Shown here piece by piece: positions 1 through 64,000 of a DNA stretch of 64,000 nt (positions within the stretch are counted from its first letter, which is position 1; each line of letters begins with the position of its first letter). The position numbers and the translations under genes are program-made. The notes beneath the pieces were generated by a model. That model did not search any database and was not told the origin of the DNA. It saw only the letters and a program-made list of their open reading frames with translations. The stretch covers positions 124,001 to 188,000 of the forward strand of contig JAFCMP010000010.1 in assembly GCA_017506865.1 (NCBI GenBank), written 5' to 3'. The stretch is from Tribonema minus. Taxonomy: Eukaryota; Sar; Xanthophyceae; Tribonematales; Tribonemataceae.

Positions 1-851
1 TGCGGCGGCGCCACCGGTTTGAGCCACCGTTCATCGCCCAACGCTTCAAACAGCCACCCGCTTCGCCCGCAGCTGTCCCTATCGGCAGAAATCTGCGCGC
101 ACAGCAGTGCAGGCGACAGTGCTGTCAGCTGAAGTCCGCGCGATTGCGGGACGGCGCACGTACCCACGCGCTGACCCGCATGGGCACCTAATGGGGGCTA
201 GTGCTGGATCTGCATGGCATTTGCGGTGGCGCTGGCGAGTACGGCATGCTCAAGAAATACGACGCGCCGACGTCAAACGGCCTCGACTGTGTGCCGCGCG
301 GCACCGGTACCGGCGACCCGGCGAAGGAGAGCAGCAGCGGCAGCGCCGGCGGCAGCGCTGGCGCGCCGCGCGTGTGCGTGCGGACGTGCTCTGAAGTGCA
401 GCCGCCTGCCGGCGGCAGCCATCGCCGACGGCACATAGACGAGTTGTTGTATGTAGCATTTGGTGCAACTTCGTAGTCCGCGTCCGGTTGAGCACCCGTT
501 CGCACATGCGCCGCGGGGTTTGGCCGCACTTTGCTTGAAGCTGCCGAATGCTAGGTGAGTGGTGGCACAAGGCGGCGTGCAACTGATCATGGCTGGGCGC
601 TGCACCAAACGCGGTACTGAGCAATGCAGCATCCTGGACAGCCGCTGGTGCACGGCCAATTGTGAGAACGCGCTGGCAGGCGCAGCGCCTGTAAGCTGCG
701 TCGCTGCAGTGCAATGCTCGGGAAGCACAAGACAGTACAACCCTGCGTGCAGCCTGACGTGTTCTTGTAAGCACAGCGGCGACACGCGGCGCGGCGGCGT
801 GCGACACGATGCACAGCAAAATTCAAGAATGAGCTTCGCTCGGTGACTCGC
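1..851. other. Unresolved left edge
   Basis: No gene can be assigned with confidence. On the minus strand this should contain either further exons or the 3' end of the C2-like gene, because its last recognised exon (852-930) ends with a GC splice donor rather than a stop. On the plus strand an open frame from about 199 to a TAG at 474-476 is rich in Gly and Ser and could be the last exon of a gene entering from the left, but the opposite strand is also open there, so strand choice is not secure. Confidence 0.3.
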
Positions 852-3800
852 CTTGATATACACAATGCCGTCGCTGACGTCCTCCAGCCGCTCCTCGGAC
901 TTTAGCAGCTCGCCGAGCGACATCTTGTTGCTGCAGCCGACGAGAGCGACATACACGAACCGGACGTCATTCACGTGCAGAGCACTGCTGTGTGTGGCTA
1001 GGCCACAGCACGGAGCGCGCAGAAAACAGCGCCGTCACAAGGGCACACCCCCGCAACTCGTGACCATCATCTGTTGTTCAGTGGCAAACACGTTTGCTCG
1101 CAAACAAGCTCTCATCATCAGTTTATCCGCGAGGTGCAGCCGCAACATGAGGGGCTTTGCACGTGTGCTGCGCAAACACGCAGGATACAGCGGCATGGCG
1201 CATCACCACCGGGTGCTCACTTTGTTTTCGGCGCGTCCCAAGACGGCTCCTTGCACAGGACGGCCCCTCCCCTGCGCGTGACGCGGTAGTAGAACTCGCC
1301 GACTTCGCGCTTGAAGCACGCATTCTCCACCCAGAAGCACTCCACGACGAGCTGGCTCCCACCCTGTCGCATGCGTGCGAGCGCGGCGGACACAGCGGCG
1401 GCACACGCATCAGCTGATGCTTGCTGCACTGGCACGGATACGCGGCGCGGTTGGCGCAGAAGCAGCGGCCTCGCAGTGGCGGGCTACGCACGACGGGATG
1501 GAGCTGCCCCACTTCAAGTTGTTCACTTCTTCAAGTGCAACAGAGGGCGTCAAGTGTGCTAGGGCTCCGCTCAGTGTTGAACAGTGCGCGCACGGCTCAA
1601 ACGTTGAACCTAGCGCGGGCGCTGCGCGCTTGTTGTCCAAAAATGTCGCTCACAGCAAGCGCCGCGGTGTGAATGCGCCGGGGCGGGCGAGCACACTGCT
1701 CAGCATCAGTGCTCAGTACCAGTGAGCATCAGCTGACCCACGCAGAGGAGGTCCATAACCTGGTCGCAACACTGCAGCGCAAGGGCACCCAAGAGTGCGA
1801 TGGCGCGAACAGCTGCCGAATTTCAAGCAGAGATGCTGCTAACAGAGGCCTTTGTCAGCGCTACAGCGAGCACCGCCAACACGCCGGCAGTCATGCAGCC
1901 GCTGCGATGCTCACCATGGGCAGCGTGATCTTGTCATGGCACACGATGTCGTTGGTCAGTGGGACTATGGCTGTACCGAGCGGCGGCCCGTCGATTGCTG
2001 TTGTGGAGACCACCTAGCGTGCGCACACAGGGGGGAGGGGGGGGGGGGGGGGGGGTGGGGGTCAATTGTGAAGTGGGAGGAGGGGGAAGCGCCAGCGAGG
2101 CTTTGCTGGTGCACATTGATTGCCCATCTTGGTAAAGCAGACACCAGTGATTCAAGAGGGAGTGATCAGAGGTTAAGGGATGGGGGGCTGTGGCAGACGC
2201 GACTGGCTGCACTGTTGAAAACTGCGCTTGGCATTAACGAATTATCCCTTCATAGAACATGGGAGTTGAAGGTTGAAATCAAGTGCTTCACTTACTTCCA
2301 ACAGCAAATGGTAACACACACAATGTAGCCCGCGGCTTTTTGGGACTGAATTAGCACGCCACGGGCCAGCGGTAGCAGCACGAGACTCAATATCTGAACT
2401 GGACCCGCATGGAGCGCCATCCATCATCACAAGACTAGCTGAGCATCACCGCCCCCTACACCACAACGCTCCGCAAGTGCCGCTGCCGTGCAGTCTGTCG
2501 CCCTCACCTCTACAGCGACAGTGTCGTGCGGCTCCGTGACGGTGACCAGGAATGCCTCGAAGCGGTGCGCAAAGCACCCGCAGAGGTCGCCGGGGAGCGC
2601 CGCGTCCCGGACGAGCGCCGTGGGTCCCCCCAACTGCCATCGCGCGCGCAGTGAAACGGCGGCGGCGACGAGTGAATTCGCTGATGGCGGCGAATTTGCG
2701 CATAAGGAACAAGTACGGTAGGCACAAGAGCGGCAGCAGCACGCGCCGCACGCGCGCACACTGGCGCCGGGCGGTGCGCTTGCGTGCATCAGCCAGCCGC
2801 GTGTGATCGGCTGTACGCGATTGGAGCGGACGCGACAGGCGCGCTTCAGGTATGAGGCCGCGATTCAGCACGCCGCCGCCGCTCGTGAGATCAACTTGCC
2901 ATCGCATGAAGCTGCGTGCGGCATAGCCAGCACCGGGGGGGGGGGCGGCGACCGTTGCTCTATGCAGCATCGGTCGTTGCAGATTGAACGCAAGTGGGGG
3001 TGTCGCAGGGGATGCTTGCTGCGCAGGCCTCTCTGCAGAGGTCTGACACCGTCGCTTTCGTCCATGCTGCCAGCTATCATGCGGCGCTAACGAGTGTCCC
3101 AAACCTGAATGCCAATAAACGCGCCACGGTGGGCACTCTGTCATGAGGCTCCTGAGATGTCAACTGACCCCTTCGCGTAACCAGCAAAAAAGCAACCAAC
3201 AGCTCAGTACATACCACTATATATGCCTTGCTAATGCGCTGCAGGCAACAATCAGTCCTCGGCTCATCTTCCATAATTCTCAAGCTGCAATATCGCGCAA
3301 AAGCATCTCTTTGACACTGCAAACGGCACACACGCACCTGATGCGCTCCGCCGGTTGTGGCGTTAGTCACGCGCACCGCGACCCTCCCCACCTCCCCCCC
3401 CGCCGCCCCCTCGCCCCCCCCCGCCACCGGCAGCCCCGTCCCGCCGTGCACCCTCAGGTACAGCTGCCGCGGCCACACCGGCGCCGCCTTTGGTCGCATC
3501 CACGCCAGCGGCGACCAATTCTCCTTCTGAATGGCCTTGACGGCAGCGGCCTGCTGGTCGCGCACGCGGCGCACGGGGAGCGACGCCCCCTGGCACTCCG
3601 CCGGCGGCGGCGAGGCCTGAGAGGCACGGCAGCGGTGCATGCGAGCGGTGCGTGACGCGTGAGCCAAAAAACCCCATGGCCGGTGCCAAAACGTGAGTCT
3701 GCTGCGTAGCGCGGCCGCCCGCCGCGCCGCCGCGCGCACGCTCCTTGACAGCGTCGCGCTGCTTCGGCGGTGAGCGCAATTTTTGGCCTGCGGCCTGCTG

Positions 3801-4743
3801 CCGTACACTGCGCAGGGTCGGCTGCGGGACGTACCTCTCGTGCGGAAGACTGCGCCTCGCGCGCCCTCGCCAGGGCCCTCTCCGCGCGATCGGCGGCGAC
3901 GTCCGCGTCCGCTGCCTGCGCCCGCAGCTGCGACGGCGTTCTGCGAGGCGGCGGCAGTTTGCGTGTGGCGGCAGGGATGAGAGAGCATGTGATACCTAGC
4001 ATGCCGCACGCAGGCGTATTCCCTCGTGGCAAATGAGTGTTTGATGACAACTTCAGATTGTACTGCCGCACAGGCGACATCAAACTTGTAGAGGAAGTGA
4101 ACAAATTTGTGGTCAAACTGGATTGACTGTATGTGAATTGCGACCACCCTCCAAGACGCCAATGTCATTGATGTCATTGCATGCTCTGCTGACCTGCCGT
4201 TATGCTCTGAGCCTGCCCCGCTCGAAGCGCTGAACTTGGCACGGAGATGTAAGCTGTTGTCTGCTGCCATCGCCTGTGAATATGCAGCAGTGGGAGAGGT
4301 GTGCGTCGCACACGAGAACGCGGGAAGACACATGGATCTGAGGCTGGTGACCACTATCGATGCCTGACACACCAATAAGACACCACTCAATAAGACACCA
4401 CTCACGACACCATATGCACAGCAAATTTATCAGCACTTTGCAACAACGCAAACCAAATGAGGCCGGCCAACTGCTATGTACACAACCAGGCTCCTCGTGA
4501 ATTGTAACAAGAACGCAGCAGCAATTCTGAGCTCGTTAGCAATGAGATAAGTGAAATGTTACACGAACGTCATGTTGAACAACATAAGCGAAGCACTGCA
4601 CACACAGCGCACATAGCAGCAAGCCGAATTGATTTGATAGCTTCGAGCGTACAAATCACCTTGTCGGCTCTCTTGTGGGCTGCCTGCGCTGCATGCCGCA
4701 GCTCCAGGCTAGAGGCCAGCAGAGCGCCGATGCTATCCTCCAT
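852..4743 (-). CDS. Coiled-coil and C2-like domain protein, 3' end unresolved
   Basis: Eight exons join without breaking frame: 4660-4743, 3835-3927, 3693-3758, 3452-3616, 2508-2633, 1915-2013, 1221-1363 and 852-930 (285 codons). The ATG at 4743 opens the first exon. Residues 1-60 are helical and Ala/Arg/Glu rich, reading as a coiled coil. Exons 4-7 resemble a beta-rich C2-like module: WPRQLYLR begins a strand, then FEAFLVTVTEPHDTVAVEV, then PLGTAIVPL, matching the alternating strands and the late G-x-A-x-x-x-L of C2 folds. C2 domains usually bind membranes, often with Ca2+, but the acidic Ca2+-loop residues are not evident, so a Ca2+-independent role is likelier. The last visible donor is AAG|GCGAGT, a GC donor, so more exons should lie to the left. 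The 3693 donor is weak. Family assignment is tentative; the exon chain is better supported than the function. Confidence 0.55.
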
Positions 4744-4897
4744 CCCGCCTTCACAGGCTCACGTGTACTGCGGACTGCGGTCTACGTAGGTAGGTATGGA
4801 AAGCAACGAACTTCAAACGTCACGTAAGTTCAAGTTCAATTTGATTTAGGATTGTGTTTCTCACAATTTGGTTCAGTTGACGGGGAGCAAGCTAAGG
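4744..4897. promoter_or_regulatory. Short divergent promoter region
   Basis: Only 154 bp separate the start codons of the minus-strand C2-like gene (4743) and the plus-strand peroxiredoxin-like gene (4898). Both 5' leaders and core promoters must fit here or overlap the coding starts, so a shared bidirectional promoter is the simplest reading. It contains the run ACTTCAAACGTCACG followed by AAGTTCAAGTTCAA, a motif type also found upstream of the 13.63-kb gene. No TATA box is clear. Confidence 0.5.
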
Positions 4898-7800
4898 ATG
4901 CCGTCGTCATCTCGACCTAGGACCTCCTCGTGGCTCTTGCTGCTGCTGTCGCTGTCGCCGGCGGCGTCGTCAGCCTGGGCATTTGTACCCAGCGCGCCAG
5001 CTTTTGGCCGTGCTCTCGGCCCGTCTTCGCTGCGCCTGGCTACTTCGGAAAGCCCAGCTGCCGATGCCGCTGCGACAAGCGGCAGCGATGCCGTGTCATA
5101 TGAGACACTGCAGGAGCTGCGCCTATTCAGAGCCGCGGACGGAACTCAGGTATGTGTAGCAAAAGTGTCTGCGCGCTGGCGTGGTATGAGAGTGAAGCCT
5201 GTTGACGGCTTTCGGGTCTTTCTGCTGCATAGCTACCCTCAGCCATTTGCGTGGTGCACGTTTTCTGCCGACAGTAGCGTCTCCAGTATGTTAGCTTCTA
5301 TGCTTACTTCTCACGTGGTCTGGAGCCTCGGACACCTGTCATGTTCGCTGCCTGATGCCCAAGTGCCGTTGTCGATGCCTCCTTCCCTTTGCCGCAAGGT
5401 GGCTCTAGGGTCTCTATGGGGAGAGCACGACACGGCCGTGGTGGCCTTCCTCAGGGTGAGTTCGTGGCAACATCATTGAGTAGGACAACCAAACAACAAC
5501 AAGAAAGCTCTCGTCCTCGGCTCTGCCAAAGACTGGCCTAAGCTCATAAATTTAGGGCAGGAAAAGGTAAGCTGCCTACATACGCCCTGCTAATCTTGTG
5601 GTAGATTTGCCTCACAATCGCATGCTCTCGGCCTGTGCACTCAATGATGGCGTCAAAACCTCAGCACAGTTTATGCAGGAACCTCATGACCGAATCTCCT
5701 CGAATGCGGCTGCCTCGTTAACTACGAGCAGACTGCCATCTGTAGGTGATTTAACTTCTGGTAATATTATTACAGTACATGCCGGCCCCTGATTAAAGTG
5801 ATCATGAGGGCTGGGGCCGTGCCAATGCCTGCGTGGACATACTGAACTGAGGCGCGCATTGAAAACACACGCACACACACGCTTGCACACCTGCCCTGTG
5901 TTACGCAGCAGTAAGGGACGACGTCGCGACAACAGGGGATTCAGTCAGAGCCGAAGCCACGAGACTCAAGCACGGACGTGCACAGAGTATTTAGGTCACT
6001 GCTTGCTCCACATCATTTGTGTGCCAGAAGCTTTGGGTGTCTGAGCAAAGGTAGACCGGTTGCATTGCATACACAAGTAGCATCAGACTGCATTGCATGC
6101 CGCAGCGCCCGCTCCACCACATTTGACATGCCTCCTGCATGCAGGGAAGCTGTCCATTTGCTTCACGATAAAGACTTGACACAGTCACACGAACTGAAGA
6201 TCATTGGGGCGCCAGTGGGCATATTGTTTGTGCTGCACGGGACGTGCGTGCTCCGCTGCACCAGCAATCATCGCACCATGCCTCTGCTGCTCTCACCTTC
6301 TGTTGCGATGGTTTTGTCTGCGTGTTGTGCAATGCCACCACCGCACCAATATCCTTGGCCCACGCTGCATCGGCCTCTACTCACGCACGTGTGCTGGGTG
6401 GTGCACTGCACAATGTTGCACACCCCAGCATTTTGGCTGCCCCATGTGAGTGCAACTGCAGTTAATCTGCCTTCGTAGTATCAAGTGCTGAAGCGATCGA
6501 TCTACTTCAAAAGGCAGCCATGAAATGTGAACCATCAGTGTGCACAGCCAATTGTGGCCTTGGAATTTGCGTCGTGTAGCTGTTATAAGTGGACTTCACG
6601 ATACACGGGCGAGCTGCTGCCACCTGCCACACACGCACATGGGCACAACAACCACAAGCAATATTTCCTGGTATGGTGCTGCAGCATGGTACTCAATTGT
6701 AAATACGGTGGGGTAGACCTCATTTTTCTTCACGTTTCTGTACACTACAGCATGACGGCATACTGCTGGGCGCTGCGTACACACTGGAGCCAGCGGCCGC
6801 AGCACGCGTTGCGTCAAAAGACAATCACGTTTTCTGCAGCTGCCGTGAATATCAAACGACCCTGACACATGGCTGACGCAAACAAACTGCCTGTGAAGTC
6901 CAATGCGAAGGCATCACGTGGTGCTCCTGCGGCTTGCGCCTGCTTGTGCAGCTGCTGGGACCTGGCACTGCAGCTCAAGAAAGACTGGGCTCCACGGCTC
7001 GACTGGTCGAAGCTGATCGTTGTGGGAATCGGTAGGTCAAAGTTGCATGCAAAATTACACAGCAGCCTGTCCACAGGAGTCGTCGACACACCTACAGAGC
7101 CTTGACCATTTTCAACAAAGAACTGGACTGTGAAGACATCTTGCACATTGTCAATTTCATGCCTGACTGCATGCAATTTGACGATTCAACATAAGACCTG
7201 CCTCATGGTGTCATGATTGATATTGCATGCTGCAGCACGGCAGGTCTGTCAACGATTCATAACTACAAATGCTGTCACAGCAGGGAAATGCGGCCACATC
7301 ATGTCAGTTACCGTTATGTGGCTGTGCTTGCACCATCCATAGTCAGAGCCATTTGATGGCCTTGCAGCAAGGTTACGCCATCGTGACATGTGTTGCATGA
7401 TGTATGCGTTACCCTCTGCTTGCAGGCACGCCAGACAAGGCAGCAAAGTTTGGCAAGGCCCTGGACTTCCCAATCAAGCTGCTTTACTGCGACCCTGACA
7501 CCAGCGCATACACCGCAACAGGCATGATCTACGGTACTGGCGAAGGGTGAGGCGCCTACAGTCAGCGACATTGGTTGTGCGTTTGTTGACATGTGTTGCT
7601 GATATGGCAAATCCACCTGTGGCAACGCCAATAATACTGCCACTGTTAAATGAGTAAGGGCAGGGAGCACACTACACCGAAAAGATGCCTTGATCCCGTC
7701 CACAACCATTGTACGGTATATCCCATGGCATTGCACTCTGCAAGGGTTATCGGTCAAGTCGTTACACTGTACATATGTCACGAATTCAGCATGACATTGG

Positions 7801-8592
7801 CTGGCTGTTCTTTGCATCCATAGCGCCAAATGAGCAATGCCTTTGTCTTTGTGTCTGTGCGCGCATGCAGGTACCTGTCTTTTCAGACGCTCACCAGCTG
7901 CGGCACGCGCACTCGGCCGCACATGGATGAAGCCATGCGCAGATACATCAAAATTGACCCAGACAAGCCGGAATACGTCAATCAGCAGGTACGCACCAGC
8001 ACTATTGCCACCTGAAATTCAAGACGTTTTGTGACTACACCTTCAGCGTCGCATGTGTAGCCTTCAAGCGTACTCATAACAAGCATTCACCAATTTGAGC
8101 ATGATGCTCTGAGAGATGCAGCAGCTGACGGCTGCGTACGTCTCCCAGGGTGTTGTCTGCCGTGTCCTCAATGGTAGATGCGACTTTCAAGCATGCCAGC
8201 ACTCGTTTGCCCGTCCTGAGTTCACTGATGTACCTTTGTGCAAGTGCAACATGACCAAAGAGCACTCATATGAGCTACACATAGCCTACTACCTTGACAC
8301 GCTGTTGGTAAGTGAGAGACACACAAGACCTTCAATCTTGGCAGAGGCAGCGGTAATGCCGCCATCAGATATTGCCCGTGTGTGAGCGTGAAAGCGCGGC
8401 CGATATGTGTCAGCGCCTCTCGTGTCAGTGCAGTCACATGCACCCATGACGCCGCGCAACACCGTGTCGCTGCAGGGCGGTGTCTTGGCCTTCAAGGGGC
8501 GCGAACTGGCGTTTGTGCACCGTGACCAGGGGCCGGGTATGCATGCAGACCTGCCTGACGTACTGGAGGCCATCGGGCAGAGCGCGTGGTAG
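4898..8592 (+). CDS. Plastid-targeted PRXL2/AhpC-TSA-like peroxiredoxin
   Basis: Seven exons (4898-5149, 5399-5455, 6429-6445, 6952-7031, 7426-7546, 7871-7988, 8476-8592) give a 253-residue protein with all phases consistent. Residues 1-30 are a signal peptide with a Leu-rich core ending SSAWAFVP, the ASAFAP-type signal/transit junction of red secondary plastids, followed by a Ser/Ala transit region to about residue 65. The mature part matches the PRXL2 family (AhpC/TSA antioxidant, thioredoxin fold): strand AVVAFLRHFG, redox motif C107-P-I-C110 followed by WDLA, then KLIVVGIGTP, an L-Y-C-D-P turn and a terminal GVLAFKGRELAFVHRDQG. The likely role is thiol-dependent reduction of peroxides or disulfides in the plastid. 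Oddly, exon 3 is only 17 nt (HFGCP plus two bases) and carries the first active-site Cys. The ATG at 4898 is chosen because it starts the signal peptide. Confidence 0.85.
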
Positions 8593-10616
8593 ACAGTGTG
8601 GCGCTACCGAAGTGCATCGGGGTGTATCAAATGTCTGCTGACACCAAAGCAGGTCGGCATCTGCAGCCCATCAGTGACTGGACAACTGCGGTCATACTCC
8701 CTGTATATCAGCCATAAGCCGCTGTCACTGCAAAGCTGCTGCACCACACGCAGAGGGTTTCACGCAATGAGGATTGCGTACTACGAAGTACTTCTATATA
8801 CTTTGCAGATGGACGTCTGAAATCCAGCATGCAGGTAGCACATGCGTGCATGTAGCCGACTGCTCCGCTGCTGGCCCTTATTTTTGCTTCAGCGGGTGAG
8901 CTGTGCAGAGGAACGATTCATTTGTACATCCTTAGCCTAGTCAACGCCCCTCAAGAAAGCAGGGTTTGATATGGCGAACGATGAAGCCTTCATGCAGCGA
9001 AAAGCATGCATGTGCCAGCATGCGGGACGAGCTGACCTGGATGTGGTCACCATGTGCATCACTAGTTTGTAGCTTGTCAAATAAAACACACTTGGAGCTA
9101 TCATTACAACGAAGCTGCGTGTGTTCATCATTGATGTTGTGCGGCCATGCCTGAGATTTCCTGGAAAGCATGCGTAGAATCAATCAACAGTAAAGGCGAC
9201 TGCATGACTGATGCATGCTGTAGGTCGCAGATGCTTCAGATGCGGCAGCACTCAGCAACCGCACTGTATGTGCATGATTAAGTGGGGCGCCAGTATGTGT
9301 GCACCCAGGTGTTCTCGATACAGCACGTCACGGTACCTGTACGATACCGATCGTATGTGTTGGTCGTACAGGTACCGAGCTGCGTTGTATCGACAACACC
9401 TGGGCGCGCACATGTGACGAGTGAAAAAGCTGGTGCACGTTAGAGGCGGGTAAGGCAGATATAACGGCGCTGTTGGCAACGGGCAGCGCAAGTTTTGCTC
9501 TTCAGGTGGGCACGGCAGCAATGACCGTTTGTCAAGGTCGCGGCGGGTCGGTAGCAAGTTATGAGACTGCTCCGATGAGAGATTGATCGCCTCACCTGGC
9601 ACTGACACGAGTAGGCTGCAGTTTACCAGGCTGCGAGGTTTCAAGTCACAGCAACGGCTCACAAAGTATACAAGGAAGGTGACGAAACAGTTGTACTACC
9701 TAGACAAAGACTCAAAATGGTTGTTCCGGCACTTGAGTGAAGCCCATTGTACAAGCAATGCCTTGGTCAAGCTAATGAAAAGTGAAGCTGTGACACCGTT
9801 CTTCTGATGAAGCCCCCCAGCTATGCCCCCTGAATATGCAATGCAAAGCTACTTGAAAAAAGCTCAAGCCTTAAAGCTGGAAGGCCGGCAACATCAGCGA
9901 GGAGAGGGCGTTGTGTAGCAATCTGCCAACGGTCTGAGTATGTCGAGAGCCATCCTCACTTGAAAAGCATGAACTTCTGTTGACCGCGTTCAACCAATCA
10001 CAGCATGGTGTCACAGGGTGCGCAAACACACAAGCTTGGAATTCTTACCTCCAGCGAATAGGGAATAGGGAATCCGCCTGATTCAATTCTGACGCAGGTG
10101 CATGCGGCGATTGGCTGCCCATGCAGGCGCCAGCCAGCCGGCACCATCATCATTGCCTTCATGTGCTTTGCCAAGCGTTAACTTTTGCCGTTGCCGACAC
10201 GCACTGTCATGTACGCGTGCCTTTCACTAACTGTGGTGTGTTGAAGTGAGGTCATGTAGCAGAAACTTGTGTCACCGTCCGCGCATACATGGGTTCCCTA
10301 CATTCTGCCTCATTTTACTGCTTTTGGCCCTGAGCTCCTCATTCGATCGTCACAGAAGGGAAATAATCTGCCTCTTTCAGGAGCCAACTTACGTACTTGC
10401 CCTTTCAAGCAAAACTCATTAGCCTTGCTTTGCAGGCAGAGGTAGCACGAGCACACAAGCAAGCGGGCATCCAGTTTCAGCACTATCGTACCTCACCATC
10501 TCTCCGTTGACGTGCAGTGGCAGCAAGCCGCCAAGCGCAGCAAAAAGACGCACGCACAGCCATGTCTGCTTGAACATCACCCAACGCACACAGAAAGCGA
10601 AGGGCACAAGCCAACC
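8593..10616. other. Intergenic region, 3' and 5' flanks
   Basis: No gene is supported in these 2 kb. They hold an imperfect hairpin (9295-9413) and an AT-richer plus-strand open stretch at 9583-9807 (includes YTRKVTKQLYYLDKDSKW) that has no recognisable domain, start context or splice partners and may be a decayed mobile-element fragment. The segment just before 10617 stays open in frame with the next gene from about 10512, so a longer N-terminus or an upstream exon (acceptor GACGTGCAG near 10516) cannot be excluded. Confidence 0.4.
9295..9413. repeat. Imperfect inverted repeat (hairpin), arms about 55 bp
   Basis: The left arm (about 9295-9350: ATGTGTGCACCCAGGTGTT, then CGATACA, then CGGTACCTGTACGA) is mirrored by the right arm (about 9361-9413: TCGTACAGGTACCG, TGTATCG, AACACCTGGGCGCGCACAT). 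The loop is about 10 nt and mismatches are scattered. It could be a small fold-back transposon or a precursor-like RNA hairpin. No flanking target duplication is convincing. Confidence 0.6.
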
Positions 10617-12854
10617 ATGTACCATCACCAGCAGGCTGCAGGGGCAGTGTCTGAGCAGAAAGTTCATACGACGATGGCCCAACATCAGGTGCCACAGCAC
10701 CCGCAACACCGGTCCCCGCAGCAGCAGCAGCAGCAGCAGCCTCATCCTCATCCTCAGCAACTCCACTATCCGGCATTCGACGTGTCGCCGTATGGTGGTG
10801 CAGTGGCCATGATGCAGCATCACCACCTCTCTCACCCCCACCTGACTCACCAGTACATGCACCACGTGGTGCTGCAAGCGGATGAGACTCCGGGCAGAGC
10901 TCACCTCCGCCGGGGCAAGTGGTCCCCTGAGGAGGAGGCTTACACCGCACGCATCATCCACTATTTTAACACCGGCGTGCTGCAGCTGCCGGAAGGCACC
11001 ACCCTCAGGGTCTTTCTGGCGGAGAAGCTGCGTTGTGACCCCATGCGCATCACCAAGAAGTTCACCGGCTCGGCGTGTCTTGGCAAGAGGGTGTATCACT
11101 CCTGCGAGCGCACGCCAGCAACTAAGGCGGAAATACAGGAATCCAAGGAGGACCTGGCCAATCTCGAGCAGCGGTTCCTGTCGCAGCTGGAACGTAGGCG
11201 CGATAGGCGGGCCAGCCTTGAGCTAGAGGGTCAGCTGGCGACCGTCGTCGCTCCGCCCGGCACCGCTTTCGACGCGTACGGTCGGCCCATCCTTCTGGGG
11301 TTGCCTGCTCAGCATATGCCGCCGCATCTTGCGATGGCGGCGCAGCAGTCGCAGCAGTGGGGCGCGCAGCGCGTCATGTACCCCGCCTACGCCGCTCCTG
11401 CCATGCCGCAGTCGTATCCCCAGGCCGCAGCGGCAGCCACAGCGGCGGCGTACGCGCAGCCCTATGACCACATGGCCGCCTACTCTGCGCAGGGCTACGG
11501 CGCTGCTGGCTACCAGTACGCTCAGCAGGCAATGCCGTATCCATACTTTGCGGCGTCAGCCGCTGCCATGGCGCGGCCGCAGGTCGCGTACAGCGTCGCA
11601 TCGCATTCGCCGGCGCCACAGTGGGGCCAGCCGCCGCAGCCCGCGTCGCTGTCGCGCCACCCCACGCAGCAGCCGCAGCTCGTGTGGTGCCCGCAGCAGG
11701 CGCCGTCGCCCGCACCTGTGCTACCCTTTGCAGGAGGGCAGACAGAGGCGAAGCAGGAGCAGCGCACTTGCTCGCCTTCCGGCGTCAAGTCCGAAATGCA
11801 GCAGCAGCACTCACCACAGCAGCGGCAGCAGCAGCAGCAGCGGCAGCAGCAGGACGCAGATGCCGCGCCGCTCAAGCAGGAGATGCAGCAGGCCTCTGGC
11901 GCAACCGTCATTGCCCCGCTGCCCGCGGGGCTCGTCTCGCACAAGGGCGGCAACAGCGGCAGCAGCGTCGTGGGCTCGAGCCTCAGCGAGGCGACCACCG
12001 CCGACAGCGCCAGCTCCAACAGCCACGGCACCGACAACAGCAGCAGCAGCGGCGGCGAGGGCTGCGGCGCCGGCGAGCGCCGCCCCTCTGTCGCATCGCG
12101 CGCGCACCACCACCACGCTCAGCAGTCCTCTGCGAGCAGCAGCGCGAGCGACAGCGGCGACGACAGCAGCAGCGCCGCCGCCGCTGGCAAGCGCAGCGGC
12201 TCCGGTGCCAGCGCCATCAACTGTGCCAGCACTGCTTCGTCGCCGCCGCCATCGCAGCACTCGCCAACCACCATCAGCAGCGGCGCCGGCGCACTCATGA
12301 CATTCTACAATGCCGTGAACCGCCAGCATCACAAGCACCACGCCAACGCCGCCGCCGCTGCTGCTGCAGCCGCCGCTGATGCTGCACTGCCGGCGAATCT
12401 CTCGCCACAGAGCAGCGCCTCTGCCGTCCACACTTTCGCTGCCAAAAAGCGGCATCGTTTCGGCGGCGGATGCAGCAGCGGCGCGGCGGCAGCAGATGGT
12501 TTGCGGCTGCACAACGCCACCAAGCGCGCGCGCGTGGAGGCGGCGAGCGCTGCTGCTGCCGCCGCCGCCGACAGCGGCGGCTCCACGGACGCCAGCGACG
12601 ACGGCGACAACAGCGCGGCCAACTCGGCGTCCGAAGAGTCCGGCAGCCGCGACGGCGACGCCGCTGTGCGGAAACAGCACGCCGATCAGTGGCGCGGACA
12701 GCTCGCGGACGCGTGGCACGCGCAGCATGTGGACAAGCGGCGGCGCGGCGACGTCGTCGCGGCGCCGCTGCGGCAGATGGGGCACATACAGCTCGCGCCG
12801 CTGCTGCCGCCGCCAACGCCGCAACCCCATCACCACCACCACCAGCAGCAGTAA
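10617..12854 (+). CDS. Gln/Ala-rich regulator-like protein with a conserved GKWSPEEE domain
   Basis: A single 745-codon exon runs from ATG 10617 to TAA 12852-12854. After a His/Gln-rich N-terminus with poly-Gln, residues about 95-195 form the only ordered region: RRGKWSPEEEAYTARIIH, then LPEGTTLRVFLAEKLRCDP, then MRITKKFTGSACLGK, then a charged helix. From memory, a very similar uncharacterised domain (GKWTPEEE...TLR.FL...L.CDPMRI.KKF.G...GK) is widespread in algae with secondary plastids and in oomycetes. Its W/E-E-E start recalls Myb-like DNA-binding helices, so a nuclear regulatory role is likely but unproven. The rest is low-complexity Pro/Gln/Ser/Ala with poly-Ala and poly-His tracts and basic KKRHR and KRAR patches that could act as nuclear localisation signals. 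It is intronless, unlike its neighbours. Alternative long frames inside it are repeat artefacts. Confidence 0.75.
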   Translation: MYHHQQAAGAVSEQKVHTTMAQHQVPQHPQHRSPQQQQQQQPHPHPQQLHYPAFDVSPYGGAVAMMQHHHLSHPHLTHQYMHHVVLQADETPGRAHLRRGKWSPEEEAYTARIIHYFNTGVLQLPEGTTLRVFLAEKLRCDPMRITKKFTGSACLGKRVYHSCERTPATKAEIQESKEDLANLEQRFLSQLERRRDRRASLELEGQLATVVAPPGTAFDAYGRPILLGLPAQHMPPHLAMAAQQSQQWGAQRVMYPAYAAPAMPQSYPQAAAAATAAAYAQPYDHMAAYSAQGYGAAGYQYAQQAMPYPYFAASAAAMARPQVAYSVASHSPAPQWGQPPQPASLSRHPTQQPQLVWCPQQAPSPAPVLPFAGGQTEAKQEQRTCSPSGVKSEMQQQHSPQQRQQQQQRQQQDADAAPLKQEMQQASGATVIAPLPAGLVSHKGGNSGSSVVGSSLSEATTADSASSNSHGTDNSSSSGGEGCGAGERRPSVASRAHHHHAQQSSASSSASDSGDDSSSAAAAGKRSGSGASAINCASTASSPPPSQHSPTTISSGAGALMTFYNAVNRQHHKHHANAAAAAAAAAADAALPANLSPQSSASAVHTFAAKKRHRFGGGCSSGAAAADGLRLHNATKRARVEAASAAAAAAADSGGSTDASDDGDNSAANSASEESGSRDGDAAVRKQHADQWRGQLADAWHAQHVDKRRRGDVVAAPLRQMGHIQLAPLLPPPTPQPHHHHHQQQ

Positions 12855-13629
12855 AGGTAGTTTATTGGCCTGCGAGCGACGGAGAGCTGCGCGTATGCAT
12901 GTTGCTTACATGTCGTTTATCGATGTGTTTGCCCTTCCGACCCCCGCGTGATGTCCATGTTCATCATCGTGGGGCCGTCTTTTTGTGGCCCCCTCCGTAA
13001 GGCGCGTGCTCCCCCTGAGGCTTCGGCACTCGATTAGACCATTCAGATTTGCACGTACGCGCGCGCGCACAGAGTGGGGCCTTGCCTTTCCGCAGTTGCG
13101 CCTCGGAGCACACAGATGTCATGCGCGCCGGCGCCCATCATGGGCTGCTTTCTAGCCGCGTGTATGTCACCCACAAGCATTCACACGGATGCTACCAATG
13201 TACATAATTGGGCTCCTTGAAACTCTGCTGTTTCAATCTTGTGCGTTGTGTGAATCTCTTACATTATGTATACTGCTCCTGCTGCGTGTGCTTGCGGTCT
13301 CAGCATGATTGGAGTGCTTGTCATTTGCGGTCTCTGCCTGATTGCAGCGTTCAGCACCACATGCATTCACATGCCTGATTTGCGTGCTTACTATCAGCAT
13401 TGCAGTAAAGTGCCAGGTTTAGGTCTACAGGTGTAAGGATTACAGTACTATCGCATGTAAGTTTTATTATTCGTTGTCACAATCTACTAGAATAATATCT
13501 TCTGGCGAGTGCACAAGTGAAAAGGCAACTCTTCAACGTTCAGTTTCCGGAAAAGTTGAACATCAAGTTGAAGTTGTACTTTGTGCAAGAAGAAAAAGCT
13601 GAACAAATTTTTTTTCTTAACCAACTCTC
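12855..13629. other. Intergenic region, AT-richer
   Basis: These 775 bp hold the 3' flank of the Gln-rich gene and the promoter of the methyltransferase-riboflavin kinase gene. The last 150 bp are AT-rich (TTTTATTATTCG, AATAATATC) and contain CATCAAGTTGAAGTTG about 70 bp before the ATG, the AACTTCAA-type motif also seen in the 4.8-kb promoter. No gene is visible. Confidence 0.4.
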
Positions 13630-16600
13630 ATGAAGCCCAGCAGCAGCCTGGCAGTTTTGGCAAGCACGTTGGCGATGTCTCATCGCATTTCTAGTGTGTC
13701 GGCGCTTCGAGCTCTGCGGCCAGCAGCGGGCCCAGCCTCAAGAGTAAGAACTACTGCTGCGCACCAGCGGCAACGCACTCTGCTAAGCGAGCGCAGACAT
13801 ATGCAAACTCGGGCGCAAGGAAACGGACCTAGCTCTGAGGGTACCGCGACACGCGAGGAGTTCAACGCTTGGCAGGCGGACACATTCGACAAGTCTGCCG
13901 ACTACTTCGCGTCCGATGCAGCGGTCTCTGCGCAGGCAAGTGCATGAAAATTAAACCAACGGGAATGCAGAATTGAGTGCTTGACGATGTGCTCACTCGT
14001 TGGCGTGTATGATGGCGGCACCCATACTCTTGTACCTGCGAGAAACTGAATTTTTCGCAAAAGATCCACAGTGGAGCGGTATAGATCTGTCTGGTCTTGC
14101 GGGCATCTGATAAGATTGTCTGCTGCTTGAAACCATCCAGGTTTCGCAACAGGCCGCAATGACAATCGCCTCATTTCTAGCGCTCGTGTGGAACCGTGCT
14201 GCCACGCACAGTGGTACGTGAGTGCTACACGACCCATAGGCGTGTCTAATGAACATGTCATGATAGCAGGTGGTCCCGAGGCTGGCAGCGATTGCAGCCA
14301 TGGCAGCGGGCCCGGTCAAGGCAGCACGGGAGAGGGGGCGGCTAGTCGACGTGGGTGCTGGCACAGGCTGCTTGGTGCCGCACTACTACAAGGCAAGCAT
14401 GCGGACCATAATGTATGTATCTGCGGCGATGCTTATTATCGTGCCGCGCTTGTGCAGGCTGGGCATGTCTTGAACTGACAAACGCGGTGGCTGCATTCGT
14501 TCCTCTGCGCCGTTTAGAGCACAGCTGCCGTCAGACTGCGTCCGCGTGCTAATGGCGAACGCGTCGAAATGCCCTTGTGCAGTGCTCGTTACTTCCCGCT
14601 TCCAATGGGCACTGTGTTCTGCATCATTATTGGAGGTGTCTCGCCACGTACGAGCTCAAATTCATGACGCGGCAGCGCCCGCCTTGCATCCGCATGAAAC
14701 CTACAGCAGCAGCCCCATCCTTCAGCAACCATGCCCTGCGCGCCGCGGCCTGCAAATCAGACGAGCGCGGAGAAGATGACCGCGGAAATGATTGCGACTG
14801 TGTTGCGGTGGCAGCCTGATCTCGAATGCGGCATGCTGCGCTGGGCCTGACTTGATTGTCTTCTGTGACGTGTCCTGCTTGCTGCGCCTCCGTCTTCACC
14901 TCTGCTCGCCTGGCGCCACCGGCACCGTCCGCCGCTGCTCCATTACGCGCCGTGGCGCACCAGGAAGGGCTGCGACCGCATCAGGTCAGTCCGCTCAAGA
15001 TGGCGGAGCACGGAAGGTGTACCTTGAAGTACACTGTCCAACAGCGCTCAGGCCGTACATCATGTGTTACATACGTGCTGCGGCGCGGCGCGCACGGTGC
15101 GCCGCGGCTGAACATGGCATCCATTCCGTAGGGTTTTTGCTCTCTAGCGGAGCAATGCTCTGCATTTGAGACGCACCGTTGCGCAACGTCGTTCGGTGGT
15201 GGCGGCGGCGTCATCAGCCACCAATGCTGCCGTGGCGGTGAGCAGCGGTTTGCTTATGCGGCGCCTGGCAGTTGAGGTTGGCTGTAGATGTTGAAGATTG
15301 CTATTGCTCCGCAGGGCATGTCTTGGAGCGACCATCACGCATCTGAGGTGCTGCTGCGTGCGTGTGAGACCTCGAGAACTCAAACGTCAAATGAAGCTGC
15401 CGTGAGAAACATGAAGTTGAAGCAAGTGAGTGCGCTTCCGTCGTCGTCCTGCAGGTCATAGGCGTGGATCTGTCTGGCAAAATGCTCGATGTCTTCCAGC
15501 AGCGCTACCCAGGCACGCAGGTGTTCTGCGGCGACTTTGTGGAGTACGTGCCCCCGACGCTGCCGAAAGAAAACGAGGCTGACGACGAAGAGGAGCTCAG
15601 CAAGGTGAGCGCCGGTTCGTTGCGGCGCGAGGTTGCATCAATGCTGCTTGATGTGAAAATCAATCGTTTGCTGAAGTCTGCGCGAGCCAAGCTCCCAAGT
15701 GGATGTGAGAGTCAGTCGTTTGCTGAAGCCTGCACGAGCCAGCAACGGAAGGGTGGGCTACGTCTGCAGGTTAAGGTCAGATTGGCGGACTGGTGTGTTG
15801 ATCCGTTCCGCACACGTCAATCACTGATGGCGCTGGCTCCCGCACCCTCGCGCCATTGTGGAGCGCTGACGCGCAAGCGCTCAACGCGCGCTTCTGATGA
15901 CACCGCTGACTCGACTCTGCCCCCCCCGCAGGTGCAGAGCGTGGTGTTCAACGCGTGCTTTGCAAACCTGTACGACCCGGCGGCGCACCTCCAGCACGCG
16001 TGCGACGTCCTCTCGGAAGGCGGGACGGTGGTCATATCGCACCCCCTGGGCAGGTGAGCGGCCTTGCGCATGCTTGACATACTTGAAGTATACTTCAGAG
16101 TTTTCCCTCTGAACTGTTGAAGTGTTCACTTCAAGTTCATGTGAGCTTCCACGACTCCATGTACTCTATCGCGTTCTCAGAAGGCCTGTGAATGCTGTGA
16201 CCCCAGTGTGTGGGTTTCGCTGATCCCGCCTGCCCGTCGCACATGTGGTCAGCCTGGTTACAGGTGCAATACATGGCACGTTGCAAGCTCCCTTTGCTGC
16301 AGTTTGTACCAAAACGTGCCGCCCTGCTCAGGACCCCCTGTGCGTGCGCCGCTATGAGAAGCGCGTCGTGCAGCCGCGTGGCCGGCGTCTGCGGCAGCAG
16401 CTGCCCCTTTCGCGACGCGCTCACACTCCCCCCTTAACCCCCCCCCTCCCCCCCTGCCCCCCCCCCCACCCGCGCGCGCCCGCCGCCAGCGCGTGCACGG
16501 AGAAGCTGCACGCGCGCGACGCGCGCATGGTGCCGCACGCGCTGCCCGCGGAGGCGGCGCTGCGGCGCATGGCGCGCCACCTGCCGCTGCGCGTCGACGC

Positions 16601-17751
16601 GTGGCGCGACCGCGACGGCCTCTACCTGGCGGCGCTGACGCGCGTGCGCCACGCGCTGCTGCGCGACTTTGTCTGCGCGTACGGCGCCGTGGGGCGCGGC
16701 TTTGGGCGCGGCGGCAAGAAGCTGGGCGTTCCGACTGCCAACCTTCAGCCGGACGGCGACGGCCCGCTGCGGCAGGGTGCGTGCGCCGCCCGCGTCGCCT
16801 GCTGCGCGTCGCTGCCGGTGCTGGTGCAGTTCGCCCCGTTCTCCGTGTACTTTTTGTTTGCATCAAATTATCGCTTAGGGCGCGAAAACCCTAACCCTAA
16901 CCCTAACTGTAACCCTAAGATGGTAGATACTGTGTGCTTTGAGATGCATGTGTGGCAGGTTCAGCTGCAGGGCACCCGCAGCGCTTTGCAACCAGAGGCC
17001 GTCTCGGGGGCCAGCCTGATGGAGCTTTGTGGAGGCTGCTCGCAGTAGCATCAGATCGTGACCCATGTAGGAGCTACAGCTTCTCCTCTGCCACTTCACG
17101 GCCGATGATGCCTGCTGAAACGATTTGACTTGCTCTGGCTTGAGAAGCTGTCGGTGCTGCGCTGCAGAGAGGGCGCGCGCGAAAGGCCAAGCGCTGCAGC
17201 GGTGGTTTCAGCAGCAGAACATGCATCGTTCATTCTGGCAGCACTGACGTCCCGTCATTGCATTGAACCGCTGCGCGCCTGCGTGCATGCCCTGCCGCGC
17301 AGGCCTGGCGGACCTCCCCACGGGCGTCTACATCGGCTGGGCGCTGGTGGAAGAAGACGGCGCCGGCGCCGGCAGCAGCAGCGCTCAGCGCCCTGTCAAG
17401 GCCGTCGTCAACGTCGGCTTCTCGCCGACCTTCGAGGAGCGCAACCCCGAGAAGATCATCGAGGCGCACCTCATCGGTCGCGACCCAGCAACGTCGGGCG
17501 ACTTTTACGGCGCGCCCATGCGCCTGCTGCTCGCCGGCTTCCTGCGCCCCGAGCGGCGCTTCGCGGGGTTCCCGCAGCTCGTCGCGGCGATTCGCAAGGA
17601 CGTCGCCGACGCCGCGGCAGCGCTCGACACGGAGCCATACCGCGCGCTGGCGGAGCACGCGTTCTTTGCGCTGCCCGGCGGCGCCGCGTTGCCGGCGTGG
17701 CGCAGGGTGCCCTCGGACGGGGAGGCGGGCGATGACGCGCCGGCGCAGTGA
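13630..17751 (+). CDS. SAM-dependent methyltransferase fused to riboflavin kinase
   Basis: Six exons (13630-13935, 14270-14392, 15455-15604, 15932-16053, 16490-16776, 17303-17751) join in phase to give 478 residues. Residues 1-60 form a Ser/Arg/Ala-rich presequence, perhaps organellar. The first half is a class I methyltransferase: motif I LVDVGAGTG, then VIGVDLSGKML, a motif-II-like CGDFVEY, and EGGTVVISHPLG. The second half (from about residue 275) is riboflavin kinase: GAVGRGFGRGGKKLGVPTAN with the family's PTAN nucleotide/Mg2+ motif, LPTGVYIGWA, VVNVGFSPTF, an E in IIEAHLIG in the position of the catalytic Glu, GDFYG, and a closing helical region. It should phosphorylate riboflavin to FMN; the methyltransferase substrate is unknown. 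Introns 1 and 2 start with GC. Intron 2 is 1.06 kb and might hide a small extra exon in the methyltransferase half. Exon 5 bridges both domains, which supports a genuine fusion. Confidence 0.85.
16887..16918. repeat. Interstitial telomere-like repeat
   Basis: About five CCCTAA units (one altered to CTGTAA) lie inside the last intron (16777-17302) of the methyltransferase-riboflavin kinase gene. Confidence 0.8.
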
Positions 17752-18319
17752 ATCGATGATTTATGTACTTCTATGACAAGGAGCCAGGCATGGAGGCGCG
17801 TTTGAGTGGTTTTGTTTGCTCGTTTTGCAGTGGCGCCAGCGCACTGACTTAGTGTGTTGCGTCATGAACACGAGCGTATGCATGTGCACATGAGCGTTCT
17901 TGGTGCTGATGCGACCTGCACCCCAATCACTTGGCTGCAGTTCTGATGTGCCGAGCGCAATGTGGCATGTGAATCAGAACGTGCATCATCCTCACAATCT
18001 CTCATCAGAAGCGTACGCAATTAGCAGCACGAAGCAGCGTGAGCGGCATGCAGTACACGAGGATCACGCTTTCTATTCAAAAATGAACTGCGGTATGTAC
18101 AAAGTCAGGGGGAAAATTGACGAGACAGCTACGGCTGCTCATACACTGTGCCGAACGACGTGCCGGAAACAAATGCTGACTGGGACATGAAATCAAATGC
18201 CGAGCGGTACGGTGCGGGCGCCAGCAATGGCCCTGCAACGAGCATGGTCGAGCTCGCATGGCATGCGACAGGCAGCACGCCCAGCCGGCAGCGCGGCGCC
18301 ATCAGGGGCACACGGCGCG
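17752..18319. other. Convergent intergenic region
   Basis: These 568 bp lie between the stop of the plus-strand methyltransferase-riboflavin kinase gene and the stop of the minus-strand ARF-GEF gene. They should hold both 3' UTRs. No gene, structured RNA or clear AATAAA signal is seen. Confidence 0.45.
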
Positions 18320-20838
18320 TCAAGCGTTTTTGATGACGAGCTGCGTGCCAGCAGTGATGACGCCTGCTGCTAGAGGCGGAGAACGCCTGTGCGGCCGTGG
18401 CTGGGGCGCTTGATGGGGCCCCACAGGCCAGCGCACACGTGCGCTTGCGGCTGCGCTGGCGCAGCTGTCGCGCCTCCGCTTGAAGTGCGCACGAGGAACA
18501 GGGCGATGCTGATGGCACCTTCAACTGGCTCGCGCCGACGCCCCTAGTGCTGCACAGCCACAGGACGCAGCGCACTCAATAGGTTCAGAAGGGATCAGGT
18601 GGGGTCATGGTGTGCATCAGTATGTTGCCTGGAAGCGATGGCCTGTCCGGGACAGAAACAAAATGGCGCGTTTGAGATGCTAGCACAGTCGTTGCAACAG
18701 TCGCGCGCATCCGTTGTGCTCGACAAGCGCAAAGCAGGCGACATTGACGGACATGCAGCATGCACCAATGACTCATGACTTCAAATCACAGCCAATTTGC
18801 ACCTTCAAAGTCACGACTTGCAGATGACATGCAGTGGCACATGCGCAACACGGGGCGAGGCCTCACCAGAGCCGTGTCGGCGGGCTTGTCAGCATCGCTC
18901 GACTTGCCAGGGCGGCGCTGCGGCGTGAGCTTGTTGGTGATGCGGTTCTTGATGCTGACCAGCCCGCCGTAGCTGGGCGTCCTGTCCAACGTCTTGGTGC
19001 CAGCGCTGCTGCATCAGTTGGCGAGGGGGCATGTGACTGAGCTTGGCAGTTTGCTGAATGCCAGTGCGCCATCATGAATTTCCATTGCCGCAACCATCGT
19101 GACCTGCGCTTGAAGTATGTTAGCGGTGCAGCCAAGGCAAATGCTTGTCTTCGCTTCTGTACTCTCTGCTTCTTTGGTGTAAGTTCAATTTGCTGTGAAA
19201 CAGCCATGACTGCTGACATTCGCAAATCACATTGGGGCTCAGTTCAGTGCAGCCTTCTCGCAGTGTGCTTCGAGAGAGTTGATGCAGGTGGCGCACGATC
19301 TGGCACATGTATCGCTGGCTAGTGCCAGGATGTCACGATGCACAGCCGCAGCTTTTCATTGGGCATCACTGTCGCTGTTGCAGATGCTGGCGAGTCCTTT
19401 TATCCTGTTGTGTCACACCGCTGCTCGTTAATGGCCGTGCCATGCGCTTCTCCACCATATGCTGCCCTTTCTTACGCCACCAACACCCTGCCCCGACGCT
19501 CGACCATGCTCTCTTCATGACGCTCATTGCAAGCACTGCCTTCAACAGAGTGCGCCACGTACCTGCTGCCTGGGCTGGCAGCACCAGCTGCGCTGGGGGC
19601 CGGTGGCGGCATCGCCGGTGCCCTGACTGCGCCAGCAGGCTTCGGTGGCCGCCCTAGTGCCGCCGCTGCCGCGGCTGCTGCTGCCGCCACCGCTGCGCTG
19701 TCAGGTGCAGTGCCTGCACCGCGCTCGCGCACGCGCCTCAAGTTAATATCTGCAGTCGGCGGCGAAACCACAGACGCCGCCGCCGCCGCCACTGCCGCCG
19801 GCGACGCGGACGCCTGCGCCGCCGCCGCCGCGGCAGCCGCCGCTGCTGCCGCGACTGCCGCCTCGAAGCCGGCGGCATACGCTTCCGCCAGTGCCGACTC
19901 GGGCAGCGGCAGCGACATGGCCGGCATGGGCTGCCGTGACACTGCTGCCCTCGCAGCTGCGGCGGCGGTTGCGGCGGTGCCGTCCTCGTCCTGCTCTGGC
20001 GTCGATGGCGCGGAGCCTGTGGGGCTTGGTGTCGCCATGGCGCGCGCCACTGCGGTGCGGCCACAGGCACAGTTGGCTCGTGTGAGCGCGAGGTGCCGAT
20101 GCAATGCTCCGAGATGAGAAGCAATATGAGCAATGAAATTGTGGGTGCATGGCTGTGCTGCCAAGGCCGTCAGCACGCCTGAAATTGGAGGCTTGCTGCG
20201 TGTCTGTTTAACGAAGCAAACAGCAGTATGATGACATGACATACGCCCAGGACTTGACTGGTGCGATCACGGTTCCTGACTATGCATGTCCAACAGCATC
20301 CCGCATCTGCAGTTGTTTTTCAGCCGCCGCAGCAGCTCTCAACCCAACTGCTTTGAAGCAGGAGCTCAAACATGTAAGTGCATTCTTATGCTGTCGTCCT
20401 TCCAGAGTGTGTCCACCGCGCCACTCAGGAGCCCAGTGGCAAACGCCTGCAACCGACACGGTCCACCCGCAACACGATGACAAGCAACCACAACCACGCC
20501 ATCAGTGAACCCGCAGCACTCACGTGCATCCGCCATCGCCTCAGCGGCGGCCGCAGCTGCTCGTGCGCTAGAGTTCGGACTCATGGGCGCTGCCGGTATG
20601 TCCTTAGCCTTTGCTATGGCGGCCGTGGCGGCCGCGGCAGTGATTGCAGCCGTCTTAGCAGCAGCCTCGCGCGCGGCCAAATCAGCACTGGCCGACCCAT
20701 CATCCGTTTGAGCGCTGCTGCTGCCACCGTTCCTGGTGGCGCTGGCGCTCCTGCTGCCGTTGCTGGCGGCGGCGGCGGCGGCCTTGGTGCCTGCGGCGGT
20801 GGTGCCGGCATTCAGGCTGCGGCGTCGGCGCACAGACG
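18320..20838 (-). CDS. ARF-GEF block H: Ala/Ser-rich C-terminal tail
   Basis: The exons are 20524-20838, 19563-20049, 18867-19005 and 18320-18400, about 340 residues. The first two are Ala-rich low complexity with scattered Ser/Pro. The third is more ordered (RTPSYGGLVSIKNRITNKLT). The last exon uses the acceptor GCGCCCCAG|CCACGG and ends AGVITAGTQLVIKNA before the TGA at 18320-18322. Two other AG sites nearby (one at GCACAG, 18389/18390) would give different, longer C-termini, so the final 26 residues are less certain than the rest. Confidence 0.6.
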
Positions 20839-23800
20839 CTGCGAGGGGCGGCACGAACGGCGAAGCAGTGTACAGTAGCCTGGCCTCACAATCTGACGTG
20901 CGCTGCACATGAGGAAGGCATTGAACGCGCTAGCGGTGGAGCTCTGCGCCGCACCACACGCGCCAGTAGAGCACAAGATGCACATCGAAGCAGCAGCAGA
21001 GGGCACAGTCACATTGCGCACAGAAGCCAGCAGCCGTGCGTGTGTCCTACGCAATCGATGGCCGACTTGCACAATAGCTGAGAAGTGCCTGCCGGATGAG
21101 TTGAGGCTGTACTTCTGTCAGCGAGCAACGCCTGGTAGTGTGACCTCAAATGCAGACGCGGCCAGCAGGAATCATGCACAGCCGCTGCTATCACTCACCC
21201 GAGTAGCGCCTGTCGGGCGAGGAGAAGAGCTTGCTGGAGCGTCTCCGCTCGCGCACGCAGCCCTCCACCGCCATCTCAATGTCGTCCATCCACTCCTGCG
21301 CAGTAGCAACCGTTGTGTCAGAGTTAATGCAACAGCGGCGACCATCTAATGCGCAGCACAACCAGGACTCCCATGTTGGCTCCTGCAAGTGTTGCCAGGC
21401 ACGGGGTCTGCCAAGTCTGGGAGCCGCTGAGGACGAGTCGAACCCAGCTCGCAGCGAGCACAACACTTAGCAGTGCCGATATATTTGCATGAGTCTTGGC
21501 ATGGTGGGGGCTTTCCTGAATTGTATGTCTGAATTCATAGGAAAACACTAGCGTAAGGTACATGCACCGTAGGCATCACTGATCGCGCTGTGCAATGACA
21601 GCGCGCAGCTCGATACAGGCACTGCGCTTTCCAGCCCGCATCACCGACACTGCCGGGCCATGTCCACGAGCATGACTGAGGCCTCAGTGCAGCAGCATAT
21701 ACGTCAACAGAGACGGCGTACACAACCAGGCATCCGTTGAGGATTGCGTCACCTGTACTGTTCCACATGACAATGCTCAGAGCATGGCACGCAAATTTTG
21801 GCGAGAACTCAATGGTGTCGGTATCACTGCAACACTTCAATGGTCCACGTCAACAACGGAGTGGCACGTGACAGCTGTGAGCCAGTAGATGTGTAGTCAA
21901 TGCATGGCGGCAGTGCTCCAATTCACGTACCGCTTTGTCCTCGGCGGACTCCGCTGACACTGCGAAGCTCTTTTTGGGGTGGTGTATGTGGAAACGGCAG
22001 CCCTACAAGAACACACAAGGCACATGCAAACATTGTCAATTGCCGGGTGAAGTGCCTACATTGAACAGAGCCAGTTGCACAGGGCAATCACCCCAGAGTC
22101 TGCAGCAGACGCGTCAAGTGCTAAAGGTGTTGATCGTAATCATGTACAACTATGTTCACATGGCACACCACAACAATATCAGGCAACTTGGTTCAAGTGC
22201 TCCAATTAAGTGCTTCAAGCACATGCTTGCAAGTCATTAATCCTGTGGCTCTAGCCCGCGAAAACCAAACACATGCTGCAGTATCCGCACGCGACTCAGA
22301 CTTTGAAGCCATGCTTTACATGATGACGACAGATCTGAAGCAGCTTGGATCCGCGGATTGTACTCATGAGTTGTGCCTACAGCGTGAATACAACTGCGAC
22401 AGCACGAAGACCCGTGACATTGCATGAAGCAACGATATTGCAGCACGCGTCTTCACATGAGCCCTGCTATGCACACAATGCAGTCGCGCACGTCAAGGGG
22501 CGTGAAGGTGCTCCCTTGACACCATCAATTGGAGTGCACACTGGGGGTGCACTTGGCAGTTGACAAGTGCCGCTCACCTTCCTGTCCTGCTCGTCTTCTA
22601 CCCTGAGCATGCTGAGCTGCAGCTGCTCGTGGACCTGGTGGTGTTGTGAGCAACGGCAGCAGGTCAACAAAAAAAGGGGTAGTTGCACATCAGCAACACC
22701 ACCACCATGTAAGTGCTGTCCAGCATGACGTGCAACAAGGTCGATGTTTGCAGAATGCAGAGCTTGTTTGCACACAAGCAGACAACCTATACAATGCTCT
22801 ACAGACATAGAGTATGTTGCGCATCGTGCAGGTCGCATCGCTGCTGATCGCAACTGCTGAACGCCTCGCTCTGCAGTGTGGCCACCTCTGGTCAGCGACA
22901 CGAGTGCCATGGCCCCAGGCGTGAAGGTACTAGCAGCGCTCTATGACCATGCAACAGCGCTCAGCTCAGCCGCAGGCCCGCATCGTCGAACGCGCCCTGC
23001 TGCCACGCACCTGCCACTCGCCGCTGCCGAAGGCCTGGTGGGCGTACAGCAGCATGTCGGAGAAGAGGAAGAAGCGGTACGCGATCTTGCGGCCGCTGCG
23101 GCAGACCTTGACGAGCGTGCCCTCGCGTATGAAGCGCCGCACGCCATCCAGGACGTTGACGTTGCGCAGGCGGCGCGCGACGGCAACGAGCTCCTCCTGC
23201 CGGGCGATGGTGGCGCGCAGTGGTAGGGTTAGGGTTGGGTGAGTGGCGGGCGCTCTTGCGCTTTGGTCATGGGTGAGCGTCAGGGGACGCAGTCGTGGAG
23301 ATGTTTGCTGCGCGCACCTGTTGAAACGGGTGCCTAGAACGGGGTAGATCCCTAGAGCGCCCGTTTCTCATCATGAATAACGAAGCACTGCGAGCATATT
23401 GACAACACACACGGAATCAGAGCGCCGTGGCTAGGCCTGTGGGTCAGCGACTGAATGTAACGGCAACCAGCAAATGACACCGCTAATGGCGCACTGGTAG
23501 CACGCAGAGTATGCAGTGTGAGTCCATCGCCTGAGGCGCGCCAACTTTGGATGATACAGAGTTCTATTGCACTTTTTCGACTAGAGCAGACATACCTTGT
23601 TGTACATGGCGTGCACATCCTGCTCCAGCGTGCGGACCTGACAACGAAGGGGAAAGCGACGGTGGCAGGCTCAAGAGCTCAGATGGCGGTACGCGCATGG
23701 CTGAAGTGGTGCAGGCAGACATGGCCACAAGTCAAAGAGGTGTGCACTTGAGTAATTCAGAAACATGCATTGCGACGCCCTGCGCAGACTGGCGCATGCT

Positions 23801-26800
23801 GACGCTGTAAAAGCAGCAGCACGTATGCGCACATGCAACCCCCCCCCCCCCCATCAAATGAGCGTATGTATGACTCCTTTCTATGCTAGCCAACCAGCTA
23901 GTATTCTGCTGCAGCCACGTGCCTGCACTCGCCGGGTGGTACCCAGTCAACAAGTGGCGCACGTGCTGCTTCCTTCCCGCCGGACTCTCCGCAACAAATA
24001 CACATTCCGAGGCCCGTTTCCCCAATGCGCGAGTGCGCCACGCACCTGCTCGTGCACAGACGCGATGATCGCCTCAGCGTCTTCGGGCACGCTGCTGCCG
24101 GAGCCGCGGCGCGGCCGAGGGCCGTAGCCGTAGTTGGGAGCGTCGTCGTCCTCCGTCAGCGACCCCTGGGCGCCTTTCTGCGCTCCACAATTCGCATGCA
24201 ACGGCGGGCGGCGCACCGTGTTGAACTTGAGGTTTTAAACTTGCAGTTCGCGCGTGGTCGTCGTTGGTGTGCGCGGTCGACATGCGTTCGTGCCCAGGGG
24301 TGGCGCGCATTGAGAGCTCGCGAGCAGGCCATCCATGACATCAGGGTCTAGAGTTCGTAGCATGGCGCAGTATGAAGATATGATGAGCGCGCTGCAGCCT
24401 ACACGCGCAGCCCCCTTGTGCCAAGTCAACTCGAGCAACTGCTGCACGTGCGTGAGCTCGCGCTTTGCGCCCACGCCGGCGCATTGCACAATTCCACAGC
24501 AGAACTTGAGACATCGGGCCCTGAAGTTACACATTCAAGGGGCAGACGTGCGCCATAGACCTTTCACACTGCGCGTGGCCTGTGCCCTCGCACCAAGCAC
24601 CCTTTCGTGCACTCACCATTCTGGTGGAGATCTTGGCGAGGCGTGTGGCAAATGCCTCGCGCTTGGTGCTCTCGCCGAGGAAGACGGATGTGCACAGCGC
24701 GTACTTGACGACCTGCGGAGAGACAGAGGCGGCCAGCGCGGCGATGCCACGTAAACATGTCACGCACAGTCAAATGGCAGCGTCGCGCACGCAGAGGTCC
24801 CTAAGAAGCGGCCAGCGCTGCGGTCACGCAAAACAGGCGTGGCATGGTGGTCCAGCATGAAACAAGTTGTGTACATGCACTATGCAACAATGCACGCACG
24901 CGTCGGGGCATCAGGCATCTTTCCTCGTCGCACAGCGTATCATGGCAGAAATGCCGACGCTTCCGAGCCTGCGCGACGTGTTCAGCACAGTCTCTACTGC
25001 TGATGCCAAGCAGCGCACGCGCACGCGCGCGTGGCAATGTTGAGGAAACAGCCAAGCCATCTGTTTCCTGCACGACCACACTGGGTCACGATTAGGGTTG
25101 AGTTGAAGTTAGGTTTGAAGTTGAGTCACTCACCTCGAGGCATGCGACTACGCTGTCCGCGTCCATGCTTGGACGCTCCAGCACAGAGTCCACAGCACCC
25201 AGGAACTGTCCGCAAACACAGGCAGCGCACGTGATGATGGCCGCAGGGGCGAGGGGGGGGAGGGAGGATTGTGGTTTAGCATCTGTGCAACTGGGTGGGC
25301 TCTGAGCAAACTGGTGAGACAAGTGTCTGGGCCACGCAAAACCCTAATTCAAGCGCTGCGCATCTGCTCGCAAGCGACGAGGCGACTCATGACACATCGG
25401 AGCTGGCATCAGCGGCTCCTGGCAGCTTTGCTGCGGCTGCATGCGCCACAGCACGAAGGTAACGCGCCAGGCGCCAGAATGCGCAGCGAGCGCAGCATGC
25501 ACGCAGCGGCGGCCGACTCACGTGGAACCAGCTCGCATCGAACATGAGCCGCACCAGCTCCAGCGACAGGCTCGTGTCGAGGCCCACAAGAACAAAGCGG
25601 TAGCCCACCATGCTCAGCGCGCGCAGCAGCTCGCCGCCCTGCGTGCAGCCCTGCAGTAAGCGTCACGGCCAGCGGCAAAGAGTGAAGGGAGGGGGGCATG
25701 GGTGTTGAGGCGCTGTTGCCGCGTGTGAGGGCGTGAGAGGGGGGGGGCGTGGTGTGGAACAGACCCAGCCGAGCAAGGCAGTGCTCTGGCACAGGTTTGG
25801 AGGCAGGGGTACGGATGGTGTGCTTGGTGTGCATTTCAGATTTGTGTACACGTCCTCAATGAGCAGATCGTTTGATAGCATGCGTCAGTAACCAAGGCAG
25901 TTGGTGGGTCCTCATGATGAGGCTTCGCATCCGCGCAAGGTGTGCTAAAGAGGATGCAGCAATTCAGCACTTTGTCACGTGGGGCAATCGTAGTGTGCAT
26001 CTCACTGGGCAAAGGCCGTGTGCCGCAATGACTTGCCTTGGTGAGGTCCACAATGAAGGCGTCTTGCAGATCCGCCAGCGTGACGGGCGGCGCTTGTGCG
26101 GCGGCGGTGGCGCGCTGGCGGATGGCAGGCGATAGAGTGCAGGCGACAACGGTGAAGCTCGCGATCGAGGCTGAGAAATATCTCATTTGGCGACATCATG
26201 CGGCAGCAGAAGGTGCAGGCCGCAGCAGAGTGCCAGCAGCGTGCAGCCTGACCTGCTTGAAGTTCATCAAGAAGTACCGACATGTACCGACATGCAGCTC
26301 TGTTGACCAGGTGGCAGTTTGACGTCCCAATGTGAATGCCAGGCGGAGCCAGCATCGGATCAACACACAACACCACATGTACCATACGAAATAAAGACGA
26401 GGCCTCAGAGCAGTTCCACTCATGCCGCGCAACAGCAACCTCGCGTTTTGAGCTCCCAGACACCGGTCTCACAGCACCATTTCGCTCCATTTCGCGCCGT
26501 CAGCGGCAGTCGTCGCACTGCGTCGCCTCACCTGCAGCGCTTGCGTCGGCGTATCCTGCAGCAGCATGGCGATGGGCTGCGCCTCGATGCTGTCGTAGAT
26601 CTCCCCCAGGTACTCGGGGGTGAGCTCGCCGGCGCCCTCGGCGACGCCGCGCAGGTTCTTGATGAAGTCGTGCTGCGCGAGCGCGCGCGGCGATCGGGAG
26701 GGGCAGCGGTGAGGCGCGCGTGCAACGCTGCCGACAAAATGGTCACATAAGTGTACTAGGCACGACTGCGCACGGGCGCTGAGCTTGTGATGTACAGTGT

Positions 26801-29800
26801 GGGTGCGCGATGCTTGCGCAGTGTGTGACGTCGGGCTGAAAGTGGGCATGCGAGCTGGCTATGCTTGTGCACACTGATGGTGCGGCACTGCCACCACTGA
26901 GAGAAAGAGAAGCAATCGCCAGTTTTGAATGCAATTCAGCCATGATGGCCCTGCTGCATGGTCACCTCGCCCGCTGCTGATCGAGTGAGTAAGCACGGTG
27001 CTGCGGGGTCCTGTACGATGCACATCTGTGCCTGCGACTTGAGTGCGCTGGGCAGCGCTGCGAGGTCGATTCGCACGCAGCACAGACACGTTCAGCCCGT
27101 CGCAGCATGCGTCAGCAGGGGGTAGGTTTGAGATCGGGGCTGGCGCGCACGCCGGCCGGCGGCACTCGCCTTGCTCATGCGCTTGCGCTTGCGCGCGTCC
27201 ATGTTGGCCTTGTGCAGGTCCGTGTTGAGCATGATGATGGCGTACGACAGGACGAACGGCGCGTCCGCCGACGTGAACGGGCAGTGCTGCGCGTTGTCGT
27301 GGAAGAAGCACTCCGCGAACGCGCTGAGGAGCCGGTCGATCTGCGCGCGGTCGACGCAGTGCGCGGCCGTGCTCAGTACCAGCAGCATGGGACAACTTCA
27401 ATGTGCGTGATTGGGGCATGCAAAAAGGCATGAGTTGCGGTGCAGCAGGCACACTGCGATTGCGCTCAGCGGCTACTGGTCTGCGCAGTGTGTCAGACAG
27501 GTACGGTAGGGCACAAATTGTGCAGCACGACAGCATCACCAACTGCAACGCACGGCCACTGACGTGCCAGGCATCTGAAGCCATGCCACATGCATCAACA
27601 CGCCGGCAAGGTTGCACCACGCGCTCGGGCGCAGTTGACAGGGGGCAAGGCGTGTGCGCAACAGCGCTGCGACGCGCCCTCACGCAGCCTGACGTCCGGC
27701 TCATGACGCGCTGAATGTGCATGGGCTGCATGCACTGTCACGCCAGTTGAAGATGCCCTGCACGTGCTTGAGCTGCGCATGTCACACATGCCTGAAGCAG
27801 TGCAAGTCGCCATGCAGTCTGACAGTGTGCACAGTCTGTGTGCTGCAGGACGGCGTAGGAAGCGGTACTAAATAGAGGTTTGAGGTGCGTTCTGGCTGGC
27901 GGTTGAGGGTACCTGCGGTCAGCACGCGTGTGCGAGTGCAGGATTCCACTGCTGTGTAGCAGATGCAAACGTGTAGCTGCAAGACACCTGCTGTGCGCCT
28001 ATAGCGTGGGATGCGAAGTGCATACTTGACAAACGTTACATCTGCAACGCACCTTCTGCGCCTCTCCGGGTAGCCGGAACCCGCTGTTGGTGAGCAGGTG
28101 CCGCAGGGCCTCCTCCAGTGACATGCCGTGGAAGTTCACAGCCCTGCAGAGGGGAAGGCACCAGCACCAGGAGTTGAGTCACAACCGGGGAGTCTCAACT
28201 GCCGGCTGTGCAAGACATGAGCAGAGATTGTCACAGAGGCTTTGCAACAGTGCTCAGGAGCACCACACATTTCTGCACATCACGTCGAGGGTGCCTCACC
28301 TGATGTACTGCAGCCTGATGAGTCGGAAGTAGTCCGTCCCGTCCAAATCTGGTTCAGAGAGGAAGTCCCCTATGCTACCTGGATCCAGGTCTGCTTGGTA
28401 GAGCCTGCCGAGGGGGGGGGGGGGGGGGGGGGGGAACTCAGCGATGACATCAGCACACTGCTTCAGGCAGCACAGCGAAGCCGCGATCGCGCCCTGCGAC
28501 CAGGTGTATGGTGGCCTCACAGAGGCGTCGTGATGCACCCGGCAAGGGTGTCGGAGCTCAGAATGTGTACTTCTATGCAGTTTGTGTACTGCACGGTCTG
28601 AACAAGCTACACGATAACTGCAGCTCCACCAGCTGTAGCTCAAACTGTGAGCTGTACTCCAAGTATGACAGGAGGTCGGCGCAGCATGCGCGGACGTCTC
28701 GGCCGCTCCTGACCGTGCCTGGTCATAATTGGACACCCACTTGGACAGACGGCGGATGCGACCATGTGACATGCTCAGCAAGCGCGAGCAGCGGCGGTGT
28801 CTGCGCGCACGCACAATGCTCACGAACTCCCTCCAGAAGAGCGGTGACAGCCAGCGCAGCAGAGCAGGAGCATGCAGCCGTGCTCGGTGCGGCGCGCAGA
28901 GCACGCACCTCAGGAAGTTTGCAATGTCCCGCGGGGTGTCGCTGATGAAGCTGCTGGCCACCAGGTAGCGCACCGCCTTCTTGAGGCCCTTCTTGTAGTA
29001 CAGGTCGAGGGCCTGCGGAAGGGGCAGCGCGCCACAGTGATTGTGCTGAGCAGCGGATGCCTCAGCAGCAGCACTTCTAGTGGAGGACCTGAGCACAGGC
29101 GGTTGAAGTGATGCTGCAGGCTGTGTACGTAGTCCGCGGCGCTCAGGGCATGCTTCAGCCCATGTGCATTTGGCATCATGCACGCAAAAGCAGTGCCTCT
29201 GCTCCCTATAGAGAGATGACTGGCTCCTGAAGGGAAGCGCCTGAAAAAGCATGTGCTTCAACCTGCCTTGTACAGCATGCCGGGTGCAACTGCGCGTCGG
29301 CCCGAAACTGTGTGACGCGCTTGCGCATCCTTGCGCATCCCTGTGCTATCACTGCCGCGCGCGACTCGAAGCACACGCCTTGAGCCAGCACAAAGCTTTG
29401 TGCTCGTGAGCGTTCCCGCAAAGCCGTTCCGCACTCTGCGCAACCTCAGACCCACAAAGGCCACACTAGTTTCCGCACACAATATTAAGTTTTGAACATA
29501 AGCGGCGCACACTGAGATCTGCAGTGATGTGCGCTTCAGGCGGCTGTCAAGCTTCAACTTGAAGTTGCCGCTGCGGCGCACCTGTCGCATGACTTCTTCG
29601 GCGCGCTTGTGCAGCTCGCGTCGGCGCTTGAAGCTGGTGGCGCGCCGGTGCCGCATGGACTTGGCTGCGTGCAGCAACGCGAGGGACGGGATGGCGACAG
29701 TTGTGAGCAGCGCTGGCTCTTCGCAGTGTGAGTCAACACCATTTGAATTTGTGCATATGGTGCTGCATCCTGTGGAGGAACCTCGACAAGGCACTCATTC

Positions 29801-32800
29801 CCGTGCAGCATGTCATAACCTGTAATGAGATCAAGCGCGTGAGATGGCACGTGCAGGCTTTCATAGACTTTGTCATTGCGAGAGGAGATGCTGAGCACTG
29901 CTGCATGTGCATGACGCTCAGGACCAGCGTGTCACGCCTTCAGCTTGGTTGAGCGATCACTCCCACGAAATCACTACGTGACAGGCATGCCAGGTTCTAC
30001 TTTGGCTGTGACTCGGTCTGCATGAAGCGCTGGCTGCAGCGTCTACCGACCTTGCTAACCCAAACCCTAATCCTACAACAAGCCAATTTTCGGCGCCTGC
30101 GCCGCGCCCCTTCAGGCTTCACCATCGCAGATGCAGTGACCAGCATGCGCGCTGCAGCAAAGGGTCAAGGTTAACCCTAACCCTAACCCTAACCCAAAAC
30201 ACGCGACTCACATCCATCGAGACCCGGGCGCTTCTCAACGCCGCCGGTGTTTGGCGATTGCTGCGGCGTCCCTGGCGACTGGCCCTCCGAGGTCGGGCCC
30301 TGCGAGTCTTCGCGCGCGGGGCTGATGGTGCTATCTGCGAGACCAAAACGGCAGGATCGTCTGAGTGTGTGTCGCAAAGAGCCGCTTGGTGTGTGTGGTC
30401 ATGTTAAGCGTGAGATGGGCATGGCTTGCCAGCGGTGGTCGCTGCCATGCAAACTTCATCTACGTGGCTGAGGACTGGGTGGCCATGCTGGGAAAGCATA
30501 GCAACCGAGCATGTTTGTTTCGGCTGCCAGCACCTGCAAGCATGTCCAGAAGCAGGCGTACACAGGCGCCCATTGGGAAGCAAGGTGTCAGATGGGCTTT
30601 GACCGCAGCACGCTTGGTTGCAGCATCACGTAGCCCTCTGATCCTGAGGCCGTGTGGGCAAACGACACGCGCCCTGAGCCACGCTGCGCAAAAGACGCGC
30701 GCTCTACACAACGCACTGCAACACAGGCATCGCGCCGCAGCACCGGGCGGCGCAGCACCTGTCACGTCGTCGTCGTTGTCGTGGTGGGAGATGGACAGCA
30801 GCTTGTGCGCGCGCTCGTCCACGGGGCCGCCCCCCGCCGCGCCGCCGTCGTCGCCGGCGTCGTCGTCCTCCCAGCCCCCCAGCCGCCGAAGGCTGATCTC
30901 GCGCGTCTTGCTGTCACGTGCAAGCAGGTGGCCGTGCCCGGCAGCGTCCATCATGCACTGCCGGCAGAAAAGGTGTTTGAAGCGAGAGGAGCGAATAGCA
31001 GGATTAGTTTAGGGGCGACGGGGGGGGGGGGGGGATAGCAGTTGCAGGTCCAGATGATGTCACCAGCGGCTCGAGAAGCTTGCTGGCGATGCACGCCCGT
31101 CCGCCGCAGCATCGCATGCGCCCACAACAGGCAGACACGATGGCAGCGTGAAGGCACAAAACCTGCAATTCTGCATGCAGCACCCACTTAGAAGCCAACG
31201 AGGACATTGCCACCGTCAAGTGCCAGCTCTGCACCCCGCCCGCGCGCGCAACGGCCATGCAATCGCCCATCCACCAATTCAGCGCACGCAGCGCGCCTTC
31301 CTGCGCTTCCAGTCGAGCGCTGCCGCCTCCGCCGCACACGCGTACACGCGCGCTCGCGAGCTCACCTTGGCCATCTGCGCGACGCCGCGCAGCGCCTGCT
31401 GGCGCAGCGTGTCGCGGTTCTTCTCCGCGACAGCGGCGAGCGCGGGCAGCGGGTATGTGACGGTTGTCTCGCGCTCCGCCACGCCGTACTCGGCGACCGT
31501 GCAGATGGCGCCCAGCAGCTCGTCGAAGATCTGCGCGGGGGGTTGAAGGGGGGGGGGGGGGGATAAGGTCGGTGCGCCGAGCGCTGCAGATGATGTCGCA
31601 GCTCAAGGCGACCCTGTGTCACCCGCTTGTTGGATAGAGGTTGTAGATTGACTCACATACATTTATAAATGCTTGGGGCGTCGTTTTTCCAGCTTGGTGA
31701 ACGGGCGGCGTCAGCACGAGTCGTCGTGTAGGCCACCTGTGCTGAGCGGCGCGTGCAGCATGCGTGTCGCCAAAAAATGACCGCGAATGCCCAGCGATTG
31801 AGCGCCGCTTCACACCGCGGCAGCGCGCACCGCTGCGCGGACCACTGTGCCGACAGCATCCCAATCCCAACCCAAAACCCAAACTTCAACAACACATCCG
31901 TAGAACCTTCATTCTATGAGTGCGGCTCATTCAGTGCGGCATCAGCAGAGGTACCCCCATTGAAAACGCCAAACCTTAGCTGTACCAATATGCCGGCATG
32001 AGAAGCGCGTGGCTGGCTGTCTTTACTGGCCTTTCGCACTGTTGAGCTCAAGAAGCCGCTGCAGCATCCACCGCCAATCTCTACTTAGTTTTTCCCGCTG
32101 AGCAGAAGCTGGTGTGGCCTATAGAGGGCCATTGACACAGTGACGAGGCTCGCCGTGGTCGGCGATCGACAGGCAAGCGCACACCATTCGTCCTCGTGGT
32201 GGACATGATATACCGCCAATCAGAACATGCATGCGCGACCACGTTTACGCATTACGGCCGCTGCAGGAACCGCAGCGCCGCGTAGGGGTCTACGAGACTC
32301 ATATGGCGCCTTCCCGGATGAATCGGCTACTTCAATACACGGCACAACTACAACTACAATGCACACGGCACCACACACCTTGCGCTGCTGCAGGAATCGC
32401 CTGTCCAGGTCGTAGTTGAGGAAGAGCTCCACAAGGTTGTTGGGGATGTCAAACCACCGCAGCAGGCGGTCCAGGATCTGCGCACAGGCACGGCAGGGAG
32501 GGAGACCGGCTATTCAGGCAATGCTGAGCCCTGACAAAGGGCATTGAGAGGAGCTTCTTTCCTAAACTTGAACTGCACTGCCCCTGCGCTGTCAACTGCG
32601 CGCACGCAGCAGCTGCCCGGCGAGGACTGGCTCAACACATACGCCCAGGCAGCGCCAGTATGCGGTTACAGCGGTCACCGCTACCTAGATCCGGCGGCAG
32701 TTGCGCACATGAGCAGGCACGCTTCCCACGCAACGGGCGCACCGAGGCGGATACACCAACTCATTGGATTCCGGTGGCTCTGCACTGCGCAGCATGTCAA

Positions 32801-35800
32801 CCATGCCATGCGGCATGAAAGACATCATGTGACTCATTTGCAATTTGTGCCGGCACACTCTGACATGATAGTCATCACGTGGGTATTGCATACAAGCACA
32901 GGCACAGTCGAAAGAGTTCGCCAATAGTGCAAGTGTGCACCTGCATGCGCCAGGAGTCCGGCACTGCGCCGCCGCCCTCGCGCAGCAGCTTGAGCACCAG
33001 GTTCTCCATCAGCACCGCCAGCTCCACCTGCGCCGTGACACCGGCATTCACGGAAAAGAGGGGGCACAAGCAGGCAAGTGGTGGAATGAGCTTCTGATCT
33101 TCGGCAGGCTTCCGTAGCGCGTAGCGATGCTGCGACTCTTATCATCAAGATCAGCTGCAGAGGCACACGACCGAACGCTCAAGGCGGCATCTGCACACTC
33201 GGAAGCATACGCGCACACATACCGCAGCACTACCACCAAGTACACTTGCAGAGGTGACGCGTCGTGTGCAGGCGAGGCCGGCGGCGTCGCTGCCACAATG
33301 TCAACGCCAAGCACTGTGAACGGACAACGCACGTGTCGGAGTCACTGTGCCTGGTACAACTCCGCGGCCGTCCGGCTCGCACGGCTCTCTCAAAAGCACG
33401 TGCGCCGGCGTGCGGTGCGAAGCTTGGCGGTGCGGCGCTGACCGCTAGCAGTTGAGACGTGATGAGCGCGTACCTTGCAGTGGCGCCTGAACCGCTTCCA
33501 GAGGGCCGTGACGAGCTCCAGCACCAGCTGCAGATGTAGTGCACGACATGGCAGTGGCGTTGATGGTTTGAGTCATCGAGGTAGAGGGCAGATTAATTGT
33601 TGTACCAGGCGGCACAAAGGCCAGTGGCTGCCAAGGAGCACGTGCCCCCTGGCAGAGGAACTTCAGGCGAGACAATAACAAGCTCTCGGGCTTTTCGAGC
33701 CCTGAGTGAGAACACCTGGCAGGTGCAAGTCTCTTGGAGCGGCCATCCCGGAGTTGCACAACAGTGGGTGAGGCAGACATGCAGGGGGAGAAAGCCATTG
33801 CGGCATTGACTCGTGCAGCCGCTCCCCGCTGCAGCAGCGCTCAAGTATGAGCGCTGCTGCCGACGCACTCACCCTGAAGATGCGCTCGTCCATCAGCACC
33901 TCCGCGCTGATGTTGATGACCAGGCTCACCACCAGACGACGAATCTGCAGGACAGCAGAGGCGCAGGGCAAAGTGAGACTGGGGGCGCCTTGCTGGAGTG
34001 CACGTCATTTTCTCGAAGCTCACTAAAGCGCCACAATGGCGCGAGCATCTGGTGAAAATGATTCCATGTGCATTTTCTGGTGAACAAAACACAACATGGT
34101 CATCTGCTCTACCGAGCGTGCGCGTTGATCTGCTTGCTCCCGCTGAAATCGCCGGATGCGCGACGCCGAGAGGTCACGCTGTGAGGTCGCGCCATGGCTG
34201 CCCCAGCTACTCGAACGCTTCAATTGCCTCAGTGGACCCATCCCCACGCCGCAACCTTGATAGCGGAGCGGGAGTACAGCACTGCACCGTCACCGGTACG
34301 CATGGCACCAGCACTTCGCCTACTAAGTAGAGCGGCGGCCGGGCGCAGTCTGCATGGCGCACTCGCCGCGCTGACCCCGCGCAAATGACGCCGTGCGCCG
34401 TCGCGCGCGCGCGCTTGCCTGGTAGCCCAGCACGTCGTCCTCCGCGAGCTGGTCCGGCACGCCGTTGAGCATCTGCCTTAGCAGGTCCAGCGCGAGCACG
34501 CGCATGCCCACGTCGCGGATGGGCTGCGCGGAGGAGCGGCGGGGGTAGGTAAGGGTAGGTGCGTCAGCGGCAGCCAGCGGCACAACGTTGAGTGTGGCTT
34601 GCAGCAACGAGTACGCAGCTGGGGAGCAAAGCGCCGAGGGGGCGGGGGGCGGGGGGCGGGGGGGGAGGTTAGGTTGGGGTAGTGTGTTAGTGGGGACAAG
34701 CGGCACAACTGTTGATGCCGCTTGCAGCTACGATTAGGTACTTCCACAGCAGGGGGAAGTGATAAAGCAGAGGCCGATTCGGAGCAGCGCATGATGATGG
34801 CAGCGCTTCTGTGCAACCAGCAAAGAAAAAAGTGCAGTTCAGCCGAACCTGCACGAGCCGATCACGGTGACATCATCGGAATGACACGCGTGGGGCAGCA
34901 CTGACTGCTGACGTTCAGCGCAGCAGGCCCCAGGACCCATTCAAACCGTCGCGATACACCGAGCACCGGTCTCACCGTGTTTGCTAATTCTCGACGAAGC
35001 CTTAGCGGACTCAAAGTGCGTCCTGTCAAATGGCCATCCTCGCTTGGACACTCGCGGCGACGCGTCGTTGCAGCCTCAGTTGTCGCGCTGCACTGCGGCG
35101 ATGGTCACGACCGCTGCTACGCACCGCAACACTGTTAGCCGACTGTAACACGCTGCAGAGACACAGTGTTCGACGACGCGTCACGTGCGACCTCACTCTT
35201 CCGCCCACACGACATTACTGCCAGCTGACTCTAAGACACTGCACAAACACGGCTTCCGAACAAAGAGAGACACATTGCAGAAGTATGATTTCCAAACAGA
35301 GCGTCGCATGCGGCCTCACCACGCCGCCGTTGGCGCGCCGCAGCGGCGCCGCCGCCATCTTGCACAGCGCCAGCAGCACCTCAAAGAGGCTGCGCCGGCT
35401 GTGGCTGCCGCTCTCCTGCGGCGGGTAGAGGCTCACGCCGAGCACGACGGCCTGCATTGGGCGGACGGCAGCGAGCGGGCAAGGGCATCCTGTGAGAGCC
35501 TATCAGGCAGCGCTGCAGTGGAGTGTTTGAGGCCAGCTTCTGCACGGTGGCGAGTCTCTCGAAACATGGTTTGCTGGACATGCTAGACGCTTTTTAGCAT
35601 GTGCACTGCGCACACTAGAGGGGCGACAGTGCCGAAGCGCGCGCAGCTGCGACTGCGCTGCGTGCTGCTGCGCGTGTGGCTGGGTGCGGACGCCGTGGCG
35701 TGCCAGTTACGCTTGCACCTTGTGCCACATTTCATGTTCGGTGTGCACAGCGTGCATGCTGTCAGATGCTCAAGAACATGCATCTTCAGCACGAGTGCCG

Positions 35801-38800
35801 CTGTGTTGCAAGGCTGGCACGAATGGAAACGCCATCACGCACTCAAGCACGAGAGCTGCAACGCGCGCACATCGATCGCTGTATAAGACGCTAAGACGCG
35901 CTTCCATGCGGACGGCAGAAAAAAGTCCGGAGTGCAAACTTGAAGAACGTGTATATCAAGAACGCGCCGCACCTCGCCCCAGAACTCCTCGTCGGCGGTG
36001 TCGCTGCCGCGCGCGCCGGCGCTGTGGCGCCTTACCGCCTTAAGCGCGCGCTCCGTGGTGCGGCTCAGCTCCACCATGCGCACCGCGCCCTCCGCCACGT
36101 CCCACACGATTTCCTGGGGCGATCGCACAGCGGCGTCACCATGATGATGGTCAGCGTGCAGTTGACCTCGCGCGGTGACGACAGTATGGTGCATTGTGTC
36201 AGCGATGCGGCCCGGTTCAGCTTCATCAGCTTGCACGAGCCCCTCTGCCGCTTTGCGCGCGATACCTAGGCATAGTGCTCAGATCACGCGCGGCAGAGCG
36301 GCGGAGCACGAGAAATGATGGATGGGGCACATCGCCGTCATGGACGGCAGCTGCACTCTGGTTGTTGCCGCGACGTTGGAGGCACAACCACCATGAAGCT
36401 GATCGGCTTCAGGAATCGATAGGCCACGGTGAGCGATGACACACGGCGGCAGGCAGGAGCATCAGGCGAGAGGCGAGGACTACGGCATACGGCTTGCCGG
36501 TCTCAATGACTGCACGTGCGCTGCACTCGCTGTGATGCACGCGCAGCGCTGCGCACCGTCTGCAGCTCGAGCAGTCACCATGACCTCTACCGCCAAAGCA
36601 TCATCAACAGCAAATAGGGCCCATTGCGTCTATGCGCTATCGTACAAACACACACATCAGCGCTCAGCACACAACTTGGCATCAGCGGTAGGTATGTCGG
36701 GAAGACACATATACATACCCTGACGATGGTGGCGGTGCCGTCGTCCCCCGCCTGCTGCCCCCTGGCGCCGCCCTCGACGAGGTACTCGGCGTTGTCCCCC
36801 TCAAAGAGCAGGCCGATGGTGGACTTGCGCTGCAGCGGGCGGTGAGCGCAGCGAGCGAAGGCAGCAATAAGCAGCAGAAACACCCAGCAGCAATCACACG
36901 TGCGGCTCATGATTTATACAAGGGCTGCGCGGAGGCAGGGCCTGCCAGCCGCTGAGGTTTGTCGCCTTCAGAATGCATACATCAACCCTATCTCTGGCCC
37001 TAAGGATCGAAGCGGCGCTGCACGAAGGGGGCGGCAGCACAGCCACACCGACAGCCATCACGTACGATGCCAGAGGGCAAGTGACAGCATCAAAAGCACT
37101 TCATCGTGGTGCGGGTGGGCTGCATAGTCGTAAGCACAGCGTGGAGGCCTTGCGTATCGGCAGGCGGCGAAGGCCTCCTGTGTCCAGTCGTGCAGCAGCG
37201 GCAGCGATGCGGGCACGTGGCGGGTGCCAGCACGCAATCACAGGTCAGCGGTACAAAGCACGGCGACGCGGTGCATTCCGCGTGCTAGCCACCGTTGCCA
37301 CAGAGCGGCGCATCGGCTTGCGTCAAGCGGCTGCGCGCGGAACAAATCTTGAGCGGTCATTCCCGGGCCGTCACCACAGTCAAGGCGTACATGGCCGAGT
37401 ATGCAAAAGATGTCAGCAAATAGAACTGATAACACTGCCCTGTCATGAGGGGAAAAAGCGCATGCTCCTCACTGCTCGTGGTGGGTTTAGGGTTAGCGCA
37501 AGTATAACAACCACACCACTGCACTGGTAGGGTCAGGGTCAGGGCAAGTATAACAGCCACACCACTGCATTAGCCGCACAACAACTACCATCAACTTTCA
37601 ATGGGGACGTTCCGTCTGCGTGCGCGTGCTTCGAAAAAAATTCTACCTCAAATCACCTTGCGCCTAAACATATGAGGAGCTCGTGAGCGCACCTGCACTG
37701 GAGGGGCAGCATCATTGGGCGAGCCCTGAGCGTTGCCATTGCCGCCGCCGCCATTGCTGGTGAAGAACTGCGTGTTCGCATCGCCGTACAGCTCGGAGAG
37801 CTGCTGCGCACGACCCAAAACCGCTGCGTCCGCAAACTCGTCCTGGCGCGCACGCGGTGCGATGGCAGAGAGCGTCAGCACAACTCCATGGCACGGTCAT
37901 TGCAAGAAATTATGGAGGTCGAAAAGCGCGTTCAGCCTGCGGCAGTGAGGCGCAGCGTTTTCGGCTGCATGCGCCGCGTTGGTCAATGAGGCAAGCTGCG
38001 CCGTTTGTGGTCGCTGCGCATGCCATGCGCGCCGCCAGCGCAGCGGCAGGCACATCACCACACCCCTGTTCCGCAGCATGAAAGCAGACAGGCGCTTGGT
38101 AGGTCTCCAGAGCAGGAAACGGCCTGATGCATCTTGGACATTCTAGAGAGAATTTGTAAGGACCACAAGAGAGAAATTGAACACAGGTGTTCAGCGGCTT
38201 GAGCTGCCGCACCACGCCTCCCGTCCCGCAAGCAGCACCTGCACCGGCTCTACGCACGCAAGCGCGCGAGCGTCACGCATGCGTGGCGCAATTGCAACAA
38301 CAAGACAAGCCCGCCGCACACATTCAAAAGTGCCATGCACGACCACCACCGCGCGACCTCACACAAGCCCGCGACAGCAGCAGCGCAGCAGCGGCAGCAG
38401 CAGCAGCAGCGGCAGCAGCAGCAGCAGCAGCGGCGGCGGCGCACCTCCGCTCGTGCCAGCAGGACCTTGACCAGCGCGACGAGCGGCGCGTGCCCTGGCG
38501 TGTGCGGCGGAAAGACCTGGTAGGTGGCGCCCGCGGCGCCCGCGTCCACGGATGGCGAGCGCTTCGGCCCCAGGAACGACGCCTGCGACGCGTGGAACTC
38601 CGCCATGAAGGACAGCGCACAGAAGATGCGCTGCGCGGGGGCGAGGCGGGGGGGGGGGGGGAGGCGGCAGTGAGCGGGTGTCGCCTGAGTGCGCGTGCAT
38701 GGACAGGGGTGGTGCTGGACCAGCAGTAACATCGATTTTTCTGAGAAGGAAGGGGCGGATAGCAGGGCGAGCTCAGTATTAGGTCAGCAAGGATGCGGTG

Positions 38801-41800
38801 CGCGCATGCGCTGATGACGGCAGTGGCTGTGCTCATCAGACCAGGTCGCATGCAGACCGAGAACCCTTACGTCGAAGGCTCGCGAAGCAGCCAGCGCAAT
38901 TTGTGCCATCCCACAAGATGGCGGGCACATTACACCTCTGAAGCCCGCAAGTCGTTAGCACCGCTGAAAAACGAAAGCACTTGCCTTGAGTGAGCCCAAC
39001 GTGATGCTCCGCCCCGCCACGACCTGCTCCACCAGGGCCGTCAGCAACTGCGAGCACGGTTCAAATGTCTGGGCGCTGGCCTGCAATGACACAGTGGCAT
39101 ACGAAGCAACTGGGTCAGCTTGAGGGTGAACTTTGAAGTGTGTTGATGTTCCGCATTGCACTGTAGTCGGCATATTTGGGCTCTGTGCAAACAAAAGGTT
39201 CGGAGTGTAGCAGCTGCACTGTGAGGGTCCGCTGTGGTGGCAGCAGTGGTCGCTGAGGCGGCATGGACGAGGCACGCGCTGCGCCCATTGAAGAATGCAT
39301 CAACTTCGGCAGCGCCAACGCAACGCCTGTAAACAGCACTGAATACTGCACAAGTGCTCCGATACATACAACCGGCCCGCCTTGCTTGGTAGTGCGCGAC
39401 GGCGCAAACGTGCAGTCCTGCCGCAGATCAGTACACCGCCGTGCCAAGGCATGGTTCAGAGCACGCCATCAAGCGGACATGCGCGTGGAGGTACGCGCCG
39501 GGCACACAAGACGATGCAACACATGTTATTGCTGCGCCACACTACTCGCGCAAATGAGAGGCGTCCCGCAGCGGCAGCTCCTCAGTTTGAGCAACACAAA
39601 GCCCGGACCATGCGATATGAGCGCTGCCGCACACGGGCGCACCTGCAGGACGAGGTCGCACACCGCCTCCACCACAAAGTCCAGCTGCGTGCGGTTCGGC
39701 TGGTGGCCGTAGATGCACGCCGCCACTGCAGCAAGGGGAGGGGGAGGGCACGCAGCGGGGCCTGTTGAGCGCCTGTGCGCATGCCACTCAGATGCGTGTG
39801 CGCAGGATATATGCAAGTGCATGGTATGAAGTCATGAATTGTGCCTGCAGCGCTCGGCGTACTGCTTTGCGCATCCGCCGCCGGGCACGCGCGCGCCCAT
39901 CGCTGGCGGCATGTGACCGTGTGCGCATGAAAAAAGGCAGCCGGAACAGGGCTGTGACGGCGCTTTGGAGGGGGACAAGCCGGGAATGGCGTACACCTCG
40001 TGCACAGATGTCGTCTACAAGACAGAGGCTCGAGTTCATTGCGCTGACGCCTCTGTCGTTGCAAGACCCGAAGGAGGCACAGGCGCGTGCAGAACAGTCG
40101 CGCACTCAAGACACAGTCGTGGAGGTGGGTGACCTCTCACAGGCGGAGGCGGAGGAGTAGGTCGGCGACGCAGTGATCGCAGTGGCGCAAGACGCACGGG
40201 TTCGAGGAATCGGAGAACGCGCAGCTGAGTGACGAGGAGAAGTACCTTGCCAAGGGAGTGCTAAGCAAGTGCGGCAATCGCGTGCAGCACCTCAAGCAGC
40301 TGTGCCATATCACGTGGAGTAAGTGTGACATGCTAGCCGAACTGTCCGCCGCCATTAAGGCGTATGCGGACGAAAATGTTAAGCAAGCAGCATGCGGGCT
40401 CGCAAGGTTTTGGCATCGGTCCCAGCGGCGGGCGGTCGTGCACAGCAGTGTTAGGTCCTGTCAAAGCTTGCGAACGACAGTAACTCAAATGCGCTTGTGC
40501 AAAAGGATGTTGCTGCAGCATTTGGCGTCTTCGACGAGCTGTTTCATTGAGCTCAATCTGAGAACTAAATCAGGCGCACACCCGTTCATGATCAAACACC
40601 GGGGGCAACATGACGGTGCGCGCAGCCTCGTCACGCGGCAGGCGATAGCGCAGCTGCGCTGCAGCAGCAGCAGCAGCAGCAGCGCAGCTGCTGCGCTCTC
40701 GCCTGCCGCGCAAATGGCCCAGCTGCTGCGCTTTCGCCTGCCGCGCAAACGACGAGGCTGCGCGCACCGTCATGTCGCCCGTGCTGATTGATGGTGAGTG
40801 GGTGTGCTCCTGATCCAGTGCTTAATTTGAGCTCAATGAAACGGCCATCGTCAAAGACGCCAAATGCTGCGCCGCTGCTCCTCCTCCTCCTTCCACGCCT
40901 GAATCAGATTCAGGCGTGGAAGGAGGAGGAGGAGTGGGCTCGGCTGACGCGTTGCCGCCGCAGTGCTCGCGCCACAACATTGCCTGCAGAAGCTGACGCC
41001 GGCACCCAAGCACCACATATGTACAGCGTGCCGCAGCACAGCACCTGACAAGCTGTTCATCATCATCATCACAAGCGGTCGTTGCCGCGGCGCAGCTCTA
41101 TGCGCACCTGCGTGTGGTCGCGTCAAGGGCGTCTGCGATTCCTGGTTGAGCGCGGTGGCCGCGTAGACGAGGTCGTCGATGAAGAAGCCCGTGTCAGCGA
41201 TCAGCGCCTGCAGCTGCAGCAGCGCTCGCTGCCACACCTCCGTCTGCAAGGGCGGGGGGGGGGGGCAGAAGGCCCAGCGCAAGCACACGTGGCGGCAAAA
41301 AGTGGGTGCAGAGCCGAAGCATGGGACTCGCAGAGGGCTACGGCGCATGTGAGGCAGACCGCTGATGGTTCAAAAAAACGGCGCACACCATGCAGTTGCA
41401 GGTGCGTCAAAACCACGCGGATCTCGAGCACATGGTGTGGATGGTCGGACAGCATGTTGTTCGCATGACGACGCCCTGTGCTGCCATGTGAATGGCGGAC
41501 AATGACGAATTCAAAAACCATAATGAATTGCGACGGGCGCGCATTGAAGAAAACGGAGAAGCAGCGCCGGCGCTTGCGGGGCTGGGATGTGCTACCGCAT
41601 GACAGCGCTTCTGACGTAGTACACGAGCGCCTGTGATCGCACAACAGCCATATTTCCTGTACTCGTACGCGCTGTGCTGACTCTGACGCATGCCACAAGC
41701 TGTATTGAGTGCCCACTCCGGGTACGCTACCACAGCTGCCAGCATCTACTCTATGCCAGGCTCAGCCGTACCAAAGTTCTGCATTCCTGCGGATGAATGC

Positions 41801-44800
41801 AAACCACTGAAGCAGATATATGTCATAGCAGTATACATTTCATATATGGCCCGCAACACCTTAGCATGTGATGGCACTTGCTCACCTGTCTGATGTATAG
41901 ACAGCTGAGCAGCAGTGACAGGAGATCTCTGGGCTTGCCAGCCACAGGTTCGCCGCCCTGCAGCCGCAAGATCACATGGTGCAAGCAACATCAGGGCAGT
42001 GAAGACAACCAAATGCCAATGTTATGCTTACAGCACCTGCTTGCAGCCAAGCTATAAACGGTCAGCTCAAAACACTTGAAGCATAGCATGAGCAGAGCCA
42101 GCAGCTGGGCCACCAAGCCCCGCAATCTCCCAACATGTGCCGTTGAGAGAAGAAGCAACAAGGGTGCGTTCAAGATGTCATTGTTGCCGTCCTTCTCTCC
42201 ACATGGTGCCTGAAACGGTACGAGAACGATGATCCGTAGGTGACTGTGATAGACGTGGTGCTCTGCTGGTGATGGACTGCCTCAACAGTGCATCCTGCGC
42301 CTGACACTTCGAGCAACAAGGCGGTCGGTATCTGCCGGCCAGCCAATGCAAACAGGCTGCGAGCCTGAAGCCGACGTGCACGGGAGCCGAGCATCTGACA
42401 CCATCTTGAAAACCGCACTCACAGGCAACACGCCTCTCAAAGCACTTTAACGCAGAAGTTGACGCAGTGTGCGACTGGAGCGTGCGCACAGCGTGTGCGC
42501 GCACCTGCGTGACCACTGCGACCGTTTCTGGCAGCGTGTTCCGGTCGGACCGCATCTCGCGGCGCAGCGACGGCGGCATCGCCGGCGGCAGCTGGTGCGG
42601 CCGCCGCCCGATGGCGCTGCCGCCGCCGCCGCTGCCCGCCGCCGCTTGGCCCTCGCTGCTGGCGCCCTCCATGAGCTCCAGGGACAGGAGGTCGGGCTCG
42701 CTGCGCACGGTGACGGCGCGCCTGCATGGGAGGCGGCGTCGTGCAGTGGTTTGGTTGGTTGGAAGAGGCGAGATCAGGTGGGGGCGGCGGACAGAGCGCG
42801 GTGTGTGAGAGACGTCATGAGCTGTGCGGAGAGCGGAAGCACTGACACGACTCTACGCCTCTGGAGTACACGTATTGAATATTTGTCACGCGTGCATGTT
42901 GCGCTGGAGGCGGTGGCGGCGACATAGTGACGTGCATGCGTGCTCAAGGCACGTGCTGCGTGAGGGACGCACGGGCACGTGGGCTCAAAAAATGTCCTTC
43001 TTGGCATGCGCTGCAAGGCGCCGCTCCGGTTGCACGTGAGACACGCTGCAGGAAGCAGCGCGAGCAACTGACGCAACAGCCCACAAGAACCTCACCGCCA
43101 TGTGCTTCATTGAAGTACCAAGTACAGGGGGGGTCACGATATAAGAACGGGTCCGTCACGCCAACTTCACCGCTCCTATACCGTGACCGCTCCTATATCG
43201 TCCTTGTGCTTAAGTAGGGTTAGCCCTAACCCCAGGCTAACCCTAACCCTAGACCTAGGGTCTGAAGTACTTAAGTAGGGTTAGTGTGCCAACAGTTGAA
43301 GTTGGCTACGCATTAAGCCGGAAAGCAGCCGCACAGTGCGCTATACGCTGTGACTGATCGATGCGCGCTTGAGCGTTGTTGAATATCACGCAAAAGCCGC
43401 TGTTCAGGCATTGTTCTTGAGGCGGCTAGTGGTAGGTGGACACGATATAAGAGCGGTCAGCCCCGTGCAGCACCAAACCGCTCTTATATCGACCAGATCC
43501 GTGTTCAGCCGTGAGACCGCTCTTACAATACCGTGACCGCTCTTAGATCGAGCGCTCTTATATCGTAGCCGTCCCTGTACACAAACATGAAGATGCCTGC
43601 AATGCATGACCAACACGGCCGTCAAAATGCACCTGTTGGCAGAGCTGCCATCGCCGTCAGGGCCCACGCTGACGCTGCGCCCCGCGCCCGCCGCGTGCGC
43701 GCCGCCGGTTGCGGACCGGGCGTGCGCGTCCCTGCGCGGCAGCGCGCTGGGGGACCCGTCCCGCCTCGGCGCACCAGGCGAGCCCTCGCGTCTGAGCCGT
43801 GCACACGTTGATTGCGGTACGGTGAACTCACGATCAAAAGGCAGTGTAGGGTGGGTTGGGTTCACGTGTGCGCTGAATGGTTGAAACACTGCAGGTATGC
43901 GGTCAGGGCATGAAGTGGCGCCAAACCTTTCGCGCGCAACTGATATCTCGTGCCAACCCTTGTTTCACTCGTGGCACAACAAAGTGGCCAAAGTGGCCCG
44001 CCAGGCTCAGTCATCAACAGACAGCAGCAAATTGTATCTGGTCGAGCGCAGCAGCAGCGGCAGCACCATGTGCCAGCTGCGACACGCACCTCAACTCAGA
44101 CTCCATGGACGGTGCGGACGGCGCTCGCGGCAATCCAGGCGGCAGGCCCGGTTGCGCTGCCGCCACCGAGGGGGCATCTGAGGGCGCGGGGCTGCTCAGC
44201 AGGGGTGCGACGGTGGTGGCATCGCTCTGCAAGAAGAGGAAATTATTCACACAGGTGGAGGGGCAGCGTCGTGTCAGCTCTGCAGCCTGCGCGTCGCTCA
44301 CGTGACGAACGCAAGTTCATGCGCAAATTATGAGATTATTTCAGCGCTGCGCCGCTGCCGCTGCGTTTGAACGCCGGGCTGACGTCGCGGCGACCGCAGG
44401 TGAAGTATGCGCGAGGAAGTATCCGCTGGCAGCGGCACGGGCTGCGATGCCGCGTCCACGCCACACGCCACGCAGCTGACGACTATCAATCCAGCTCTCC
44501 GCGTACGCACAAACAGTAGCAGCACAATCGCAGGCAAACAAGCGATGAGGCAGCGCTCAGCACATACGTGTGACGGCGACGGGGGCCCGCCGTCCCCCGC
44601 GCGCGCGCCGTTCGCGGCCGCGTCCGGCAGCGTCACGACCGCGGGCGCGCTCGCAAACTTGGCGTGCGCCGCCGCCGCCGCCGTCGCCGACATTGCCGCG
44701 CCGTTCTCCGCCGCGGCGGCGGCGGCCAGGCCCGTCATGGTGGCGATGGAGGATCGTGCGCTGCTGGCGCTGCTGCTGATGTCCGCGGCAGCGCTCGTGG

Positions 44801-47800
44801 GCGTGCCCGCCGGCGCTGCGCGGGCGACGCGGTGAGGAACGGACGAGGGCGACGGAGCATGCGCGGCAGTGTGAGGGGGAGCGGCGGTTGATGGCTTGCC
44901 GAGTAATGCTGCTGCTGCTGCCGCCGCCGCAGGGGCGGCCGCCGTCTTGAACGTGGCTGCTGAGCTGTCTGTTCCCTGTGTCATGCATGCCCGCGTATTG
45001 TGCAAATACACTTCTAATGGCGCAATGCATTGGACCATGCGGACGATCGTGCCCATCTGCCTGCTGCGTATTACCTGCGAAATGCCCGCGTCGTCATCAA
45101 GCATTTGTTTGCTGCAGCCCTGCGATACGTGACCTGGTCAGCCTAGATGCGCAGCCCTGCAAGAGCGGGTGTCGGGTCAATGCAGCGCTGAGCACTGTCA
45201 CTATAACAAGAGCGGCGACTCACCGGAGCGTCGGTGACCGGAGCTGCCAGAGCTGGCCCACCGCTCGCTGCTGTGCACGCGCTTGTGGAGCTGTCCCTGC
45301 GCGTGATGAAATAAAAATGCAGTGCTCAGCTCAGCACTTTTGCTGTGGGTGCACGCACGCATCGTGTCAGGGGGAGCACCGCAAGCGACGGCGCGCGCAA
45401 CGCGCTACGCGCCGGGCGACGCTGAGAGGGGGCCGAGCCGTCGGACGCCATACGAAGGCAATTGACACGGCGCGTGCCATGAAGAAAGTGCGCGTGACCA
45501 GCTCGGCGGCGGCGCCGTCGCTGCAGCCCCAACACATGGGCACATATGTGCACACGCGCACACGCACCTGCGAGGAGTCCTGCGACGCGGGCCAGCCCCG
45601 CTCCGACGCACTGCGGCTGTCGCTGATGCTGCGGTTGGAGGCGGACAGGTCCACGGCGCCGACCGCCCAGTCGGCGCCCATGGCCGGCAGCGACGTCTCC
45701 TCGTGCGCGCGCAGCGCGCGGATGTTGAGCTGCGCACGAGGCGGCGGCGATAGGGGGCGCAGCGGCGCGCGGTGAGCGCATGGTGTCTCTGCAGGCGCGT
45801 CCAGCGCTGCTGCTGCGGCGTCGCAACATGTGTGGTTTGCTCTGATGGGCTGCGCCATGCGCGCATGAGGCCAGCTCGCGCGACTGCAGCAGCATCCTCA
45901 TATTCGGCAGGCGGGTGCGCTAGCGCGGGCCGTCAGCGGGCGCGCGGCGCAGCTGGCACAGCACGACCGCGGCGAGGGGCGGCTCAAACATGGCCACCTA
46001 TGCAAGCGCGCTGATGACCGCATACTGCAACAGCCCGCGCTTCACTTCAGAGCGCTCGGAGCTCCGCACGTCGTTCAGCGCAGCTCGTACGAGGCACGGA
46101 TAGCGCAGAGCTGCAGCAGCGCTCACCAGGTGCTGCCGGTACGCCAGGAAGATGGGCGTGCCGCCGGTGCCGTGGTTGAGATCCGCTTCGTGGCCGGAGG
46201 GCGACGTCTCCAGGGCGTTGTAGCCGTACGGCGGCGCCTCGTCTTTGCGCGGCTGGTAGATGACAATGTCACTGCAGGAGTCGCACACGGCCGAGGGAGA
46301 CGCGGTCAGATTGCGCGAAGACAGTGCACAGGGCTCAGCTGCACAGTGGTGTATGGCAGCACTTGCAGGCCAGCAAACGAGCTGCGTGCTAGGACACGAC
46401 AGCATGCTGCAAGCCTGTGTGCATACAAGAGGTGCGCCACACCTCCTCAACGAGTCAAGTTCATGGGCGTATCGAAATCTTCGTGTTGGGCGACTGCGAC
46501 ACACGCCGTGCGCAGAGGACAGGCGCCGCCACTGCATGGCTTCTGCCGGCTGCGCGAGCTGCATCGCCGCTCGGTGCACCTCATGCGCTGAACGTGAGCA
46601 TACAAGAGCATAGCGGGTTGATAGCGGCACTTCTCAAAGGACGCGCGGCGCAGCAGCGTCGACCCGCAAACAAGCGCTATCTCGCCGGCAGTTCCGCACT
46701 GACCTTATGGGGTTACCGATGCCCTGCCGCGCGCACAGGTACACGCGCTCGCCGTTGGTGCCGTTGTTGAGGTCCACGGGCTTGGACTTGCGCCGCGTGA
46801 TGCTGTAGCCGGGGGGTATGGACTCGCCCCTGCAACCGCGCGGGACGGCAGCACACAAAGGGGGAACAGGCCTGTAAGCGTCTGAAGGTTTTGCCGAGAG
46901 TGTGTGAGAGGCTGCAGCATGTGCATCACTCCTTGCTTGGCACCAACCAGCAAGAGTACGCACACAGCTGTAGCCGAGTATCAGCTGGTAGGCTAGCATA
47001 GGCAGCACACGAAGACGTTTGAACTCCGGCATCCAGTGACATGAACGGGATGGCTTGAAGTTGGGCACATCCACCTTTGACAGGCCCAGTGCGTCATGAA
47101 GTTGAAGTCGTGGCAGAAGTTGAAGTCGAGGCCAGCGCAAGAGAAAAGGGTGTCGTGCTGAGCAATGCAGCTGACGGGGCGTTGGGGCTTTGTGAGCGCA
47201 GCAAAGGTGCGTGGTCCTCTCTCCAGCATCTTCGTTGACAGTGACAAATGCTGACAGCAGGGTAGTGACACGCGCCTTGCACAGGTGTAAAGGCCGCGAC
47301 CCTGCCAAACCGGGCGCACGCAATTCTTCAAGGAGCCCTCCCCTCTGACGCTGTGGTGTCCACGTTTTGGGCTCTCTGAACCACAAAATATTGCCATGAC
47401 ATACCGGTTGAAGCGTGTGGGCAATGCAGACCTGCGTCGCGCAGAGCTGCCAAGGGCAGACATGATATGCTGTTGCTGCTCGCCGGCAATTGGTGCAGCA
47501 GCATCCGCAAGAGCCTCCGCAGCTTCTGGCAATTCCCTAAAAATCTCATGTCACCGCGCCTCAGAGTGCGTATCAGCGGCGGTGGCACATAACAACTGCT
47601 GCGTGATCCCCTCGAAATCTCACGCGTCACTGAGCGTCAGTAAGCGCATCAGCATCAGCATCAGCTGCCCTGGTACACATCGCTGCCGCTGCTGCTGCCG
47701 AGTCACTCAACGACTTGTGTGACTCGCGTCAGCGCCGAGCGCGGCCGCGCTCACCTGTCGGGGAAGACGACCGCAATGCCGGTGATGCATGTGCGCGGCC

Positions 47801-50800
47801 ACGACCGGTCGCGCTGCACGCAAAGGTACAGGTACTGGCCGCCGGCGCCCGCGTTGAGATCTGCCTTGCGGCCCGCTATGGTCAGCCCCACCTGCAGCGG
47901 CGGCAGCGCACAGTCCGTGTGTGTGTCAGACACTCCGCCAGCACACGAAGCATGTGTGCTGGACACTTCAACGAAGACAGTAAATGCTTGATGCGCAGAG
48001 ATGGCAATCAAGTTGAGGTCTGCCTTGCGGCCCGTGACCGTCAGCCCCACCTTTAGCGGGCGGCAGCGCGCAGTGGCAACGATTGACAGGGGTAGTTGGA
48101 GGTATTCGTACTTCCGAAGTACGTCTATTCAATTGTGAGAGGTGCCGTGTGCGCGTCGGACACGCGGCCAGCGAACGTAGAAGCGTGCGTGCCGGGTACT
48201 TCAACAATGACAATTGAACGCTCATTGCGCGCAGCCTGCAATCAAGTGTCTGTACGGGTGCGATGCCTGCGCTGCTGCGGCAGGTGGGCTGCTGTGCTAT
48301 GCTTGTGCCCGCGCCGGCCCGCGTTGCTGACGTCACCGTGGTAAGCGCTGGCTCATGGCAGGGGTATCACAAAGTACTACACTGCAAGATGATGCCTTTG
48401 TCCTACATGATCGCTTCACATGTCACCTCCAACCGCTGCAGTTGTCACACGATCCATGCGTCACGCAGCGCTTTGCGCAAAGCACGGCATACGCCAGCAG
48501 CGCGACCCTGTAGTCATCAACATCCAGTGATTGGCATTGGCAGCACCATGCAGTGCACTTCTGGATCAGCTGGAAACAGGGCAGCATGAATTCCCTCATC
48601 TTATGCGCACACAACACTGCTGATGGCAATATGAGCCAATGCCTAGGAAGTAGTGTGGCTGCAGCAGCAGCAGCGGCAGCAGCCTGGTAAGCACCGACAG
48701 ATCTCTACATCAAGGGCACCGAAAGCAACCGGCCCGGGCCTCAGGCACAGCAGCTGCCGCAGCGCATAGGTGCAACCCGCAGCCCGCACGCGCTACCGTC
48801 CTTGCAGCTTGCGTGCACAGCACCTGCACAAATGAAGAACCACAAAGCTGTAGTACTTCACAGCACAAACCTTGTCGTAGCCCTCGGGAACAGGGTCGTT
48901 GCCGTGTACGAGGGTGATGGCCACAATGGGCGGCAGCTCATTCGCGCGCTGCTCCGTGGCGATCGCAGAGAACGCGCCGCTGCCGCCGTCAATACTGCAG
49001 GGGGGGCGGGAAATAGCAAGCGCATTACAGGTCGTGGCATCAGCCTACCAAGGGGCAGCAGCCGGGGAATTGCGAAAGCAGTCAATGCCTTGGCACCTGA
49101 AGAAACACGCAATACAGGCGACACGCATGCCCGACATCAAAGTATGATGAAAAATCCAGCTGAAAATGAGCGGATGAGCTTCGTCAATAACGAGCAACAG
49201 GGGTTCTGGGCTGCTCATTTATCCTGTAAACGCGGTCTGTCGCGGCTTTGCCGCCTGTGCCAGCATTACGTTGATGCATCACATTCCAGCACTGGAGTTG
49301 TGCACGAACTTCAACACCATGTGGTTTGAAGTACAAATTCATTGATAGTTTCTGCTGAGCACTGACCAGGATGCCGGCCGTCGGCGCATGCTCGCGCGCG
49401 GCGAGAAGTTGCGCATGTTGTGCGACAGCGGCGTGTCGCCCTGCTGGCTGCCGGCGCTGGTGGTGTTGCTGGAGAACAGGCCTGCGCGGACGGCACGAAG
49501 TTTGCGCACGCGCATCGGTGATTGAGCGGCAAGCGCTTGGCGGGCGTACATGACCGTGCCAAACAGTTTCAGCGCAGCACGTTTTGACAAACATGCTTTA
49601 TGACAATGGGCGGGGGCGCGGGCGCCAGCGGGGGGCGCATGGCGCGTATGCCTGCTCTACCGTGAAGCTTGATGGCTATGGCACCAATCCATGCAGCAAG
49701 GGGCGAGTGATGCTGTTTTTGGTGAGCTGCCGTTGCATACGCCCAAGCAGCATTGCGGCTCAGCTGCAGTTGACGGCAAATCGCGCACTCAAATGCTGCT
49801 CGCGTCGCGAACAGCCGCCCAGGGGCAGTTGTCGCCCTGCGCGGCTGAAAGCTCAGGCGCTGCTGCGCATACGCCTCAGTGAGATCATACTGCGGCTTGG
49901 GTGAGAGTTAGTTAGCGAGCAACATCGCTCCAGATGCTGCAGGCGACCCGCGGTGCAGATTGCCCGTGGAGGTGAACATGTTCCAACTTCAAGCCTCCGA
50001 CGCCTGCGCACCCTGCACGCTGCCACCTGCATCCCGTCTCACCCCTTTTGCCCTCCACGTGCGCACGCACAACTGCACCAGACAAAGGCGCCAATCTGCA
50101 CAGCTCAACCACGTGCCGAAGCACTGAAAATAGCATGTACCTGCAGCGGCGGCGGCGACGGCCGCCGTGACGCTGCTGCGCCGGCTCGGGCGCGGCGTGG
50201 AGCCGCCCTTGCTGCTCGCGCCGCCGCCGCCGCCGCTGCCGATGCCGCGCAGCGACGACGCGCCGCCGCCGGAGCGCAGCCGCGGCGATCGCGCTGAAGT
50301 CGAGCGCGGCGTGTCGCGCGCCGAGGCGGACGTCGAGGCAGCGCCGAGCGATGAGGAGGAGGAGTGCGCAGAGTCGCTGCGCAGGAAGCGCGGCAGCGCC
50401 TGCGTGGACGCGGATGACGCGCCGCCGCCGAAGTCGGCCGAGCGGCGGCTGCCGTGGAGAAGGGGGTGGCGGGATGGAGGCGAGCGCGACGGGGGGGGGG
50501 GGGGGGGGGGGGGGGGGATGTGTGAATGCGGCTGGCAGATGACTAGGCGCTGCAGTGAGCGATGCGGTGGATGTGGATGCGCAAGCTGAGCTGCAGCGCT
50601 CAGCGAGGTGTATGCTGCGCAGCGGTCACCACCAGCGTCCACACACAGACGTCAAGGAGCGGTAGGCAGGCTGACGGCGGGGTTGGGACGGGCACAGCGA
50701 TGGCTCTCAAGCCTATTGTTCCCCCCCGTGCCCCCCCCCCCCCCCCCCTCTGGCAGTACCGCCTGCATCGCCTCGGTCCACATATCCACAAAGCGTGAGG

Positions 50801-53800
50801 GCTGCATCCGAGGCGTGCAACACCAGACACCCCGGCACATGCTGCCCAGGGACACGACACAGTGACAATGTACTCCTCGACCGCTTCGCAGACGCAGCGC
50901 TGGCGTCCAAGCTCAGCAGTACTTAGAGTACCTGTGAGACGATGGCCCAAAGTCCGCGCCCGTGACACATGAAGTCTGGGGCTATCAGGGGCTTCGGTGC
51001 AGCAGAGTTGATTTCCAAAAGGGGGTGCTCATTCCTGTAGTCACCGCTTCCGCTGTACCTGTGAGAAGACGGCCCGAAGTCCTCGCCCGCCTTTGGCACG
51101 TCCACCTCCTCCACCTCCAGATCGGCGACGGAGTAGTAGCTGCTGCGCGGGCTGGCCTCCGGGCCCGCGACGAGGGGCGAGCAGCCGTCCACGCTGCTGC
51201 CGTTGGCGCTGCGGCGGAGATGAGCGGCGCGGCGTGCGTGATGCTGCTGCGAGTGTGACTGATCAGGCCAGGAGTCAGCAGACGCGCTGCCGCTGCTGAC
51301 GCGATGACATGTGGAGTGACGCTGGGCGCTGCGTGGCAATGCATGAGACGGAGGAGCGCTGCACATGGCTGCCACTTCTGCTGCGACTCTAGTGACGGCG
51401 CGCGCAGCAGCGTGAGTGTCTCGCTGCCAACACTGCAAGCGTTGAGGCACCTGGCGTCACGCAGACAAGCAACGGCACTGACGGCCTTTCATGCGACCTC
51501 GACGTGTTGCACCACATGACACGAGAATCCCCGCAGCTGCAGACGCGCGCACTGAGGAGTTGAGGGAGCGCCAAACGCGAGACAGGCGCCGTGACTCTCA
51601 GATGATGCAAGTCTGTGTTGAGGTAGGTGCACATGAGCACCCCTAGGCTCTCAAGCGCGGGACGCAGCCGCTGTGACGGAGACCGCTAATGGCCGCTGCT
51701 GGGCGCGCGTCAGCTCCGTGAGCTGAGCGTTGCGCACAGCTCGCGAGAAAGGGGCTGGTTGAGTGTGCGCGCATTGCCCTCAAGCTCAAGCGCGCGTGCG
51801 CGGCGCGTGTCGTGTCAACAGCGCGTGCGCGCTGCGAACGCACCGGCCAGTCACAACAGCGACTTCCCCATCACCACTGCCAGTAGAGGGGGCCACGTGG
51901 CCTGGTGGCGTCATCCATCGCTGGTCGCTGAGGTACTACATATGACCCCCCCCCCCCACACACACACACACGCGCCCCCTCTACTGCTGAACCACACAAG
52001 CAGTGTGGTGACCATGGAGCCATGGCACGCGTTACACTGGCACACTGTCGTCGCACTGGTGCGCTGAGTGCCTTGCTGCCCGCCTAAAGGAGCCCATGCT
52101 GCTGCTGCTAGACTACCCTCATGCAAGAGTCGGCCTTGGGTGGGAGCCTACTGCACCGCAAGACGCAGCCCATGCATGCTCCTTCAGTCTGAGGAAAACC
52201 TCGCCGCTGTTAACGGATACCAGCGTCAGCGGCTTGTTGAAGTTCACAGTACAACTTCAACAAGGGCTCTCCGTCCGCAACGGCCTGTTGCTCACGGTCT
52301 GAAGCCGCCGAGACCTGGCGCACGTTGACAGGTCTACTACGTCAAAGGACTATCAGAGCGCAGAATCTCCGGGAGCCGCTTTTGACCGCTGCCAGCCGTC
52401 TCGTACTTGTATTAATTTCGCTTCGTCTCGTAACCAAACAGCAGAAACTGGGCGATCCTCAGCACCGGATTTTACTCCGATGAATTGCGGCGGAAGCAGG
52501 TGCAATGGCAAGTCTACTCCAAAGTACAACAGCAAGAGGCGAGTCCCGTCGCACGCGCACCTGCGCTGCAGCGCCCACAGGCGCCGCGCACCCCCCACAG
52601 TCCTTGCCAGCGCCGTCAGCACACTGCGTCACAATGCAGCTCTGCACGTTCGCACGTACACATCATCAAGAGGCGACTCGCCGTCACGCGCGCACCTGCG
52701 CTGCAGCGCCCGCAGGCGCCGCGACCCCCCCACAGTCCTTGCCAGCGCCGTCAGCACACTGCGTCACAGTGCAGCTCTGCACGTTCGCACGTACACATCA
52801 TCAAGAGGCGACGCTCCGTCACGCGCGCACCTGCGCTGCAGCGCCTGCAGGCGCCTCGACCCCCCCTGCAGCACCTGGCCAGCGCTATCAGCACACTGCG
52901 TCAGAGTGCAGCTCTGCACGTTCACGCGTACACATCATCAAGAGGCGAGTCTCCCTCGCACGCGCGCCTGCGCTGCAGCGCCTGCAGGCGCCACGACCCC
53001 CCCCGCAACACACCGCGTGACAAGCTCTGCACGTTCACGCGCATACTTCCACAACATCAAGAGGCGACGCCCCATTACACTGCGCAGGTGCGCTGCAGCG
53101 CCTGCAGGTGGCGCAACCCCCCCGCAGCGCAATCAGCACATCGCGCGACAAGCGCTGCGTTCGCGCGTATACTTCTAAAACATCAAGAGGCGACTCTCCG
53201 TCGCACGCGCAAGTGCGCTGCAGCGCCTGCAGGCGCCGCGCCCCCCCCGCAGCGCCATCAACGCATCGCGTGACAGGCTCTGCACGTTAACGCGCATACT
53301 TCCACAACATCAAGAGGTGACTCTCCGTCACACGCTCACCTGCGCTGCAGCGCCTGCAGGTGGCGCGACCCCTCCGTGCTGTCGCCCGTCACCACGCACG
53401 CGACCTGCGCCGACAGCTCCGCGCGCACCGCGCCGCCCGTGCTCGCCACCAGCTGCTGCACCGCGCGCATCACGGCGGCCTGCAGGAGACACCGGCAGCG
53501 GGGTAAGAGCAGATGACACGTGTGCGTGAGGACTCACTCAGCACGGAATGGCCGTGGCTGTCGCTACGGCGCACAGTGCTTGCGCCCCACCCGAGACACA
53601 GCGCGCCGTTGGTGGCAGTGCTCAGCGGGTGTGAAGAAGCGACATCATGAGGCGCAGCCCTGGCTCTCATCGCGCATTCGCGTTTCTGTGCGACCCTCGC
53701 CAGCATCTGCCGACGGCGCCTCGGCGTCGCCTGCGCCATTGGCGCGCAGTGCGCGTCAGTGCTGCTGCGGCGCGCACTCGAGCATGCAGCACGCTCAATC

Positions 53801-53930
53801 AGGCTCAACTGCCAGCACCGTGCCGTTGCGTGCGTGCGGATCGTGCTTTCTGCAGCACACGGGTGATCGCCAGCGCGGCTCGCGCACGGTGCAGCAGGGT
53901 GTTGTAGCGTGGATTCTTTCTGAAGTTCAT
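18320..53930 (-). CDS. Giant ARF-GEF: MABP, DCB/HUS, Sec7, HDS1-like and PH domains
   Basis: About 51 exons on the minus strand join without a phase conflict into about 2,309 codons; exon lists are in the block entries below. Domain order is MABP (about 262-439), low-complexity linker (to about 770), DCB/HUS-like helices (about 771-1310), Sec7 (about 1420-1649), HDS1-like (about 1650-1780), PH (about 1848-1955) and an Ala/Ser-rich tail. BIG-type ARF-GEFs share DCB-HUS-Sec7-HDS, and Sec7 catalyses GDP-GTP exchange on ARF GTPases at Golgi/endosome membranes. The MABP module and C-terminal PH domain are not part of the BIG layout known to me and would add membrane-binding sites. The candidate start is ATG 53930-53928, but the frame is open upstream, so the N-terminus is uncertain. 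The stop is TGA at 18320-18322. Four introns have GC donors. The alternative is two adjacent genes split near 45.9 kb, discussed among the findings. Confidence 0.75.
21199..23196 (-). CDS. ARF-GEF block G: PH domain
   Basis: The exons are 23011-23196, 22578-22634, 21931-22002 and 21199-21295. The first opens with a helix then RRFIREGTLVKVCRSGRK and YRFFLFSDMLLYA, the beta1-beta3 core of PH domains of the RhoGEF/FYVE-PH type (F-L-F-x-D-x-L-L-Y). LQLSMLRVEDEQDRK and FHIHHPKKSFAVSAES supply later strands, and EWMDDIEMAVEGCV is the C-terminal helix with its invariant Trp. Basic residues in the beta1-beta2 loop (KVCRSGRK) suggest phosphoinositide binding. No DH (RhoGEF) domain is recognisable before it. 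In cytohesin-type ARF-GEFs a PH domain follows Sec7 directly; here about 180 residues intervene. Confidence 0.85.
23596..26114 (-). CDS. ARF-GEF block F: HDS1-like region and linker
   Basis: The exons are 26037-26114 (GC donor), 25522-25650, 25134-25205, 24617-24712, 24046-24177 and 23596-23637, all starting and ending in phase 0. The stretch LVRLMFDASWF followed by FLGAVDSVLERPSMDADSVV and ACLE matches the order of HDS1 in BIG proteins (V-R-x-M-F-x-x-x-W, then a central helix and a C-L-E-G-like end). In yeast Sec7p the HDS1 region responds to ARF-GTP feedback. After it come one more helical exon and an acidic/Gly-rich linker (SLTEDDDAPNYGYG). HDS2-4 are not recognised, so the BIG-like tail seems shortened and replaced by the PH module. 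Confidence 0.7.
26532..30957 (-). CDS. ARF-GEF block E: Sec7 catalytic domain with preceding linker
   Basis: The exons are 30759-30957, 30212-30334, 29582-29664, 28909-29012, 28300-28404, 28053-28143, 27170-27340 (GC donor) and 26532-26672. An Asp/Gly-rich then basic linker precedes the Sec7 fold, which starts near ALDLYYKKGLKKAVRYLV. Both signature motifs are intact: motif 1 FRLPGEAQK with the catalytic glutamic finger (about E1542 in this model), and motif 2 LSYAIIMLNTDLHK. The final exon (HDFIKNLRGV, LTPEYLGEIYDSI) completes the C-terminal helices. The domain is about 200 residues, the normal Sec7 length, so exchange activity on ARF is expected. At the brefeldin-sensitive pair the protein has Tyr-Ala, between the Tyr-Ser of sensitive and Phe-Ala of resistant enzymes. 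Confidence 0.93.
30172..30195. repeat. Interstitial telomere-like repeat
   Basis: Four CCCTAA units lie in an intron of the ARF-GEF gene only about 17 nt beyond the splice donor of exon 30212-30334. A related AACCCTAACCCTACC run lies about 30 nt before the acceptor of exon 23011-23196. Confidence 0.8.
31366..41243 (-). CDS. ARF-GEF block D: DCB/HUS-like helical region
   Basis: The exons are 41108-41243, 39643-39725, 38985-39080 (GC donor), 38445-38630, 37693-37842, 36719-36829, 35973-36113, 35320-35451, 34419-34523 (GC donor), 33873-33944, 33474-33527, 32941-33027, 32379-32477 and 31366-31530, about 540 residues in one frame. The diagnostic part is the HUS box: ILDRLLRWFDIPNNLVELF followed by LNYDLD, matching the F-x-N-Y-D-C-D core of BIG/GBF ARF-GEFs, with Leu in place of Cys. 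The exons before it are amphipathic helices (VRTL/LVLELVTALWKRFRRH, IRRLVVSLVINISAEVLMDE) as expected for HEAT-like DCB/HUS repeats, which mediate dimerisation and autoinhibition in the known enzymes. A short disordered insert (37.7 kb exon, Asn/Gly-rich) interrupts it. Confidence 0.8.
37489..37571. repeat. Two-copy direct tandem repeat
   Basis: AGGGTTAGCGCAAGTATAAC and its following CACACCACTGCA recur as AGGGTCAGGGCAAGTATAAC plus CACACCACTGCA, an imperfect direct repeat of about 45 bp inside the intron between exons 37693-37842 and 36719-36829. Confidence 0.6.
40008..40380 (+). pseudogene. Nested plus-strand coding-like sequence in an ARF-GEF intron
   Basis: Inside the 1.4-kb intron 39726-41107 the opposite strand has protein-like sequence: a 50-codon frame from ATG 40008 to TAG 40158-40160 (RLEFIALTPLSLQDPKEAQ), then in another frame LSDEEKYLAKGVLSKCGN and QLCHITWSKCDMLAELSAAI. 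Codon choice and residue mix look coding, but the segments do not form one open frame and no domain is recognised. It may be a decayed nested gene or a mobile-element fragment; an intact gene spliced by an unseen intron is possible. Confidence 0.4.
40512..40872. repeat. Fold-back element with arms of about 70 bp
   Basis: The left arm 40512-40582 (GCAGCATTTGGCGTCTTCGA...) is repeated inverted at about 40800-40872, with about 80-85% identity and a 217-bp loop that contains a (CAG)n run. On the minus strand the right arm reads as protein-like FGVFDDGRFIELKLSTGSG, so the arms probably derive from a coding sequence that was copied in opposite orientation. Confidence 0.6.
40878..40934. repeat. 57-bp near-perfect palindrome
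   Basis: CTCCTCCTCCTCCTTCCACG followed by CCTGAATCAGATTCAGG is mirrored through a single central base at 40906. There is no spacer, so it can extrude as a cruciform. It adjoins the right arm of the fold-back element and lies in the same intron. Confidence 0.9.
42505..45729 (-). CDS. ARF-GEF block C: low-complexity linker
   Basis: The exons are 45568-45729, 45224-45296, 44568-44815, 44090-44226, 43633-43791 and 42505-42721, about 330 residues. The first joins the MABP block in phase 0 and all later split codons agree (phases 0, 0, 1, 0, 2, 2, 0). Composition is Ser/Ala/Pro/Gly with runs of Ala (MTGLAAAAAAENG) and no recognisable fold. The last exon ends with charged helix-like sequence (LRREMRSDRNTLPETVAVVT). 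This block is what links MABP to the ARF-GEF half, so transcript evidence across it would decide whether the two halves are one protein. Confidence 0.65.
43125..43577. mobile_element. 453-bp MITE with TA target duplication (Tc1/mariner-like)
   Basis: The terminal inverted repeats start CAGGG: left CAGGGGGGGTCACGATATAA, right (reverse complement) CAGGGACGGCTACGATATAA. TA flanks both ends (43123-43124 and 43578-43579), as in Tc1/mariner elements. The sub-terminal motif CGATATAAGAGCGGT recurs about six times in both orientations, and the centre holds telomere-like AGGGTTAGCCCTAACCC. No transposase is present, so it is non-autonomous. It sits in the ARF-GEF intron between exons 43633-43791 and 42505-42721. 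Confidence 0.75.
46127..48994 (-). CDS. ARF-GEF block B: MABP beta-prism domain
   Basis: The exons are 48871-48994, 47755-47891, 46704-46829 and 46127-46271 (residues about 262-439). Three internal repeats show the three-fold beta-prism pattern of the MABP domain (MVB12, Crag/DENND4): ADLNAGAGGQYLYLCVQR, VDLNNGTNGERVYLCARQ and ADLNHGTGGTPIFLAYRQ. Each follows an I-x-x-I/V strand and a P-x-G-Y turn (PVPEGY, SIPPGY, APPYGY). Split codons rebuild the expected residues across junctions, for example VVFPDR-GESIPPGY and GNPIS-DIVIYQP. MABP domains bind acidic membranes in the MVB12 proteins, so a membrane-recruitment role is likely. The last exon ends in phase 0 at a strong CTG|GTGAGC donor, which matches the next block. 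Confidence 0.85.
47853..48210 (-). repeat. Tandem duplication of the 5' half of an MABP exon
   Basis: A 159-bp unit beginning GTTGAGATCTGCCTTGCGG (47853) recurs at 48012, with a decayed continuation to about 48210. The unit contains the acceptor and first 13 codons of MABP exon 47755-47891. The second copy reads VGLTVTGRKADLN after an intact AG, so position 48050 is an alternative exon start. The whole 159 bp between the two starts is open in the exon's frame. Confidence 0.8.
49367..53930 (-). CDS. ARF-GEF block A: N-terminus before MABP
   Basis: The exons are 53859-53930 (tentative first exon), 53340-53479, 51059-51208, 50141-50448 and 49367-49481, about 261 residues. Phases agree at every junction. 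The first two exons are ordered and helical (AAVMRAVQQLVASTGGAV); the next three are Ser/Gly/Arg-rich and probably disordered, with SPR and TPR sites of the kind kinases use. No domain is recognised here. The first exon is the weakest part: it uses a CGT|GTGCTG donor, and the true start could lie further upstream. Confidence 0.55.
52539..53372 (-). repeat. Tandem array of seven exon-end/splice-donor units
   Basis: Seven units of 119-137 bp start near 52539, 52673, 52808, 52945, 53064, 53190 and 53317. Each carries, on the minus strand, a copy of the 3' end of exon 53340-53479 (CTGCAGGCGCTGCAGCGCAG) plus following intron. The unit at 53317 holds the real exon end. At least three distal copies keep a GT donor after the CAG, and others have lost it. 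The array lies in the intron downstream of that exon. Confidence 0.85.
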
Positions 53931-54027
53931 GAGCGTGTTGACGAAGGCCGCTGCTCCACCAGTTCCACTGTTTACTGCTAGCATAATGGGTCTGACCGGG
54001 GTTTTAAATGCGTGGCCGTTGCAGTAC

Positions 54028-54198
54028 CGCGGTCGTATACAAGATCGAATGCAGATTGGCATGCTGGCGCGCGTACTCGAGTGTGGCATGCCTCAAGACG
54101 CTTGCGAGCGGCAGCGCCGTGAGAAATTGTCCTGCAGCTACTGTGATGACGCTTGCAAAGTACTGAAAGGCTCCACGGTACGGTGTAGCCGCCGCCAA
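54028..54198 (-). CDS. Possible exon of an unrecognised gene
   Basis: Bounded by GCACGTAG and a GCG|GTACTG donor, this 57-codon stretch reads YRGAFQYFASVITVAAGQFL then LPLASVLRHATLEYARQHAN, a hydrophobic then helical segment that could cross a membrane. It may belong to the same gene as the exons at 55.76-56.51 kb, since phases (0) agree, or be an upstream exon of the ARF-GEF gene. No family is recognised. Confidence 0.35.
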
Positions 54199-55755
54199 CT
54201 ACGTGCGCCAAGGTCTGCTGCAGTACATAAATGATGCAATCCGCCTGTGCCGCTCACGTCAATCGTGAAGGCTAAAATGTGCACACGTCAGAACCGCGTT
54301 CGCCGATGTATGGGGCGGCACAACATGGCTGTTGTCTCGTCCTTGCAGGGACTGCTGTTGTGATTGCATGTCAATGAACCAGTTTCAGAAACAATTGCAG
54401 CTGATGTTTCTACAGCCACGGTTGTGAGTTGCTGGGGTACGCAGGAGGTCAATGCCAACTTGCATTGGGCCGCACACAACGCTCACAACAACTTGTGCTC
54501 CATGGAAAGCTCAAGTATTTACTTCAACTTCATCATCACTACTTCAACTTGCAGCGCCTGGACCAGCTCCTGGTGGTAACGTCAACTAGACCCATGATTG
54601 TGATGGAACACCCCAGCCTCTTGCTGGCTGCAGCATTAGCGTATGTAGTGGTCTCCATGGCCAGTTGAAGGGCACACAGACCTCAGACTGGCCCAACGCA
54701 GGACAGGGTGAACCTGGGGTTCTATGTATGATTCGTGAGCACTCGTTAAGTCTTGCAGGGAAGCTTGGATCACAAACCTGGACTGTCCAACATGGTCAGC
54801 ACCCCGGTTGATTTGCTTCTTGACTGATGCAGAAGTGTGCCACAGTGTGACATCGCGCTCTACATGGTAGGTGCAATGACTGCAGCGGGTGCATGAGCGA
54901 CTGGCAATGAGCTGCTCACAATGCATTACGGCTGTGCTTCCATCAGCAACTTGTGACTCACTATTGCAGCATGATGGACTGTATAGGCGCATTTGCACAG
55001 CAGGGGCCTCCCGACACCAACTGAGTTTGCTGAAAAATGGGGCCCAATCAAATCTGCCGCAGACATGTGGGCTAACAAGGGACGCGGAAGATACAATTGC
55101 CGCCAATCCCATCGTGGACCGTTCTTGTTGTTGCTCACTTCAATGCACCTAGACCCCACTCGCCTACGCAATCCTGGCCAGGCCATGCAAATGGTGAGTG
55201 TTACCGCTGTGGACATTTCAGCTCAGACCAACCCTCCCGACAGCTTTTCGCATCATCCAGACAGTACACAAGTAGCCTGCCGCTGCTGTGGCACAGGTCA
55301 AATAGCATTTGATTTGCCCTCTGATGCCAGCTGCATCAGCATCATGGTGTCACATACACAGCCACATTCTGGTAATTCGTGCCAAAACAGGATTGACTTG
55401 CACAATGCATCCGCAGAGTCTAAGAACCAAATCTTACCCCCCCATCCTACCCATAAATACTGTGGCCGCATCTTGTAACCATGCAGAGCAGTGCGCGCTC
55501 ATTGTGCTCATTTCAGAAAGCAAGTGCCAAAATATTTTGCATTACCACAAACGTAATCTTGTCCAAATGTTCTTGCAGCGCAGCTTGCGGACACAACTAC
55601 CAGCTGATTGATCGTACACGACAACGGGATTGACTGGTGTGCTGCTCTTGTCGCCGCCTGGCACATGGTGGGGGCTGGCACCATGCTTGTTCGATGGCGC
55701 ATTGGCGCAACAGATATATAACCGTACATAGGTTTTAAGGTGTAGCAGTGTTCAC

Positions 55756-56514
55756 CTCCGCCTCCGGGGAGCTCCGTGCCTCCTTCCTGGCTCCACCGCG
55801 TCCTCCACCCCCATCGGCATCAGATCCAGTCTCATTTTGGGCTTCCTGCTCGTCCTCCTCCTCCTCACGATGCGTGATCTGCCCCAGCTTCATCAGCGTT
55901 GCCATGCTCAATCGCCAGTGCTCCGTCTGATGTAAAGCTAGTGCTGCTGACTGGATCCCTGGATCAGCAGGCGACACCGGCGGCGGCCTCGCAGTTGCGA
56001 AAAAGCCTGAAGGGAAAAACAATGATTCAAAGTCAAAGAATTTTTCACGGTGCAGTCTAACTGAACAGCTTTGAGTTTGCTACCAGTGGTACAAGCTGCA
56101 TCTAGCAGAGATCAGCTGCGTGGGATCCGCCAAGACCCAGTCAAGCGGGAACACGGCTCATCGCACGCACGCGTGCTGGCGGTCGACGTACAAAGCAGGC
56201 GTCGATTCTCCCAGTAACCAAGTGTGTATTCGTAAAGTGCTCTCAATCAATACTGGATTGGTTTTCACGCAGCATTCCATGCCGCCATCGTGATGGGGTG
56301 AACCATTTGGTGGCAGTTCCTGTGGCATGTGGGCTCAAGAGGCCACCATGGCGAAAGCTCGAAGGCTTACCTGCAGTCGCAAAGTCGTGCTCTTGCGCTA
56401 ATCCCTCCTACTCTCCCAAGGCCTCGCGCCAAATGCAGCAGCCGCGCCCATCATGACAAGGCAGGAGTAGTTTTGACCTCCCTCTGGGAAGTGAAGTTCC
56501 CAGGCTGAGGAGCT
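55756..56514 (-). CDS. Two linked exons of an unrecognised gene
   Basis: Exon 56412-56514 (acceptor GTATTTCAG; WELHFPEGGQNYSCLVMMGA) ends with one extra base, and exon 55756-56006 (acceptor CCCTTCAG) begins with the two bases that complete a Ser codon. The second exon reads TEHWRLSMATLMKLGQITHR then an acidic run (EEEEDEQEA) and a Gly/Ala/Glu-rich end before GAG|GTGAAC. Splice signals and phase are convincing; the function is unknown. Neither the start nor the end of the gene is found. Confidence 0.5.
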
Positions 56515-56831
56515 CTGAAATACACACAGTTGTCTACGCAGACGCGGGCGGTGTGGCGAAGCAGCAGATGGCGATGGGAAAGCTGGAACCAAGAATGTCC
56601 GAGACTGGCAAGCCTGGAGCTGATGGCATGTTACCTTCTCCGCGCAAGAATCTCACGATCTTTCCAAAGATGCAAAGGACACAGCTGGAGGGTCATGACT
56701 GGCTTTGATGGCACCTTTTAAGAGACCAGGCAGGGCTTCAACGCAAAGCAATGAGTGCGCTGCTGACGTGCATGAGGCAGTAGATGTACGTACATAAAGC
56801 ACAAGCGCCGCCCGTGTGACCGACCGCCGAC

Positions 56832-57096
56832 CGACCCCGGGCCGCCGACCGACCTGCACGCTGCCGCCACGGCGTTGCGCGGTGCCGCCGCGCAGCCGCT
56901 GTCGCCGACGTATGCTGCCGCCGCGGTCGCCGTGGCGCGCGCGTCACCGACCTGTGCTGCCGCCGCGGCGTCGTGGTCGCGCGAGGGTTTTGGTCCGATG
57001 TGCCAGATCGAGACGGGTAAGCCCCCCCCCCCCCCCCCCCCTTGTGATTTCCCTCCAGGTCGGACGCCTACAGTGGCAAATGCGGTGGTGGCGTGA
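56832..57096 (+). other. Ambiguous Ala-rich open region with poly-C tract
   Basis: Both strands are open. The plus strand has an Ala-rich frame ending ACGG|GTAAGC, a 20-nt poly-C tract and CCTCCAG, which looks like a 42-nt intron followed by a TGA at 57094-57096. The minus strand gives an equally Ala-rich frame. No start, domain or partner exon decides the strand. Confidence 0.25.
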
Positions 57097-57674
57097 CGAG
57101 CAGCAGGAAGAGGTGCTACCCACGAGCGGCCGGGATTGGCATGGCTTGAGCTGACAGGGCAGGATACTTCTGCAGAATCGCAAGATCGCTCATCCAACAT
57201 GCGTCGCTCTGACCAACAGGAATGCGATGCCCTGCCGGCAGTGAAGAGGAGATTCCGCCACAGTCGTGGCCGATGCAGTACAGAGTCTATGCCCATGTAT
57301 AGAAAAGCACATATACCTAACATGGAATCTAGTACTGCTGAATTCGAATGCCGTCATAACATTTTTAAAGCATATGTCCACAGCCAACCAATCTGCGTTC
57401 TCCATTGCACTGACAATGACGACAAGAGCATGCGCCCACTCAGTACGGTGATGTCCCCGAGGTGAATAAGATTTGCCAGATGAGAACATGCACCATCGGA
57501 CACACACACCAGCTGCTTTCTTGAGGTCCCCCCCGCCCCCCCCCCAATGTCAGCCCCTCATCGCTGCTGGTGATGCCATTCTGATGGCAACCCGGCGTCT
57601 GAACTCTGCATCTGTGCTAGCAGTCAATCAGTAGAGCTCGACTTCTGCAGTCTCTTGCTGGCATGACTGTTGAC

Positions 57675-58404
57675 TAGGGTTGGCACATTGCGTATATTTG
57701 GATTTTGCATACCCGCATATATACGTATTTTTGGCGTACAATACGTATATACTGCGTATATTAGCGTATCTGACAAAGCCAAATCTCGCTACGACGACTT
57801 GTCGTCTTTAGATTTCTCTGAAACCAGGTGCATTCGAACGGGCTCAGGGTGCTGATCACAGACATGCAGACACTAGAAATAATTGCCTTCATAAAGTGTC
57901 ATCAGAGCAACACTTGAAGTGTGGGATTTTCTTGAAGTTGGCCGAAATGCCAAAAGAAGCTTGGTTACGGCCTGAGTGCGCCGACCGCATGGTGCCGCTG
58001 AAAAGCTGCGCCTCGTCAGAGGGCAGCGTGTCTGTCAGCATGTGCAGCGACTCCCTTCCCATCGTCCTCTTTCACATCACCGACAGAACAAGCCGTGAAG
58101 GCTCATGCAGGCTCTGCTGGCCAGGTGCGAAGCTGCCTGAGCCACTGAATTGCCAAGTTCAGGCTGTGCAGGCGCCTTCTGTGGCTTGAGACCACCGCTC
58201 AGCCCTGCCTTTCCGCTTCTGGCCCCCAGATAGCCCTAGCCACCTTACCCTTGGCATGCGCTGGGCCACGGGCAGCGCTCGTGAGCACCACAGCGGTGCA
58301 AAAGCGTATACGCGAATATACGCCCCGTTTCGGCGTCTACGCGTATATATACGCGTATGTACCAATATACCGTATATATACTATCTACGCACGTGCCAAC
58401 CCTA
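57675..58404. mobile_element. 730-bp hAT-type MITE
   Basis: The perfect 12-bp terminal inverted repeat TAGGGTTGGCAC starts at 57675 and its complement ends at 58404. The 8-bp direct repeat CTGTTGAC flanks both sides (57667-57674 and 58405-58412), the target-duplication length of hAT transposons. Sub-terminal regions are AT-rich with many GCGTATATATACGC palindromes. No transposase frame is present, so it is non-autonomous. The perfect TIR and TSD suggest a fairly recent insertion. Confidence 0.9.
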
Positions 58405-58412
58405 CTGTTGAC

Positions 58413-59903
58413 ACACAGTGACTGCGCGCTTCACCGACCAGCAATGCATGGCGCGTTGCATGGACGCGAACAGGTCCGGACGCTGCCGCCGCCAAAAACC
58501 CCATTCTTTACACCTCGAAGCTAATTTAGAGCTCCGCAGTGAGTGGGCGCCCTGTCGCCAGCAGTTCGATGGTATGCGACAGGTCGCCACTTACACTGTC
58601 GTGTCATAGCTGCCATTGCGGCTTGGCAGTAGGGTCTGGGGTTATCGAAAGCACCTGAAAATGGTGAAGTGGTTGCATAACTGCATCAGCTGAAGTGCAA
58701 CTAGGTAGCACAGTGTACAGTATCGGTGGCGCAGCGCTGTTATTACTGCAATGACCAGCCGCTCAGACAGAGACGCATTGCGGGTTTCTTGCATGCCAGA
58801 GGATGAGCAGCCTAGGGTGCTTCTGCAGGTGACATGCATGGTGACGAACCCTTGTCCTACAGCCAGCATCCCTCTTGTTGTGCCACACAAGGTCATTTTT
58901 CAAACACAACGGTGAGTGCAAGGTGTGTCCGAATAGGCTCAGCAATAAGCATTCGCACAGCTGCGGTGTTACTGCAACATTTCAGCAGGGGGAACACAAA
59001 TAGAAGCAGGTGACACATGGGGGAGGGGTCGTGAAGGCCGAGGTTGTGGCCGCGTCATGTCACAGCTATTCAGGCGCACTCGCACTACACTGAGACGAGC
59101 AACAAGCAACACACACACACGCGCAGTGGCTCCAGGCGGCTCTGCCGCAAAAGGGCGGAATGCAGGCGTGCCGCGTACCGCCGCCGGGGGGGGGGGGATG
59201 TACAGGGGGCGATTTAGAGTCTAACAGCAGGGGCATGCATCCGCTGCATCCGCGCTTGGCTTGGCGCAGTGACAGGCGCAGGGCAGCAGGTAGTGCTGAT
59301 GGGGGCGTCTAGTGTAGCTATCTCGGCAATGTGGTGGGACGGTGCTGGAGTACGGCCGGCTCGTTGCCTGCGTGCTCGTGCAAGGGCGCTCCGGCCTGTG
59401 GCAAGAAGGGCAGCGCAGCCGCATTCGCAGGGATGAGCAGCGGAAGCGCGAGCATTGAATTCTGTGGATGTTTCCAGATGGACGGCCATCACAAGCGCGC
59501 ACCTTTCACGGCGCAGTGCCTTTCACAGAGCGAGAAGGGCGAATGATGCAGAGTTCACACAAAGGGTGCAAATGCAACAGACTGCATGCAGTGATGGCAC
59601 CACAGCACGTGCTTGTCCCCACACTGAAATATATGCAGGATTGCGGCAGGGGCATGGGAGCCATTTGGACGCATTGCACGGACGCCACGCACAAAGCATC
59701 AACGCGCGCTTCCTCCTCTCATCAGGACCTCCTTGTCTCTCTGTTGCGTGACGACAGCCAAAATTGCCTCCAGCTACCGATGATGGCGCCGACGTAAAGA
59801 ACGAGAAACCCCTCCGTGCATCTGCTTTGCCCTCACCATCGCCGGGCGGAGTGCCAAATGCAGCCACCGGGTGAAAGGCACGCCAACGCGAGCCTCCGGC
59901 GGT
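58413..59903. other. Intergenic region
   Basis: No gene is supported. The segment includes a short (AC)n run near 59107 and a poly-G run near 59187. It should contain the 3' UTR of the PP2C gene at its right end. Confidence 0.4.
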
Positions 59904-62900
59904 TCACGCAGCGCGCCGCGGCATGAGCGGCGACGGCGGGTGGTGGTGCAGGCTGACAATGATGACGGTCACGTTGTCGGACGTGCCGAGCCGCGTTGCC
60001 AGCTCGCAGAGCTGCTGCGCCGCGCCCTGCGCGCACAGCCCCTGGTCCAGCAGCTCCAGCGTGTGCTGCGCAACATTTAGGGTCGGAGGCGCGGGTGTCG
60101 ATCATGAGCAAGCAGGAGGCCAGTGCGCAACAAGAATGGCCCAACCGCGCAGCACGCCTGAGGGCAGAGCAGAGCGCGTGCTGCGCAGCGTTGAGCGTGG
60201 CACACGCAGTGGACGCCGCTCGTGAGCGGGCCGCAATCATGGGGCCCGCGCACGCGGCGTCAGCGGCCGAATGGTGCAGCAGTGCTCAGGGCAGAGCAAC
60301 GCACTGCAGTTGTGGAAACGCGACGCGCATAAGAGCAGTCCGTGTGGTATGCAAGGTGCACGCGACGAGAGCGCAAGCGCCACATTGGCGATGATGCAGC
60401 CCGCCACGGTTTGCAAGCTGCATGCGGCCATGGGACACATGGAGCGGGGGTGGCCTGAGATGCGCGGCTGCGCAGTGATGCTGTGCGTGCTGCTGGAGGT
60501 TGTTGCCGCAGGCCTAGCGCACTGCGCGTCCGCCGTCCAGCAGGCGCGCTAGCGCCGTGCGTGGCAGCGCGACACGCTCGGCCTCTACGCTGTGCACGTT
60601 CTAAATGCGATGAACGCATGCAGATTGTGAGCATTCATGCAAATCTTGCGAATGCGAGTGTCATGATGCGGTAGGCCGCATCACAGCAACGCAGTCCGAC
60701 AGGTGCTAGTTGCCAAGGCGCTACGTTTGTTGCATGCACAACTTCAGCAAGGCTTTGTCTCGTGGACACTGAGCGGCACTCACCGTATCCTCCAAAAAGA
60801 AAACATGGGACTGGCTGCAGATGATTGTACTGATCCCACCTCTCGAAATTAGGTGCTTCAGCACTACGAACTTGGCACTGACAAGCACGATGCACAAACA
60901 AGAGTTGCATAGCTACATACCTTGACGGCATCGCCGTGGCTCAGCACGTCCCAGAGGCCATCACACGCCAGCAATAAGAACTGGTCCTCATCTGTCGCAT
61001 GGCACGCACGCGTAAATGGGCAGGCGCCAAGAGAGTCAGTGACTGCCTGCAAGTTCCGTGCGCTGGAAGACAGCCCACCGTCACGAGGAATGCCAACAGT
61101 ATTTCACTGAAGACACGTCATTGGCGAAGGCGTCTTTGTCCCCGCCGGTTACAGTTGTGTGAATGAAGGCAATGGACTCAAATTCATCTGCTGCAGGCAC
61201 TGGCGGCCACTGCATGCGTTGAGTCGCAAACCTTGCACAAGCCGCCAGCAAAGAGCCCTGCACCAGATCAGGCAGCGAACTGCAACTCACGGCGGCATAC
61301 GACATGGAATGCAGAAGTCGAGGTGCCGATGTTCACGCTGGCGGCAACTGCTGTTCTCTTCGACTGCCACTCTAGCCTCAATCAAAGCGTGTGAAGCAGC
61401 AGCTGAGGCCCACTGCTCTCAACGTGGCTTACCGGTGATCTCCTCCTCGTGGAAATCAGGGTGCGCCACCAGCAGGTCGTCGTAGAACTCGCCGCTGTGG
61501 TTCTGCGGCCTGCATGGGATGAGGCGACACGAGCAAACGCACTTGAGCATCACCATTGTTACATGGTCTCGAGCGCGGGCTTTCAATCGCAGTGGCCCCA
61601 GCGTGGGGCCGACGCGGACATTGCGCGACGCTGCGGCACAGCGTGCGCATCGCGTGGAGCAATGACGTGCAACTCATGCACATGCGGCAGGCAGAAACGC
61701 GTGGAGTCTGACTAACAACGCGCGACAACGAGCAGTGGCGGCAATGCACTCTGCCATGAACCTGCCCCCAGGGCGAGGGCTGGGGTCATAATTAGGGTTG
61801 GGATTAGGATTCCAGCACGTGCACATGGGCGGTAGTGCACGGCGCGCTGCAGCTGAGACCGCACGCGCACACAGCGCTGGTGCGACGACTCTACGGCAAG
61901 GGCTGCATGGCCCAAATAAGTACAAGACAGGAGGAGCGCTTGCGAGCACGACCGTGGCGACACGTGCACAGTCAGTCCACCATCAGCCCAAAGCCATGTG
62001 AGTTGACATGACCTGTGAGCTGGCAGTACATGTGTGCGCTATTGTTGCAGTTCTCACAATATTGGAATCAGCAGCTGCATGACCGAACTGCTGGTGCGTT
62101 AATGGCCACTTTCCGCAGAAGCTCACCATAGGAACAATGCGGGGTTCTCCGGTGGTACTCCGCGGGTGCCAGCCTCCATTCTGCACAGCCACATCACGCA
62201 CCATCAAAGTCATTTCAGGCAGAATCAAGAATGCTGAAGTAGCACTTGGCGTTGACAAATTCTGTCTTTAAAAAAATTATATGGAGGTCAAACAACTCAA
62301 ACTTTTCTGTTGCCACACAACTTCAACTTTGCCGTCACCACCTCACAAAACGACACGCACAAGTGCGAATGCAATTCAAAAGCTCCTTTTTTTGCAATGA
62401 AGCTTAGAGCTTCTGACCATAAATGCGGGTGGCGTACATCGCCACATATACAAGTAACATGGCAAACACATGTCACCATCTGTGTTGTCAATGTACCCAT
62501 GAAATCCCAACGTAGCCCTGAGCACACTCGCTTGTCGACTGTTGAGATGCTGTATGAGCTGTATGGGCCTTCAGGGCACTGGTCGGCCGTATACCCAGCC
62601 TCAGATCGTGACAACAGGCTAGCCATCGAGGAGAGAAATGTCCTCTGTCGCACGAAGCTGGTGCTCGGAGCTGAGCTCTCCGTCTACATAGCTGTTGTGC
62701 CCCCGTCACCAGAAAAAAACAGACTGCCTCGTCACGGATGATCGCGCAAGCGACCATGGCGGCGAGTTGAGGCGTGCAACGCGCACCTTCGCCGCGTGAA
62801 GCCCTTGAAGTCCCTGTCGCCGATGGCGCGCGAGACGCTCAGCTCGCCGCACGTCCGCGTGATGGTGGTCCACTGCGCGTCGCACACGAGGGTGACAGCA

Positions 62901-63672
62901 ATACATCGTCAGCAGCAGCATGGTCCAGGTTTACGTTTAACATGGGCTAACTTCAATGGTGAGCAGCAGCATTGCTAGGGGGCTGACGTCGGGAATGGGC
63001 TAACTTCAACACGATGCTAGTAGATGGCGGGCTGCGCGAGGTGACGATACGGTCAGCGCAGAGCCAGGGCCCCCAGCGAGGCGAGCGGCAGCGGATGCGT
63101 AGGACGAGTCGCCACGATTCGCACAGCAAAGCGTCGGCGATGCGCACGCCAACGGCCAGTACTCATGCGCGCCCGGCTACTTCCTGCCAAGTGTCTCACG
63201 TGTCGTCGTGCGTGCAGAGATGCGCAAGAGACGTCGTGGCGCTTCAGCGACTTGTGGTCTCGCTTTTGTGTCAGAGTCATGCTGCCCGACGCAGTGCAGC
63301 GAGGGAAGATGCAGTCCGGGGCCTTGGCGCTATCCGGCAAATGGTGCTGGTCGGTTGACTGACGTTGCATTCAGCGGCGCAGGTGGCATGCATCGGTTGC
63401 ACGCACCGTAAGCCTTGTAATTAGCCCAAGATCAGAAACAGCCCGTGTAACTATGTATTTGGAAGTATTTTGACCTAGATTGATGCAGAAGCCATGCCCG
63501 GCAGAGTATTGCACCACCCTTATCAACTACTGTAACGTGTACACACGAAGAGGCAAGGCCTGTGTTTTAATGTATCAGTGGCACTTGCCTTGACTTGCTC
63601 CGAGGCCATGCTGCGGATGACGGGGTCTTGCAGGTCCATCTGCCGCAGCTGGCGCAGGAACAGCTCCTTCTC
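59904..63672 (-). CDS. PP2C-family Ser/Thr protein phosphatase, 5' part beyond the window
   Basis: Catalytic-domain exons 62787-62872, 61433-61509, 60921-60991 and 59904-60065 join in phase and end at TGA 59904-59906. They show the C-terminal PP2C motifs in order: GELSVSRAIGDRDFK, then AHPDFHEEEIT, DEDQFLLLACDGLWDVLS (metal-binding Asp in DG) and TSDNVTVIIVSL (metal-binding Asp in the GT/S-x-DN motif). These enzymes remove phosphate from Ser/Thr using Mn2+/Mg2+. A further exon at 63589-63672 (EKELFLRQLRQMDLQDPVIR, GC donor) is in compatible phase and may belong to the same protein, but the DGHGG-containing N-terminal half of the domain was not found and should lie in unrecognised exons or past 64000. 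The C-terminus ends soon after the domain in a His/Pro/Arg tail. Confidence 0.85.
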
Positions 63673-64000
63673 CTGGTGTGTCAGCGCGAATTTTGTGCAG
63701 CGATGCTTGAGGGCAATGTGCGTTCGTCATCGGCTTGCCGGCCCGCAAACATCAGCAGGACGCAGCGTCGACGCCAGCGCCGCGCGGCAACACCCGTGTG
63801 CAATGCACCTTAAACATATGAGCAAACAATTCCTGCCTTGCGCAACGCGGCGGGTGCTGGACGTGCAGGGGCGTCAGCACCATGCGCGCCCCCAACGCTG
63901 CGAACATGCAGGCGTCCGGAGGTTGGCATGCCGCCGACCCTCCCTCTCGGGTAGTAAGACGCATCAGGGCACGAGGCGCGCACTGCTCATGCCCGCCGCA

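Follow-up and report, generated by a model that had tools for sequence, protein, structure and literature searches.

A predicted large ARF exchange factor in Tribonema minus with an MABP domain before and a RhoGEF-type PH domain after its HUS-Sec7-HDS1 core

ARF guanine nucleotide exchange factors (ARF-GEFs) are grouped by what surrounds their Sec7 domain, and a locus of Tribonema minus raises the question of whether exons for an MABP domain and exons for a HUS-Sec7 exchange core, lying one after the other on the same strand, belong to one gene or to two. The window analysed here is a 64 kb stretch of contig C10 (positions 124001-188000) from an assembly of 158 Mb in 554 contigs. The genome has 92 chlorophyll a/b-binding matches, which mark a phototroph, while the best PDB relatives of its light-harvesting proteins single out no group. 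Our analysis indicates that the locus probably holds one gene for a large ARF-GEF of the BIG/GBF kind, predicted to carry an MABP domain and a long low-complexity linker before the exchange core and a RhoGEF-type PH domain after HDS1.

Gene model and domain content

We predicted exons with a small, splice-aware finder using generic site weights, run on the minus strand. The first codon table was drawn from 29 kinase and seven Sec7 matches of the same genome (7285 codons, GC3 0.81); the window's own Sec7 exon was one of these seven training matches and was excluded again for the codon-bias test of the exons. An enlarged table of 11001 codons took in other exons of the same gene, apart from the disputed interval between 46.1 and 41.3 kb. 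With the first table the finder returned a single minus-strand gene that spans roughly 55.9 to 18.1 kb, and the enlarged table gave nearly the same exon backbone. The minus strand scored 899 bits against 158 bits for the plus strand, with a codon table that had been trained in part on minus-strand exons. Once tiny and repeat-derived exons are dropped, 47 exons from 53479 to 21199 form a single open frame of 2009 codons (Table 1). All elements that the initial annotation had placed on one strand do lie on this strand, and the joins it had proposed (46127/45729, 45568/45296 and 45224/44815) are the same as those of the finder. In the 48-exon list, the 5' splice sites are GT in 43 and GC in four of the 47 introns, and the median intron is 497 bp. 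Elsewhere in the genome the finder recovers ordinary genes of GBF-like, BIG-like and MABP-DENN types.

In the first model 48 exons were tested for synonymous codon bias against stop-free non-exon stretches, and 42 of them were beyond p 0.05; among the tested exons that were kept in the 47-exon model, 41 of 45 pass. Three exons were too short for this test, and two others (44226-44090 and 43791-43633) were found later and lie outside it. Six exons failed (55905-55756, 43596-43527, 41957-41886, 28404-28300, 25205-25134 and 22002-21931); failure does not make an exon false, because 28404-28300 belongs to the Sec7 domain. Several candidates were dropped from the final model: 43596-43527 (also called as 43574-43527) for its overlap with the repeat at 43122-43580, the tiny exons 43872-43866, 41630-41616, 40014-40006 and 19569-19563, and further 55905-55756 (or 55893-55756), 20790-20728 and 18072-18064.

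Table 1. Features of the predicted gene and the repeat within it, in window coordinates.
Feature	Position	Strand	Exons or parts	Basis or remark
N-terminal low-complexity exons	49367..53479	-	53479-53340, 51208-50969, 50448-50141, 49481-49367	start codon tentative
MABP domain, four exons	46127..48994	-	48994-48871, 47891-47755, 46829-46704, 46271-46127	three pseudo-repeats
Ala/Ser/Arg-rich linker, six exons	42505..45729	-	45729-45568, 45296-45224, 44815-44568, 44226-44090, 43791-43633, 42721-42505	gene model, one open frame
Repeat with terminal inverted arms	43122..43580	.	arms 43122-43149 and 43553-43580	in the longest linker intron
Region at the place of DCB	37693..41957	-	41957-41886, 41243-41108, 39725-39643, 39080-38985, 38630-38445, 37803-37693	
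HUS region	30759..36829	-	HUS box NYDLD in exon 32477-32379	PF12783, E 3.1e-15
Low-complexity exons between HUS and Sec7	29513..30334	-	30334-30212, 29664-29513	codon bias p 0.025, 0.015
Sec7 domain	26532..29012	-	five exons, motif FRLPGEAQKIDR	PF01369, E 3.2e-50
HDS1-like region	24617..26114	-		8ucq alignment and paralogue z scores
DH-type last helix and RhoGEF-type PH	21199..24177	-	24177-24046, 23637-23596, 23196-23011, 22634-22578, 22002-21931, 21295-21199	PF22697, E 9.4e-12 for the piece
Probable C-terminal exon	18867..19008	-		codon bias p 0.007; join to 21199 tentative

The protein opens with about 267 residues of low-complexity sequence, and all four of the exons that encode it show synonymous codon bias (p<0.0004). 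The MABP domain follows. Scanned alone, this piece matches the MVB12/MABP family (PF10240) at 30.3 bits (E 4e-07, cut-off 22), while in the whole 2009-residue protein the match (residues 290-368, E 1.5e-4) reaches 21.9 bits, 0.1 under the cut-off of 22. The best solved relative in a PDB search is Mpf2Ba1 (E 7.7e-12, residues 32-148 of 159), which we take to carry an MABP domain. One MABP fold is built of three pseudo-repeats, and this accounts for the three MABP repeats reported in the initial annotation: the assignment to MABP holds, with PF10240 and Mpf2Ba1 behind it, and the count is to be read as one domain with pseudo-repeats rather than as three domains.

After the linker comes the region at the place of DCB, where codon bias is at p 0.04 or less in five of the six exons and weak (p 0.14) in 41957-41886. 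The DCB profile that had been suggested for the spliced protein gave no result there, as the Pfam model PF16213 matches neither the DCB piece nor the whole protein; as a control, the BIG paralogue at C123 matches this model at 26.1 bits, barely above the cut-off of 25.6. Against three paralogues of the same genome the region gives z scores of 0.0, -0.1 and 1.0, so that calling it DCB is a guess from position. The HUS region behind it (residues 1109-1265 of the spliced protein in the Pfam match) gives z scores of 9.4, 19.0 and 12.2 against the three paralogues. A PDB search of the combined DCB-HUS piece returned nothing better than E 0.039. The HUS box, which had been noticed from the start, is present, and its sequence NYDLD is a single change away from the rule N(Y/F)DC(D/N) published for this motif (PMC553965).

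The Sec7 domain proposed for the locus is likewise present (170.7 bits, cut-off 22, residues 1492-1676), and its alignment contains FRLPGEAQ, the glutamic-finger motif, which has a catalytic role. With both the domain and the catalytic motif evident in the sequence, the Sec7 core is a putative agent of GDP/GTP exchange on ARF. In a Sec7 tree of 12 rows the window sequence is unplaced, with an end branch of 2.26; it sits on a long branch, and the tree gives no class assignment.

A single phmmer alignment carries the Sec7-HDS1 piece (11-323 of 329) along the SEC7 chain 8ucq (E 8.5e-35), and the piece also matches BIG1 (1.8e-30) and BIG2 (1.9e-28), with Gea2 the last of 31 rows. Compared with two BIG paralogues from this genome, the HDS1-like part gives z scores of 5.2 and 5.1, and compared with the GBF paralogue it gives -0.3; in the comparison with z 5.2, one shuffle out of 200 scored as high or higher. 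The HDS1-like region of the initial annotation is therefore supported in sequence by the 8ucq alignment and by its likeness to the BIG paralogues, without a Pfam match of its own. No part of the window protein matches the HDS model PF09324 in Pfam, a search that very divergent HDS2 or HDS3 domains would escape and in which no separate HDS3 model was seen. The same model matches the BIG paralogue at C123 after its Sec7 domain (5.3e-29), and the post-Sec7 piece of the GBF gene of this genome has no match to it either. What follows HDS1 here, instead of an HDS2/HDS3 match, is a helix and a PH domain.

In the whole protein, residues 1892-1985 match the SOS1/NGEF-type PH model PF22697 (E 5.9e-10). 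Among solved structures the PH piece is closest to FARP1 (3.4e-14) and FARP2 (4.8e-13), and the PH domain of GRP1 reaches only E 0.096. The FARP1 and FARP2 match begins well before the PH domain proper, in a stretch that presumably corresponds to the last helix of a DH domain; the model has room for such a helix, without room for a whole DH domain. The C-terminal PH domain that had been predicted is borne out by PF22697, and its type is that of RhoGEFs (FARP1), not that of cytohesins. The intron between the HDS1 and helix exons is 439 bp long. At 24177-23196 (minus strand) the final DH helix alone appears to be kept with the RhoGEF-type PH domain, as if the remaining DH had been lost.

One gene or two adjacent genes

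The initial annotation had joined the MABP and Sec7 halves into one protein on the strength of splice phase. The intron phases from MABP through the six linker exons to the DCB-position exons are 0,0,1,0,2,2,0. With 32 of the 47 introns of the model in phase 0, agreeing phases are poor evidence of a single gene when taken by themselves, and the single-gene reading stands on the linker exons and on the break test described below, not on phase as a sufficient proof. The alternative is two adjacent genes on the same strand, the first for a protein with MABP and a low-complexity tail and the second for a HUS-Sec7-HDS1-PH ARF-GEF. We think this unlikely, though it has real points in its favour: same-strand genes can stand about 700 bp apart in this genome (GBF to NAE1), low-complexity linkers are hard to call, and four of the six linker exons contain an in-frame ATG at which a second gene might begin.

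Two genes would need a hidden last exon and a hidden first exon within a gap of no more than 911 bp. Across the interval from MABP to DCB, the gaps between exons are 397, 271, 408, 341, 298, 911, 547 and 642 bp, to be set beside the median intron given above; should the weak exon 41957-41886 not be real, the gaps of 547 and 642 bp merge to 1261 bp, which then becomes the limit. The gap of 911 bp (43633-42721) contains the repeat, and without the repeat it is of ordinary intron size. The exons themselves also speak against a boundary. All nine exons from 46271 to 41108 have a positive synonymous score (near zero in 44226-44090 and 41957-41886), and reading on in frame to the next stop gives a negative score for every one of them (near zero for 45729-45568); the in-frame upstream stretch is negative in eight, with 41243-41108 slightly positive. 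From these scores of exons and flanks, none of the nine looks clearly like a last or a first exon: the read-throughs of the linker exons look like intron, and of the four linker exons with an ATG, three are coding-like ahead of it.

The break test sets the best path without a break beside the best one that is forced to stop and restart, and gives the cost in bits. In its first form the disputed interval cost 5.9 bits, against 3.7 at one true boundary and 9.0-18.2 in five within-gene spans, an indecisive result that leaves weight with the two-gene alternative. The codon table was enlarged after two missed linker exons had been seen by eye, and controls were then added. In this later test the disputed interval cost 8.3 bits. 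The 11 boundary controls, of which two are natural and nine are artificial joins of gene ends and starts with inferred starts, cost -6.7, -4.6, 1.9, 1.9, 2.4, 2.9, 3.3, 3.3, 3.3, 3.8 and 8.0 bits, and the 29 within-gene spans cost 7.6-15.9 bits; the latter overlap, many share break sites, and 20 of them come from the gene in question and presuppose that it is one, the other nine being from a BIG gene. The disputed interval thus falls near the bottom of the within-gene values, just 0.3 bits above the top boundary control, a closeness that counts on the side of two genes. Its second half, from 42721 to 38630, costs 11.8 bits to break. Outside the interval, forced breaks cost 11.6 bits between 53479 and the MABP exons and 18.6 bits between HDS1 and PH. 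As the finder wrongly fused the GBF gene and the NAE1-like gene beside it, merging by the finder alone proves nothing. The later break test speaks for a single gene without deciding the matter. Taking it with the exon evidence, we consider it likely that MABP, HUS, Sec7, the HDS1-like region and PH all belong to one predicted protein.

Relatives in the genome and likeness to known systems

Searches of the genome went exon by exon with the best candidates scored, and the counts of loci are to be read as minima. Sec7 was found at at least six loci (11 matches): the window gene, BIG-like genes at C510 and C123, a BIG-like piece at C323, a GBF-like gene at C75 and a gene at C268 that is nearer to cytohesin, the BIG-like and GBF-like classes being assigned from the HUS match and by eye. 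MABP was found at at least three loci (seven matches), which are the window gene, a gene at C109 (119001-137000) with the canonical MABP-uDENN-DENN layout of a Rab-GEF, and another MABP gene at C113:403453-404696. No second combination of MABP with Sec7 was seen in the genome among the best candidates scored. A whole-genome search with the MABP family gave 0 matches, the window gene included, because that search reads exon by exon. In two pattern scans of viral contigs, the 11 matches from each included no relative.

The two other MABP loci allow a further reading, in which the MABP exons of the window are the decayed remnant of an MABP-DENN gene beside an ARF-GEF gene. We regard this as highly improbable, since the MABP exons keep their codon bias (p 0.008 or less in all four), the domain is intact across its three pseudo-repeats, Pfam gives no match to uDENN or DENN behind it, and the exons are not close copies of those at C109 or C113 (39-43% identity).

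As a single protein, the window product is most like the BIG/GBF exchange factors (SEC7, BIG1/2, GBF1, Gea), with which it shares HUS, Sec7 and HDS1 in the same order and among which SEC7, then BIG1 and BIG2, are the best solved matches of its Sec7-HDS1 part. It differs from them in adding MABP before and PH after, in its altered HUS box, in its missing DCB match and, unlike the BIG paralogue at C123, in having no PF09324 match. Cytohesin, BRAG and EFA6 likewise have a PH domain C-terminal of Sec7, whereas the window protein also has HUS and HDS1, with HDS1 standing between Sec7 and PH. Its PH domain is of the RhoGEF type and best to FARP1 and FARP2 rather than to GRP1, and the genome has its separate, cytohesin-nearer gene at C268. 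The DENND4/Crag Rab-GEFs resemble the window protein in having MABP before a GTPase exchange module, and in DENND4 MABP precedes DENN with a long disordered linker (PMC12311110). In the window protein this module is the ARF-directed Sec7 in place of the Rab-directed DENN, and Pfam finds neither uDENN nor DENN in it, while the C109 gene has both. The FARP, SOS and FGD RhoGEFs (DH-PH) share with it the PH domain and the preceding helix, but its model leaves no place for the other parts of DH.

A fusion of MABP with an ARF-GEF was not found described in the literature searched, in which no paper brought MABP together with Arf and guanine nucleotide exchange. MABP and Sec7 were co-mentioned in an ARFGAP1 study, with one occurrence of each in the text retrieved. 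So far as this literature goes, the combination of MABP, HUS-Sec7-HDS1 and PH appears undescribed.

Possible function and genomic surroundings

The MABP domains of MVB12 and MPEG1 bind negatively charged lipid, with a basic loop that contacts acidic membranes (PMC6753088), and by analogy the window's MABP domain is a putative binder of acidic membranes. The PH domain may bind a phosphoinositide or a partner. Published work on Sec7 shows that its DCB/HUS unit accelerates the activation of ARF on membranes and that HDS1 contributes to autoinhibition (PMC4764562), and HDS3 is required for GBF1 on membranes (PMC10512945). We propose that MABP would read acidic membrane lipid and PH a phosphoinositide or a partner, and that together they would bring the Sec7 core to membranes where both signals meet, or release it there, so that the HUS-Sec7-HDS1 core could load ARF with GTP. 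The pair would in this way replace the targeting done by the C-terminal HDS domains in BIG/GBF, in a manner analogous to MABP standing before the DENN exchange module in DENND4 proteins. We suggest more tentatively, and with some doubt, that the protein may represent, in this lineage, a large ARF-GEF class of its own, one that dropped HDS2 and HDS3 and reads acidic lipid through MABP and phosphoinositide through a RhoGEF-derived PH domain before activating ARF.

If this is true, one protein would unite an exchange core with an MABP domain from the world of Rab-GEFs and ESCRT and a PH domain from the world of Rho-GEFs, and lipid-binding modules taken from other families of GEFs could redirect a core known to work with an HDS2-HDS3 tail. 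It is intriguing to consider that such a protein would be a natural test both of the role of the later HDS domains and of whether MABP serves GTPase exchange factors in general as an address tag.

Some features of the surrounding sequence deserve mention. The repeat in the longest linker intron contains telomere-like CCCTAA runs, and for its stretch 43150-43560, 40 of 160 candidate matches in the genome were scored, namely itself and 39 others at 87-93%. Introns often hold a copy of a piece of a neighbouring exon, mostly of the exon end, as at 48050-48012 in the window. Such copies were seen for 3 of 48 window exons, 8 of 12 at C123, 6 of 8 at C268 and 3 of 12 at C75, where two of the matches, like some of the others, are low-complexity. 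Of 11 rows compared at the splice sites, seven matched themselves; in the other four, the copies extend 5, 9 and (gapped) 35 bases beyond the 5' splice site, and one spans the 3' splice site. On the plus strand at 52300-53530 there are long open frames of a repeated unit, probably a minisatellite. Among the neighbours, named by eye, PP2C-like phosphatase exons lie upstream on the same strand (63672-59958), and the plus strand carries peroxiredoxin-like exons at 6974-8536 and, at 15455-17751, methyltransferase-like and then riboflavin-kinase-like exons, which the finder joined and which may be one gene or two.
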